64,000 bases of DNA from NCBI GenBank assembly GCA_029891385.1, contig CM057228.1:60271783-60335782 (forward strand), in the 5' to 3' direction. A model generated the notes under the pieces. That model made no database searches and was not told the origin of the DNA. It saw only the letters and a program-made list of their open reading frames with translations. The translations under genes and the position numbers were made by a program. Below, in pieces: positions 1 through 64,000 of the stretch. The stretch is from Erythroxylum novogranatense (lineage: Eukaryota > Streptophyta > Magnoliopsida > Malpighiales > Erythroxylaceae). Position 1 is the first letter of the stretch; the number at the start of each line of letters is the position of its first letter.

Positions 1-464
1 GAATTGTGAATGCATGAGTTGGGTGAACCATCGATGATGGTTTCTCCTTGAGTTCATAAACTCACCCAACATTGCATCTATTTTTTCAGGAAGTGAAGAG
101 TACCCGTTAGACACACGGGAGTATGTCTACCGCTAGCATGGCGTAGTGTCGGTCGGGATCAGTGTCGTCACATCTGCATTAGAGTAGTGAATTGCTTTAG
201 TGGGCCCCTTTTGATTTATGTGTACTTGTATGGTATAACTGAAATTGGTTTATAATAGAAATTGTTTTGTAATTGCAAATGTTTTGTTATAATTGGGCAA
301 ATCATTATTGTTTCTTGACTCAACTGCTTTTCGTAAGAAAAGAAAAATGTCATATCGAGTTTTAAAAAGGTAGTGATTGTTCTAGTACGCCACCCTCGCG
401 GGTCACGGGCTCGGATATCACTGTTGATGTCGGGTTCGGGTCTCGTCGAGAGTGGGGTGCTACA
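1..464 (+). mobile_element. 3' end of an LTR (element L0) inserted in the G1 integrase gene
   Basis: The segment ends in the LTR-type terminus GGGTGCTACA, and the next base resumes an integrase reading frame, so it is the right end of an element whose left part lies outside the window. It carries the same landmarks as the last parts of the G2 and G3 LTRs. These are a hairpin AACCATC-gat-GATGGTT at 26-42, a hairpin TGAGTT-cata-AACTCA at 49-64, a CCCGT/ACGGG hairpin at 103-119, the GGTCGGGATC motif near 150 and the GGATATC...GGGTTCGGGTC tail near 410-445. The expected duplication TATAT (465-469) cannot be checked because the left end is missing. Confidence 0.8.
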
Positions 465-1399
465 TATATTGATGAGATAGTGAGATTGCATGGGGTTTCA
501 GATTCGATAGTTTCTGATAGGGATCCTTGATTTACTTTGAGATTCTGGGGAAGTTTACAAGAGGCTTTCAGAACCAAGTTGAATTTTAGCACGGTTTTTC
601 ATTCTCAGACGGATGGTCAATCTGAGAGGACCATTCGGACTCTTAAGGGAATGCTCAGGGCATATGTGATGGATTTCAAAGGAGCTTGGGATGAGCATTT
701 TCCATTGGTTGAATTTGCTTATAATAATTCGTACCATTCGAGCATTCAGATGGCTCCTTATGAAGCACTGTATTGGAGGAGATGTAGAACTTTGATATAT
801 TGGGATGAAGAAGGAGAGAGGAAACTGATAGGGCCAGATTTGTTTAAGATGAAAGTCGACAAGGTTAATTTGGTTAAGCAACGGCTTAAAGCAACACAAG
901 ATAGAATGAAAAGTTATGTTGATGCACACAGGAAGGAAATGGGGTATGAAGTCGGTGATAAAGTATTTCTTAAGATGTCTCTTTGGAAAGGAGTCATGAG
1001 GTTTGGCAAGAAAGGCAAGTTGAGTCCGAGATATGTGGATCCTTATGAAATTCTTGAGTGAATTGGACCACTAACTTATAGGTTGACGTTGCCACCAGAA
1101 TTGTCACAGATACATGGCGTCTTTCATATGTCCATGTTGAGGAGGTATAGATCGGATCCCTCCCACATCATTTAGATTGTTGAGGTTTAATTGAGAGATG
1201 ATCTAAGTTATAAGGAGATTCCAGTGGAGATCTTGGACACCAAGTAAAAGATTCTCAGAAACAAAATTCAGCTAATCAAAGTCCTGTGGAGAAACCATTT
1301 TGTCGAAAAGGTCACGTGAGAGCCCTTGGAAGTTGTGAAGGAAAAGTACCCACACCTCTTCAACGAATCAGTTAAAAATTTTGAGGAAAATTTTTTAAG
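465..1399 (+). pseudogene. Ty3/gypsy integrase C-terminal part and chromodomain remnant (G1)
   Basis: The frame matches the end of the pol genes in G4 and G5. It shows the end of the integrase core (SDRDP region near 515-530, TDGQSER near 610-630), the MAPYEALY motif near 750, the GKKGKLSPRY motif near 1010 and the chromodomain end near 1290-1390. The open part is about 537-1061. The rest has in-frame stops, for example where a CGA-type arginine codon is expected at about 528, after the LSPRYVDPYEILE region at 1059-1061, and in the chromodomain. In an intact element this protein inserts cDNA and the chromodomain guides the choice of site. The N-terminal part is missing because L0 inserted at 464/465. 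Confidence 0.88.
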
Positions 1400-1409
1400 T
1401 GGGGAGAAA
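1400..1409 (+). other. Polypurine tract of G1
   Basis: The purine run TGGGGAGAAA lies directly before the LTR start TGTTGG. It occupies the position where plus-strand DNA synthesis is primed in LTR retrotransposons. Confidence 0.75.
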
Positions 1410-1640
1410 TGTTGGCCTCTGAGTTTTTTATTTATTTATTTGATTAAGCATGATTTGATTTATTTTGGGGTCTTGCTAGATTAATGTATGTTAATGTTAA
1501 TGAGATTATGTTATATAAGTGAATTAAATTAAATTTAAAGTGATAAGTTGCATAAGGGGTATTGTTGGAAGATCACATAAGTTGTAAAATCATAATGCAT
1601 TGAAGGAGGGGTAAATTAGACATTTGAGATTCATTAAGAG

Positions 1641-1647
1641 TATAAAA
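1641..1647 (+). promoter_or_regulatory. TATA box of the G1 LTR
   Basis: TATAAAAAGG lies about 230 bases into the LTR, just upstream of a purine-rich leader. The equivalent place in the G4 LTR also has TATAAAA. A start roughly 30 bases downstream is inferred. Confidence 0.6.
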
Positions 1648-1881
1648 AGGAGAAGAAAATGTGGTCTTACATTGAAGAAGAAGCTAAAAATGAAAATTAG
1701 AGAAAAGAGAGGAGAGAGAGTGTCATATGAGGAGAAAAGAAGACATAGAAAGAAGGGCAAGCTAGGTTTCAACTTTTCTTAGCCTTCAAGAGGGATTTTG
1801 GGGTTGAGTAAGAAGGGAAAAAGGAAGAGGAAGATTAGAGCTTCCATTAGAGCCAAGAAATCCATTGATTGGTGGAGATTC

Positions 1882-1890
1882 AAGGTAAGT
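1882..1890 (+). other. Consensus 5' splice donor inside the G1 LTR
   Basis: AAGGTAAGT fits the plant donor consensus. The same signal, about 170-500 bases downstream of the TATA box, occurs in the LTRs of G2 (GT at 13797), G4 (33384) and G5 (43027), and in reverse complement in S1, S2, S3, G3 and G6. Use of the site is inferred from this conservation only. Confidence 0.4.
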
Positions 1891-2590
1891 TTGTGTTTTG
1901 ATATTTAGATTTTTGGAAGGGTTTTGGTTCAAAGAGCTTAGGAAATGTATGGGTTTGGGTATTCTAGAGAAAATTTTATGAATATATTTCTTTGGGTTGT
2001 CCAATTTGAATTCCTTTTAATTTGTAGTTTTTGTCAATGTTGAAGAAAATCAAGAGAGGTAAGAGGAGCAAGAGTAGAGGCTTTTTATGCAAGGTTTTCA
2101 AGTAAGGAAATCAAGGTGGGTGACATTTTTATAGTTGAGTTAATAAGCTTTTAAAATTTCTCCAAATAAATGGAAGTTAATGATTTTCCAACTACCTTGA
2201 CAATGTGCATGTATTGTCCTTTAAAAATGCCTTGAGAATGAGTCATGTGATTTTGTATGTGAATTTCTGTGAATGACTTATGAGCTAATATGAAAATGTT
2301 TTCAAATGGCTTTATAATATTTGTATTTGATACTTTTGGAATGATTTGGGAAATGGATTTATGATTGTTATAGGAATGTTGATGGGAATGCATGAGAATT
2401 ATGTCATGCGTGTGGCAAGAAAGTTTTAGAAATATGCCATTTGGGGCAATTAGTTTTCAAGTCATGAATTACTTATTATGTGGGTTTGTGGTGGTCCGTT
2501 AAGTTAAGTCAACTGCACTTGATTAAAAAGACATCTCTTATTGCCCGCTAATGGCATGGAACTCCCTCGCAGACTCCCATAAGTTCACGA

Positions 2591-2622
2591 CTACGCAAGA
2601 TCATTTTGTGGGATTGCGATAG
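2591..2622 (+). other. Hairpin in the G1 LTR related to the S2 hairpin pair
   Basis: CTA+CGCAA pairs with TTGCG+TAG around a 15-base loop, with one bulged A. The preceding ACTCCCATAAG and the TGTGGGA in the loop align with the hairpins of solo LTR S2 read on its sense strand, although the stem sequence is different. Confidence 0.5.
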
Positions 2623-3324
2623 TATGTTTTGTTTACATCTACACAAGAACCATATGGGATGTAACATCCCATCCCCATATTAAGAGTTAGGAACAAAAAT
2701 TTCAATGCATGTAAGCTCAAAGAGAGATTAAGGAAATGCATTTTTTTTGCTCATGCATAATGTTAGCATATATGCACATAAATATTAAATCTTTGCATAA
2801 AAATAAGTGTACATGCATTCATTGACAACTCTAAGTGTGATTGTTTTTAAATGCGATGTTATTGAAAGTGAGAAGTAGAGGAAGTGGAAAGAGTGATCTA
2901 GGTATGAGTTGAGACAAGGAAAGATTTGGAAAAAAAATTGGTAGTGATCTAGAAAATGTTCACTGAATATGCTCCAGTCTTTTAGCCATAACGTTTTCTC
3001 TAGTTGTCCAAAAGAGATGATTCTTAATTTGGATTAATCTAGAGATATATGGCTATATTTAGTAAGCAGACATCAAATTTTAGTTCTAACTCTAAAAGTC
3101 TCAAAATTTCATGAAGTTATGGAGTTGGTCTAGTACGTTGGTGTGTGTATGGAAAATTCATCTTTGGAGTTTAGGGACAAATTTGGGATTGATATAAAGA
3201 GATTTTAGACAATATGCCATTGCAAAGTTGTAGATCTTTCTTTTATGTTTCCAATGGTATATAGTATGAAAATTTTGGACATCGAAGTCAAAACTTATGA
3301 TTCTTATAAGGGGAGACATTCTGG

Positions 3325-3440
3325 AAAAAGTGAGACACAAAAGTAAGACGCAAAAGTAAGACGAAATGAAAGTAAGACAAAGTGAAACTAAGAAAAAAGG
3401 AAAGTGAGATGATGCAAAAGTGATACGATACAGAAGTCAA
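3325..3440 (+). repeat. Short repeat cluster with unit near AAAGTAAGACG (G2 5' LTR)
   Basis: About ten imperfect copies of an 11-base unit, AAAGTRAGACG, are packed here. The 3' LTR holds an expanded version at 26820-27070. The cluster directly precedes the target site of C1. Confidence 0.7.
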
Positions 3441-3451
3441 ACGATAGAATT

Positions 3452-4536
3452 TGTTGGACTAATGGTGGTTGACAAATTAAATCCCACTTATGTTTAGATA
3501 ATAACAAAATGTATAGGATTTGTTCAGAAATTATTTCAGGTGTTTTGGATTGAAATAAATCTAGAAAGCATTATAAATCATGGTGAAATCAAAAAGGAAG
3601 TAATCTTCAACATGATAGAGACTTAAATATGAAGATTATGGGAAGATCCGAACAAAAATATCTGTTGGAGTCAACACAAGTCGACCAACATTTCACAAGT
3701 CTACTAATAAATTAAGGATCATCAGATGGGGCTTGAAACAAGTCGACTAATGTATTAAAAGTCGACTACAAATCAATTGAATAAGAGCACTAGTCAACTA
3801 TCATGGCACTAGTCGATTGATCGAAGAGCGAAGTTAAAGCCTGTAATGAAAAATGCTAATACTAGTCGACTATAACAGCTCGACTAGTCGACTATCAGGT
3901 AGAGCTGAACAAGATGTGTTTAAATCATTCCTAAATGGAAAGGAAGAAATCAAGCAACGTCCATAAGAAATAATGCAACGACTAGAAGAGGATTTACAAC
4001 CGGTAGAAGAGGATTTACAATGGCTATATTCATCTCTAGTCTCCAGATATATAGTGGTAAATCAAGGGATCGTATACACAAGTCTAAAAAGCTAAAGAAT
4101 TCCACTATTGTTCCAAACTTGCTCTATATTGATCTTATCTTGTTTCAAATATATATTGAGCATTATTCTTTCATTTTTATCTCATTATTATTGTGAGTTG
4201 AGTGATTAGTGAAAAGTCACTTGTGAGGTAGGATTTGTGCTGGAAAACAAATCAATTGTAAGGGTAGCTTGAACTAGAAATCAAGCGGTGTTGTAAAATT
4301 TCACACTGAACTAAAAAGTGTGCAGTAAAATGATTGTCCAAATCCTAAGTGGGAGTTAGGTAGAGGACGTAGGTCTTAGCACCAAACCTCTATAAAAACA
4401 TTTTTTTCTCCTCTTCCCAACTAGTTTACATTTCAATTTAATCGTTTAAATTATTGTGTTCTAATTCGTTGTTATTTGTAGCACTTTGCGAAAAAGGTTC
4501 AAAGATCTATTTAACTCCCCTTCTAGATCGTTTACA
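3452..4536 (+). repeat. 5' LTR of C1
   Basis: This 1085-base LTR runs from TGTTGG to TTTACA and matches the 1083-base 3' LTR with scattered substitutions. It contains a cluster of AGTCGACT-type palindromes. Confidence 0.93.
3677..3894 (+). repeat. AGTCGACT palindrome cluster in the C1 5' LTR
   Basis: Nine or so copies of AGTCGAC(T) or one-base variants lie within about 220 bases, several as the full palindrome AGTCGACT. The 3' LTR keeps the same cluster at about 11991-12209. Sirevirus LTRs are known to carry clusters of a short palindrome, so a regulatory role in the promoter is likely. Confidence 0.8.
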
Positions 4537-4538
4537 AT

Positions 4539-4549
4539 TGGTATCAGAG
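4539..4549 (+). other. Primer-binding site of C1 (initiator tRNA-Met)
   Basis: TGGTATCAGAG begins two bases after the 5' LTR and is complementary to the 3' end of plant initiator tRNA-Met. Confidence 0.9.
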
Positions 4550-4564
4550 AAGAAGTATCCAAGG

Positions 4565-6274
4565 ATGGCACACAATAACCTAGCGGAAGAAGGTAACACA
4601 AATAATCATCCTCCTTTGTTTAATGGTACTAACTATTATTCTTGGAAAAATCCTATGAAGTATCATATTATAAGCGAAGGAGTGGAGTATTGGAAGATCA
4701 TCATCTTCGGTCCACATGTTCCATTAAAAGAAAATGGCGAGGTGAAAACGGACCCGGAATATATTGACAATGATTGGAAGCAAGCCTACATCAACACAAA
4801 AGCAATAAAATTGATATACTGTGCTCTCACCGTTGAGGAGAGAAATCGAGTGAACTCGTGTACTAGTGCGAAAGAAATATGGGAAAGACTTCGCATCACT
4901 CATGAAGGAACCAATCAAGTTCGAGAGACAAAGATCAACATGCTTCTGCATGACTATGAAATGTTTGTCATGAAGGAAGGTGAGTCTATGTCCACTATGC
5001 TTGATCGTTTTGTAGAAATCATAAATGGATTAGGCAACCTTGTAAAGCATATGACGGATAGCGAGAAGGTGAAAAAGATTCTTCGTTCACTACCAAAAGA
5101 ATGGGACTCTCAATTCACCGCTATTATGGAGTCTAAGGATCTCAATCATTTGAAATTCAACGCCTTGGTGGGATCTCTCTTAAACTATGAGATCATCCTC
5201 AAATCAAGAGGAGGTAGAGGTAAGTTACAAAAATCAATTGCTTTAAAAGCTAATGCATCTTCTCTTGACAAAAGTGACGAAGAAATAGATGAAGAAGAAG
5301 AAGATGAAGAAATAGCAATGTATGCCAGGAACTTGAGAAAGTTCAAAAGGCTACTCAAAAATAGGAGGAAAGAATTACGTGGTGGAGGAAATGAAGAAAG
5401 AAAGAAGTACACCATGGAAAGAAGGTCTAAGAGCTATGAAGAAAAGAAGAGTAATGAAGAATGTTGGAAATGTGGAAAAAGAGGACATCATTCTAGAGAA
5501 TGCAAAAGCTCATCCTTCACTTCAAATCTTCAAAAAAAAAATGACAAGTATGACAAAGGGAAAAAGAAAGCTAGCCTTGTAGCCACTTGGAGTGATGATG
5601 AGGAAGCATATCAAAGAAATGATGAAAACATCTTAGCTCTTATGGCAAATAGCTCCTTAACAAGTGATGATGAGGATGAGGTAACATTCATTGATCAAGA
5701 TCTTAGAGATTCTTTTAATGCTTTACAAATTGATTTTGAAGAAGCTATTGAGATCAACAAGAAATTGAGAAAGAAAATAAGAGAACTAGTTGCTGAACAT
5801 AGTGTTTTACATGAGACTATTGATGATTTAGATTGCCCTAAGGAAGATCATTCTGCATGCCTTGCTGAAAAAGAAAATCTTACTTGTGAACTTGATAGAC
5901 TTAGAAAGGAGTTTTCTTATATGGTTGGAAAATTTGCTGGTAGAAATGAAAAGTTTGAAAAGATGTTATATTTACAAAGATATTCAATTTCTAGACATGG
6001 TTTAGGATTTGATCCTTTTAATAGAGATTGCTTTTCGATTTCTGAATTCACTAAAGATGGAAAAGTTTCTAAATGTGCTAAGTGTTTGAAAGATGGTCAT
6101 ATAGAAATTGCATGTAAGAGTATTAGGAGATGTATTATTGTTAAGAAAATCCGGGTGGTTAAAGGCACAACACCTCCTAATGTGGTTTATATGGCTAACC
6201 AAAATGGACCCAAAATGGCTTGGGTACCTATAAAGATAAAGAATGTTTCTATTTTAGGTACAAACAAGGGATGA
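4565..6274 (+). CDS. gag: Copia gag polyprotein (C1)
   Basis: The frame is open for 569 codons from the ATG at 4565. The upstream in-frame extension to 4454 lies in the LTR and primer-binding site and is not likely to be translated. The N-terminal half has the copia gag fold signatures NGTNYYSWK near residue 20 and a UBN2-type region. An acidic EEEEDEE tract is near residue 245. A CCHC zinc knuckle (CWKCGKRGHHSREC) near residue 300 would bind genomic RNA, and a Lys/Glu-rich coiled-coil region follows, as in Sirevirus gags. It ends at a TGA at 6272-6274 just before the protease. In intact relatives gag usually reads on into pol, so this stop and the frame change after it are probably damage. 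Confidence 0.87.
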   Translation: MAHNNLAEEGNTNNHPPLFNGTNYYSWKNPMKYHIISEGVEYWKIIIFGPHVPLKENGEVKTDPEYIDNDWKQAYINTKAIKLIYCALTVEERNRVNSCTSAKEIWERLRITHEGTNQVRETKINMLLHDYEMFVMKEGESMSTMLDRFVEIINGLGNLVKHMTDSEKVKKILRSLPKEWDSQFTAIMESKDLNHLKFNALVGSLLNYEIILKSRGGRGKLQKSIALKANASSLDKSDEEIDEEEEDEEIAMYARNLRKFKRLLKNRRKELRGGGNEERKKYTMERRSKSYEEKKSNEECWKCGKRGHHSRECKSSSFTSNLQKKNDKYDKGKKKASLVATWSDDEEAYQRNDENILALMANSSLTSDDEDEVTFIDQDLRDSFNALQIDFEEAIEINKKLRKKIRELVAEHSVLHETIDDLDCPKEDHSACLAEKENLTCELDRLRKEFSYMVGKFAGRNEKFEKMLYLQRYSISRHGLGFDPFNRDCFSISEFTKDGKVSKCAKCLKDGHIEIACKSIRRCIIVKKIRVVKGTTPPNVVYMANQNGPKMAWVPIKIKNVSILGTNKG

Positions 6275-6293
6275 AAAACCAACAAGCACATAG

Positions 6294-7666
6294 TACATTG
6301 ATAGTGGATGTTCAAGGCACATAAGTGGAGACAAGAACCTATTTGCAGAAATTAGACCAAAGAATAAAGGATATGTCACATTTGGAGACAACAACAAAGG
6401 TAAAGTCATTGGTATTGGTAAAGTGGGTAAGGAACCTTTGCCTACCATTGACAATGATTTGCTTGTCGATGGCTTGAAACATAATTTGCTAAGTTTTTCT
6501 CAATTATGTGATATGAATTTTAATGTGACATTTGAATCATCTCATTGCATGGTTAAGAAGGATGATCATGTTGCTTTTATTGGTTTGAGACATGGAAATA
6601 CATATATTGTTAACTTACATGGTTTGAGACATGGAAATACATATATTGTTAACTTACATGATGATAGTTCTTTTAATGAAAAGTGTTTGGTGACATTAGA
6701 AGAAAATGCATTTTTATGGCATAGAAAATTAGGACATGCACTATTGCCTTTAATTTCTAAGCTTTCAAAAAATGACATTGTGAAAGGTTTGCCTAAGATA
6801 AAATTTGTTAAAGATCACTTGTGTGAATCTTGTTTGAAAGGCAAACATGTTAGAGAATCTTTCAAACCAAAGAAAGAAATTTGTACTTCTAGAATTCTAG
6901 AACTTGTTCATATGGATTTGATTGGACCTTCTAGACATGCTAGTCTAAGTGGTAAATTATATGTTCTTGTCATTGTTAATGATTTTTCTAGATTTACTTG
7001 GGTGAGATTTCTTGTTAATAAAAGTGATGCTTTTAACGAGTTTACTAAGTGGTGCAGGTTGTTTCAAAATGAAAAGAATTTGACAATTGTTGTGATTAGA
7101 ACCGATCATGGAGGTGAATTTGAGTGTGAAACATTTGAAAGGCTTTGTGACAAATATGGAATGGAGCACAATTTCTTAACACTAGAACACCACAGCAAAA
7201 CGGTGTAGTTGAAAGGAAGAATCGCTCACTTGAAGAAATGACTAGAACAATGTTGAATGAGTACAATCTTCCTAAATCCTTTTGGGCGTAAGCAATCAAT
7301 ACCGCGTGCTATGTCATCAATAGAGTGCATCTTAGACGAGACAAAAATAAGACACCATACGAGTTATGGAAAGATAAGAAACCCAACATTTCATATTTTC
7401 ATCCTTTTTGTTGCAAAGTTTTTATTCATAATAATGGAAAGAACAACCTAGGTAAATTTGATTCAAAATCTGATGTTGGTGTGTTTCTTGGTTATTCTTT
7501 AACTAGTAAGGCATTTAGAGTCTATAACAATAGAACTAAGTGTGTTGAAGAAAATACTCATGTTAAATTCGATGATATGATTTCACCCCTGAGAAAGGTT
7601 TGTTTTGATGATGATACAGGAAATTTAGGAAATGGAGTTGAAGAAATTGAATCCAAGTTTGAATAA
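6294..7666 (+). pseudogene. pol: Copia protease and integrase remnant (C1 pol, N-terminal part)
   Basis: The protease signature Y-I-D-S-G-C-S starts at 6294, directly after a TAG where a tryptophan codon is expected. The pre-integrase zinc region follows (WHRKLGH near 6718, CESCLKGK near 6822). The integrase core shows D in HMDLIGP near 6913 and D in RTDHGGEFE near 7100. A frameshift near 7190 separates these from the third catalytic region (QQNGVVERKN near 7195-7230). A TAA at about 7290 interrupts the next part, and the C-terminal region runs at 7325-7666. A 39-base in-frame tandem duplication sits at 6582-6659. The enzyme would be inactive as annotated. Confidence 0.88.
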
Positions 7667-9355
7667 ATGAAGTTAAATAAAGAAGACCATGTACCCAACA
7701 TTAAAACATGGGCAAAAAAAAATCATCCTATGGAGCAAGTAATTAGTAGCTTGAATGATGGTTTAAGAACTATGAGAAATGTCTACGAGCACATGAACAA
7801 CTCAACTTTCATCTCATTAGTGGAACCCAAGAATATAAAAGAAGCTCTTGAAGATGAAAATTAGCTATTAGCAATGCAAGAAGAGCTTAATCAATTCAAG
7901 AGAAATAACGTATGGGATTTGGTAGCTCCACCAAAGGACAAGACAATTATTGGAGTCAAGTGGGTAAATAGGATAAAGTATGATGAGAATGGTGAATTCA
8001 TCAAGAATAAGTCAAGGTTAGTAGCTCAAAGATTTTATCAAGAAGAAGGCCTTGATTATAATGAGACATATGCTCCTGTGGTTTGATTGGAAGCGATCAG
8101 ACTATTATGTGCTTTTGTGTCGCATAAAAAGATCAAATTAAATCAAATGGATGTCAAGAGTGTGTTTCTTAATGGATACATTCAAGAGGAAGTTTATGTC
8201 AAACAACCACCGGGTTTTGAAGATTATGAACATCCGGATTATGTCTACAAACTCAAGAAGGCACTCTATGGGTTAAAGCAAGCGCCGAGATCATGGTACG
8301 AAAGGTTAAGTACTTTTCTAACTCAACATGGTTATATTCGTGGTAAGATTGATAATACTTCGTTTATTAAACATGTTGATCAAGATATGCTAATTTGTCA
8401 AATATATGTTGATGATATTGTGTTTGGTGCTACTAATGAATTTTTGTGTAAAGAATTTAGTGATTTAATGCAAAGTGAATTTGGAATGAGCATTGGGAGA
8501 ACTCAAATTCTTTCTTGGGTTGCAAACCAAGCAATACAAAAATGGGATCTCATTCACCAATCAAAATATACCAAGGAGTTTCTAAAGAAGTTCAAAATGG
8601 AAGGATGCAAAGTAGCAGCGACACCAATGGCAACAAATCTGGTCTTGGAAAAATCTAAACATGAGGAAGATGTTGATCAAAAACTTTATAGAGGTGTGAT
8701 CGACTCCCTTTTGTATTTAACTTCTTCTAGACCTGATATTATGTTTGCTACATGTTTGTGTGCTAGATTTCAATCTTGTCCTAAATCTTCTCATTTGAGT
8801 GCATGCAAAAGAATTTTTAGATATCTGAGTAGAACTGTTAATCATAGTTTATGGCATCCCAGTTGTGAATCTTTTGATTTATATGCTTATAGTGATGTTG
8901 ATCATGGTGGTTGTAGAGTAGATAGAAAAAGCACTAGTGGCTTATGTCATTTCTTAGGATCATCTTTGATCTCTTGGGCTAGTAAAAAGCAAGTTAGTGT
9001 AGCTATTTCCACTGTTGAATCTAAATATGTAACAACTGGAAGTGCGTGTGCCCAAGTTATTTGGATTAAACATCAGTTGCTTGATTATGGTATTGCGGTT
9101 AAAACTATTCCTATTTATTGTTATAATACCAGTGCAATCTGTTTGAGTAAAAATCAAATTTTGCATAGTAGAACCAAGCATATAGAAATTAGACATCATT
9201 TCATACGTGATCATTGCTTGAAAGGTGACATTTGTTTGAAGCATGTTTCTTCGAGTGACCAATTGGCTTATATATTTACTAAACCCCTGAAGGAAGATTT
9301 GTTTGTGGACATCAAATTGAAACTTGGTATGTGTGATTTAAATTCCTTTGGTTGA
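7667..9355 (+). pseudogene. pol: Copia reverse transcriptase and RNase H remnant (C1 pol, C-terminal part)
   Basis: RT motifs are clear: VWDLV and VKWV near 7910-7965, LDYNETYAPVV ending at 8083, the catalytic YVDD near 8407 and GLKQAPRSWY near 8270. Two nonsense codons break the frame. One is a TAG at 7862-7864 where tryptophan is expected, and the other is a TGA at 8084-8086 where arginine is expected. RNase H follows, with SDVDHGG near 8893 and a C-terminal region ending in KLGMCDL. The usual catalytic Asp in the CDN motif is Tyr here (CYN, near 9120), so RNase H would be inactive even without the stops. The stops are of the kind produced by deamination of methylated cytosine. Confidence 0.88.
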
Positions 9356-9985
9356 TTTTTATGCATACATTAGCACAGCAAAATGGTCAAACATTAGGCA
9401 ACAATGCAATTCCATCTGAAAAATACATCATCATGATCTACACTTAGGCTAAAACATGATATATTTGGAGTTTAGCAATATTCCAGTCGACTAATTGGAG
9501 TCTAAGTCAACTGAGGAAGAGGAATTACTCGAGTGTTCTGATTTATTATAGTTATAGTTGACTAATAGTATTTGACTAGTCGATTATTACACCTACTTTT
9601 TTCAAAACCAGTCGACTAACTATATGCGACTAGTCGACTAGTTTTCTTTCAGACAAACCCCACTCTTTCTTTTATTTTTATTAGTCGACTAACCCCATAC
9701 CATTTGACTACCAATCATCCAGATCCCCTTTAAAAGCTCTTTTTCCCCAAACCTCCGAAAAAGTTATCTTCCTCTCCTTCGAAAATTCTCCTTCATAGTT
9801 GACTATTCTCCTCTTTTTTTTTTCTCAAAATCACAATACCCACTGTCAATCGACCTTCAAAAGCACTAAACCCCTTGATAAATTCCTCAAATCCTCCTTA
9901 TTCTCTTAAAATCCCCTTTCGACACTCATAAACCCTAACATTCGCAATTTACTCCTATCTCTCTTAAATCCTTCACTCTCTCGAA
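9356..9985 (+). repeat. C1 spacer between pol and third gene with AGTCGACT motifs
   Basis: No gene is seen here. Copies of (T)AGTCGACTA and near variants recur between about 9484 and 9710, so the palindrome of the C1 LTR also occurs inside the element. The rest is a pyrimidine-rich leader up to the start codon of the env-like gene. Confidence 0.6.
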
Positions 9986-11264
9986 ATGACTCCAAGAAAA
10001 GCTAGTGGAAAAGGGAAGAAGACAGCCACTTCTCCACGAGGTCCAAGAGTACGTGGGTCTTCTTCAAGAGGAGGTGGTGAAAGAGAAAACAAAGAATTTG
10101 AAGCAAGGTTCATTGCATGTGAAGCTCAAACCCTCTATTATACGGTGCTCAAAACAGAGGTATTAATCCCATCCATGAGATTTGATTGGGTTGAGTTAGA
10201 CCATAGTGAGTATACGGATTTATTTTCTGAAATCACAACTTTTGGACTGCGTTATTTCTTGGATTATACTAATAATATCGATGAGGATATGGTGAGGGAA
10301 TTTTATACAAATCTTGTGGTGATTCGGAGTAATGTGGATACTAGTGTACACTTGAAATCCATATTCAAGGCAAAGAATTATTTATTTGTGAAGATTATTT
10401 GTCAAGAGGGTTTCAATTGCCTAATGGTGTAGTTAGGCCTAGTGTTTCCTTTTTATATTTGGGTATTTTAAGACATGAAGATGGTGAAACGGATGAGGAG
10501 GCTGAGGATAATTTCAGTTACACTGAAGCACAGGGTGATGATCTACTTGCTAGATTATGTTCTGACCATTCGCCACCTTTTGAGGCAATGGATTTGCCCT
10601 TAAACTATAGACTAGTGCATTATGCTATCAACCGTGTGGTGAATCCAAAGAAGGCAAGCAATAATCATAGCACATCTTTGGATAAGGAGATACTGTGGCA
10701 CTTGGAAGAAGGGAGAAAAATAAATTTTCCAAGCTTGATTATACAGATGATGAGAAAGAAGGCAAATTTACTAAGTGGTGAGCTGAAAAGAAAAATGGGC
10801 AAGCATAAAGGTATGCCATATGGAGCCTTGATAACTCACATGGCCAAGCTGCAAAAATGCAATTTGAACGCCTATGACTATTATCCCTATCCTCAGAGTT
10901 GGAGATTTACTCCTTATAATCTCCGCAGTATGAAATTGGTCAAAAATAGTTGAGAGAGGATGGGTTTATTCATACCATGTTGAGAAGTTAGGTTTGACCT
11001 TGGAGAATAAACAAGTGCCTAGGAGGCAACGTTCTAAGAGGGCAGGTGATCGCCCTAGCAGTTCCCGACTAAGTAGTGTGCGAAGAGGTGAAGTATCTCA
11101 AGCAACTGGAAGAACTGAATGATCGCACTGATGATCAACAGGCTATGATCATGCAATTGGAGAAGAGTGTCAATGAGCAAAGGAGTATGTTTACCCGTCT
11201 AGAGAAAAGCATCAAGAAAGACTTTGATAAGTTAGGTTGTAGGCATGATGATTCCTTATCTTGA
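9986..11264 (+). pseudogene. Sirevirus env-like third gene (broken into three frames)
   Basis: Three consecutive open pieces in different frames (9986-10432, 10399-10953, 11076-11264) look like one original gene after pol. The N-terminus is basic and rich in Arg, Ser and Gly. The middle resembles the domain often annotated as putative plant transposon protein, with VREFYTNL near 10288 and an LPYGALITHM-like motif (here MPYGALITHM) near 10812. The C-terminus is a coiled coil (LEELNDRTDDQQAMIMQLEK near 11115). No clear signal peptide or membrane segment was seen. Frameshifts lie near 10415 and after 10953. The function of this third gene is not established, and the assignment rests on position and the shared domain. 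Confidence 0.7.
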
Positions 11265-11763
11265 TGTGTTTTGCATTTCGCCTAGACCGACAGTTTTTAT
11301 TGTGCTCTTTCTAGTGTGTGAAGTTTTTACTATTTGTATTTGAGTGCTACTTAAGACTACTGGTGTTTGATGGGTTGTTCTTTTAGGTAATGTCATTGCA
11401 ATTATTTTTTCCTCTTCATATTTGTGTTTTTTATTAATGACTATATGTGTTTCCTCTCTTTTATCTTCATATTGATTGTTTTGATTATGAAAAAAAGGGG
11501 GAGTAAAATTGGAAATTGATATTCTTTAGTCACTTGATTAAGGGGGAGATTGTTAAAATGTAATGTCTTTGATTTGAGACTATCGTGATTTCCATTTATT
11601 TTTTTAATTTGATTTTACAAGGTTATTAAATTTAATGATTTATATGAATGAGGGGGAGACTTCGAACCAAAATGACAAGGCATAAAAACCTTGATCAATG
11701 TTCATTTGTTTTCTTTTCTTAAACAATTTCTAAGTGTTTTGTCATTATCAAAAAGGGGGAGAT
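11265..11763 (+). other. Multiple polypurine tracts before the C1 3' LTR
   Basis: Four purine runs containing AGGGGGAG occur at about 11490-11503, 11541-11549, 11651-11659 and 11750-11763, and the last abuts the LTR. Repeated polypurine tracts are a known Sirevirus feature. The run at 11541 is followed by TGTTA, mimicking the LTR start. Confidence 0.75.
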
Positions 11764-12846
11764 TGTTGGACCAATGGTGGTTGACAAATTAAATCCCACT
11801 TATGTTTTGATAATAATAAAATGTATAGAATTTGTTAAGAAATTATTTCAGGTGTTTTGGATTGAAATAAATCTAGAAAATATTATAAATCATGGTGAAA
11901 TCAAGAAGGAAGTAATCTTCAACATGATAGAGACTTAAACATGAAGATTATGGGAAGATCTAAATAAATATATCCATTGGAGTCAACACAAGTCAGCCAA
12001 CATTTCACAAGTCGACTAATAAATTAAGGATCATCAGATGGGGCTTGAAACAAGTCGACTAATGTATCACAAGTCGACTACAAATCAATTGAATAAGAAC
12101 ACTAGTCGACTATCATGGCACTAGTCGACTGATCGAAGAGTGAAGTTAAAGCCTGTAGTGAAAAATGCTAATACTAGTCGACTATAACAGCTCGACTAGT
12201 CGACTATCAGGTAAAACTGAACAAGATGTGTCCGAATCATTCCTAAATGGAAAGGAAGAAATCAAGCAACGTCCATAAGAAATCATGCAACGGCTAGAAG
12301 AGGATTTACAACGGGTAGAAGAGGATTTACAACGACTATATTCATCTAAAGTCTCCAGATATATAGTGGTAAATCAAGGGATCGTATACACAAGTCCAAA
12401 AAGCTAAAGAATTCCACTATTGTTCCAAACTTGCTCTATATTGCTCTTAGCTTGTTTCAAATATGTATTGAGCATTATTCTTTTATCTTTATCTCATTAT
12501 TATTGTGAGTTGAGTTATTAGTGAAAAGTCACTTGTGTGGTAGGATTTGTGCCAAAAAAAATCAATTGTAAGGGTAGCTTGAGCCGGAAATCAAGCGGTG
12601 TTGTAAAAGTTCACACTGAACTAAAAAGTGTACAGTAAAGTGATTTGTCAAATCCTAAGTGGGAGCTTAAGTAGAGGATGTAGGTCTTAGCACCGAACTT
12701 TTATAAAAACAGTGTTTGCTCTTCTTCCCTACTCGTTTTCATTTCAATTTAATCGTTTAAATTATTGTGTTCTAATTCGCTGTTATTTGTAGAACTTTGC
12801 GAAAAAGGTTCAAAGATCTATTCAACCCCCCTTTGGATTGTTTACA
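11764..12846 (+). repeat. 3' LTR of C1
   Basis: The 1083-base LTR runs from TGTTGG to TTTACA and is followed by the GAATT duplication. Differences from the 5' LTR are scattered, so the insertion is not brand new. Confidence 0.93.
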
Positions 12847-13526
12847 GAATTGGCCTTCTATATCTTCATAAAAGTTGTAGATTTGAAAGTCCTCATTCTG
12901 ATAGTCTAAAAATGAAGTCAATCCGACATCTGTAGTGAGAGTTATAGCAATTGCGCCAAGGCATATACAATATGAGTAAAGATATGAACATGTTAGATTC
13001 TTTCGACCATAACTTCTTCTCTAGACCGTCAAATGACTTGATTCTTGAGCCATTGGATTCGTAAGACATTTTAATACATATCCACTAAGAATAATAGTCA
13101 TATGAAACTAATGGAGAAAGATTTAGTGAAAAGATTGGGACGGGTACAATGAGTGTACTCTTTTTTATGGTAAACTAGAAATATAGGTCTACAAATTATA
13201 TGAAGGGATCAAATTTTGAATCGGACTCTAACAGTTTCAAGTTTTGGATGGAAGTTGAGTATAGGGTATTATCTTGAAATAAAAGCAGTCCGGAGATATT
13301 GGAGTATAACTTTCACACTACTGAACCAAATTGAATGCTTTTGGTGTCATTGAAAATGTAAGACAATAGAGAAGATTCCTCTAGAATAAAGTTTTATGTT
13401 AGAATATTCAAGGGTGCTTTTGGCAAGGCACTTATGTGTAAGAGACATAAGGCATAAATGGAAGGGGTAAACGGAAAAATTCTCAATCATTAAGGGCATA
13501 ATTGGAACAAGAAGTGTTTTCTTGCC

Positions 13527-13533
13527 TATAAAT
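13527..13533 (+). promoter_or_regulatory. TATA box of the G2 5' LTR
   Basis: TATAAAT lies upstream of a purine-rich leader and the AAGGTAAG donor at 13795, matching the order in G1 and G4. This part is deleted from the 3' LTR of G2. Confidence 0.5.
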
Positions 13534-14688
13534 GGAGTAGAAACACGAAAATGGAAGGAAGTAGAAGGGAAGAACAAAAATTTTAGAGAAAAGAGAGAGA
13601 ATGTCATAAAAAGGAGAGAGAAGTACAAAGGGAAGAAGAGAAAGAGAGAAAGAAGAGAAACAAGTTAGGGTTTCAATTTCCCTAGCCTACAAGAGAGATT
13701 TTGGGGTTGATTGAGAAAGGAAACAAATAGAGAAAAAAAGAACTTCCAATTGAACTAAAGATCCCTTCATTTGGTTAAGAATCAAGGTAAGATAATTTTG
13801 AATCTTTTATATTTTTGGAAGGATTCTAGTTCATCGAGTTTAGAAAATGTTGGGTTCAAGTATTCTAGAATCAATTTTAGTGATTTTGCATTATTGGATT
13901 TTCCATTGGATTCCCATCGGATGATAATCTGGATATTTTGAGATCATGTGAGGTTAGAAAAGAGATGATGAGAAATTAAGTTATGATATAAAGTAACCAA
14001 GTGTTCTTGAGGTGTAAGCTTATGAATAAGCTACACACATGCAAAGGGTAAAGATTGAAAGGAGAAGTTAGAATAATCATGTACCAATGAAGTGTATGAA
14101 ACATATATGAATTTTAAAATGAGAATGAGCATAAAATGTATATTAGAACATATACCTGGGATTGTCATTGAGCATGACTAGTACATTGTCCATTGATACA
14201 TTTTTGCATAAATAAAGGTTTATATGTGTGCAATTATTAATGAGTGTGTAATGTGTGTCTTGCATAAATGGATTATGCAGGTTATGTGTCTGTATTCAAG
14301 CGCTCCCCGATTTCGGAAGCAACTGCTAAAATGGAGCGTACTGTGAATAGACTTAGATGGTCTCACTTCATTTTCTAATTTATTTGAATTTTGTATACAT
14401 TGATCTCTGTATGATGAATGTGTATATGAATGTGATTGATTGTGTTTGGATTCCGAACAGAAGGTCCGATGATTGTGATGATTGATCTGAATTATTGAAG
14501 TGCTCATTGTATGTGAATAAGATGAAGTAAGTGTTTTTGAAATGTGCATTGCATGCAAGTGAAAGAGTGAATGCTCAACTATATGTTGAATGCCGGACTA
14601 CGGTCCGATGATAAATGAATGTGATCGAATAAGTGCATGCAATGTAAGTAATGCATTCTATTGCATTAATGCATGAAACATAATGGCA

Positions 14689-14838
14689 GTTGTGACCAGA
14701 GTAGTCACCGATCAGAGCTACAAGCTCAACGTGTGAAAAAGAGCCTCAGGCTCAACATTTAATGAGTCCCATATGGGACAATTATCAATGAGCCCAGTAT
14801 CCAAAAGATACGGGACAGTTTAGGCACTCGGTCACAAC
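14689..14838 (+). other. Hairpin array A (G2 5' LTR)
   Basis: An outer inverted repeat GTTGTGACC (14689-14697) and GGTCACAAC (14830-14838) encloses four small hairpins. They are GAGCT-aca-AGCTC at 14715-14727, GAGCC-tca-GGCTC at 14741-14753, GTCCC-atat-GGGAC at 14766-14779 and GTATC-caaaa-GATAC at 14797-14811. Each stem is perfect and different. The array lies downstream of the inferred transcription start, so it would be in the RNA. Confidence 0.7.
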
Positions 14839-14944
14839 AAAATAACAATTGGAAAGAGAGTCTCATATGCATCACATATTCATGATATGAATGATTTCTG
14901 AATGCAATATGTGCTGACTGTAATATGAGAAATGAATGATTAAG

Positions 14945-17195
14945 TGCAACATCCCACTAACATAAGGCAAATACCCGAACACCCGAAGGGCATTCAAGTA
15001 CATACCTTATGATAATGGTATGTTGTAGCAAAACATATCTGACTTACTCATGGCAATCCAACAAACACATGGCATCATCTAACGCACTCAAAGTAACTAA
15101 ATTTTAAAACCATTCAAATCCTTTCATTCATAAAGCTTACACTGATACCACCAAAAGACTAAGCATAAAAGCTTATACAATATCCAACAAAATGAAAAAA
15201 ATAAGGCTATAACACTTCTGGTGTCAGCTGACAGACCTCTGAGCCATATCTCAAACCAAAAGATTCCTTAAGTTCTGACTAAGGAACTAGGTCTCCTGAC
15301 TCGTACCTGAAAAGACACATTGCAAATTTTGATGAGTTTTGCAAACTCCATGAGTGAACCATCATCGATGAATTCACCAGATCATAAGCACACATCACAT
15401 ATTACACAAACATTCATAAACAGATACGTTTATGATTCAAAAATTCATACAATAGAGTATAACATTCAATCATTGCCAAACAACTCATATATGAACAAAT
15501 ACATATGCATATGAGACTCACATTTGTTCTTATTGTTGTGACTGAATGCCTATCACATACTTATACAATTGATGGCCCGTAGGGCTCAATCAGAACAGAA
15601 TCACGGAGCATAGCTCTATGTGCACACACATATATCACGGAGCAAAGCTCTACGTGGAAGCGCTTCATACGGCAATTCAAGTCACAACGCCTTTATCTGA
15701 GCATGCATTTTATGAAATGCATCAATCTGAATATGGCATGTATCACAATCACATATTCAACAGAACTCATATTCATCGGATATAAATCCGGCATTCAACT
15801 TTCGTTGAGGATTCACATAACATTCATAATCACGTTCAGAATTCCATAGCAAACAAAGTCACAATCAGAGCACTTCTAATACATTCCCAAATATTGATCT
15901 CCTCGGACAATTAAAGTCCGGAATTCATAATTAAATCACAAGCAATAAAACAATATTGGAAGCTTAAACAAATCAAATTAAATCAATCCTAAGAAAACAT
16001 CTAGGTTGACTCACAGTACGCTCCAATAAGCTATTGCCAGGATGGTCCGGCAATGTCCGATTGGCGTCCGATATGCTCCTCTAAAATAGGCAAAACACAT
16101 TCACAAATTTCACATTTTCCATAATTGCACAAATGTTCTTTCATAAAAATATAAATGTATAGAATTTATGCACAATGCATGTTCAATGACAATTCCGGGG
16201 TGCAATAATGCGATCCTTATCAAAAATCATTTAGGAATCAAAGCCCTCATTAATACCATGTATTCTTACAATTGAATTGGACCAAACAATGTCAAATAAT
16301 TTCATAGCTTCATTGACCACTTCAGATTTTTCCTATAGAACATATTCGGGTCAACTTCACTCCAATGAACTCCTAATCCGTTTCGAACCATTTACATAAG
16401 ATCAAACTCAAGATTCATTCTTAAACATCAACTTCACTTCTACTGATAAACAACGGACACAATGAATGTATCATTTCGACTATCTCAAAACCCGAACAGA
16501 GTGTATACATTCATAGATTTTCAGGCACTCTTCTGTAACTCATTTTAATTTAAAGAGATCTCATTTCCTACTTTGCTGAACACATTCCTATTTCACAAAT
16601 TCGACCATCTAGTTCATTCATCACCGAAACTTAACTTCCATAACCTCACATGCATGCATTCATCTCCACTATAAAACATCATTTAACAACAACAACACTC
16701 AACTTAAACATAACTTACCTGAATCGGCTAAGAATTCCAGCAAGGAGGACCGATTACAAACAGCAAAAGTCTCACAGTTTTCTTTCGAATTTCAAGTGTT
16801 TCATCACCGAGAATCCTTGCATGCATTTTTCCTAACTCAACTCATACTCGTGTATACTATACACGCCTTACACGTGTCCTCTCCAACATAAGCCATTTGT
16901 CACACAATAATTAGTCCACATGCACAATATAATTGGCCCATAAATCAATATTTTCACAAAATTCACTAAAAATCCCAAAATGTCCTAATTAATACCAACA
17001 TCACCAAAACACATTTTAATCACAATTAATAATTCAATTGTACCCGGAAATGTCAAGGAATGCATGTACAATCATATAAATGTGCAAAAATGTGCATGTC
17101 ACAATTAATAATGCATGATGTGCATTTTTTCCTAATTTCTCACAAATTCTCAAAATTCACAATTCTATCCCTAGCATGGGTAATAGGATGTTACA
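14945..17195 (-). mobile_element. Solo LTR S1 (minus strand) inside the G2 5' LTR
   Basis: The 2251-base block has TG...CA termini and a 5-bp duplication TTAAG (14940-14944) and TTAAT (17196-17200) with one change. The G2 3' LTR has the empty site at 27571-27575. Read on the minus strand it begins TGTAACATCC, like the G2, G3 and S3 LTRs, and it has the GGTAAGT donor, hairpin array C and the CCATC/GATG hairpin. No internal region or second LTR is present, so it is a product of LTR-LTR recombination. Confidence 0.9.
15535..15688 (-). other. Hairpin array C (S1)
   Basis: An outer inverted repeat GTTGTGACT (15535-15543) and AGTCACAAC (15680-15688) encloses GCCC-gta-GGGC at 15575-15585, GAGC-ata-GCTC at 15606-15616 and GAGC-aaa-GCTC at 15640-15650. 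The last outer pair is T-A, where G2 has C-G. Confidence 0.7.
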
Positions 17196-17310
17196 TTAAT
17201 TGTATGTGATTCATTATGATTGTTAATGAACTAATGTGAATTATGTGAATTGTATGTGTTAAGTGATGAGCAACCCATCGATGATGATCACTCACTGAGT
17301 TCGCAAAACT

Positions 17311-17613
17311 CATCCAAATTTTGCAATATTTTTTTCAAGATTAAGAAGAATACCCCGTTAGGCCAACAGGAGTATACTTACAGCATTTAAGTGAAGGATA
17401 GAGGTCGGGATCATCCAAATTTTGCAATATTTTTTTCAAGATTAAGAAGAATACCCCGTTAGGCCAACAGGAGTATACTTACAGCATTTAAGTGAAGGAT
17501 AGAGGTCGGGATCATCCAAATTTTGCAATATTTTTTTCAAGATTAAGAAGAATACCCCGTTAGGCCAACAGGAGTATACTTACAGCATTTAAGTGAAGGA
17601 TAGAGGTCGGGAT
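17311..17613 (+). repeat. Three identical tandem copies of a 101-bp LTR segment
   Basis: The unit starting CATCCAAATTTTGC is repeated at 17311, 17412 and 17513 with no visible difference. The G2 3' LTR has one copy (about 27686-27786). The triplication is therefore local and recent, or an assembly artefact. Confidence 0.9.
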
Positions 17614-17945
17614 CAGTTCGCGTCTTCATTTGTGTTTTTTATATTTTGTATTGAATTGTATATTCAGCATCCTTTTGTATAAAATTGTATTTTAAAATGA
17701 CACGAGTGTTTTATAATTATGAAATGGCCCGAATGGCTTTTGAAAATTGTGTTAAGTGAAAATGTTTATGAATTAATAAGGGCCCAATTTGAGTATCAAT
17801 TTTTGCTTATTGTGTTTTGTGATTCAAAAAAAAAGTGTATCAATTTTTGACCGAATGAGTGCTCTAGCATGCCATGCTCGCGGGACACGAACTTGGATAT
17901 CGCCATCGATGTCAGGTTTGGGTCTTGCGGGAGTAGGGTGTTACA

Positions 17946-20900
17946 TTTATGTGGTATTAGAGCCAGGTTGTACTATCTTATATGGGCATTCTAAAATATG
18001 TGTCAAGTTATATGCATATGCATAGTAGTCATGTCATAGCAGACTACAGTAACTGATCCCTAGTATGAGTCACATGCATGAGCATTTCCTTAACAATTTG
18101 AACGGATAAATACATTGAGAAAATTGATGATTTGACAGATTGTACGAAAATAAAGGTTTACGGACATCTTGGAAATGAGAACTAGTATCTGGTTTTGTAT
18201 AATGGATAAAGGTTCACCCCAATGGGGATATGTACCTTTGAAAGTGATATAGGTGTGAATAGGTATGTTGATGGGGATTGATTGAGGAAAATGAGAATAC
18301 AAACAGAAAGGAGACTAAAGTGTACAGGCATAATGAAATGAAATCATAAAATCGATATGATCATAAAAGCATAAAATTGGAACCAGAATGGTTATGCCAA
18401 TATTGTACTAAGAGTTTGTAATTCAGTATAAAGGGATATTAAGGGAAATTTGAGACCAAAAATTCATAATGATTATGCGTCGGAAATTATGGATTGGTTG
18501 AGGATATATATATATATATGGGAAAATAAATAGTATACGGATGGATATAAGAGATAAAGATTCAGTGTAATTGTATTAGTGGATGTATTCTGGAATATGA
18601 AATTGAAATTGCAATTTGGTAATATGTCCTCAAATGTGATATAAAGGTGAATCCACTTTTATGGATTGTTTGAGGAAAAATAAGGATATAAGTAGAAATA
18701 ATATGGTGAAAGTGTATAAGTCAAGTTGATATGACCTTGAAAGGTTGCATTTGGACTTAGGATGGTTGTGTAATTATCGATATAAGAGTTTATGATTCAG
18801 TATGAGAATATATCTGTGGAGTGGAGATTTAAGCTTTATATGGGTTAGCCCCTACCATTATAAATTGATTGAGAATAAAGATGTGTGAGATGAAATAAAT
18901 GACAATTGGAAGATGAGATGATGATAGTGATATACGAAAAAGTTGTTGAGTTCAGATTAAATTGTCATTGTGAGTGTACATCTGATAGTAGGTTCACCCT
19001 GATAAGTGAAAATATTAAGCATACATGAATAATATGCGTGACGATGATATAGAAAATAGTCGGTGGCTTATTAAATAAGTGCTAATCTAGTTCCTATGGT
19101 TCAAAATTCAAGATGAGTTAGCGTAACAGTATTTGTAGTGATCAATAGGGGAGGAAGTGAGATTGTTAGTGATGTTATTGTGTGTGATGAATTTGAGGAA
19201 AAAGAAGAAGGACACCATTATGGTGTAATCCCCATGATCGGGGACTAGCACTAAAGGAGAAGAGTGTATCCTTAGCATAAGCTACCAATTGGTGAATCGA
19301 CATAAATACATCTCTAGATAAGATGTAATGATTTTGGTGATATATGCTAAGGTGTTAGAGTAAATGAAATTGTTTAGTGCCTCACCGAGCCTCATTACAA
19401 GGTATGTTCTGATCACATAAGCTATGACATAAATTGATCCTATTGAGATATTATGCATAGTTGAAATTGATCTTCTCAAGGTATTAAGAATGACTGATAT
19501 GTAATGATGGAAAATAGTTGATTGATAAGGTTTTATGAACAGTATAGATGATTGTAGTAAGAAATCTTCTGTCAAAGAAGAATTTTCCTAAATTGAGTTA
19601 AGTTGATCTGACAATTCGATTTAAAAGTAATCAATGAAGAGAGAAATCATAAATGAATATGTAATAAGTCAAAAGTGAATAATGGAGTCATATCCTAAGC
19701 AGAGACTCAGGCATAAAAAGTGGAATATGCCACTGAGAGTGTACGCATCAACTACATAAGTGGATTATAAATTCGAGGTGACACTATTGCAAATGTGAGG
19801 AGAATATAGGTCCCCCCTTATAATCGATGTAAATATGTTCGGGAGATACAAATTCAATCTAAGGAATGAAATACCAACACACAAAGTGAAGCACGCAAAT
19901 AAATTGAAATACGTGGAGAAACTAGTACAAATGAATAGGCGTTTGAGTAAGTCGATGTGAATTAAAGGAATTCGAATGAAAAGAGAATATCATTAGAGAC
20001 AAGAAGTTAAATAGGAGACTGAAAATGACATGAGACAATATTACTTTCATTGGAGAATTAGTCACCTAAGGAATTGCAAGAAATTAACACAAGGAAAAAT
20101 GTGAGTGATATCTATTGGAGTTAATGATACCCCAATGGTATTATGATATTGAAGATTTAAGTGATCCAAGAAAAATTGTATTAATTAGTGATTGTGATCA
20201 TAGATGGTATTTTAAGAGTGTTTGAAAGGTAAAAAGGGGACGTTCTGAATATTTGAGGAATGTGACACTGATGATAATAATATCATTTGGATTTGGAGAT
20301 TTTGCATTATATAATGAAGTTTCACATCAGAGATTAAGATACAATCCTTTGTAATAGTCTAAAGTGGTTTTTGTATGCATAGAGCCAATTAAGGTCTTAT
20401 GGGTTGATTTTGATACATGGTAGAAGTGTTATGATAGAAATTGCTTTGAAGTCTTGGAGACATTAGATGTGCCAAATCATTTCTGGAATGTACATTATGT
20501 AAGTTTGGGGAAATTATTGAGATTGAAGAATGTATAACTGACACATTGAACAGATAATTATATAATGTAATGATGCAAATTATGGTATTAAGGTTACCAA
20601 ATCTAGCGCAATGAAGAGTGCAAAAATGTGGAGTGGAGTATGGGGTAAAATGAAGTGTATTTTAGATCAATTTATTGGAAAGAAGTAAGAAAGCCTAAAC
20701 GCCAAGGATTCCGAATTGTGAGTCCCAAAGAGTAATTAAAAATGAACCTGAACTTTCGAGTGAAATCAGAAGAATGATATTTGGTGATCGAAATAAGAAG
20801 TATGTGTACCCGATAAAGATATTTGAGCAAAGAAAGTGTTAGAAAAGTTTAAGTAATAACCTAAGTTTAACATCCTAGTAGGAATATGCCAAGATTATAT

Positions 20901-21620
20901 TTTTTTTGCTGCTAAGGATGCAGAAACAAGTGGTTACATGTTTGAAGTACCAATTGTTCTAACTGTTTGGGAAGGGCTTAAAGCTTATATTTTTTAGTTC
21001 ATAGGAATAGGAGATTGATGTATAATTCCAATTGGGATAACAATTGTTATTATAGTGACATCATTAAAACACGGTATGGGGCGTTGTAGGACAGTAAGGG
21101 GTTATCCACCCTTACATTGAAATGAAGAGTGTGATACGGATAATGAGTGAGATGAATATGAAATAAGAGTAAAGTGATTCATGAAAGATAAGTGAGTTAG
21201 GTGGTTCAACACCTAATATAGTGAAATGAATATAAGAGTTGAATGCATTAACACTAAAGAGAAGTGAATTGTCAAAGGAGAGAAGAAGTGTTTTTGAGCA
21301 TAACCTTGGTAATATGCGCTCAGATTTGGAGAAAGAATAAGTTAAGCTATTATGAGTTGGACTATATAAAAGATTATTATGAGTTAGTGTTACTGGTGAA
21401 AGAGGTTTTAGATTCAAAAATATGTGATATGTGAATAGGTTAAGAAATAATGACATGATCGACAAAGATCGATTGACAGCATACGAAGTAAAAGTTAGTG
21501 ATTAATCTGAAATATACCAATGAAATAGTCAAGATAGTGTAATAGTTGAATCAGTGATTGAAGGACATATTGAGTTATCAGCTGTAGTCATTTGGAATAG
21601 AGTATTTGAGTGATGAAGTA
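17946..21620 (+). mobile_element. G2 internal region, non-coding, left part
   Basis: After the primer-binding site there are 3.6 kb with no open frame longer than about 100 codons and none resembling gag or pol. The first stretch resembles the matching end of G3 on its sense strand (vicinity of CATAGCAGAC...ACTGATCCCTAG). The GATTGATTGAGGAAAA pattern also recurs in both. This suggests a shared non-coding family rather than a random decayed pol gene. Confidence 0.7.
17952..17963 (+). other. Primer-binding site of G2
   Basis: TGGTATTAGAGC differs from the canonical tRNA-Met complement at one base (C to T) and lies six bases after the LTR end. Confidence 0.8.
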
Positions 21621-24600
21621 TGTTGGGACCCGATCTCGGGACCGGACCCCAACCGAAAAGGAAACGAAAAACAAAGAACGTAGCGAAGGTATCGAAATAA
21701 AAAACGAATCGAAGCGGAAGCACAAACGAAAGCGAAAATCGAAGACTCGGATTATAAGTGTCGAAACGAAATGAATCGAATTCGAAGCGAAGACAAAGCA
21801 AACAAATGGTTCCACCAAACCGAAACAAAGTCCGACATCCAGTAGAAAACAAAACTAGTGTGTCACGTTGGAAACCCTAAGACATTCCAAATCCGGTATA
21901 GATTTTTTTTCTTATTCCTTTCTTTTTCATATCTTTCGTCTTTAGTCAAATTCATTCAAAACATCACAAATCATATAAATCTTCTTAACAATATTCTATA
22001 TCCCATAAACCATCTTTTACACATCTAATTCTTATTTTTATTCTTTTTCAACTTATTATCTAACGAAATTTTGGCAGCATAACGGCTACATTTGTAAAAA
22101 CCCAAAACCTACAAGGGTAAATAAACACTTCTAAAATACTCAAACAATCATCAAAATCATCGGACACTCCCGTCCGGAATCCAAACACCAGCAAAACACA
22201 AATCTATACCTAACACTTCCACAATTCTCAATTCAAATCAAAAACATCCTTATTCAAATTCCTCATTCAATCCAAACGCATCTAATCATATCTATATATA
22301 ATCACAATTCATATTCCATAATCACACAAGTTCTCATATCTCCAACCCATACACAAGTCCAAAAATCACTTACAATCCCATAACTCATTTCCATACACAA
22401 ATTCATATACATCATGAACTAAATACCTCATAAACATAAATGGCATTTCAAGCCATATACAAATTACAAAAACATACAAAAGTCGAACTGACGTGTTGAT
22501 CATCTTTCATCCGATCTCCTGCTCGAAAACTTGGAGATGGGGATGAAAGGGGGGTGAGCTAGATAGCTCGTGGATAATATGTTTATAAAACGAATAATAA
22601 GCAAAAAGTCTTTTTCAAGACGTTTATCATTTTTAAACATTTCATAGTCGGAAATTTATCAAAAGCGCATTTCCAAAACTTTTTAACTTTTTAAAATCTC
22701 TAATAAACAATTTTTAAACATTCAAGGTTGAAAATCTCACTTTTTCATTTCTTAAACTGTTCATAATTTTTCATTCTTCATACAATAATTTCCAAAAACA
22801 TGAATGCATCACATATAACCACAAATCAAACATGTAACATATCAAACGGTTTGAGTCGGTCCAAAACGGGACGTACTGCACATTCCCGCAAAGCAATCCT
22901 GTGCAGCCGTGAACAGGACGTACTACACCTTCCCACATAGCGGTCCGGTGTAGCCGTGACTTATGGGAGTCCGAAATCGAAACTCCAGTGCCACTAGAGG
23001 GCAGCCGAGAGAAGGCTTTTAAAAACGAGACAGTGCACTGACTCAATCTTAAGGGACCTAACCAAACTCACATATCAAATATTCATGCTTGAAAAATCGA
23101 AATGCCCGAAGGCATGTTTCGAAATTTAATTTTCATGTCATGTCATAATCGAAGACAAAGTCACATAATTCCACATATCAAGAGTTTAATCACTCAATCA
23201 CAAAGAAATGCATAATCGAAGCAATTTCTTTAAATCACAATTTAAGCAATATTAAATTTACAAATGCACAATCATTATGCATAATTCATGTAGCAATTTT
23301 TCATCTTTTATTCAAACCAATAAAAATCCATCAATTTTTTCAATTTAATAAAGCATAGCAATTATCATCAAAATATTCAATAATTTGAAAACAATGAATT
23401 TTATAAATCTTACAATTTCTTAAAAATAATTCCGAAAGCAAGGAATTAAGTCCTTCAAAACTAATAATTTTCAAACATTTTCATAAACATAATTTATAAA
23501 AGGTTTTGCTTCTTGATTTTTCAAAAGTACATATTTAGCTTAAAATTCGATAAATAAACATACTACCCACCTCGAAATGATGCTAGAAGCTTATCCAAGT
23601 CGTCGATTTGTCCATAGCTTCCTTTGTTCTTCCAATTTAAAATTACCTAAACATATCCACCCAAAATTCAATATCATCAATCCCATAATCTTCAAAATTG
23701 ATATCAGATTTCACAAACCCATCATATTCTCAAGCCATCTAAGTCACCAATTTCCAAAAATCTCAAATCCCAAAAATTGGGCATAAACCCTAACTCACAT
23801 TAATCCAAAATTAATCATCAATCATAGCATAGTCACTAAAATTAACTTCATAAACTACAAACCCCTATCAATCTTAAGCCAAATCAACCAACATCTCACT
23901 AAAAATTCAAAGCTTAAAAACATCACTTACCTTCATCTTCTTCCACCAAATTCGAAAAATCCCTAGCTCATCTTGGAGTTCTTGAGTTCCTCCCTCTATT
24001 CCCTCTTGAAGCAACTCGAAAACCCCTTAGAAACATGAAGAAAACCAAACCCTAAACCATTTCTCTTCTTTCTTCTTCTTCTTCTCACTTTCGGCTTCTC
24101 TCTTCTCTCCCTCTCTTCGTTTCTTTCTTTCTTTTTCTCCTTAAAATCGTGACTTTTGTTGCTTCCCTATAGCTAAAACGATAGCACACTTCTGACTCTT
24201 TAATAAATGGTAAAATGACCACCTTGCCCTTCCATTTAAGCTTACAACATAACCCTTTAAGTGAACTTCCAAATCTGCCCCTGAAACATTCTTGAAAATA
24301 TGACATCTTACTTCGATATTTTGAGCAGCTAAACGAACTAATTTGGTAATACTTTCTTCCATAGAAATGTTCCTCTATGTCTCATCTTTAAAATGACACC
24401 AATATCACTCAATTCGGTTTAGAATTGAGGAAGTTATGGCCAAAATACGTACAGATCATACAAAACCGAGACTGAACAGTAACACCAACTTCGACTCAAA
24501 AATTGACAACCTTAGAGACTAAATTGAAACTCGATCCCTCACATGATTTGTAGCCCCATGTCTCAATTTTATTTTTACTTAAGAATCAACTCAATCGGAG

Positions 24601-26049
24601 CTTGACAGCTCCTGAATTTCTCAAAATACTGAACCATGTTCAAAAAATTATCTAACTCGTAACCTTTAACCAAACCTCTCCCTTTGGTTCAATCAATCTC
24701 TTTCCATTTAATCTCCTAAAAAATCATAATTCTACATGAAAAATCTTAGGAATCTAACGCTTCAAAAATCAAATCAATCGGATGTCGGACGGGACAGTTA
24801 TAAACAAAAGATTGAACAAGGGTCGGACTAGGGGAGGAGAATGGCAAAAGCAAAAGGATTTTTCATATACATATCTAACCGAAATTGCCAAAAATCATAA
24901 CTCTTGATTCCGAACTCCGAATTTGAAAAATTTGGTCTCTATAGAAAGCTTGAAGGAAGCTCTACAATTTTCATGCAAAACTCCACAATTAATTCAGCCT
25001 CTAATGTGGTCCAATTTCTAATCAAAGATTTTGTCCAAATTTAAAATGCCCTAAGCCATAACTCAACTTTGAAAAATTCTATCTTTCAACTTCAAAGTCC
25101 AAACACATCATATTTTATATCAATGCAAAGATCAGAAAGTTACCTACAACTTTTATGAAGGGCATAAAAGTCAATTTGACCTCTAAGGCAGTCAATTTAC
25201 CCATCAAACGTTCTGTCCTCTAATAATCATGCTAAAACCATAACAGAAACTTGTAAAAATCATAACTTATTATTCCATGATCCAATAATTGCATACTTTA
25301 TATCAAAATAAAGATCAAATCAAAATCTTCAACTTTCATGAGAACTTAAAGTCTAATTCGACCTCAAACTAGGTCAATTTCTCAGTCAAAGATTCTGTCA
25401 TAACATAGGTCAACCTATAACACATCCCAACTTCCAAAAATCATATCTTTCAATTCTCACATCATCTAATTTCATACTATACATCATTTTTAAGCTTGGA
25501 AAATCTTCTAAAATTTTCAAGAAGACCACTTCACTCAATTCAGACCTTATCAATCTGGCGATTTGCCTCAAAGCACAACATGTACAAAACTACACTTAAA
25601 AGCATTTTCAAAGTCAAAGTAAAATAACCTTAACTTTGACTGACCATAACTTTTACTCCCGATATCGAAAAATAACAAATTTTATGACGACAGAAAGATC
25701 TCAACATAAGCTATAAGTTCCCTGAAGATCATTTTCTCAAATTTTGCCTCAAACAAAAAGTCAACACTCAAGTCAACTTTTTATTACCAAAAGTCAACTT
25801 TTTTAATTCTTCACATTTTCACACTTTTTCTCTTTATTTCTTGATTTTAAACTTAATTTACAATAAACTAATTCACTTTAAATTTTATAACCCATACAAA
25901 TCTAATTCTCAAAGTCATCAAAATCTTTCCATTCTTTTTCTCATCAATTTCTTAAAATATAAACACATCTATTACAAAATTTGTATACAGCCATACTTAT
26001 TTCATAATTTTTATATTTCTAATTTTCACTCGAAAATCGGGGTCCAACA
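21621..26049 (-). mobile_element. Large solo LTR S2 (minus strand) in the G2 interior
   Basis: A 4429-base block has TGTTGGGACCC...GGGGTCCAACA termini and an exact AAGTA duplication (21616-21620, 26050-26054). Orientation comes from the TAGGGTTT/purine-rich leader and GGTAAGT donor, which read on the minus strand near 24060-23930. It carries the S2 hairpin pair, a GAGCTA-ga-TAGCTC hairpin at 22556-22569 next to a C-rich tract, and degenerate repeats of about 190 bases at 24890-25700. No coding capacity was found. It could instead be a short non-autonomous element, but no inner LTR copy is visible. Confidence 0.8.
22876..22953 (-). other. Pair of 47-bp hairpin repeats with compensatory changes (S2)
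   Basis: CTGCACA/TGTGCAG (22876-22882, 22900-22906) and CTACACC/GGTGTAG (22923-22929, 22947-22953) each close a 17-base loop. The two stems differ at positions 3 and 7, and both differences are matched on the other side. The shared flank is CAGCCGTGA or TAGCCGTGA. Confidence 0.7.
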
Positions 26050-26054
26050 AAGTA

Positions 26055-26153
26055 TATGAGGAAAGGAAGAGCATATGAGGAAACAATACCCCTGCCTTAT
26101 CGATCCATTAAATATTAATTTCGAGGATGAAATTTATTTAAAAAGGGGAGAAA
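26055..26153 (+). mobile_element. G2 internal region, right end with polypurine tract
   Basis: The interior resumes after S2 and ends with a TTTCGAGGATGAAATTT motif, the nucleotide trace of the usual gypsy pol end, followed by the polypurine tract AAAAAGGGGAGAAA. The 3' LTR begins at the next base. Confidence 0.8.
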
Positions 26154-26819
26154 TGTAACATCTCATCCCCATATTAAGGGTTAGGAACAAAAATTTCAAA
26201 GCATGTAAGCTCAAAGAGAGATTAAGGAAATGCATTTTTTTTGGCTCATGCATAATGTTAGCATATATGCATACAAATATTAAATCTTTGCACAAAAATA
26301 AGTGTACATGCATTCATTGACAACTTACAGGTGTGATTGTTTTTAAATGCGATGTTATTGAAAGTGAGAAGTAGAGGAAGTGGAAAGAGTGATCTAGGTA
26401 TGAGTTATGACAAGGAAAGATTTGGAAATAAAATTGGTAGTGATCTGGAAAATGTTCACTGAATATGCTTCAGTCTTTTAGCCATAAAGTTTTCTCTAGT
26501 TTTCCAAACAAGATGATTCTTGATTAGGATTAATCTAGAGATATATGGCTATATTTCGTATGAAGACATCAAATTTCATTTTTGTCTCTAAAAGTCTCAA
26601 AATTTCATGAAGTTATGGAGTTCATCCAGTACGTTGGTGTGTGTATGGAAGATTCATCTTCGAAGTTTACGGGAAAATTTGGGATTGATATAAAGAGATA
26701 TTAGCCAAGATGCCTTCTGCAAAGTTGTATATTTTTTTTTTATCTTTCCAATGGTATATAGTATGAAAATTTTGGACATCGGAGTCAAAAGTTATGATTC
26801 TTATAAGGGGAGATGTTCT

Positions 26820-27070
26820 GGGAAAAGTGAGATGTGAAAGTAAGCCACAGAAGTAAGATGCAAAAGGAAGACGCAAAAGTAAGACGCAAAAGTAAGATGC
26901 AAAATGTGAGACGCAAAAGTAAGACGCAAAAAGTGAGACATAGAAGTGAGACACATAAGTGGGATGCAAAAGTGAGACGCAAAAGTGAGACGAAGTGAAA
27001 GTAAGACGAAGTGAAACTAAGATGAAAGGAAAGTGAGATTATGCAAAAGTGAGACGATACATAAGTCAAA
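26820..27070 (+). repeat. Expanded 11-bp minisatellite, unit near AAAGTRAGACGC
   Basis: Around twenty imperfect units such as GCAAAAGTAAGAC follow each other. The 5' LTR has about half as many, so the array changes length between LTRs of one element. Confidence 0.8.
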
Positions 27071-27642
27071 CGATAGAATTGGCCTTTGAGGTCTTCATGA
27101 AAGTTGTATATTTGGAAGTACTTTTTCCGATAGTCTAAAAACGAAGTCAATCTGACATCAGTAGTGAGGGTTATAGCAATTGGGCCAAGACATGTACAAT
27201 ACAAGTAAAGATATGAACATGTTGGATTCTTTTGGCCTCTTCTCTAGACCTCCAAATGACTTGATTCTTGAGCCATTGGATTCGTAATACATTTCCCTGC
27301 ATATCCACAAAGAATCATAGTCATAGAAAACTAATGGAAAAAGATGTAGTGAAAAGAGTAGGACAGGTACAGTGAGTGTATTCTTCAATAATATGAACTG
27401 GTGTTATCTCACTGAACATACTCCGGTATTTTGATGTTTTCTGGATCATTAAAAATCCAAATGAGACAATTTTTGTTTTATGGTAAACTAGAAACATAGG
27501 GCTACAAATTATATGCAGGGATCAAATTCTGAATGCAATATGTGTTGACTGTAATATGAGAAATGAATGATTAAGTGTATGTGATTCATTATGATTGTTA
27601 ATAAACTGATGTGAATTATGTGAATTGTATGTGTTAAGTGAT

Positions 27643-27746
27643 GAGTGAGCCATCGATGATGGTCACTCACTGAGTTCACAAAACTCATTTAAATTTTGCA
27701 ATATTTTTTTTCAGGATTTAGAAGAATACCCCGTTAGTCCAACGGG
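27643..27746 (+). other. Conserved hairpin trio in the G2 3' LTR
   Basis: CCATC-gat-GATGG (27650-27662) is lengthened by GAGTGA and TCACTC on its sides with one bulged G. It is followed by TGAGTT-cacaa-AACTCA (27671-27687) and CCCGTT-agtcc-AACGGG (27730-27746). The same three hairpins in the same order occur in L0 and G3, and with decay in S1, S3 and the G2 5' LTR. Confidence 0.7.
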
Positions 27747-29043
27747 AGTATACTTACAGCATTTAAGTGAAGTACAGAGGTCGGGATTAGTTCGCGTCTG
27801 CATTTGTGTTTTTCATATTTTGTATTGAATTGTATATTTCTCATCCTTTTGTATAAAATTGCATTTTAAAATGACACAAGTTTTTTATAATTGTGAAAGG
27901 GCCCGAATAGCTATTGAAAATTGTGTTAAGTGAAAATGTTTATGAATGAATGAGGGCCCAATTTGAGTATCGATTTAAAAAAAAGTGTATCGATTTCTGA
28001 CCGAATGAGTGCTCTAGCATGCCATCCTCGTGGGACACGAACTCGGATATTACCATCGATGTCAGGTTTAGGTCTTGCGGGAGTAGGGTGCTACATGGGA
28101 AATGTGTAGTACGTTTTGTACGGATCCACCCAAACCATTATGATGTATTTATGTGTTTACATGTGTTGACAAGTTGATAAAGGTTTGACATATGTGAATT
28201 GTAAATTGGCTTAACAAGTTGAGAAATATATGCTTTATGGATTTTTGTGAAAAATTGCTATGATCATGAAGGTTTTCAATGATTTTTGCTTATTTACAGA
28301 TTATAAAACTGTTACCCATGAGCGTTAAGCTCACCCCCACTCCTTCCCATCCGCAGGCGATGAGCAAGATATTGAGTGATCGAGTTGAGTGTCAAGGAAT
28401 CACTCCAATTTGCACATTTTGCTCTTTTGAAGTTATATTTTGTATAAACAATGCTTTAGTTGCATTTTGAGAAATTGTTGTTTTTGTAAAGTTTGTATTT
28501 TGAATTATGTTGTAAGGAGGCTCAAAATGCCCACTAAAGCATTGTAACACTCTTATTTTGATGCAAATGAAATACATATACGTTATGTTTGTTTATGGCT
28601 TTCCAAAGTCTTTATATTGCATTTTTAAGCTTTTCATGGGGGAAAGATTTGTTTTCTGACTTCAGGAGAAATTCTGAAATAATTTAGGATGAATTTGACT
28701 AAGTTGCCTTCATGTAAGTTAAAGATTATCTTTCTAGCTTTCCAATGATATAAAGTTTGTAACTTTTAGATGTTGGAGTGGAAAGTTATGTTCATTACAA
28801 GTTGTGATGTTGTATAGGATGTGTTTATAGGATAGTTATGGAGAATGATGTTTAATTGTGGTTTTGATGAATCAAATGGGTTGAGAATTGAGAGTTTTAT
28901 GAGATAAATTTGGTGTTTGAATTGATATGAAGTGAGTTTGCACTGTAAGAGTTGGATTTGGGAAGTTTATGAGTGAATATGATATTAAAATAAATGTAGG
29001 AAGCATTGAAGGGGTTTGGGAAACCCCCATGTTTGTTTAATGG

Positions 29044-29165
29044 ACTTTAGGTCCGTTAAGTGGACCTTCTCGGGTTAAACGGACCTTCTCGGCCAAAAAT
29101 GACTTACAACCTCGATAATGTCCGTTAAATTGACGTGGATGTGCATTAAACGGACATTCATAGGC
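29044..29165 (+). repeat. GTCCGTTAA motif cluster in the G1 LTR
   Basis: Direct and inverted copies of GTCCGTTAA (also as TTAACGGAC with small changes, plus GGACCTTCTCGG twice) occur within 120 bases. This corresponds to the CG-motif clusters of the other families. Confidence 0.6.
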
Positions 29166-29776
29166 CAACTTCAGTAAATTGCGATTTTTGACCTATTAAA
29201 TGGAAAAATATCACTTTGTGGTCTTCACAGAAGTTGTATATCTAGAAGTATACTTTCAAATAGTCTAAGAATTAACTCAATCTGACATATGTAGAAAAAG
29301 TTATGGTAATTGTGCCAAGACAGGTACAAATTGATTAAGGACATAAACATGTTGAATTCTTCTGGCCATAACTCCCTCATCCGACCTCCGAATGAAGTAA
29401 TTCTTGAAGCAATAGATTCCCAAGACATGTTTCTATCTCTACATAGAAATTTGTATCTTTTGGATTGAAAAAGTTTGCGTTAGAAAAAGTGAGGGGTCGG
29501 TTGGGAGAGCATGATTGAGGTATGAACACACTTTTGTTTTTTTGTATATCTTGAGTGGTATAGCTCCGATTGAGATGATTCTTTCTTCAAAGCAAACTAG
29601 AGACTTAGAGCTACCATTATTGTGAAGAAATCAAATTATGATTTTGGTGATTGACTAGTGTGGGCTCACCACCCTTGTGAGATGACGGCCAACGAGGGTT
29701 CTTTGGAATAACCCTACAGGTTTATAAGTTCAAGGTTTATGATTCCGGATGTTGGGCTTCGAAAATTGGTCCAACA

Positions 29777-30210
29777 TTAGTCAGTCTCTGTTATGTGATG
29801 CTCATAACCATGTATTTGAAAATTTTAATAAGGTTTTAAGTCTTGATTATAATATATTGTTGGATTCAGCAGGAACTAGAAAGAAGGCATTTTGTTTCCT
29901 CACGCATAGAAGCTATTGAAAAGAGTTCTGAGTCATCAAATAATGCTGATATATCTGTCTTCTTGATGTTATGAATAGTCTCAATCAACTTAGAATAGGA
30001 TTTTTTCTTGCATTTCATGGGGTAGATACATTTCATCTGGACACAAACTTGACCAAATTACCTAGAGATTATTAGATTCTTACAAGCAATAAGACAAACA
30101 AGTACTCAAGTAGTGGCTCAGTTGGATGCCACTCCCTACAACACGGCTATCATCGATCATCACCAATTCCTAAAGTAGAGTGAAAGATGATTATTGAAAC
30201 CCACTATATA
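29777..30210. other. Possible non-transposon (host) DNA, left part
   Basis: This stretch lies between the end of G1 and the start of S3. Removing S3 joins it to 57686-58185. No retrotransposon motif is visible. It contains the candidate exon at 29870-29974. Confidence 0.5.
29870..29974 (+). CDS. Candidate terminal exon of an unidentified host gene
   Basis: A good 3' splice acceptor (T-rich stretch ending TTGGATTCAG at 29860-29869) is followed by 34 codons and a TGA. The peptide begins QELERRHFVSSRIEAIEK, has a Ser/Asn-rich part and ends in VFLML. Its amino-acid composition looks protein-like and no stop interrupts it. G1 ends 93 bases upstream, so the transposon stack would sit in or next to the last intron. 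I do not recognise the family. It could be a chance open stretch, and the alternative that this is an old repeat cannot be excluded. Confidence 0.3.
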   Translation, partial: QELERRHFVSSRIEAIEKSSESSNNADISVFLML

Positions 30211-30756
30211 TGTAGCGCCCCCTTACCATAGAGTATACACCGATACGCCCGTAGGTCATACCGATACATACCCTACGATGAGGGTGCACTACGATACAAT
30301 CACTTCAAATAAACCTCATGGCATCAATAATATATAAAGCAGTAATAATGTAACACCCCACTCCCGCAGGACCCGAACCCGATATCGTGGATGATATCCG
30401 AGTCCGCGCCATACGAAAATGGTATGCTACCGACTTAATTTCCGTTCTAAACTCAATAAGTCATTTTTAAAACATTTTTCAAATCATCTCAATTGCGGAA
30501 TTCAATTAAACAATTGGGTCCACTTAAAAAAATCCCTTTTTATTCATATCACAATTTACAATCATAAATATGCCCATAACAGTACTGAACATTTTCTAAA
30601 ATCATATTACAAATCCGGCATTAGCCAAAATAGGACCCACTGAATTAAAAACACTAATTTGCGGGAAATACAAATTTACACACGAATTAGAAAGACGCAA
30701 TGCAGACGTGAACTGATCCCGACCTTAACCTCTGACTCCTATGTAGTAGACGTACT

Positions 30757-30850
30757 CCCGTTTGTCTAACGGGGTACTCTTCATAACCTGTAAAAATAAT
30801 TGCAATGTTGCGTGAGTTTGCGAACTCAGTGAGAAACCATCATCGATGGT
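30757..30850 (-). other. Conserved hairpin trio in the G3 left LTR
   Basis: CCCGTT-tgtct-AACGGG (30757-30773), TGAGTT-tgcg-AACTCA (30813-30828) and ACCATC-atc-GATGGT (30836-30850) appear in mirror order to G2, as expected for the minus strand. The loops differ from G2 while the stems are the same. Confidence 0.7.
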
Positions 30851-31050
30851 CCACCCAACTCATGCATATATATACAATTCACATTAAATCACATATTAGC
30901 ACTGTCATCAAATCACATGCATTTCCAATTCGTATACATATAATCACACTATAACCATTTCAGAAATATCGCATGCAGTCATTTTCACACTTTACAATCA
31001 ATCATATACATTTGCAGTATGCATGTGACACTTCCATTTTCATTTCGTTA

Positions 31051-31297
31051 TTGTGACCGTGCGCCTGAAATTGTCCCAGTGATGGGCACATTGCGTTGAG
31101 CTTGAGGCTCTGTAAACGTTGGGCGTGATATGCCCTGATCGGTGAGCCAGTGGCTCTGTAAACGTTGGGCATGATATGCCCTGATCGGTGAGCCAGTGGC
31201 TCTGTAAACGTTGGACCATAGGTCCTGAACAGTACGTTGGGCATAGCCCTGATCATCGAGCCGAAGCTCGGAATTACGTTGGTACCACCGGTCACAA
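31051..31297 (-). other. Hairpin array B (G3 left LTR)
   Basis: The outer repeat TTGTGACCG (31051-31059) and CGGTCACAA (31289-31297) encloses at least nine small inverted repeats. They include CCCA-gtga-TGGG (31075), GAGC-ttgag-GCTC (31098), GGGC...GCCC (31121), GAGCC-agt-GGCTC (31144 and 31190), GGGCAT-gat-ATGCCC (31167), GGACC-ata-GGTCC (31213), GGGC-ata-GCCC (31239) and CGAGC-cgaa-GCTCG (31257). Linkers TGTAAACGTT and TGATCGGT repeat, giving a unit of about 46 bases. Confidence 0.75.
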
Positions 31298-31469
31298 CTG
31301 CCATTATCTGTGCATGCATTTATGCATGAATGCATATGTTCCAATTTCCATTCACAGTCATTTGCATGACAATACCATTTCTCATTCCTTCAGTTTTCAC
31401 ATTCAGTCATGTACACTTTCAATTCATTTCATTTGTGCATTCATATTCACTTACACATAATAGCACTTT

Positions 31470-31605
31470 TGTTGGACCCCACCCCCCACCCGTAGGTGTT
31501 TGCAGGTTATACTGCGGCGAGTGTTTGCGGGTTATACCACGGCATCCAACTTAATCAGTATTGTCCTCTCTGGGAATCGAACTCGCGACCCCTCAAGCTT
31601 CAGGC
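31470..31605. other. Unrelated 5' segment of G4 with a tRNA B-box-like motif
   Basis: Two imperfect copies of GTGTTTGC(A/G)GGTTATAC occur at about 31497-31535. On the minus strand GAGTTCGATTCCC (31570-31582) resembles the polymerase III B box. A partial A-box-like TGGCTGCAGC lies about 40 bases before it on that strand. It may be a SINE fragment captured at the truncation point. No complete tRNA can be drawn. Confidence 0.3.
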
Positions 31606-32727
31606 ATGCTGCAGCCATTGTCCATTCCTGAGTGGAAGTGGCAAAGGATCACTATGGATTTTCTGATGGGTTTGCCGAGGACCAGCAAAAAGCATGATGA
31701 CATTTGGGTTATAGTTGATCGGTTGACCAAGTCAGCCTATTTTCTGGCAATCAAGCAAACAGATTCATTACAAGTCTTAGCCAGGAAGTACATTGATGAG
31801 GTAGTGAGGTTGCATGGAGTTCCAGATTCTATAGTATCCGACAGGGATCCTCGATTTACATCGAGATTCTGGAGTAGTTTGCAGGAAGCTCTAGGGACTA
31901 AGTTGAGTTTCAGTACAGCATTTCATCCTCAGACGGATGGTCAGTCTGAGATGACAATCCAGACTCTAGAGGGGATGCTTAGAGCATGTGTCATGGACTT
32001 CAGAGGAGCATGGGATGATCATTTGCCGTTGGTCGAATTTGCGTATAACAATTCGTACCATTCGAGCATACAGATGGCTCCTTATGAAGCCCTATATGGC
32101 AGGAGATGCAGGACTCCCATATGTTGGGATGAAGCAGGTGAGAGGAAGCTAGTAGGACCAGAAGTGGTTCAAATGACAGTAGATAAGATTGATATGATCA
32201 AGCAGCGGCTTAAGGCAGCCCAGGACAGAATGAAAAGTTATGCAGATGCTCACAGAAAAGAAATGGAGTATGCAGTGGGTGACAAGGTGTTCCTCAAGAC
32301 GTCTCCATGGAAGGGAGTTATGAGATTCGGCAAGAAAGGGAAGTTAAGTCCTCGATATGTGGGTCCGTATGAGATTCTAGAGAGGATCGGGCCGTTAGCT
32401 TACAGATTGGCATTGCCTCCAGAGCTGTCTCAGATCCATGACGTTTTTCATGTTTCCATGCTGAGAAGGTACAGATCAGATCCTTCTCACATTATTCAGA
32501 CCTCAGAGGTCCAGCTGAGTGATACTCTGAGCTATGAGGAGATGCCAGTAGCAATTCTGGATAGCAAGGAGAAAGTTCTTCGAAACAAGACAATTCAGCT
32601 AGTTAAAGTCCTTTGGAGGAATCATGCAGTTGAAGAGGCAACGTGGGAACCTTTGGATGCAATGAAGGAGAAGTATCCACACCTCTTCAATGAACCAGGT
32701 AAGAATTTCGAGGACGAAATTTCTTAA
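31606..32727 (+). CDS. Gypsy integrase core and chromodomain, open reading frame (G4)
   Basis: The frame is open for 373 codons from the ATG at 31606 to TAA. Family similarity starts at about 31618 (IPEWKW). The integrase core shows the catalytic Asp in MDFLMGLP near 31655, Asp in SDRDPRF near 31840 and the Glu region in TDGQSE near 31935. The GPY/F-type module (GKKGKLSPRYVGPYE near 32330) and a chromodomain (LVKVLWRNH...ATWEPLD near 32600-32660) follow. The N-terminal HHCC zinc finger, RNase H and RT are absent. It is the only long intact pol segment here. The first codons belong to the foreign 5' segment, so translation is uncertain. Confidence 0.85.
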   Translation: MLQPLSIPEWKWQRITMDFLMGLPRTSKKHDDIWVIVDRLTKSAYFLAIKQTDSLQVLARKYIDEVVRLHGVPDSIVSDRDPRFTSRFWSSLQEALGTKLSFSTAFHPQTDGQSEMTIQTLEGMLRACVMDFRGAWDDHLPLVEFAYNNSYHSSIQMAPYEALYGRRCRTPICWDEAGERKLVGPEVVQMTVDKIDMIKQRLKAAQDRMKSYADAHRKEMEYAVGDKVFLKTSPWKGVMRFGKKGKLSPRYVGPYEILERIGPLAYRLALPPELSQIHDVFHVSMLRRYRSDPSHIIQTSEVQLSDTLSYEEMPVAILDSKEKVLRNKTIQLVKVLWRNHAVEEATWEPLDAMKEKYPHLFNEPGKNFEDEIS

Positions 32728-32739
32728 GGGGGGGAGAGA
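32727..32739 (+). other. Polypurine tract of G4
   Basis: AAGGGGGGGAGAGA directly follows the pol stop and precedes the LTR start. Confidence 0.85.
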
Positions 32740-33141
32740 TGTTAGCCCCAAATTTTTTTTTAAATTTAAGCATGATTAAAGGAAATTAAAGCTTTCATTA
32801 TTAAGTATGGTAGCATTGATTAAATATGATAGCATTAAATAACATAAGACATTAATTAGCATGAAGTAGCATTAATTAAGTTAGGTAACATGAATTAAAA
32901 AGGAATTGATTAAGTTAGGTAAGAGTTAATAACATTAAATGTGTTAGTTGGTTAGTTAGATTAATATTTAATGAAATGGGCTTTAAATGAGGTAGGAAGG
33001 AGGAGAGCATAAGATGGGCTTTAAATGAGTTATGGGCCTTGAGAAGTTTAAAGAGAAGAAGAAGAAGGAAGTAGGAAATAAGGAGGAAGAAAGAATAGGT
33101 GAGAGGGCTTTGGGCCTTTGGGCTTAAGTGATTAATAAGAG

Positions 33142-33148
33142 TATAAAA
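33142..33148 (+). promoter_or_regulatory. TATA box of the G4 LTR
   Basis: TATAAAAGGGG precedes a purine-rich leader. Spacing to the splice donor is like that in G1. Confidence 0.6.
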
Positions 33149-35234
33149 GGGGAAGAAATAAATGAGTTGTAGGAAGAGAAGTGGGAGAATACGAAAATTG
33201 AAAGGAGAAGGAGAGGAAGTTGTCGTGGAAAGGGAGAAGAAGGAGAAGAAAAGAGAAAAGTTAGGGTTTTGATTTCCAAGAGTTTTAGAGAGAGTTTGAA
33301 GAAAGATCAAGAAGAAAAAGGGTAGAGGAGAAGCTAAGCTACCTTTTGAGTCAAGAAACCCATTGGTTTAGTCAAGATTCAAGGTAAGTCTCTTGATTAA
33401 GTTTAAGATATTGCTTGGGTTTTTGGTTAGAAAGACTAAGAGTGAGATGGGTTTAGTGATTCTTAAGTTAATTTCATGAAAGTAATTATGTGAATTTTCA
33501 ATTGAAGTTGAGTTGATATGGGTTTTGTTTTCTCTTGATTTAGAGCAAGAGAGAGGGATTGAGCAAGTGGAAGAACACTCATAAACAAGGAATTAGCAAG
33601 TATAAGGTGGGTTTCACTTTTATCTTTATGTTAGTAATGCTTTAAATACTATCTTAACAAAGGAAAAACTAATGTTTTAATTGAATTGTGATTGTGTATA
33701 AATTGATGGATGATTGTCATTATGTGAGAAATTGATTAGTGCATGACATTGATTGAGATTTGCCATGAATTAAATGAGCATGAATGAGATTATAAAATGT
33801 GAGTTAAGCATGAAATATATCATTTTTAAGAATTAGCTTTATGGATTGCGTGAAAATCCATTTTCAGAAAATTAGTCAACGGACAAGACAAGTCCAGTTT
33901 TTATGCATGAATTCAGTGTTATGTGGGTTAGTTAAGTCCACCAGCGGAGTCACGTGCACGTTGACCAGTATAGCCTTCGCCCGGCTGCCCGATTGTGGCA
34001 TAGGATGTTCCTTTTAGGACTCCTCAGCATACGACTACACTCGTGTAGTTCGTCAGTACCCGTGGACTTATCGGACCATTAGCGATGTGTTTATGTGTTA
34101 GCAAGTATGTGCAAGTATGATAGATGCATGAATCATGAAAATTATGCTTTTAGCTTGATGAATTTATGAAATGAAAGTTGTATGATTGTTGATGAGAAAT
34201 TGCTAATAGTAGGGATAATGAATAAATTCAGCTTATTTGCATAAATATAAACGTGTTACCTACGGAGCGAAAGCTCACCCCCACCTTCCCGTCCCATCTC
34301 CAGGTGAAGAGTGCGATCTCGAGGAATGAGCATAAAAAGGGCATACTCCAAGAATTGTGTTTTGATGTATTTCAAGTCAATTGTTGTAAACAATGCTTTA
34401 GATGCATTTTAAGAAAACATTAGCATTTTGGAAATGTATTTTGAACTATGTTGTAAAAGGGCTTGAAATGCCCACTAAAGCATTGTAAGCTACTTGTTTT
34501 GAATGTGAATGAAATGCATGAGCTATGATTTAACATGGTCTCTCAAATCCATTTATTAGCATGTTTAAGCATAGTATCCAAAGTTGCATGAAATGGCTTT
34601 GGAAATTCATGTATGTTAAGACATTTGCATCATTGTGTAGCTTGGATATGGTTAGATGATTAAGAGTGCGGTTGCTGCTTAGAATGGTATTTGGAGATAC
34701 CCTAGAGTTTAGACTTGTTATATGAGTTAGTATGTTGAGTTTCATGCAGGTGGAAGTGCTAGAATTGAAAAATTGGTTAGTTACATTTTAGGGGAAGTGC
34801 TGTCAAATTTTCCTAAAATTTGACAGAACTTCGCCTCAGAATTCGACCCTCTTAAGGCTCGAATTATGTTGAGAGATCTTCTTGAAGATTGTAGCTTAAG
34901 ATCATACCTTTAAAATGGTATATCATTTGTCTCATTTGGAGTTAGGGTTAAAAAGTTATGAGGATTAGAACACAACCAGTCACTGTTTATATGGTAATTG
35001 TTACTGTTGTATTGGTCTTGTTGAGTAGTGACCTTTGAGTGGCTTTTTACCTTACTAGATGAAGGAATTAGCTTTAGCATCCTTCATAATATTTGTATTT
35101 CATCTTATTATCTTTCCATAGAGGTATAGTATGCACCAATCGGAGCTAGGAATAAGAAGTTATGAGAGTTGGAAGATGCTAGTGTCCAATGGTTAGAGAT
35201 TTGGGGAAAAATCTAAGTGTTCTGTCCAACCCTT

Positions 35235-35400
35235 CCTCGCGGGCGCGAGCTCGGCACCTCGCGGGCGCGACCATGGACGAAGGATTTGAACTTTCTGTCC
35301 AATCCTTCCTCACGGGCGACAGATCGGCACCTCGCAGGCGCGAGCATATACGAAACAGAAGAGTCCCAACTTTCTGTTCGTCTATGCCTCGCGGGCGCGA
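35235..35400 (+). repeat. CTCGCGGGCGCGA motif cluster in the G4 LTR
   Basis: Five full or partial copies of CCTCGCGGGCGCGA are interspersed with GGCACCTCGC and repeated TTTCTGTCCAA-type stretches. It is GC-rich in an AT-rich LTR. Confidence 0.8.
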
Positions 35401-36480
35401 CCAAGATAGTGTCCGAATTTCAATTTATGGTCTTCATGAAAGTTGTAGCCCTAGGTGTCTACTTTCTAACCGTCCAAGAAATAAGTCATTCCGACATCTA
35501 TAGTGAAAGTTATGGCATTTGCGCCAAAACAGGTTCGGTGGGGATTAGCATATGAACACGTTGAGTTTGTCGGGTCATAACTCCTTAGTCCGACCTCCAA
35601 ATGAGGTGAGGTTTGGACCATTAGATTCATAAGACATGTATATATCTTCCTATAAAAATTGGTACCCTTTGGACTTAAATTAAGAAATTTTGCATTAAAA
35701 GAATTGAGGGGTCAGTTGGGAGAGCATTTTTCAGCTATGAATATCTTTGGGAAATTGAAGCATAACTCGAGTTATATAACTCGGATTAAGGTGATTCTTG
35801 TCTCTACACGACCGTGAGACTTTAAGCTACATTTGATGTGAATGAGTTAATATATGATTTTAATGTCTAGGTAGGGTGCGCTCATTACTTTTATGGAATA
35901 GCAGCGAATAGCACTGCGATAAGTTAAGCGCAAGGCTGCAGGAAAATATGAATAGTAAGCATTACGCAGTCGGGATCCGGTCTCCGGGTCGGGTTCTGAC
36001 AACTTCAATGTCAAAATTCAATATTTTGGACACTCATGGTCCAAAATCAATCACAGGTATCCATCCATTTTCTCCGCATGGCATCACAGCATATAATATT
36101 AAACACATAAAAGCTGAGGAACCAACTAGGTTACTCACCTGAGGACTTCCGAGCTACAGCCGGGAAGTCTCACCACTGACCGACGATTTACGCTCCACTT
36201 GAGCCTCTAAAACAATCAGAACAATCGAACATTACCAATTGTACAATTTCTAACATTTAACAATGCATATATGACGAATAATTTATGCTCTATACATGTT
36301 ATGACATTTCCGATCCTATTCTCGAATTTTCCCAATCTCAATTTTGAATCCCGAATTCCTAATCTCCAAATTGAATCAAATCTATAACCAATTGGATCAT
36401 CAAATTCCAAATCCCCACTTTATAAATCCTCAAAAATCCAATTTCAGCCAAAGAAAACACTTCAACTTCGGAATTTAGGG

Positions 36481-36706
36481 GTCCTCGCCGCGGCGCAAGA
36501 TCGCTCGCCGCGGCGAGACCTCTCGCCCGCGTCGCGGCGCATACCTTTCTCTTCCCGGGGCGTGTCTTTGTCTGCTCGCCGCGACGTGCGCGTTCGTTCA
36601 TCGCGGCGTGCGACAAAACTCAGCTCGCTGCGGCGTGCCAAGCAGGAGTCGCAGCGTGCGAATTAAATTTGCTCGCCGCGGCGTGTTCATCACACGTCGC
36701 GGCGTG
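36481..36706 (-). repeat. CGCCGCGGCG motif cluster in the G3 left LTR
   Basis: Ten or more copies of CTCGCCGCGGCG, CGTCGCGGCG or variants, several as the palindrome CGCCGCGGCG, occur within 230 bases. Open frames on both strands here are by-products of the repeat. Confidence 0.8.
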
Positions 36707-37238
36707 CAAACCCAGAAACACGCTCGAAACCCAGAATTTCCTAGAAATCCGTCTGATAACCTTTCCAAATCCAATTCTTCTCTTATCAAACCACTCCCAA
36801 ATAATTCCATACACTTCATACAACTAATCCTTAGCCTTTATTTCATCAAACAATCAAAATCCCTAAAATTCAACCCTAAAATCACTGAAAACCAACGTCG
36901 AAAACCCTAAATGCCAAATCCTTTAATACACAAGTTAAATCATCAGTCTAATACAATAAATCAATATATCAAGCTACAATAGGTAGGAAAGAAACAACTT
37001 ACTTGCTCAAAAGCCTCAAATCTTACGATCACACCAAAATCAACTCAACGTCACTCACAGCTACACCCCCAAACCAAACCAAATCTTTAACTCTTCTTAA
37101 CTCCAATCAGAGGGAATCAATCAAGGATGGAGGGGGAAGCAACCAACCCAAAGCAATCAAGAAGAAACTCCAAGCAAAATCCACGAAGAAGAAGGAGGAA
37201 GAAGCATCATGGAAGAAGAGATTTTCAAAGGGTTAGGG

Positions 37239-37245
37239 TTTTATA
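37239..37245 (-). promoter_or_regulatory. TATA box of the G3 left LTR (minus strand)
   Basis: TTTTATA here reads TATAAAA on the minus strand. The right LTR has the same site at 54586-54592. Confidence 0.6.
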
Positions 37246-37838
37246 CCCAAATGGTAAGGCATTGTTTGGCAATCAACAGTCCGATCCGAACAACCTCAGT
37301 CCAAGTTCTAACTCTAATTTCTCCCGAATTTCAATGGTTCAGACCCTAATTCCTCAATTCCAATTTCTAATCATTCTATGCCATTGGACAATCAATTTCG
37401 GAACCGGAAATCAAAATAATCAGTCATTAGGTCAATTTTTCGGTCCGGACCTATTACTCCGAAAATTCCAGAAAAATTCCTATAAATTCTCAAAACTAGA
37501 AAATACATAATCATGCATTCCAATTTCATAATTCAATTTCCAAATTCTCAATTCTAACTCCAATTTCAATTTTCACAACTCAATTTGACCTAGTTCTCCA
37601 ATTTTCCAATTTGTCCAAATCAAATCGGGATCTATCAAACATGTATGTACGCACTTGTGCCAGTGCAATAATTACCCAATTTACCAAATTATACATAATT
37701 TAAAATGCATGCGTATGCCAATGACTCGTTCCTCTAACATTAGAGGTCAAATGAATGAACATATCACATATGCGATATAACGACCTAGCATGTCCCAATT
37801 TACCATTATAACCTTCCCATCAGTGACGGGATGTTACA

Positions 37839-40800
37839 ATTCTCCCCTCCTAACAAAAATTCCGTCCTCGAAATTTCTCATACGACAAATCAGAAAGGCA
37901 GGGGAATACTACAGTCACCAATATTCTGGTTCTCAATCACCTCACAATAAGACCAATTCCGCCAATTGACTATAGTTATGCAATCAATCACCCTTTTTAT
38001 CTCTATTCAAATATTTCCATAACATACATAATTGTCTTCTCCTGATGACTCGCAATACATATATCAATAATACATATATCAGATCATATCAACATTTCCT
38101 AATCCTGTCCATGTAACAATTTGTAAATCCGAATCATCCTTGGTGTTTCCGATTAACTTACCAATCCATAGTTCCGTTCACACCACAATCACATAGGGCC
38201 ACTATATAACAAATTTAGTTTCTCCAATTTACACTCATATCCTTATATAAATACATCTTGGCCGAGGTGTTACACTTCATGGTCAGTAACCTGAATTATT
38301 TAACCCTTATTACAGATTCATTACACCGATCCACATTATTTCAAGTCAATCATGGCCTTTGACTATTTTAGGCCTCTAAAACACTATTCAAATGGTGACA
38401 CCAATATAACGATCTTATGCCCACAACCTATCTGAACTATACGTCAGTTCCATATCCCAATGCACTCGAAAACATACCAGTTTTTCATTTGTCTCTTATA
38501 GTCCAATCTATTGGTTATACCCACCTATAATCAGTCGATTTTTTTTTACATTCTAAACCTTTTTCAATTACTCTTACTAAATCATATAGCGCTTCTATTG
38601 TTCCTTACATTTTCTCTAATAATTTCCTTGGCGGATAATACACATACTTCTCAATCCAGTCATAAATGTCATTTCCTCAAAAGTTGAATCCCTTTTTTTT
38701 CAATTCCTCAAGGAGGTTCGCAATTTCTAGCTCCTTAATTCGAGTTTTGCCATCCTTTTTATACACACCTGATCTGGAATTTCGATAGCTAATAATATTT
38801 TCTTTTTTCCCCTTTTTGCTAGCTCGACAGTTAACACTTTTACACTAGGTCTAATAACCTCATCGTCCACATAGAGATCTTGTTGCCATAAACTTTGTAT
38901 TCAATTCATTAAATCGCAACACAGACTAAATTTTAAATACTCAATCGCATAATCCTTTCAATTCTTTCAAATTCACTAATATCGCAATCATTATCGATTT
39001 GCATATTCATGGATACACCCAAATATATTTCTGTACCAATAGCGTCTCCAAAATTTTCAAAATACTCTCTAGTTCCGTAACTTTCAGTCATCAATTTGTC
39101 CCCACGTACCTAGGATCACTTTACTGGGGTACTTCTAAATATTGCAAAATCTCCAAATCTCATATACATATGCCCTTTGCCAATTTCGGCATTTTATCTA
39201 TACCTCTGTCATCATTAAGTCTCCCAATGCCATATTCGATTACTAGTTCACCCATAATTTATTCGATCAAGCTAAGATTCACTTTTACAAAGCTCTGATG
39301 ATATGAAATTTCCTCAACAATGCCTATTTATCTTTTTCACCTTTCCCATACATTTGATATATCACTTATGATCCTAATCACCATCCAATCTAAATACAAT
39401 TGAGACACTTCATTCTTCAATAATATTATACTGTCAGGGCATTATTAACCCTGATAGTCACAACCCTAAATTCCTTATACCCATAATTGATTCTCGTAAT
39501 TCTTTAAGTGTCAGATTTCCTTAAGGAGGAAAAAAATCCTCTGATATTTCTCTCAGTTTCATAATGACATACATTTCTTCACACTAATTTCTCCACATGC
39601 TTTAATTTACTTGCTATTTTTACTCCCTGATTTGGTAACACGTATATCATATCGACTTTATATTTCCTAAACATATTTACACAATATATCCATAAACTGA
39701 TATTTTCCTCTAGTTCGCAATTACTGTCTCCTTAAGACTCACAAATCCTAGTACACAATCGGATTTCTTATATCATCATAACGTATACCCTTTCCAATAA
39801 CATTTATCTCTTACACTAGAGTCTCCACTAGGATTAGGACTCCCAAATAACCTGTAATTCATTCCAAATTTATCCCTATATTGTCCTATCATTAATCACT
39901 TACAAATCGAATCATCTGATCATCGTACCTAATTCGGGTAAATTCTTCTTTGAAGAAGATTTCTTACTATTTTCATCGATACCATTTATGAAATTTCTTT
40001 TCCTTAACTATCATCATTATTTCTTGTCAATCATTTTCAATACCATAGGAAATCCATTCCAGCTATACTCAATATCCCAATAGATTAATCTATGCCATAA
40101 GCCACATACCACGAACATCCTTTTAATACTATTCATTACGGTACATACCATTAAAAATCATTGCGTCAATATACCAATTTGTCACTCACACTAAGGATAC
40201 TTTGTTTTCATTTCTAATCAGTCACCTTTATCATCTTAAGAAATTGATTTTTTTAACTATTCATAACATCTCGTAATAAGAAATCAATTTATGCCTCAAT
40301 CATTTCGTACCATCAAAATCACCAATTACTCAAAATCATTCTCAATTGGTCACTATAAGCACTTTCATTTCTTATTCTAACTCAAATTGAATTTCAAACT
40401 ATCAAGACTATGACTAATAGTTATGGCCTTGGTATTCCCATTATCAGGTGTGCTTTCTTATAAGTGAGTCAACTGAACCTCAACAACTTTTCCATCTACC
40501 ACTACTATTGCCTTACATTTCCATCTTTGGATTTTACATCAAACTCATGTATTTTCGTACTCAAATCAATGTCATAAACGTATCATCCTTGCTTTCCTAC
40601 TAACATATTCTACCTTTAAGTCACAAATCTCTATTCACGAACCCTCACCACGGAAGTCAAACCTAATCATAACTTCTCTAGATTGTAAAACATTTTATTT
40701 TCATCCACTTTATTTATACACTTTCAGTCTTGCCATTTCTGGCGTATCGCTATATTTTTCCTCTATCAATTCACAAGTCTATATTCATATCTATTCCACA

Positions 40801-41115
40801 TGCAAGGATATACCTCGGTATAACACTTATATTTCTTTATACATCCACCAATACCAATACACTAGATCTTCCTTTATCAGATCAAACTATACACTTTTTC
40901 TTATTCCATATTATTCGCAATTCCTGCTTATCACATTCTAACATATCATCTCTTTTCCTCGCTATTTCTAACCACTTAAACAATTGGGACATGCTCAAAT
41001 GACTCTACTAGGGATCAGTCACTACCGTCTGCTATGACGACGTCAATGCATGTTACTTGACACAAATTTCAGAATGCCCATGTACAACCGTACAACCGGG
41101 CTCTGATACCACATA
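37839..41115 (-). mobile_element. G3 internal region, non-coding
   Basis: Next to the left LTR, the reverse complement of ATTCTCCCCTCC is a polypurine tract, preceded by the trace of a gypsy pol end (TTTCGAGGACGGAATTT). The remaining 3.2 kb shows no gag or pol motif and no open frame above about 100 codons on either strand. Its two ends resemble the ends of the G2 interior. I found nothing else in it. Confidence 0.75.
41100..41111 (-). other. Primer-binding site of G3
   Basis: GCTCTGATACCA is the reverse complement of TGGTATCAGAGC, the perfect initiator tRNA-Met site, four bases from the LTR. Confidence 0.9.
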
Positions 41116-41818
41116 TGTAACACCCCACTCCCGCAGGACCCGAACCCGATATCGTGGATAATATCCGAGTCTGCGCCATACGAAAATGGTATGCTACCGA
41201 CTCAATTTCCGTTCTAAACTCAATAAGTCATTTTTAAAACATTTTTGAAATCATCTCAATTGTGGAACTCAATTAAACAATTGGGTCCACTTAAAAAAAA
41301 TCCCTTTTTATTCATATCACAATTTACAATCATAAATATGCCCATAACAGTATTGAACATTTTCTGAAATCATATTACAAATTCGGCATTAGCCAAAATA
41401 GGACCCACTGAATTAAAAACACTAATTTGCGGGAAATACAAATTTACACACGAATTAGAAAGACGCAATGCAGACGTGAACTGATCCTAACCTTAACCTC
41501 TGAATCCTATGCAGTAGACGTACTCCCGTTTGTCTAACGGGGTACTCTTCATAACCTGTAAAAATAATTGCAATGTTGCGTGAGTTTACGAACTCAGTGA
41601 GAAACCATCATCGATGGTCCACCCAACTCATGCATATACATATAATTCACATTAAATCACATATTAGCACTGTCATCAAATCACATGCATTTCCAATTCG
41701 TATACATATAATCACACTATAACCATTTCAGAAATATCGCATGCAGTCATTTTCACATTTCACAATCAATCATATACATATGCAGTGTGCATGTGACACT
41801 TCCATTTTCATTTCGTTA

Positions 41819-42062
41819 TTGTGACCGTGCGCCTGAAATTGTCCCAGTGATGGGCACATTGCGTTGAGCCTGAGGCTGTAACGCGTTAGGCGTGATATGC
41901 CTCGATCGGTGAGCGGTGGCTCAGAACGCGTTGGGCATGATATGCCTCGATCGGTGAGCCGATGGCTCTCAGAAGCGTTGGACCATAGGTCTGAGCGATC
42001 GTTGGGCATAGCCCTGATCATCGAGCCGAAGCTCGGAATTACGTTGGTACCACCGGTCACAA
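41819..42062 (-). other. Hairpin array B' (G3 right LTR, degraded copy)
   Basis: The outer repeat TTGTGACCG/CGGTCACAA and the last hairpins are kept, but the GAGCC-agt-GGCTC units of array B read GAGCGGTGGCTC and GAGCCGATGGCTC. Many differences fall at CAG or CTG, so consensus errors are a competing explanation. Confidence 0.6.
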
Positions 42063-43607
42063 CTACCATTATCTGTGCATGCATTTATGCATGAATGCAT
42101 ATGTTCCAATTTCCATTCACAGTCATTTGCATGACAATACCATTTCTCATTCCTTCAGTTTTCACATTTAGTCATGTACACTTTCAATTCATTTCATTTG
42201 TGCATTCATATTCACTTACACATAATAGCACTTCAATGTCAAAATTCAATATTTCAGACACCCATGGTCCAAAATCAATCACAGGTATCCATCCATTTTC
42301 TCCGCATGGCATCAAAGCATATAATATTAAACACATAAAAGCTGAGGAACCAACTAGGTTACTCACCTGAGGACTTCCGAGCTACAAATAGGAAGTCTCA
42401 CCATCGACAAACGATTTACGCCCACTTGAGCCTCTAAAACAATCGTAACAATCGAACATTACCAATTGTACAATTTCTAACATTTAACAATGCATATATG
42501 ACGAATAATTTATGCTCTATACATGTTATGACATTTCCTGTTGGGCCCCGAAAATTTTTTATTTATTTATGAATTTGTTTAATTGCTTGCTTACTTTAAT
42601 TATTTTTATTTTGCTTTAATTGATTTAATTATGTGTTTATATAAATATTTTATGTTGGGCTTGGAAATTTGAAGTTAGAAATTAAGTGTAGAATTAAAAT
42701 TTAAAAGTTAGAAGAATGGGCTTTGAGTTTAAGTGGTTAGTGTAGTGGGCTCGTAGTTATAAGAGTGGAGAGCCCAAAGGAAGGGAGGAGAGCTTTAGGA
42801 GAACTCAAAACTATGTAGTTTTGATGGGAGGCTTTAAGTTAAAGCTAATGACTTAAGTGAATTGGAGAGGAGTAGAGAAGTGTCGTAGAACCCAAAGGAG
42901 AATAGAAGAAATACGTGAGCAACCAAAGGAAAGGAGACTTTCGGCCAAGGAGAGGAAGGAGAGCCGTAGGAGGCTTGAGGGAAAGGAGAAAGAAGAAGAA
43001 AAAGTGAAGAAAAAATAAGTAGTAAGGTAAGCTACCATCTCCCTTGAGTAGGGTTTCGAAAATGGGATGAAACGGAGCTTAGGGTTTGTGTAAAGTTTGA
43101 AGGGAGGGGTGAGATCTATGGGTTTTTGTGTTTTCCTAAGCTAGGTTTTAGTTGTTTTAGCTTAAATGGGCTATGGGTAAGTTAGGTTTAAGACTTCGTT
43201 ATCGATTTATCGATTCTTGAATGTTTCGACTTTTCCAATGAGTTTCGGAATGTGTTTTATTGAAGGGAACCAAGGAAACCTCACTCAAGAGAGAGAGGAA
43301 GAGCAGTCGTGAATCCGGATTTCCGACGATAGGTGGGTAACATCTTTATAGTTATTGTGTAATGGGCAAAGCCCTATGTGTGCTATCTTTGTTATACTAT
43401 GTGTATATTGAAAGTGTATTTACATTGCTTTGAATAAAAAGTATGAAACTATGACGATTTGGAAGTATGAATGAAGCATGAAATGCTATTATTGTGCTTG
43501 AATATGTGAGCATAAATGAGTTGTGATTGGGCGAGAGAGAACCCCTTTGTGAAGTCACGTGCACGTTGACCCCCATAGCCTTCTCCCGGCTGCCCTCTTG
43601 TGGCTTA

Positions 43608-43656
43608 CGAGATCCGAAAATGGACTCGATGTGTTCACGGTAAACTTCGGTTTCCG
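43608..43656 (+). other. Two hairpins in the G5 5' LTR, one with a UUCG tetraloop
   Basis: CGAG-a-TCC pairs with GGA-CTCG around GAAAAT (43608-43628). CGG-t-AAAC pairs with GTTT-CCG around TTCG (43638-43656), giving the very stable C(UUCG)G loop in RNA. The 3' LTR keeps both (near 51587-51635). Confidence 0.55.
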
Positions 43657-44907
43657 GTGTGTGTAGGGAACTCTCGAGCCAATTGTGTGCATTTCAGCAT
43701 TTATAAGTGTTTATGATGTATAATATGGGTTTTAGTTGCAAGATGATTCTATGTTATGCATTATGTGATGAGTTGAGTAAATTGTGAGTTATGTGATAAA
43801 GTTGAGTTTTCAACCTATTATGTAAATTGCTAATGCTCTGGATTATTAATTGTGTGTGTGTGGCTCATTATGTGATGGCTATAAATTTGTTAGCCACTGA
43901 GCCGTGTTAGCTCACCCCATTCTCCCTCCTCAGGTGCAAATCAGAGTTGAACTCGGAACCTTGCAAAAGCTTCGGGCATCGCTCCAAGAAATTTAGGAAC
44001 TTTTGTATTAAGTTAGTAACTAGCTTTTGGGAATAGCTTTGTAAGCATATTGATCATTGAGCATCTCATCTTTGGTATTTTGTACTTGATTTTGATAAAT
44101 ATGTCAATATGTAACCAAAGCTATGCATGAATTTTCCTCATGATTTTGAAATGAGAATGAGAGCTCTAGTACTCTCTTTATGTGAATTGGCTGAGTTTTG
44201 TACTGTGTATGGCCTTGGGAAGGCATGTGTATGATTTTGAGTATTATTGTTATATGAGTTTTGTTGGGTTTTGGCCTTGGGAAAGGTCGCTGGAATGTTG
44301 TTATGGTCTATGTGTTGTTGAAGAGTATAGTGCTGCAGAATCTGGGCTAAGGGTTCATTTGGGAAAATTTGAGTTTGTTGTGTTTGCTGCAATTTCTGGG
44401 TTGAAATAGGTCATATGGGATCTTTTAGACTTGTTGAGAGTGTTAGTCGAGCTATAGAGCCTCTTCCAGGATATTTATGAGCTATTTATGATGTGTAAAT
44501 TGGTAAGTGTGAGTCGTTGGTGTTTAATGCGGAGCTGTCAAAGTGATGATTGGTAGAGAAGCTTTGAGTCCACTCTTGACCCATATAGAGTTGGAATATA
44601 GGTCAGTAGTCTTCATGAAAGTTGTAGATAATTCTTTTACCTTTCCATAGACACTAAGTTTGCTAAATTTGGAGTTCTGGGTCAAAAGTTATGAAGGTCG
44701 GAAGTTCTGGTACTGGTTGTGGGGAGCTAGTCGACCTGTCTTAGTGGGAACTTTTGATTCCCGTAGCGCCCGAGCATGCTTGTGAGCCCTTCTTGAAAAA
44801 GGTATAATTTTCCCTTAGCTTTCCAACGCCTCCGACCGTGTCTAATTTGGAGCTCGGAGTCAAAAGTTATGAGGGTTAGAAGTCGGATAGGTCGGGCTGT
44901 AGGGCAG

Positions 44908-45003
44908 GTCGCCCAAGCGCTCGCGGGCGAACGAGCACCTGCACTCGCCCATGCCGGGCGAGCGCTGGCGGGCGAGCGCCAAGAGCCCGGCATGCCGGGC
45001 GAT
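44908..45003 (+). repeat. GC-rich GCCGGGCGAGCGC cluster, short allele (G5 5' LTR)
   Basis: Copies of CGCTCGCCC and its inverse GGGCGAGCG alternate. The 3' LTR carries a longer version (52866-53046). Confidence 0.85.
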
Positions 45004-45619
45004 TGCGAGTTTTGGGGGTCGGTTTTGGCTGATCGACCCCTCCCCCTTCTTTTGGCCATAACTTTTTACACCGACCTCCGATTGAGCTGATTTTTGAACC
45101 GATGGATTCCTAAGAAAATTTTCTATCCTTCTACACCTGAATTATCATTATTTATTTTAAATTGAGAAAGGTAATTTAAAACAAAGTGTGGAGGTCGGCT
45201 GATTCTTTCTGCATATACTTCACTAAGTTTTAAATATCTGGAGCTATAGGGCTCGGATCGAGGCGATTCTTGTTTTAAATGAAACTAGAGACATAAATCT
45301 ACACTTTTTGTGAAGGAACCGAGCAGTAATTCAGCCTCTAAAGTTTTCAAATTTTGACATGAAGTCGGTAGAGGGACTATTTTCACTGTTTTCTTTAAGA
45401 TAGTATTTTTGCCATAACTTCTTCATTTCTAACCCGAATTGAGCGATTCCAGTTGCGTTGGAATCGTTAGATCCGAGGGATCATTTTATCAAGAGTCAAC
45501 CCCGAATTTTATAAAGTGAAATTTTTCCTTATTTGTGATTAGTATGTGTGTTCGGTTGTGGGTCTTCTACACTGGATGGGTCCGAATGTTGGGCCTCGGA
45601 GACGGGGTCCAACATTGTT

Positions 45620-45631
45620 TGGTATCAGAGC
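45620..45631 (+). other. Primer-binding site of G5
   Basis: TGGTATCAGAGC is an exact match to the initiator tRNA-Met complement. Confidence 0.92.
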
Positions 45632-45809
45632 TTAGGCTTACTCCTAGGCTTAAAATGTATAGTAGGGAACATTGTTTTGTATGTGATTAAATGTTTACTT
45701 TATGAATTGATTGTTTGCATTACGTGACATGCATATCATGCATACATATAGGAACTAAGCTTAAAAACGAATTGTAGCTAATCACTAGTATTTTCATTGA
45801 AGGAGTACG

Positions 45810-46961
45810 ATGCCACCTCGTCAAAGGACACGAGGAGTTTTGCAAGGTTCAATTGCACCTGACTCTCCGTCGAGAGAGGAGAGCATGGATGAGTCCGTAG
45901 CCCCGGGAGTGGCTGAGGCCCCTCTAGGGCAGGGTAGTGAGCCTCTTCATTCACAGACTCAGCAATCACCTAGCCTATCTGAGCAAGTGCCTGCGTTAGA
46001 CCCCAGGCTGTTCCAAGCATTTACCCAAGCTTTTGTTCAGGCTATGGGTCAAATGCCTCAGGCTTCTGGTTCGGCCCCAGCTAAGAAGGGGAGGCAGTTT
46101 GACAAGCTGAGGAAGTATGGAACAGTGGATTTCTTTGGAACCTCGGATCCGGAAGAAGCTGAGAACTGGTTGAGGAAGACCGAGAGAGTGCTGGATCAGA
46201 TGGAGTGTGAGGATGATGAGAGAGTGGTCTATGCTGCTAGTCTTCTTCAGGGTGATGCTTTGCACTGGTGGGAGACTGTGCCAGGGAGTCAGATGAGACC
46301 AGTGGGATTGACATGGGAGACTTCTGACGTATGCAGGGAAGAAGTATCTGTCTGAAGTGTACATTCAATGAAGCGAGAGGGAGTTTGAGCCTCACCCAGA
46401 GGAGATGGTATTCTTGAGTATGGCGTCGGTTTACTCAGTTATCGAGGTATGCTGCAGATATGATGTTTAGTGAAGCTGCCAAGTGCCGCCGATTTGAGTC
46501 AGGTCTGCACCTAACTATCAGAGAGAAGGTAGTGGTGCAGAACTTCTGTGATTTCCAGTAGCTAGTTGAAGCGGCTCTGAGGGTTGAGAATATTGAAAAT
46601 ATCAAGAGTGCGATCAAGAAGAAAGGGAGAAGCGATTCGGGAGGGAGGTGGTACTTCTAATCACGAGAGAAGTGCTGAACCTTTCTGCTTGATCGAGGAG
46701 AGGAGCACCGGTGGGAGTTGGCCTAGATCTGCGAGGACTCCTACTGTTTCTCACCAAGCTTCTACGGTGGGCGGCAGTAGAAGAGTAGGTGGGGAGAGAC
46801 CACCTCTTCCCAAGTGTGACCATTGTGGGCTTCCCCATAGAGGAGAATGTCATAGAAAGACTGGAGCATGCTTTAATTGTGGGCAGAAGGGACATTTTGC
46901 CAAGGAGTGTCCTAAACCAGATAGAAGAGAGGGATCTCAGATGCAAGCTTCGGGAGGATGA
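45810..46961 (+). pseudogene. gag: Gypsy gag with CCHC zinc knuckle (G5), frameshifted
   Basis: From the ATG at 45810 the frame is open to 46355 and covers a Gln/Pro/Ser-rich N-terminus and the retrotransposon gag core (WLRKTERVLDQM near 46170, LLQGDALHWWE near 46245). A small deletion near 46322 shifts the frame, and several stops follow to about 46580. The nucleocapsid part is open again at 46584-46961 in another frame. It has a zinc-finger-like CDHCGLPHRGEC and a CCHC knuckle CFNCGQKGHFAKEC near 46872-46912. Gag packages RNA and builds the particle. The damage may be partly consensus error, because it falls at a CTG context. Confidence 0.87.
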
Positions 46962-47099
46962 GGTAGTGGCTCGAGAAAGTCGTGCAGTGGGTAGCTCTGG
47001 AGGTCTAAGAGAGCTTATCCTCCGAGCAGATCCGGAGGGCAAGTTCCGGCCAGTGTTTGCCATGACTCGAGAGGAGGCGAGACCGCGCCGAAGTTGTAG

Positions 47100-47640
47100 C
47101 GGGTATGGTTAAACTTTTGATGATTATGTGCTTGCTATGATTGACTCGAGTTCTACCCATTCTTTTGTGTCTTGGTATGACTATTTCTAGAGGAGTTTGA
47201 GCCCTTTGGATACTCCGCGATGGTGAGTACTCAATCGGCCAATATATTATTATCATCAAGTGTATAGAGATTGTGAGATAGAGATTAGTGGAGGAAAATT
47301 GGTGGTGGATCGATGCCTTTGAAGATGGGAGGATTGGATGTGATCCTAGGTATGGACACATTAGAGAGGTATCATGTTACTTTAGATTGTAAAGAAGGCG
47401 GTGGAGTTTGAGCTAGAGGATAGCAGGAAAGTGATACTCATGGGAGATAGAAAAGTCAGTCCACCTCGGGTTATTTCATTTATGATGGCGAGAGAGAATG
47501 ATGAGCGAGGGTGTGAGGGCTTTTTGGCTTATGTGCTAGATATGAAAGCGAGATAGAGGGAGGTTGGAAGACATTCCAAGAGTCGGGAATTCCAGATGTC
47601 TTTCCGAGGAATTGCGGGACTACCTCCTCTAGGAAATTGA
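47100..47640 (+). pseudogene. Gypsy aspartic protease remnant (G5)
   Basis: The active-site region reads V-L-A-M-I-D-S-S-S-T-H-S-F near 47130-47165, where the family has Asp-Ser-Gly. Gly is replaced by Ser through one G-to-A change. Downstream only scattered traces such as a GGLDVILGMD-type stretch near 47330-47355 are readable, in shifting frames. Confidence 0.75.
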
Positions 47641-47695
47641 GTTTCCCATCGAGCTTCATTCAGGCACTACGCCGATCTCAATTTCGCCTTATCGG

Positions 47696-48900
47696 ATGGC
47701 TCCGGCGGAATTGAAGGAGCTTAAGGAGCAATTGGAGGATCTTTTAAAGAAGGGATACATTAGGCCGAGCTCTTTGCCTTGGGGGGCTCCGGTTCTTTTT
47801 GTGAAGAAGAAAGATGGGTCTTTGCGGATGTGTGTGGATTACAGGAAACTGAATCATGCCACCGTTAAGAACAGATATCCGCTCCCGCGTATAGATGACT
47901 TGTTTGATCAATTGCAAGGGGCAAGAGTCTTTTCCAAGATAGACTTGAGGTCGGGTTATCATCAGTTGAGGATTAAGGAGACCGATGTGTCAAAGACTGC
48001 TTTTAGGATGAGGTATGGCCACTTTGAGTTTTTGGTTATGCCTTTCGGGTTGACGAATGCTCCTGCGGTCTTTATGGATTTGATGAACAGAGTCTTCAGG
48101 TCTTTCTTAGATCAATTTATCATTGTCTTTATTGATGATATATTGGTCTATTTTAAGAGTGATGTAGAGCATGAGGATCATTTGAGGGTTGCCTTGGAGA
48201 CCTTGAGAAAGAATGAGTTGTATGCCAAATTCGACAAGTGCGAATTCTGGCTAAGAGAAGTAGTATTTCTCAGGCATGTGATCTCTGAGCGGGGAGTGCA
48301 TGTGGATCCGTAGAAGATAGAAGTTGTGGTTAAATGGGAAGCGCCAAAGAATGTAGCTGAAGTGAGAAGTTTCTTGGGATTAGCTGGATATTACAGGAGG
48401 TTTGTGGAGGACTTTTCCTTGATAGCTGCTCCACTTTCCAAATTGACGAGGAAGAATCAAAAATTTGAATGGACTGAGGAGTGCCAGAGTAGTTTCGAGG
48501 AGTTGAAGAAGCGGCTTACAACCGCACCGATTCTGACATTGCCTTCTGGTGATGATGGGTACATTGTGTCTGATGATGCCTCAGGGAAGGGTTTAGGGTG
48601 TGTATTGATGCAAGAGAGAAAGTGATTGCTTATGCCTCTGGCGTTGAAGCCTTATGAGATGAACTATCTGATCCATGACTTGGAGTTGGCTGCTATAATC
48701 TTTACATTGAAGATTTGGAGACATTATCTGTATGGAGTTACCACTAGGATATTTACAGATCATAGGAGCCTTAAATACTTGTTGACCCAGAAAGAAATGA
48801 ATTTGAGGCAGAGGCGATGGTTAGAGTTGCTAAAAGATTATGACTTGATGATAGATTACCATCCCGGGAAGGCCAATGTGGTAGCAGATGCTCTGAGTAG
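47696..48900 (+). pseudogene. pol: Gypsy reverse transcriptase and RNase H (G5), interrupted
   Basis: RT is open from 47696 to 48310, with MCVDYRKLN near 47830, the [11 protein letters not shown] motif near 47935 and the catalytic FIDDIL near 48130. A TAG at 48311-48313 stands where Gln is usual, and the frame continues ([12 protein letters not shown] near 48370, connection domain) to a TGA at 48623-48625. There a two-base loss shifts the frame. RNase H continues from 48626 ([10 protein letters not shown] near 48760, [15 protein letters not shown] near 48860-48900). All usual catalytic motifs are visible, so the inactivating events are few. Confidence 0.9.
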
Positions 48901-50499
48901 GAAGTCCACTATGGCTCACATGGAGAGTGTGTATCTTCCCTTGCTGAAGGATTTAGCCAGACTTGATGTGATGTTGAGGCAAGATGGGCCTGAGTGTATT
49001 TTGGCAAGTTTCAGGGTGAGGCCAGTGCTAAAAGAGAAGATCAAGGAATTGCAGGATCAGGATGAGTACTTGAGTAAGCTTAGGGAAGGGATAAAGAATG
49101 GCAAGCCGTCTAATGTAGAGGTAAAGGAAGATGGATTGATGGTTGTGGGTAGTAGATTGTATGTCCCGGGCAAGTTAGAGTTGAGAGATGAGATTCTTGA
49201 TGAGGCGCATAATGCTCCTTATGCAATGCATCCAGGGAGTTCTAGGATGTATCGGAATTTGAAGGAGCATTTCTGGTGGAAAGGAATGAGGAAAGATGTA
49301 GTAGAGTATACTAAAAGATGTTTGGTGTGCCAGCAAGTTAAAGCTGAACACCAAGCACCTTCAGGCAAGCTTAATCCCTTGCCTATTCCGGAGTGGAAAT
49401 GGGAAAAGATAACTATGGATTTTCTGATGGGATTGCCGAGATCTAGCAAGAAGCATGATGCAATATGGGTGATTGTGGATAGATTGACTAAGTCAGCTCA
49501 CTTCTTGCCAATTTGTCAGACAGATTCTTTGAATGTGTTGGCTAAGAAGTATATGGATGAGGTGATTAGGCTTCATGGGATTCTGAGTTCAATAGTTTCT
49601 GATAGAGATCCCAGGTTTACCTCCAGGTTTTGGGAGAGCTTGCAGGAGGCCTTGGGGACTAGATTGCATTTTGAGACGGCTTTCCATCCATGATTGATGG
49701 ACGATCGGAGAGGACCATTCGGACTTTGGAGGCAATGTTGAGGGCTTGTGCTTTGGATTTCAAAGGTTCGTGGGATGATCACTTACCTTTGATTGAGTTT
49801 GCTTATAATAATTCCTATCATTCGGGAATTCAGATGGCACCTTATGAGGCTTTGTATGGTAGGAGATGTAGAACTCCTATATGTTGGGACGAGGAAGGTG
49901 AAAGGAAGCTTGTAGGACCTGAGTTAGTGAAGGTTACTGTGGATAAGGTGAAGTTAGTGAAGCAAAGGCTTAAGGCAGCTCAAGATCGGATGAAGAGCTA
50001 TTCGGATGCCCATAGGAAAGAGATGGAATTTGAAGTGGGTGAGAAAGTGTTTCTTAGAGCTTCTCCATGGAAAGGTGTTTTGAGGTTTGGTAAGAAAGGT
50101 AAGCTTAGCCCAAGGTATATAGGCCCATACAAGATCATTGAGAGGATTGGGCCTTTGGCTTATAAGTTAGATTTGCCATCGGAGTTGTCTAAGATTCATA
50201 ATGTGTTCCACGAGTCGATGCTGAGGAGATATAGGTCGGATCCTTCGCATATAGTTCAACCTTCAGAAGTTCAGTTGAGAGAGGATTTGAGTTATGAGGA
50301 GCAACCAGTAGAAATCTTAGATTCAAAGGAAAAAGTATTAAGGAACAAGATTGTGAAGCTGGTTAAGGTCTTGTGGAGGAACCATTCGACCGAGGAGGCT
50401 ACTTGGGAACCCTTGGAAGCCATGAGGGAGAAGTATCCCTACCTCTTCATGGACTCAGGTAAGGATTTCGAGGACGAAATTCTTTTAGGAGGGGAGAAT
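48901..50499 (+). pseudogene. pol: Gypsy integrase with chromodomain (G5), one internal break
   Basis: The HHCC zinc finger (H-x-H near 49209-49230, CLVCQQVK near 49326) and core (MDFLMGLP near 49420, SDRDPRF near 49600) are open to 49693. A local change near 49686-49694 creates a TGA, and the frame resumes at 49690 with SERTIRTLE (catalytic Glu). The GKKGKLSPRY module is near 50095 and the chromodomain near 50355-50440. The final stop found in the G4 relative is lost by a one-base change near 50480, so translation would run into the LTR. Confidence 0.9.
50487..50499 (+). other. Polypurine tract of G5
   Basis: AGGAGGGGAGAAT directly precedes the 3' LTR. Confidence 0.85.
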
Positions 50500-53400
50500 T
50501 GTTGGGCCCCAAAAATTTTTTATTTATTTATGAATTTGTTTAATTGCTTGCTTACTTTAATTATTTTTATTTTGCTTTAATTGATTTAATTATGTGTTTA
50601 TATAAATATTTTATGTTGGGCTTGGAAATTTGAAGTTAGAAATTAAGTGTAGAATTAAAATTTAAAAGTTAGAAGAATGGGCTTTGAGTTTAAGTTGTTA
50701 GTGTAGTGGGCTCGTAGTTATAAGAGAGGAGAGCCCAAAGGAAGGGAGGAGAGCTTTAGGAGAACTCAAAACTATGTAGTTTTGATGGGAGGCTTTAAGT
50801 TAAAGCTAATGACTTAAGTGAATTGGAGAGGAGTAGAGAAGTGTCGTAGAACCCAAAGGAGAATAGAAGAAAAACGTGAGCAACCAAAGGAAAGGAGACT
50901 TTCGGCCAAGGAGAGGAAGGAGAGTCGTAGGAGGCTTGAGGGAAAGGAGAAAGAAGAAGAAAAAGTGAAGAAAAAATAAGTAGTAAGGTAAGCTACCATC
51001 TCCCTTGAGTAGGGTTTCGAAAATGGGATGAAACGGAGCTTAGGGTTTGTGTAAAGTTTGAAGGGAGGGGTGAGATCTATGGGTTTTTGTGTTTTCCTAA
51101 GCTAGGGTTTGGTTGTTTTAGCTTAAATGGGCTATGGGTAAGTTAGGTTTAAGACTTCGTTATCGATTTATCGATTCTTGAATGTTTCGACTTTTCCAAT
51201 GAGTTTCGGAATGTGTTTTATTGAAGGGAACCAAGGAAACCTCACTCAAGAGAGAGAGGAAGAGCAGTCGTGAATCCGGATTTCTGACGATAGGTGGGTA
51301 ACATCTTTATAGTTATTGTGTAATGGGCAAAGCCCTATGTGTGCTATCTTTGTTATACTATGTGTATATTGAAAGTGTATTTACATTGCTTTGAATAAAA
51401 AGTGTGAAACTATGACGATTTGGAAGTATGAATGAAGCATGAAATGCTATTATTGTGCTTGAATATGTGAGCATAAATGAGTTGTGATTGGGCGAGAGAG
51501 AACCCCTTTGTGAAGTCACGTGCACGTTGACCCCCATAGCCTTCTCCCGACTGCCCGCTTGTGGCTTACGAGATCCGAAAATGGACTCGATGTGTTCACG
51601 GTAAACTTCGGTTTCCGGTGTGTGTAGGGAACTCTCGAGCCAATTGTATGCATTTCAGCATTTATAGGTGTTTATGATTTATAATATGGGTTTTAGTTGC
51701 AAGATGATTCTATGTTATGCCTTATGTGATGAGTTGAGTAAATTGTGAGTTATGTGATAAAGTTGAGTTTTCAACCTATTATGTAAATTGTTAATGCTCT
51801 GGATTATTAATTGTGTGTGTGTGGCTCATTATGTGATGGCTATAAATTTGTTAGCCACTGAGCGTGTTAGCTCACCCCATTCTCCTCCTCGGTGCAAATC
51901 GAGTTGAACTGGAACCTTGCAAAAGCTTGGGCATCGCTCAAGAAATTTAGGAACTTTTGTATTAAGTTAGTAACTAGCTTTTGGGAATAGCTTTGTAAGC
52001 ATATTGATCATTGAGCATCTCATCTTTGGTATTTTGTACTTGATTTTGATAAATATGCCAATATGTAACCAAAGCTATGCATGAATTTTCCTCATGATTT
52101 TGAAATGAGAATGAGAGCTCTAGTACTCTCTTTATGTGAATTGGCTGAGTTTTGTACTGTGTATGGCCTTGGGAAGGCATGTGTATGATTTTGAGTATTA
52201 TTGTTATATGAGTTTTGTTGGGTTTTGGCCTTGGGAAAGGTCGCTGGAATGTTGTTATGGTCTATGTGTTGTTGAAGAGTATAGTGCTGCAGAATCTGGG
52301 CTAAGGGTTCATGTGGGAAAATTTGAGTTTGTTGTGTTTGCTGCAATTTCTGGATTGAAATAGGTCATATGGGATCTTTTAGACTTGTTGAGAGTGTTAG
52401 TCAAGCTATAGAGCCTCTTCCAGGATATTTATGAGCTATTTATGATGTGTAAATTGGTAAGTGTGAGTCGTTGGTGTTTAATGCAGGAGCTGTCAAAGTG
52501 ACAGATTGGTAGCAGAAGCTTTGAGTCCACTCTTGACCCATATAGAGTTGGAATATAGGTCAGTAGTCTTCATGAAAGTTGTAGATAATTCTTTTACCTT
52601 TCCATAGACACTAAGTTTGCTAAATTTGGAGTTCTGGGTCAAAAGTTATGAAGGTCGGAAGTTCTGGTACTGGTTGTGGGGAGCTAGTCGACCTGTCTTA
52701 GTGGGAACTTTTGATTCCCGTAGAGCCCGAGCATGCTTGTGAGCCCTTCTTGAAAAAGGTAGAATTTTCCCTTAGCTTTCCAACGCCTCCGACCGTGTCT
52801 AATTTGGAGCTCGGAGTCAAAAGTTATGAGGGTTAGAAGTCGGATAGGTCGGGCTGTAGGGCAGGTCGCCCAAGCGCTCGCGGGCGAACGAGCACCCGCA
52901 CTCGCCCATGCCGGGCGAGCGCTGGCGGGCGAACGCCCAGCCCTCGCGCTCGCCCAGGCCGGGCGAGCGCCCAGCGCCCGCGCTCGCCCAGGTCGGGCGA
53001 GCGCCCAACGCCCGCACTCGTCCGGGCGAGCGCCATGCCGGGCTCTTGCGAGTTTTGGGGGTCGGTTTTGGCTGATCGACCCCTCCCCCTTCTTTTGGCC
53101 ATAACTTTTTACACCGACCTCCGATTGAGCTGATTTTCGAACCGATGGATTCCTAAGAAAATTTTCTATCCTTATACACCTGAATTATCATTATTTATTT
53201 TAAATTGAGAAAGGTCATTTAAAACAAAGTGTGGAGGTCGGCTGATTCTTTCTGAATATACTTCACTAAGTTTTAAATATCTAGAGCTATAGGGCTCGGA
53301 TCGAGGCGATTCTTGTTTTAAATGAAACTAGAGACATAAATCTACACTTTTTGGGAAGGATCCGAGCTGTAATTCAGCCTCTAAAGTTTTCAAATTTTGA

Positions 53401-53657
53401 CATGAAGTCGGTAGAGGGACTGTTTTCACTGTTTTCTTTAAGATAGTATTTTTGCCATAACTTCTTCATTTTTAACCCGAATTGAGCGATTCCAGTTGTG
53501 TTGGAATCGTTAGATCCGAGGGATCATTTTATCAAGAGTCAACCTCGAATTTTATAAAGTGAAATTTTTCCTTATTTGTGATTAGTATGTGTGTTCGGTT
53601 GTGGGTCTTCTACGCTGGATGGGTCCGAATGTTGGGCCTCGGAGACGGGGTCCAACA
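50500..53657 (+). repeat. 3' LTR of G5
   Basis: The 3158-base LTR is near-identical to the 5' LTR. Differences are concentrated in the GC-rich cluster (longer here) and in a run of seven single-base losses at about 51862-51942. Confidence 0.93.
52866..53046 (+). repeat. GC-rich GCCGGGCGAGCGC minisatellite, long allele (G5 3' LTR)
   Basis: Units of about 32 bases combine CGCTCGCCCAGG with CCGGGCGAGCGCC, so each unit can fold on itself. There are about two to three more units than in the 5' LTR. Both edges of the tract are identical in the two LTRs. Confidence 0.85.
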
Positions 53658-53829
53658 TTTCCGATCCTATTCTCGAATTTTCCCAATCTCAATTTTGAAT
53701 CCCGAATTCCTAATCTCCAAATTGAATTAAATCTATAACCAATTGGATCATCAAATTCCAAATCCCCACTTTATAAATCCTCAAAAATCCAATTTCAGCC
53801 AAAGAAAACACTTGACTTGAATTTAGGGG

Positions 53830-54052
53830 TCCCGCATGGCAAGAAGATCGCCGCCTTGGCGAGACCTTCGCCCGTCATGGCGCATACCTTTCTCTTCCTG
53901 GCGTGTCTTTATTCTGCTTTCGCCTTGACGTGTGCGTTCGTTAAATCGCGGCGTGCGACAAAACTCAGCTCGTCGCGGCGTGCCAAGCAGGAGTCGCAGC
54001 GTGCGAATTAAATTTGCTCGCCGCGGCGTGTTCATCATACGTCGCGGCGTGC
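53830..54052 (-). repeat. CGCCGCGGCG motif cluster in the G3 right LTR
   Basis: This is the counterpart of 36481-36706. The right part is conserved. In the left part several CCGCGG cores read CCTTGG or are lost. Confidence 0.75.
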
Positions 54053-55461
54053 AAACCCAGAAACACGCCCGAAACCCAGAATTTCCCAGAAATCCGTCTA
54101 ATAACCTTTCCAAATCCAATTCTTCTCTTATCAAACCACTCCCAAATAATTCCATACACTTCATACAACTAATCCTTAGCCTTTATTTCATCAAACAATC
54201 AAAATCCCTAAAATTCAACCCTAAAATCACTGAAAACCAACGTCGAAAACCCTAAATGCCAAATCCTTTAATACACAAGTTAAATCATCAATCTAATACA
54301 ATAAATCAATAGATCAAGCTACAATAGGTAGGAAAGAAGCAACTTACTTGCTCAAAAGCCTCAAATCTCCAACAATCACACCAAAATCAACTCAACGTCA
54401 CTCACGGCTACACCCCCAAACCAAACCAAATCTTTAAGTCTTCTTAACTCCAATCAAAGGGAATCAATCAAGGATGGAGGGGGAAGCAACCAACCCAAAG
54501 CAATCAAGAAGAAACTCCAAGCAAAATCCACGAAGAAGAAGGAGGAAGAAGCATCATGGAAGAAGAGATTTTCAAAGGGTTAGGGTTTTATACCCAAATG
54601 GTAAGGCATTGTTTGGCAATCGATAGTCCGATCCGAACAACCTCAGTCCAAGTTCTAACTCTAATTTCTCCCGAATTTCAATGGTTCAGACCCTAATTCC
54701 TCAATTCTAATTTCTAATCATTCTATGCCATTGGACAATCAATTTCGGAACCGGAAATCAAAATAATCAGTCATTAGGTCAATTTTTCGGTCCGGACCTA
54801 TTACTCCGAAAATTCCAGAAAATTTCCTATAAATTCTCAAAATTAGAAAATACATAATCATGCATTCCAATCTCATAATTCAATTTCCAAATTCTCAATT
54901 CTAACTCTAATTTCAATTTTCACAACTCAATTTGACCTAGTTCTCCAATTTTCCAATTTGTCCAAATCAAATCGGGATCTGTCAAACATGTATGTACGCA
55001 CTTGTGCCAGTGCAATAATTACCCAATTTACCAAATTATACATAATTTAAAATGCATGCGTATGCCAATGACTCGTTCCTCTAACATTAGAGATCAAATG
55101 AATGAACATATCACATATGCGATATAACGACCTAGCATGTCCCAATTTACCATTATAACCTTCCCATCAGTGACGGGATGTTACAAATAATCACATTCAC
55201 TAAATTTTAAAACCGAAAGATAACTTTCATTTCATTCATAAACCCTAAATACAATATCCCGTCATATACACAACTGAACAAGTCCAAAATAGACAGTACT
55301 AACTCCTATCTAAGTCATCCCCAAAATATCACAAAGGATCCCCAACTGACCGACCTGTGGGCCGTGCTCCTCTTGCCGGCTCACACACAGCAGGAAAAGT
55401 CTTAAAAATCCGGAGCTAGAAGTCACACTACCGCTGTCCTGAAAATTAGTCGCAATTTGGG

Positions 55462-55506
55462 TGAGTATGCGAAACTCAATGAGTAACCATCATCGATGGT
55501 TCACTC
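55462..55506 (-). other. Conserved hairpins in S3
   Basis: TGAGT...ACTCA (55462-55478) and AACCATC-atc-GATGGTT (55485-55501) are present. The latter is lengthened by GAGT and ACTC at 55481-55484 and 55503-55506 with one bulged C. The CCCGTT hairpin is not visible. Confidence 0.6.
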
Positions 55507-55671
55507 AATTCATGCATTACGCAGAATTGCGTACAAAGCAACACATATCATATTTAGAATCATAAATCAGAAATTCATAAAATCATGCTCACACAGTTGC
55601 AATAAATCCCATATCAAATTCACAACACAATCACAGACTGAATGCACAATGATTTCCAATTCATTATTAGC

Positions 55672-55882
55672 GTTGTGACTGGGCGTCAGAGTTATCCCAT
55701 TTCTGGGCACATCACACAGAAATCGCGTTTATGGGGGTAGGAGAGCCCTCTGGGTATGCACTACTGCCCACGCGCACTAGGGATAGGAGAGCCCTCTGGG
55801 TATGCACTAATCCCTTTTTTTTTACTTATCACAAAGACGAGCTTATAGCTCCAATCAGATCAGAATGTGCTCCAGTCACAAC
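55672..55882 (-). other. Hairpin array D (S3)
   Basis: The outer repeat GTTGTGACT (55672-55680) and AGTCACAAC (55874-55882) encloses CCCA-tttc-TGGG (55696-55707), two larger hairpins and GAGCT-tat-AGCTC (55839-55851). The two larger hairpins share an identical core of 26 bases, TAGGAGAG...ATGCACTA. The core is flanked by TGGG/CCCA in one (55732-55770) and AGGGA/TCCCT in the other (55779-55815). Confidence 0.75.
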
Positions 55883-56348
55883 TGTCAGTTACTGATTTCT
55901 ATTCATGCCTAGCATGCATTCACAATTCTCAATAACATATCACATGCGAATCACTTAATCAGAATCACAGATAGTTCACATACAAAGCACATAGCACATC
56001 AGAGATTGAGAAACCAACTAGGTTACTCACCTCTAAACTTCCGAGCTACTGCCGGGAAGTCTCAGCTGCATCAGAGGATCGACGCTCCACTTGGGACTCT
56101 ACAATAACCAGAATATTCGAATATCACTAAGTTTACCAATTTCAATAGTCAAGTATGCAAATATATCAAATGATTTACGTACTATGCATGTTATGACATT
56201 TCTGACACAAATCCGAAGTTCCTGATCTCAAACTCTAAATCCCGAATTCAAAATTTCTAAATTGAATTTAATCCATAATCAATTGGATCATCAAATTCCT
56301 AAATCCCATTCTTTAAATCCTCAAATTCATTTTCGGAAATCAGCATTC

Positions 56349-56483
56349 CTCGTCGCGGCGTCAGATCCCTCGCCGCGGCGAGCTCCCTTTCTCGCCACCT
56401 TCATCGCGGCGCATCGCGCTCCTCCTCGCCATGGCTATACTGCGCTCGTCGCGGCGTCGAGGCATTCCTGTCGCCTTGGCGTG
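56349..56483 (-). repeat. CGCCGCGGCG motif cluster in S3
   Basis: CGTCGCGGCG, CGCCGCGGCG and variants with CCATGG or CCTTGG cores recur. The motif is the same as in G3, in keeping with their related LTRs. Confidence 0.75.
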
Positions 56484-57680
56484 TTCTTCATCTGCCACAA
56501 TGCTGCAACCACTTAACACACCCAGAAAACCCAGAAATTCCCAGATTTTCAACTGATAACAACTCCAAATCCAGATTTTCTCCTTACAAATCACTCCTAA
56601 ATAATTCCATACACATCATACAACTAATCTTTAACTTCTATTTCATCAAACAATCATTATCCCCAAATTTCAACCCTAAACTAACGAAAATACCCTATCG
56701 GAAACCCTAAATGCCAAATCCTTAATTTTTCATGTTTAATCATCCAAATAACTCTATAAATCAACCAATCAAACTATATAAAACAAGATAGAAGTAACTT
56801 ACTTGATGAATAACCTCAAATCTCCAAGAATCACACCAAACGAGTCTCATCGACACCCACGACTACCACCAAATTCCAACCCATTTTCAACTCTTCTTTA
56901 TCCAATCCAAAGGGGAAAGATTCAAGGGTGGAAGAAGAAGCCAATCCAAGAGGAAGATCCACGATGATGGAAAGAGGAAGAAGAATCAAGAGCAAACCTA
57001 AGATTTCTTTCAAAATGGAGGAGCACCGTGGAGGAAAATTTTAAAGGCATAGGTTTTATATACTAAAACTCACTAAGACTTGTTTGGCAATTTCAATTGC
57101 CATAAGTCCAGATCGAACAACCTCAATCCAATTTCTAATTCTAATTTCTCCCGAATTCCAATGGGTCATACCCTAATTCCTCAAATCATAATTTAAATTA
57201 CCTCATATAAGTTATCTATCAAATTCGGAATCGAAATCACAATCAATCAGTCACTAAACCATTTTTTCCGGTCCAGGCCTAACACTCCGAAAATTTCAGA
57301 AAAATTCCTATAATTCTACAAAAATAGAAAACCTCTAATCACATACTCCAAATTTCATAACTCAATTTCCTAACTTTAATTTGACTCTCTAATTTCATAA
57401 ATCAAAGCTCTAAGATATCAAATTCACTAATAACACAATTTACTTTAAATCACAAATCTCCAATTCCCAATTCAAAGCACACTTAACCTTAATCATAATC
57501 ACAAAGTCTCCCATGTCACAAGCAAGTCGGAATTCTGTCATACATGCATGTACATACATATGCTTATGAAATGCCAAACATTTATCAAATATGCAGAGGC
57601 TAAGAATACAGATGCAAAATACGTATACATAATACATATGAGAGGAACTGTACACATCCTATCGGTGACGGGATGTTACA

Positions 57681-58185
57681 ATATATGACAATACAGAGCA
57701 GGATGAATGGTTCCTTATATATGAATGAAATGGATTATGCATGAACGCAAAGTGTGACTACAAAGGCTGGGGGTCCATACACTAATAACATATAAACGTT
57801 TCAAGAGGCCGACTATATCAATCCTACCACTAATAACTAGAAAGATATGAGCAATCATTCACGAGATTTGCGACTTGAAATTCAAATTAGAAACTAATAC
57901 TTTCTGCATTAACAAACAACAAATTGTACAAAAGAATATGACAAGTTTTACTGACAACAGTCATCTTGAAACATCTAGCTATTAAAAGCTATATTCCACC
58001 ATTTGAACTCGATATTATCCATCCAAATGCCACTGAAACTCTTTCACCAGATCAACAAACATCTTATGTGTAAAACCAATAATTATTGCCCATGAATATC
58101 ATGGATACAATCAAAATAAATCCTAGCTTTATGAACTGTTAACTTTGAATGGATGTTTTCATTCTGCACCTTAGTGAGAACTAAC
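57681..58185. other. Possible non-transposon (host) DNA, right part
   Basis: This joins 29777-30210 once S3 is removed. No retrotransposon motif or good gene is visible. On the minus strand a short open stretch near 58090-58015 ends FVDLVKEFQWHLDG, without a convincing acceptor. Confidence 0.45.
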
Positions 58186-58629
58186 TGTAACACCCAAATA
58201 CCCCCTGGGAGGATACATGGATGTCGCCCAAGACAGAACAGACAAAACCAAACATCACACTGATATTTTATTTAGTAACTCAAACCCACACACATATATT
58301 ACATATTGTAAATCTCAGAACAGAAATCCAAAGAATATTTACAAGTCCAAACAAAGGAAACAAAATACATTTTCAAACTTTATGAATAGACTCCTTTGGC
58401 GGTATGATGAGCTTGTCCCGATCTTTAAACTCTTCGCTCTGAACCTACACGGTGCAAATCCACCGTGCTAAGCACATAGCTTAGTGAGTAATAACTAATC
58501 TAATTTAATAGATTATCATATAAATTTTAACTTCAGCGTAAGCATGCAGTAAGAAACATTTATCATAAAATCAGACATAACACATTTCAGTACAGATTCA
58601 CTTACTTATCATAACTGAATATCACAAGA

Positions 58630-58832
58630 GGGTATAAACCCGTCAGAATCATAATACAGTTTTTGTCAAACACATATCAATACTGTAAATCCATTTACAG
58701 AAGCGGGTAATGGGACTTATACAGGAGATACCCTAATTAGTATCAGCAGAAGAGACATATGTCTCGATATCAGGAGACACCAAAGTGTCAAATAACGAGG
58801 AAGCATTGCAGAGACCCTTCTAGGCATGCCTA
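58630..58832 (-). other. Hairpin series in the G6 LTR
   Basis: In order: GGGT-ataa-ACCC (58630), CTGTAAAT-cc-ATTTACAG (58683), GATAC-8 nt-GTATC (58727), GAGAC-atat-GTCTC (58752), GACAC-caaa-GTGTC (58776) and TAGGC-at-GCCTA (58821). Stems differ, most are perfect, and three are preceded by a similar AGGAGA or AGAAGA. The GTTGTGAC outer repeat is not seen. Confidence 0.65.
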
Positions 58833-59340
58833 TTTACCCACAACTAGGACTTAACAGTTTTAAAACAGAATAAGGTCATTTCATGTGCAGGCAAATAGCA
58901 CTTCCAATAAATCAATCCTAGACATCATTTAGGTTGACTCACAAAATTGACTATCCAAATTACTTACTGAAATTATTTACCTGTATTATTTACCAAAACC
59001 GCCCTTACTGTTTATTGCCTCGAAGTCCCGGCAATATTTGGCAGTGGTCGTTCCTCTATAATAGGGAACACAGATACAAATCACTATTGTGCATAATTAC
59101 TGTATGAAGAATGAGTATGATGCATGTTCATAACAAATTCCGGGACTAATTCTAAATTCCGAATTTGTATTCTATAATTCACAACTTACATTATTGAATC
59201 CTTAATTCTTAATTAAATCTGAAAATTTACAAATTTCACATAGAGAGGTAGAAAATTTTCTTACGAATCCAACGCTTCAAGAATCAGGTCATTCAGAGGT
59301 CGGATGACAAAGATATGGTCAAAAGAGTGAAGTTTATCAC

Positions 59341-59560
59341 ACACAAGTCGACTTATACTTACACAAGTCGACTTATCCATTTAAAACACACACAAGTCGA
59401 CTTATACTTACACAAGTCGACTTACGTAACACGAAAAGCCGACTTACACTTGCATAACTCTACTTATTGAAGAGCGGAGATAACAGTTCATGCAAAACGT
59501 TGATTTTTTTGCAAAACGTTGATATAAGTCGACTTATACACCACAATAAGTCGACTTATA
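59341..59560 (-). repeat. AAGTCGACTTAT palindrome cluster in the G6 LTR
   Basis: Six exact AAGTCGACTTA copies and several variants lie within 220 bases, many in the form ACACAAGTCGACTTATAC. The core GTCGAC is shared with the unrelated copia element C1. Confidence 0.85.
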
Positions 59561-59711
59561 GCACTGTTCATCGTCTTCTTCACCAAACCATATGAAACAG
59601 CAGTCTTTTCTTCCATTTTTCTTTAACTTCTTTACTTCAAAACTCATCTATCTATCATTTCTATACTATTAGAATCATCTATACACTCCAAGATCACAAC
59701 ACTAACATTCC

Positions 59712-59713
<2 letters not shown>

Positions 59714-59761
<48 letters not shown>
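59714..59761. repeat. (CT)24 microsatellite
   Basis: An uninterrupted run of CT dinucleotides lies in the leader part of the G6 LTR. Confidence 0.95.
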
Positions 59762-59764
<3 letters not shown>

Positions 59765-60603
59765 GTGTATTTTCAAAACTCCACGGTATCTTTCATTTTC
59801 TTCATAAACCACTACATCTCATTCTGCTCTAAGTTTTCTTGAAGCTTACCTCATAAAATACAAAACTATTAACACAAAAATAAACATAACATATCATCTT
59901 ACATTATTGCATGTTTATACATAACATATTTTTTTTTCTAAGAACAACATTACCGTAGATATGCATATATATATATTCAACATAAAACAGTATGCTCAAC
60001 ATAAAACAGTATGTATATAGCTACTTACCTGTGTAGCTAATATATCCAGTAAACCTATTGCTCGGTGGTGAGGACGAAGAACAAGAATAACTTAAGCTCC
60101 AAACCGGTTTTAAAACTAAACCATCTGAGCATGTGTGACACATGCACAACATCCACGCGTCTAACCATGTGCATGTGTGAAGAAACCATGAAGGTATTTG
60201 CCACGGATCGGTTTCGTATTTTATTAAATTAATAAATTTAAAAAAAAAAAACAAATACATTGTTTTGAATTCTTATGACAAACAAATACCCAAAAGTTCC
60301 AGACAACTTCCGAAAATTCACCAAAATTCCGTCATAAAATAATGACTCGTAAAATAAATTGTCAACTCAAAATTAACTCACCATCAATTTCTAAAAATAT
60401 TTGAAGTATACAAAAATTACTAAAATTATATTAATACGGTCCGAATCAATCCGAAGTTTCATTAAACTATTTTACCCGGAAAATGCCATGAATGTATGCC
60501 AAAATACTTATGCACAATTTAAGCAAATATGTAATAAACAAATAACAAACATAATTCGTACTAAATTCCTTTAATATTCTAACCACTAATTTAGGGCGTT
60601 ACA

Positions 60604-61532
60604 ACTCTTCCCTCCTTAAGAAATTTCGTCCTCTAAATTCATACCTGATCCGAATAATTGCGGATACTGAGCCTTTATGATTTCCTCTGGTTCCCAAGTT
60701 GCTTCCTCAATTCCATGATGTTGCGGAGGACTTTACTATGATCTCGACTTGTTTCGGAGTTGTTTCACTTCTCTGGCTAATATGGAAATTGGCCCTTCTT
60801 CATATGAAAAATCCTGTTGTACCTGATTCTCTTGCACCGGAATCTTATGTGAGGCGTCAGATCGATACCTCCTCAACATGGAAACATGAAACACATCATG
60901 CAATCTGGCCAATTCTCCAGGAAGAGCTAATTGATAAGCTACGGGTCCAACCCTCTTCAGAATTTCATAGGCCCAATGAATCGCGGACTGAGCTTACCCT
61001 TCTTCCCAAACCGAAGTATGTGTTTCCATGGTGACACTTTCAGAAACACCTTATCACCCACTTGAAACTCAATATCCTTCCTTTTTAAATCAGCATAAGA
61101 CTTCTGTCTATCACTAGCAACTTTTAACCTTTGTTGAATAATCTGAATCTTTTCTTCTGTATCTTTCACAATTTCTGGTCCGATCATCTTGTTTTCACTC
61201 AACTCCGTCCAACATACCGGAGTTCTACACTTTCTACCATACAGAGCTTCATAAGGTGCCATGCGATGCTAAATCGATAAGCTATTATTGTAGGCAAACT
61301 CCATCAAAGTTAGATAATTATCCTAACTTCCGGGAAACTCTAACACATAACCTCGCAACATATCTTCCAAATTCTGTATAACTCGTTCAGATTGTCCATC
61401 TGTCTGGGGATGGAAAGCAGTACTAAACTTAAGTTGAGTACCCAATGCTTCCTGTAAACTTTTCCAGAATCTCGAAGTAAATCGAGGATCACGATCAGAA
61501 ATAATCGATAATGGTACTCCATGCAGTCTTAC
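60604..61532 (-). pseudogene. pol: Gypsy integrase and chromodomain remnant (G6)
   Basis: On the minus strand a polypurine tract (60604-60620) is preceded by a chromodomain end (EEATWEPEE near 60700) and the integrase C-terminal module (open at 61262-60957: MAPYEALY, FGKKGKLSPRF). The core C-terminal part is at 61522-61340 (SDRDPRF near 61490, TDGQSER near 61395). Frameshifts and stops separate these pieces. The sequence is a different lineage from G1, G4 and G5. The N-terminal part is cut off where G7 inserted (61532/61533). Confidence 0.87.
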
Positions 61533-64000
61533 TGTAACATCTCATCACCGATGGGAAGGGTAAATTGGTCAATTGGGACGGGTTAGGAGTGTATAAACTA
61601 GTCTCGGTATGTTCATGCATAATATGACCTCCATATATGCATAAATTGTAATTTTTGTAAATGCACATGATTGTACATGCATTTCTGACATTTTCCGGCA
61701 TTTGTGTTTATTGTGGATAAATATGAATTGGTGCTTGAACATGGAATTGAAGTGGATTTTTGTATGTTTTACATTTTTGTGGAAATTTAGAAATTTTTCT
61801 GGAAATTTTTCGAGGTACTTGCCCGGATCGGAAAATTTCCAACTGACTGACTGAGAGGGTTTCCTGTACTGGAAATGACTGGCCAATGGCACTAAAAAAA
61901 TTAGAGACATGATGTTAGGATTTATTGAGTTAAGCCATTGGAGTTTAACAAGAAATTGGAGTAGAATTTGGAACCGAAATTTAAAAAAAAAACGGGACAA
62001 GTGGCAAGTGACACATGTCACTTGCCTACTTAGCCTTAAGCTTAATTGTTATTTAATAACCTTAAGTGGGAAGAGCTTACACGACACTTTGAAGTTTGGA
62101 AGGAATGAAAGGTGATTTGGAGAGCTTTCCTTCTCCTCCATCCGAAGGTGCCTCCTTCTTCCTCTTTCATTGATTTTTTCTTCTTTTCATTGGTTTAGCA
62201 TCTTCACCCACACAAGAAATCCTCCTATGCCACTTGCTTCCTCTTCCTTTGTTTTTTTTTTTAAAAAATCCTAGCTTAAGCCTTGAAAGATGGTGATAGT
62301 ATATGGTAGGGGAACTTTATGAAGTTTGTGAGAAGTTAGAGAAATTGAAGAAGGTTAAAGTTTAAAGAGGTAAGATTATGTTTTTATGTTGGTTAATGCA
62401 TTAATTATGACTTCTTGTGCATTAATTGCATGAAGTTGTGTTTTGACTATATGGATATGTTAAGTCTTAAATTGATGATTGGTAAATGATGAACTAAGTT
62501 AATGGATGAGATGTTATGTAGTATTAGGTTGTTTGGATGGTTAGGAAGGTTGTTAAATTAGTGTTTATTAATGGGAGATGATTGAGTATGGTTGCTGCAA
62601 ATTTGGGAACTTGTATGCAAGGATGGGTTGTGACTTGTTTACGGTGCAATTATGGGGTAAATTGAATGTTATTTGGGTTAGAAATGGTATGGAAGAGGTA
62701 AGTTATGAGTTAGGCTATAAATCTGGAAAAGTTACCTTGTACATGTTTCAATGTTTTTACCATAACTTTTGATTGGGTTGTCCAATTGAGCTGAGGTTTA
62801 TTTTAAATTAAACTTAAGAAGTATGGCTAAGTTTCATATGAAGGGAGTTTAATTCAATTCTGACTTTAAGAATTTTAATTTTGGCTTGGAAAGTGAATTG
62901 CTAGGTGCTGCATGAACAGTATCCGAAATTGATGATCTGAAATTTTGATGATTTTTCTAGATTAATTTAGAAGGAATTGGTGAAAATGGTCTTAATGAAA
63001 GTTGAAGCTTATTAAGTTAATTTTCCATTCCCACTGATTTTGCTATTTTTCGAGATGTATATTGGGAGATATGAACTGTTTACTATTGACTGGTTTTGAG
63101 CATTTTGATGAAACCTAGCCTAAGTGTCAATTTTGTGAGCACTCAGATTGACAGCAATTTTAGCAATTTATGTGACTTGAATTGGTGTGAGTAATCTTCT
63201 GTAAAGTTGTAGAGGAAGAAATTGCCTTGAAAATGATATATGGTGTGTAATTTTTAGAGGTCAGAGTTGGGAGTTATGATTTTGCAAAAACTGACCCTGC
63301 ATTAGGTTGTGAATTGCTGATAATGGCAGTAAGTTCCATAACAATTTTGACATTGTTAGAAATCGAATTGGAAATTGAGTTCTTCATGAAAATTGAATTT
63401 TGAGATCTTATCTTTTCAGGGATATAATGTAGTGAATTTGGTGACATTTGTACATGGAGTTATACTGTTTGAAAAATTACTGTCCAGATTGGTTGATTTC
63501 AGTAGGCAGATTATTTGTGGAATTGTTTGACCTTGTTAGCAAGTGAATTTGGTTTTGGGTTGTTCATGAAAGTTGTAGATAACATTGTGATCTGACTTCC
63601 TTAATTATTTTGTAATTGTTGACTGAAGAATCAGAGAGTTATTGAATTTTCAATGTACTATCCTGTGTTGATAGGTTTTGAGTAGGCAGTAGGTTTGATA
63701 GGATTTTTGACACCCTTAGGGGTAAAATTGATTTTTATGGTCTTCTTGAGAATTGTAGAGGGTTTCATGATCTTTCCAATGAGATATAGTTGGTAATTTT
63801 CTGAATTGTGTGCAATGAGTTATTGGTGTTGAAAGTTGGCTTGAAATCAGGAAAATAAAGAAGGGAATAAGGGTTATGTTTATATAGATATTAATGGTTT
63901 AATTTGAATTTTGGTTTCTTTTGTCAATTTCTTTTCCGTCTGACGTCCGATTGACCTGATTCTTGAGGCATCGGATTTGTGACATATTGAATTTCATTTT
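61533..64000 (+). mobile_element. LTR of element G7 (plus strand, runs off the window)
   Basis: TGTAACATCTCATCACCGAT marks an LTR start closely related to the starts of G3 and S3, directly abutting the broken G6 integrase. A pyrimidine-rich stretch (62125-62260), a donor AGAGGTAAGA near 62370 and about five degenerate repeats of 180-205 bases follow. No gene is visible. The LTR end is not reached. Confidence 0.75.
62995..63840 (+). repeat. Degenerate 180-205-bp repeats in the G7 LTR
   Basis: The landmark (A)GTTGTAG or a variant recurs at 63001, 63206, 63392, 63572 and 63752. Each is preceded by a TTCATGAA- or TTCTTGAG-like stretch and followed about 65-70 bases later by GAGTTAT or similar. 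Confidence 0.6.

Follow-up and report, generated by a model that had tools for sequence, protein, structure and literature searches.

Arrays of small hairpins inside the LTRs of many Erythroxylum novogranatense retrotransposons: a candidate structured domain of unspliced RNA

To our knowledge, little mapping has been done of the signals by which the RNA of plant LTR retrotransposons is packaged and exported. Repeated short palindromes may also occur in the LTRs of other flowering plants. Retroviral packaging signals lie past the splice donor and are present in unspliced RNA only; psi, downstream of the main donor, binds Gag and is required for packaging. The block described here would be placed similarly, past a donor-like site, and, like psi and DIS, it would form a cluster of hairpins in leader RNA. 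It differs from psi, DIS and the Ty1 leader domain in its place within the LTR, some 1 kb downstream of the donor-like site, and in consisting of tandem units of changing number. The Ty1 leader domain is also such a cluster (the Ty1 kissing loop is treated in the accessible part of PMC5454406). The RTE of IAP and the MTE of MusD are structured RNAs that serve intron-retaining transcripts by export of unspliced RNA from the nucleus, as is proposed for the block, and the likeness is one of description (accessible part of PMC12786077). In barley, the RNA pools of the Copia element BARE1 are partly split by splicing of a facultative intron of 104 nt at the end of gag (accessible part of PMC3735527). 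BARE1 is likewise a plant LTR element, with RNA classes that splicing partly separates, whereas the splice-like sites reported here lie within the LTR; that paper contains no word beginning with "hairpin". Hairpins made by template switching, described for rRNA genes in the accessible part of PMC8794818, have stems with coupled changes like the units of the block, which additionally keeps a distant closing helix. The accessible parts of PMC3601003 and PMC6911290 treat motifs of LTRs and palindromes found at sites of insertion; such arrays are not their subject. In the open-licence papers that were searched, we recognised no description of the hairpin array and none matching splicing or LTR introns in such elements.

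The window (the whole stretch of 64 kb that was analysed) contains blocks in four LTR families, named G2, S1, G3 and S3.

14689–14838, plus strand (sense as read): G2 block, a closing helix with a multi-branch array of mini-hairpins inside
15535–15688, minus strand (sense is minus): S1 block, of a high-copy young family
31050–31298, minus strand: G3 block of the left (3') LTR, nine hairpins called
41818–42063, minus strand: G3 block in that element's right (5') LTR, far more diverged from its sister block than most of the LTR
55672–55882, minus strand: S3 block, with a longer hairpin present in duplicate

An earlier note had located the G2, S1 and S3 blocks correctly, together with their exact closing by GTTGTGAC and GTCACAAC. 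For G3 it had the right place and closing repeat; the bounds are those given above, with one base altered at the start, and the second block, in the sister LTR, was overlooked. The ninth closing pair was, as proposed, C-G in 21 of 25 G2 and 25 of 28 G3 blocks and T-A in all 30 S1 and both S3 blocks. The hairpins had been described as all perfect, with stems of 4–6 bp and loops of 3–4 bases. Some of the stems are imperfect; the loops range from 3 to 7 bases. The S1 stems are mainly 4 bp, and the S3 block consists of two perfect mini-hairpins and a duplicated longer, imperfect hairpin. The perfect GTCCC/GGGAC stem is private to the G2 copy of the window (0/25 other aligned G2 rows). The G2 alignment kept 26 of 28 rows (L025 and L027, in which no block was found, were dropped), and the G3 alignment kept 29 of 30 (L095 was dropped; L085 matched poorly).

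Exact GTTGTGAC/GTCACAAC pairs spaced 100–130 bases apart were found at 2999 places in the 1.3-Gb genome, against 5 for the reversed control. Four families do carry the block in the window, and as a genome-wide figure this is an underestimate. The blocks of G2, S1 and S3 each had 39 other scored genome matches, at 75–89%, 96–98% and 92–95%, respectively. The hairpin array is real in its main points and much more widespread than first noted. No Rfam family reached its gathering score anywhere in the 64 kb; a single match of chance level (E 0.29) fell within 14001–17000.

The orientation of the blocks was read from the anatomy of the elements.

30349–37838, minus strand: G3 left LTR, split by a nested insertion at about 31468–36002; the polypurine tract adjoins at 37839
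41116–55185, minus strand: G3 right LTR, split by a nested element at about 42539–53654
30344–30348 and 55186–55190: G3 target duplication AATAA, 5 bp
41100–41111, minus strand: G3 primer-binding site (PBS) TGGTATCAGAGC, adjoining the right LTR

The G3 LTRs end in TGTAACA...TGTTACA in the plus reading and are flanked by AATAA, that is, they have TG...CA ends and a short target duplication. The PBS, presumably of tRNA-Met type, and the polypurine tract (from 37839, minus) stand beside the LTRs, as in Ty3/gypsy-type elements. The position of the PBS beside the right LTR defines minus as the sense strand of G3. A PBS alone was present in the G2 copies L004, L005 and L007 and the S1 copies L061 and L063 (3/4 G2 and 2/6 S1 loci tried). 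Based on the PBS and polypurine tract of G3 and the PBS of the G2 copies, the sense strand is minus for G3, S1 and S3 and plus for G2. A reverse transcriptase and a chromodomain integrase (Tekay/chromovirus lineage) were sought in the G3 interior, which has no sense frame longer than 58 codons. The chromodomain proteins of the window belong to other elements.

Folding energies of whole blocks were compared with 500 dinucleotide shuffles on both strands. The z-scores (sense/antisense) were −5.9/−5.9 for G2, −5.3/−4.0 and −4.1/−3.4 for the left and right G3 blocks, −3.4/−4.0 for S1, and −2.5/−2.7 for S3. In a sliding scan of 160-base sense windows with 60 shuffles each, LTR means were −0.1 to −0.8. 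The block was the lowest-scoring place in G2; lower values than at the block occurred in S1 (−2.9 at 16050) and S3 (−3.4 at 56410), and a GC-rich window of G3 scored −3.7 versus −3.6 at its block. Hairpins (stem of at least 5, at least 3 G/C, loop of 3–8) were also counted in 200-base windows and compared with 10 first-order shuffles of the whole 64 kb. Each of the two G3 copies reached 6, and the surroundings of G2 reached 5, against a maximum of 2 or 3 per shuffle. An excess over shuffled sequence was seen in G3 and G2, but not in S1 and S3 (at most 3, not above the null). GC-rich repeats exceeded the null as well, with 5 at about 44.8 and 52.8 kb in another LTR and 4 at about 36.5 kb in the G3 LTR.

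Covariation was analyzed between families, between units and within classes. For the closing helix, 15 rows from four families were hand-picked from 87, with kinship not removed; 91.3% of cells were paired versus 87.0 (sd 0.9) after shuffling, 14 cells were altered on both sides versus 5.1 (sd 2.4), and the covariation score was 0.201 versus 0.138 (sd 0.015), each with 0/500 shuffles. Slid-partner controls scored far lower. The number of pairs altered on both sides (4) was ordinary (128/500). Hairpin units chosen by their flanks only showed 69 both-side changes versus 25 (sd 8.6; 0/1000) among 102 distinct 13-mers, again with kinship not removed; 37 of the 13-mers have no more than three pairs, and many of these 37 are out of register. 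Within classes, RNAalifold structures were used for 36 of 50 listed places, picked without regard to content. Class A (26 blocks) was not significant on the antisense fold (78/300 shuffles) and weak on the sense fold (7/300); classes B (6) and C (4) were too few for a decision. Within-class covariation, the check that the earlier note had proposed for a single family alignment, was rejected as proof.

Substitution rates were compared in G3 (19 of the 29 blocks, all of one length class), G2 (25 blocks, without the window copy) and S1 (30 blocks), with the closing helix counted as unpaired and sister LTRs included though not independent. Paired positions varied less than unpaired ones in G3 (16/1254 v 80/2926, p 0.003) and G2 (27/950 v 167/3425, p 0.006), and no difference was found in S1 (10/720 v 73/3990, p 0.54). 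Inside the G2 family, the rows of this test contained compensated double changes in L012 and L016 and an uncompensated one in L022. A second comparison of 85 of 87 blocks (without L085 and the truncated L016) gave compensated ones in L007 and L012. Support for the constant pairing with changing letters claimed at first comes from the comparisons between families and between units, and from slower paired sites in two of three families. The change of letters between families under persistent pairing points to a folded molecule of importance to the element. Wobbles had no strand bias, antisense-G.U versus sense-G.U, in cells (21 v 14, p 0.31), in unit types (11 v 6, p 0.33) or in cells of the 85-block comparison (7 v 10). 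Assigning the folded strand by wobble counts was therefore rejected, and these counts do not separate RNA from DNA as the folded form.

Splice-like sites flank the block on its sense strand (the slash marks the putative junction).

37240–37245, minus strand: G3 TATA box, 245 bases before the donor-like site
36997–37005, minus strand: G3 donor-like site CAA/GTAAGT
30787–30795, minus strand: G3 acceptor-like site TTTTACAG/G
56797–56805, minus strand: S3 donor-like site CAA/GTAAGT
55438–55445, minus strand: S3 acceptor-like site TTTTCAG/G
16713–16721, minus strand: S1 donor-like site CAG/GTAAGT
15306–15313, minus strand: S1 acceptor-like site TTTTCAG/G
13527, plus strand: G2 TATA box
13784–13791, plus strand: G2 donor-like site AAG/GTAAG
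17276–17345, plus strand: G2 LTR continuation past the S1 insertion, acceptor region CAAG, not CAGG

The earlier note had put the block downstream of the TATA box in G2 and G3, which is correct; the minus sense of G3, S1 and S3 had gone unnoticed. The splice-like sites do not figure in that note. The G2 copy of the window is a mutated one, as its acceptor region reads CAAG, and some other copies also have a mutated donor or acceptor. Both kinds of site recur across the families in many copies; the acceptor survey gave 127 hits, with several loci covering the same place and some due to chance, and the donor survey rows include partial alignments. In the sense direction, the block lies about 0.9–1.2 kb past the donor-like site and about 185–262 bases before the acceptor-like site. 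The putative introns contain 41–67 ATGs versus means of 31–37 in mononucleotide shuffles, an excess that is clear in S1, G3 and G2 and about 2 sd in S3, and their frames have a median of 7–9 codons. Their T content was not clearly above that of neighbouring sequence. Judged from these motifs, the block may sit in an ATG-rich leader intron. A spliced-out genomic copy was sought with an S1 junction probe, and none was found: all 40 scored matches, from 565 first-look candidates, were one-sided. The missing intron-less S1 copies fit exclusion of spliced RNA and also fit no splicing.

The position, orientation and copy number of the block, its above-chance folding and the recurrence of the splice-like sites are established, and its covariation between families and units exceeds that of the controls, with kinship of the rows left in. 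Tentatively, we take the block to be a structured, cis-acting domain shared by a large set of plant LTR retrotransposons, a putative signal of unspliced genomic RNA for packaging or export. The closing helix (about 9–16 bp with bulges) would enclose a multi-branch loop of small hairpin units, which could be gained, lost or exchanged within it. Because it is located between donor-like and acceptor-like sites, the domain would be confined to unspliced full-length RNA. It might mark this RNA for the replication pathway, via Gag binding or export of intron-containing RNA, and splicing would remove it along with the ATG-rich leader. The sampled elements look non-coding and have no gag frame; the longest frame after the PBS was 68 codons in G2 (3 copies, about 910 bases) and 118 codons in S1 (2 copies, about 1250 bases). 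A split between translation and packaging would therefore have to come from relatives. It is conceivable, though unlikely, that the modular domain is a changing recognition tag through which proteins from coding relatives package the unspliced RNA of non-coding elements.

The main alternative is that the palindromes are maintained by template switching. A mutation process, not selection, would create the hairpins and keep them perfect by tandem duplication of hairpin units and by template switching at small palindromes, which copies arm onto arm in the course of replication or reverse transcription. We regard this as possible but doubtful. Unit number and order differ between copies, wobbles have no strand bias, and otherwise equal units have the loops TAA and TTA, reverse complements of each other, as expected from loop inversion or a single base change. 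According to the accessible part of PMC8794818, template switching is able to create hairpins and compensatory changes. However, the closing helix also covaries while its bulges change freely, by inspection of the rows, and its arms are more than 100 bases apart, so simple hairpin priming would hardly reach. The loop TGA retains its polarity (TGA in six perfect unit types, TCA in none), and thousands of copies have the enclosing 8-bp repeat intact. The sister LTRs of G3 differ at about 31 of 180 block bases, far above most other places, but the block was no hotspot in five other sister pairs (block v rest: 4/182 v 73/2007, 3/181 v 50/2561, 4/182 v 119/2077, 5/175 v 42/1947 and 14/175 v 168/2277; a sixth pair, L069/L070, had too little aligned and was left out). 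The block as a general mutation hotspot was therefore rejected.

The palindromes might instead act as DNA, either as dyads bound by host or element proteins or as hairpins of single-stranded cDNA during reverse transcription. The balanced wobble counts, the recurrence of arms of the GRRC/GYYC type and the unit spacing of about 21–24 bases in G3-type arrays (by inspection) agree with this. Letters would be expected to stay constant in binding dyads, yet there are several stem types (GAGC, GGGC, GGAC), and it is hard to see what an enclosing helix would do for the binding of duplex DNA; we consider a DNA role unlikely. Translation control, by analogy with the ribosome shunting of plant pararetroviruses, would use an ATG-dense leader with a structured domain, and the ATGs and short frames of the putative introns would suit it. 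It is rather improbable, as the PBS comes several hundred bases after the block and is followed by no long frame (at most 68 codons in G2, 58 in G3 and 118 in S1). Production of small RNAs, or host recognition of folded transcripts, agrees with the folding energy on both strands; it is very improbable, since Dicer-type processing needs hairpins longer than 4–6 bp and keeping a silencing target in thousands of copies would bring an element no benefit. A short foldback or MITE-like element inserted into an ancestral LTR is scarcely credible and was rejected despite the inverted ends of constant sequence, because the block ends have no target-site duplication, the place in the LTR is the same in inspected copies, and the sequence flanking the block is unlike on its two sides and similar from one of those copies to another.

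Plant LTR retrotransposons make up much of plant genomes. If the mutation process is the true explanation, the arrays would amount to a large natural archive of template-switching events. Thousands of blocks with natural compensatory variants offer a ready system for studying RNA choice in replication, and they would also allow us to ask how non-coding elements borrow proteins made by other elements and whether splicing occurs in LTR leaders.

Arrays of mini-hairpins inside a closing helix occur in four LTR families of the window (G2, S1, G3 and S3). The four block positions in the earlier note were borne out on re-inspection. That note overlooked a fifth block, in G3's sister LTR. The blocks are listed with their sense strands.

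14689-14838, plus strand, G2 block
15535-15688, minus strand, S1 block
31050-31298, minus strand, G3 block in the left (3') LTR (30349..37838)
41818-42063, minus strand, block in the right (5') LTR of G3 (41116..55185)
55672-55882, minus strand, S3 block

The sense strand of G3 was fixed by its PBS and PPT. The common sequence order and PBS-retaining G2 copies placed S1 and S3 in the same direction and G2 on the plus strand. G3 is one insertion, with AATAA flanking both LTRs. It seems to be nested in the S3 LTR (30211-30348 and 55186-57681), and its left flank TGTAGCGCCCC resembles the absent S3 end, as judged from an S3-type copy in L031, a locus outside the window. L031 carries an S3-type block at 2458-2651; the LTR that holds it is either adjacent to an S1-type LTR or nested with it. 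Elsewhere in the window are a 101-base unit in three identical tandem copies (17310-17615) and a Copia-type element (3451-12853) bounded by repeats at 3451-4541 and 11763-12853 and containing frames for gag, integrase and reverse transcriptase.

The block is a real structured module of plant LTRs, repeated thousands-fold. In the 1.3-Gb genome, the exact pattern GTTGTGAC N100-130 GTCACAAC occurred 2999 times, versus 5 times for the reversed control. As this range misses all five window blocks, each of at least 150 bases, the true total is above 2999. The genome search scored the best 40 of 3039 (G2), 2320 (S1), 3617 (G3) and 2047 (S3) first-look candidates, each query included; two of the 42 rows listed for G3 are second pieces. 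The module had no match in Rfam, and no description of it was found in the open-licence literature searched.

The G3-type array consists of units ACGTT[G RRC loop GYYC]TGA with the stems GAGC/GCTC, GGGC/GCCC and GGAC/GTCC. Copies had 4 to 9 called hairpins in variable order, some of the calls being chance pairings beside the units. We chose 13-mers by their flanks alone, and 123 blocks gave 102 distinct ones. All five positions were paired in 25 of the 102 and four in another 40. Paired cells made up 76.3%, against 64.7% (sd 1.1) after shuffling, both-side changes numbered 69 against 25 (sd 8.6), and the covariation score was 0.379 against 0.221 (sd 0.017). Not one shuffle in 1000 equaled any of these values; this test overstates independence, since the units are paralogous or otherwise related. 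In number, the pair types were less exceptional (63/1000 shuffles).

In the closing helix, 15 representative blocks showed covariation at four pairs, with a score reached by 0 of 500 shuffles; the values were low once the partner was slid. The number of double-change pairs alone was within expectation (128/500), and further pair types were fewer than in shuffles (500/500). Across 85 blocks, the 8-bp part of the helix was perfect in 63 and two compensated doubles were found in it. In G3 and G2, paired positions were less variable than unpaired positions; in S1 the difference was not significant.

RNAalifold structures were scored in three classes of genomic blocks with exact closing repeats. 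In class A, whose 26 blocks came from the places listed first for contig C1, covariation was unsupported for the antisense fold (78/300 shuffles) and weak for the sense fold (7/300). The small classes B (six blocks) and C (four blocks) gave 8/300 and 9/300, and 300/300 and 3/300, respectively. The proposal that stems change under constant pairing is supported between families and between units, but not within the class A antisense fold.

Counts of short GC-rich hairpins per 200-base window peaked at 6 in each G3 copy and at 5 near G2; ten shuffles gave no more than 2 or 3, a null that S1 and S3 did not exceed. The folding energy of every whole block was below that of 500 dinucleotide shuffles, with G2 and G3 the strongest and S3 the weakest. 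The G2 sense strand folded into a single closing helix around a multi-branch loop of mini-hairpins. The density null was also surpassed by GC-rich repeats near 44.8, 52.8 and 36.5 kb, and certain other 160-base LTR windows of S1 and S3 scored lower in folding than the block windows. A second, GC-rich palindromic array of the CGCCGCGGCG type lies upstream of the hairpin block in the same LTRs (36446-36730 and 56341-56470). The GC-rich hairpin repeats near 44.8 and 52.8 kb (44800-45000 and 52800-53000) belong to another long LTR pair (42539-45616 and 50500-53659).

The sense order in every family was promoter region, donor-like site, block and acceptor-like site. G2, G3 and S3 have a TATA box, and S1 has a TATA-like sequence only. 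Across the four families, the TATA box or TATA-like sequence lies 143-260 bases before the donor-like site, which lies 920-1163 bases before the block, and the acceptor-like site follows after 185-262 bases; the G2 distances are those of copy L005, with the last value calculated by hand (1393 - 1033 - 175). Past the first donor-like site and ahead of the block, G3 and S3 have a second donor-like motif in common, AGGTGAGTAACC (36140 and 56032, minus strand).

The donor was GTAAGA or GTATGA in 7 of 12 G2 rows (L007 changed, four cut off) and GTAAGT in 9 of 10 S1 rows (one, L063, with a changed preceding base; the tenth row cut off). In G3, GTAAGT was intact in 4 of 12 rows, six had a three-base gap following GTAA, L081 was altered and L085 lacked GT. 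Acceptor surroundings were similar across the four families, with T-runs of varying length and a CAG or TAG end in most listed copies; the motif had 127 matches, counting duplicates and chance matches. The stretch was altered in the window's G2 copy, L008, L011, L021, L025, L053/L060 and L070. The putative introns are 1364-1671 bases long and contain 41-67 ATGs. In these putative leader introns of S1, S3, G3 and G2, ATG occurred at 1.3 to 2 times its mononucleotide-shuffle frequency and about twice as often as CAT. A genome search with a junction probe for S1 found no processed copy of this family among the 40 matches scored. According to a review, plant LTR elements mostly lack introns, with few exceptions (PMC12786077), and BARE1 is reported to keep RNA pools apart, in part through splicing (PMC3735527). 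Compared with these, a putative intron within an LTR, holding a structured domain, would be another arrangement.

Wobble-type departures were roughly balanced between strands (21 versus 14, 11 versus 6 unit types, and 7 versus 10), which leaves either RNA strand, or DNA, as the possible folded form. We tentatively propose that the block is a cis-RNA signal. Palindromes kept up by template switching, a process covered in PMC8794818, are a somewhat doubtful alternative. The presence of both TAA and TTA loops favors it very slightly; in the distinct 13-mer list, loop polarity was conserved for TGA and not for TAA/TTA. The G3 sisters diverged strongly in the block, a 60-base tract and a GC-rich array, which gene conversion or a mutation process (local hypermutation) must explain. 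They differed by 1-2% mostly and by about 15-27% in 31100-31240, 36146-36205 and 36446-36625, and two of these tracts are hairpin or palindromic repeat arrays. Such block divergence was absent from five other sister pairs. A DNA-level role, which the wobble balance would allow, is unlikely, and the remaining explanations are less probable still.

Returning to the cis-RNA signal, no sense frame in the G3 interior exceeded 58 codons, and in three G2 and two S1 copies none above 118 codons was present over the first 0.9-1.26 kb past the PBS. The G3, G2 and S1 copies sampled therefore look non-coding by their reading frames. Non-coding elements would rely on cis-signals recognised by the proteins of their relatives, and a packaging or export element would fit such copies better than translation control.
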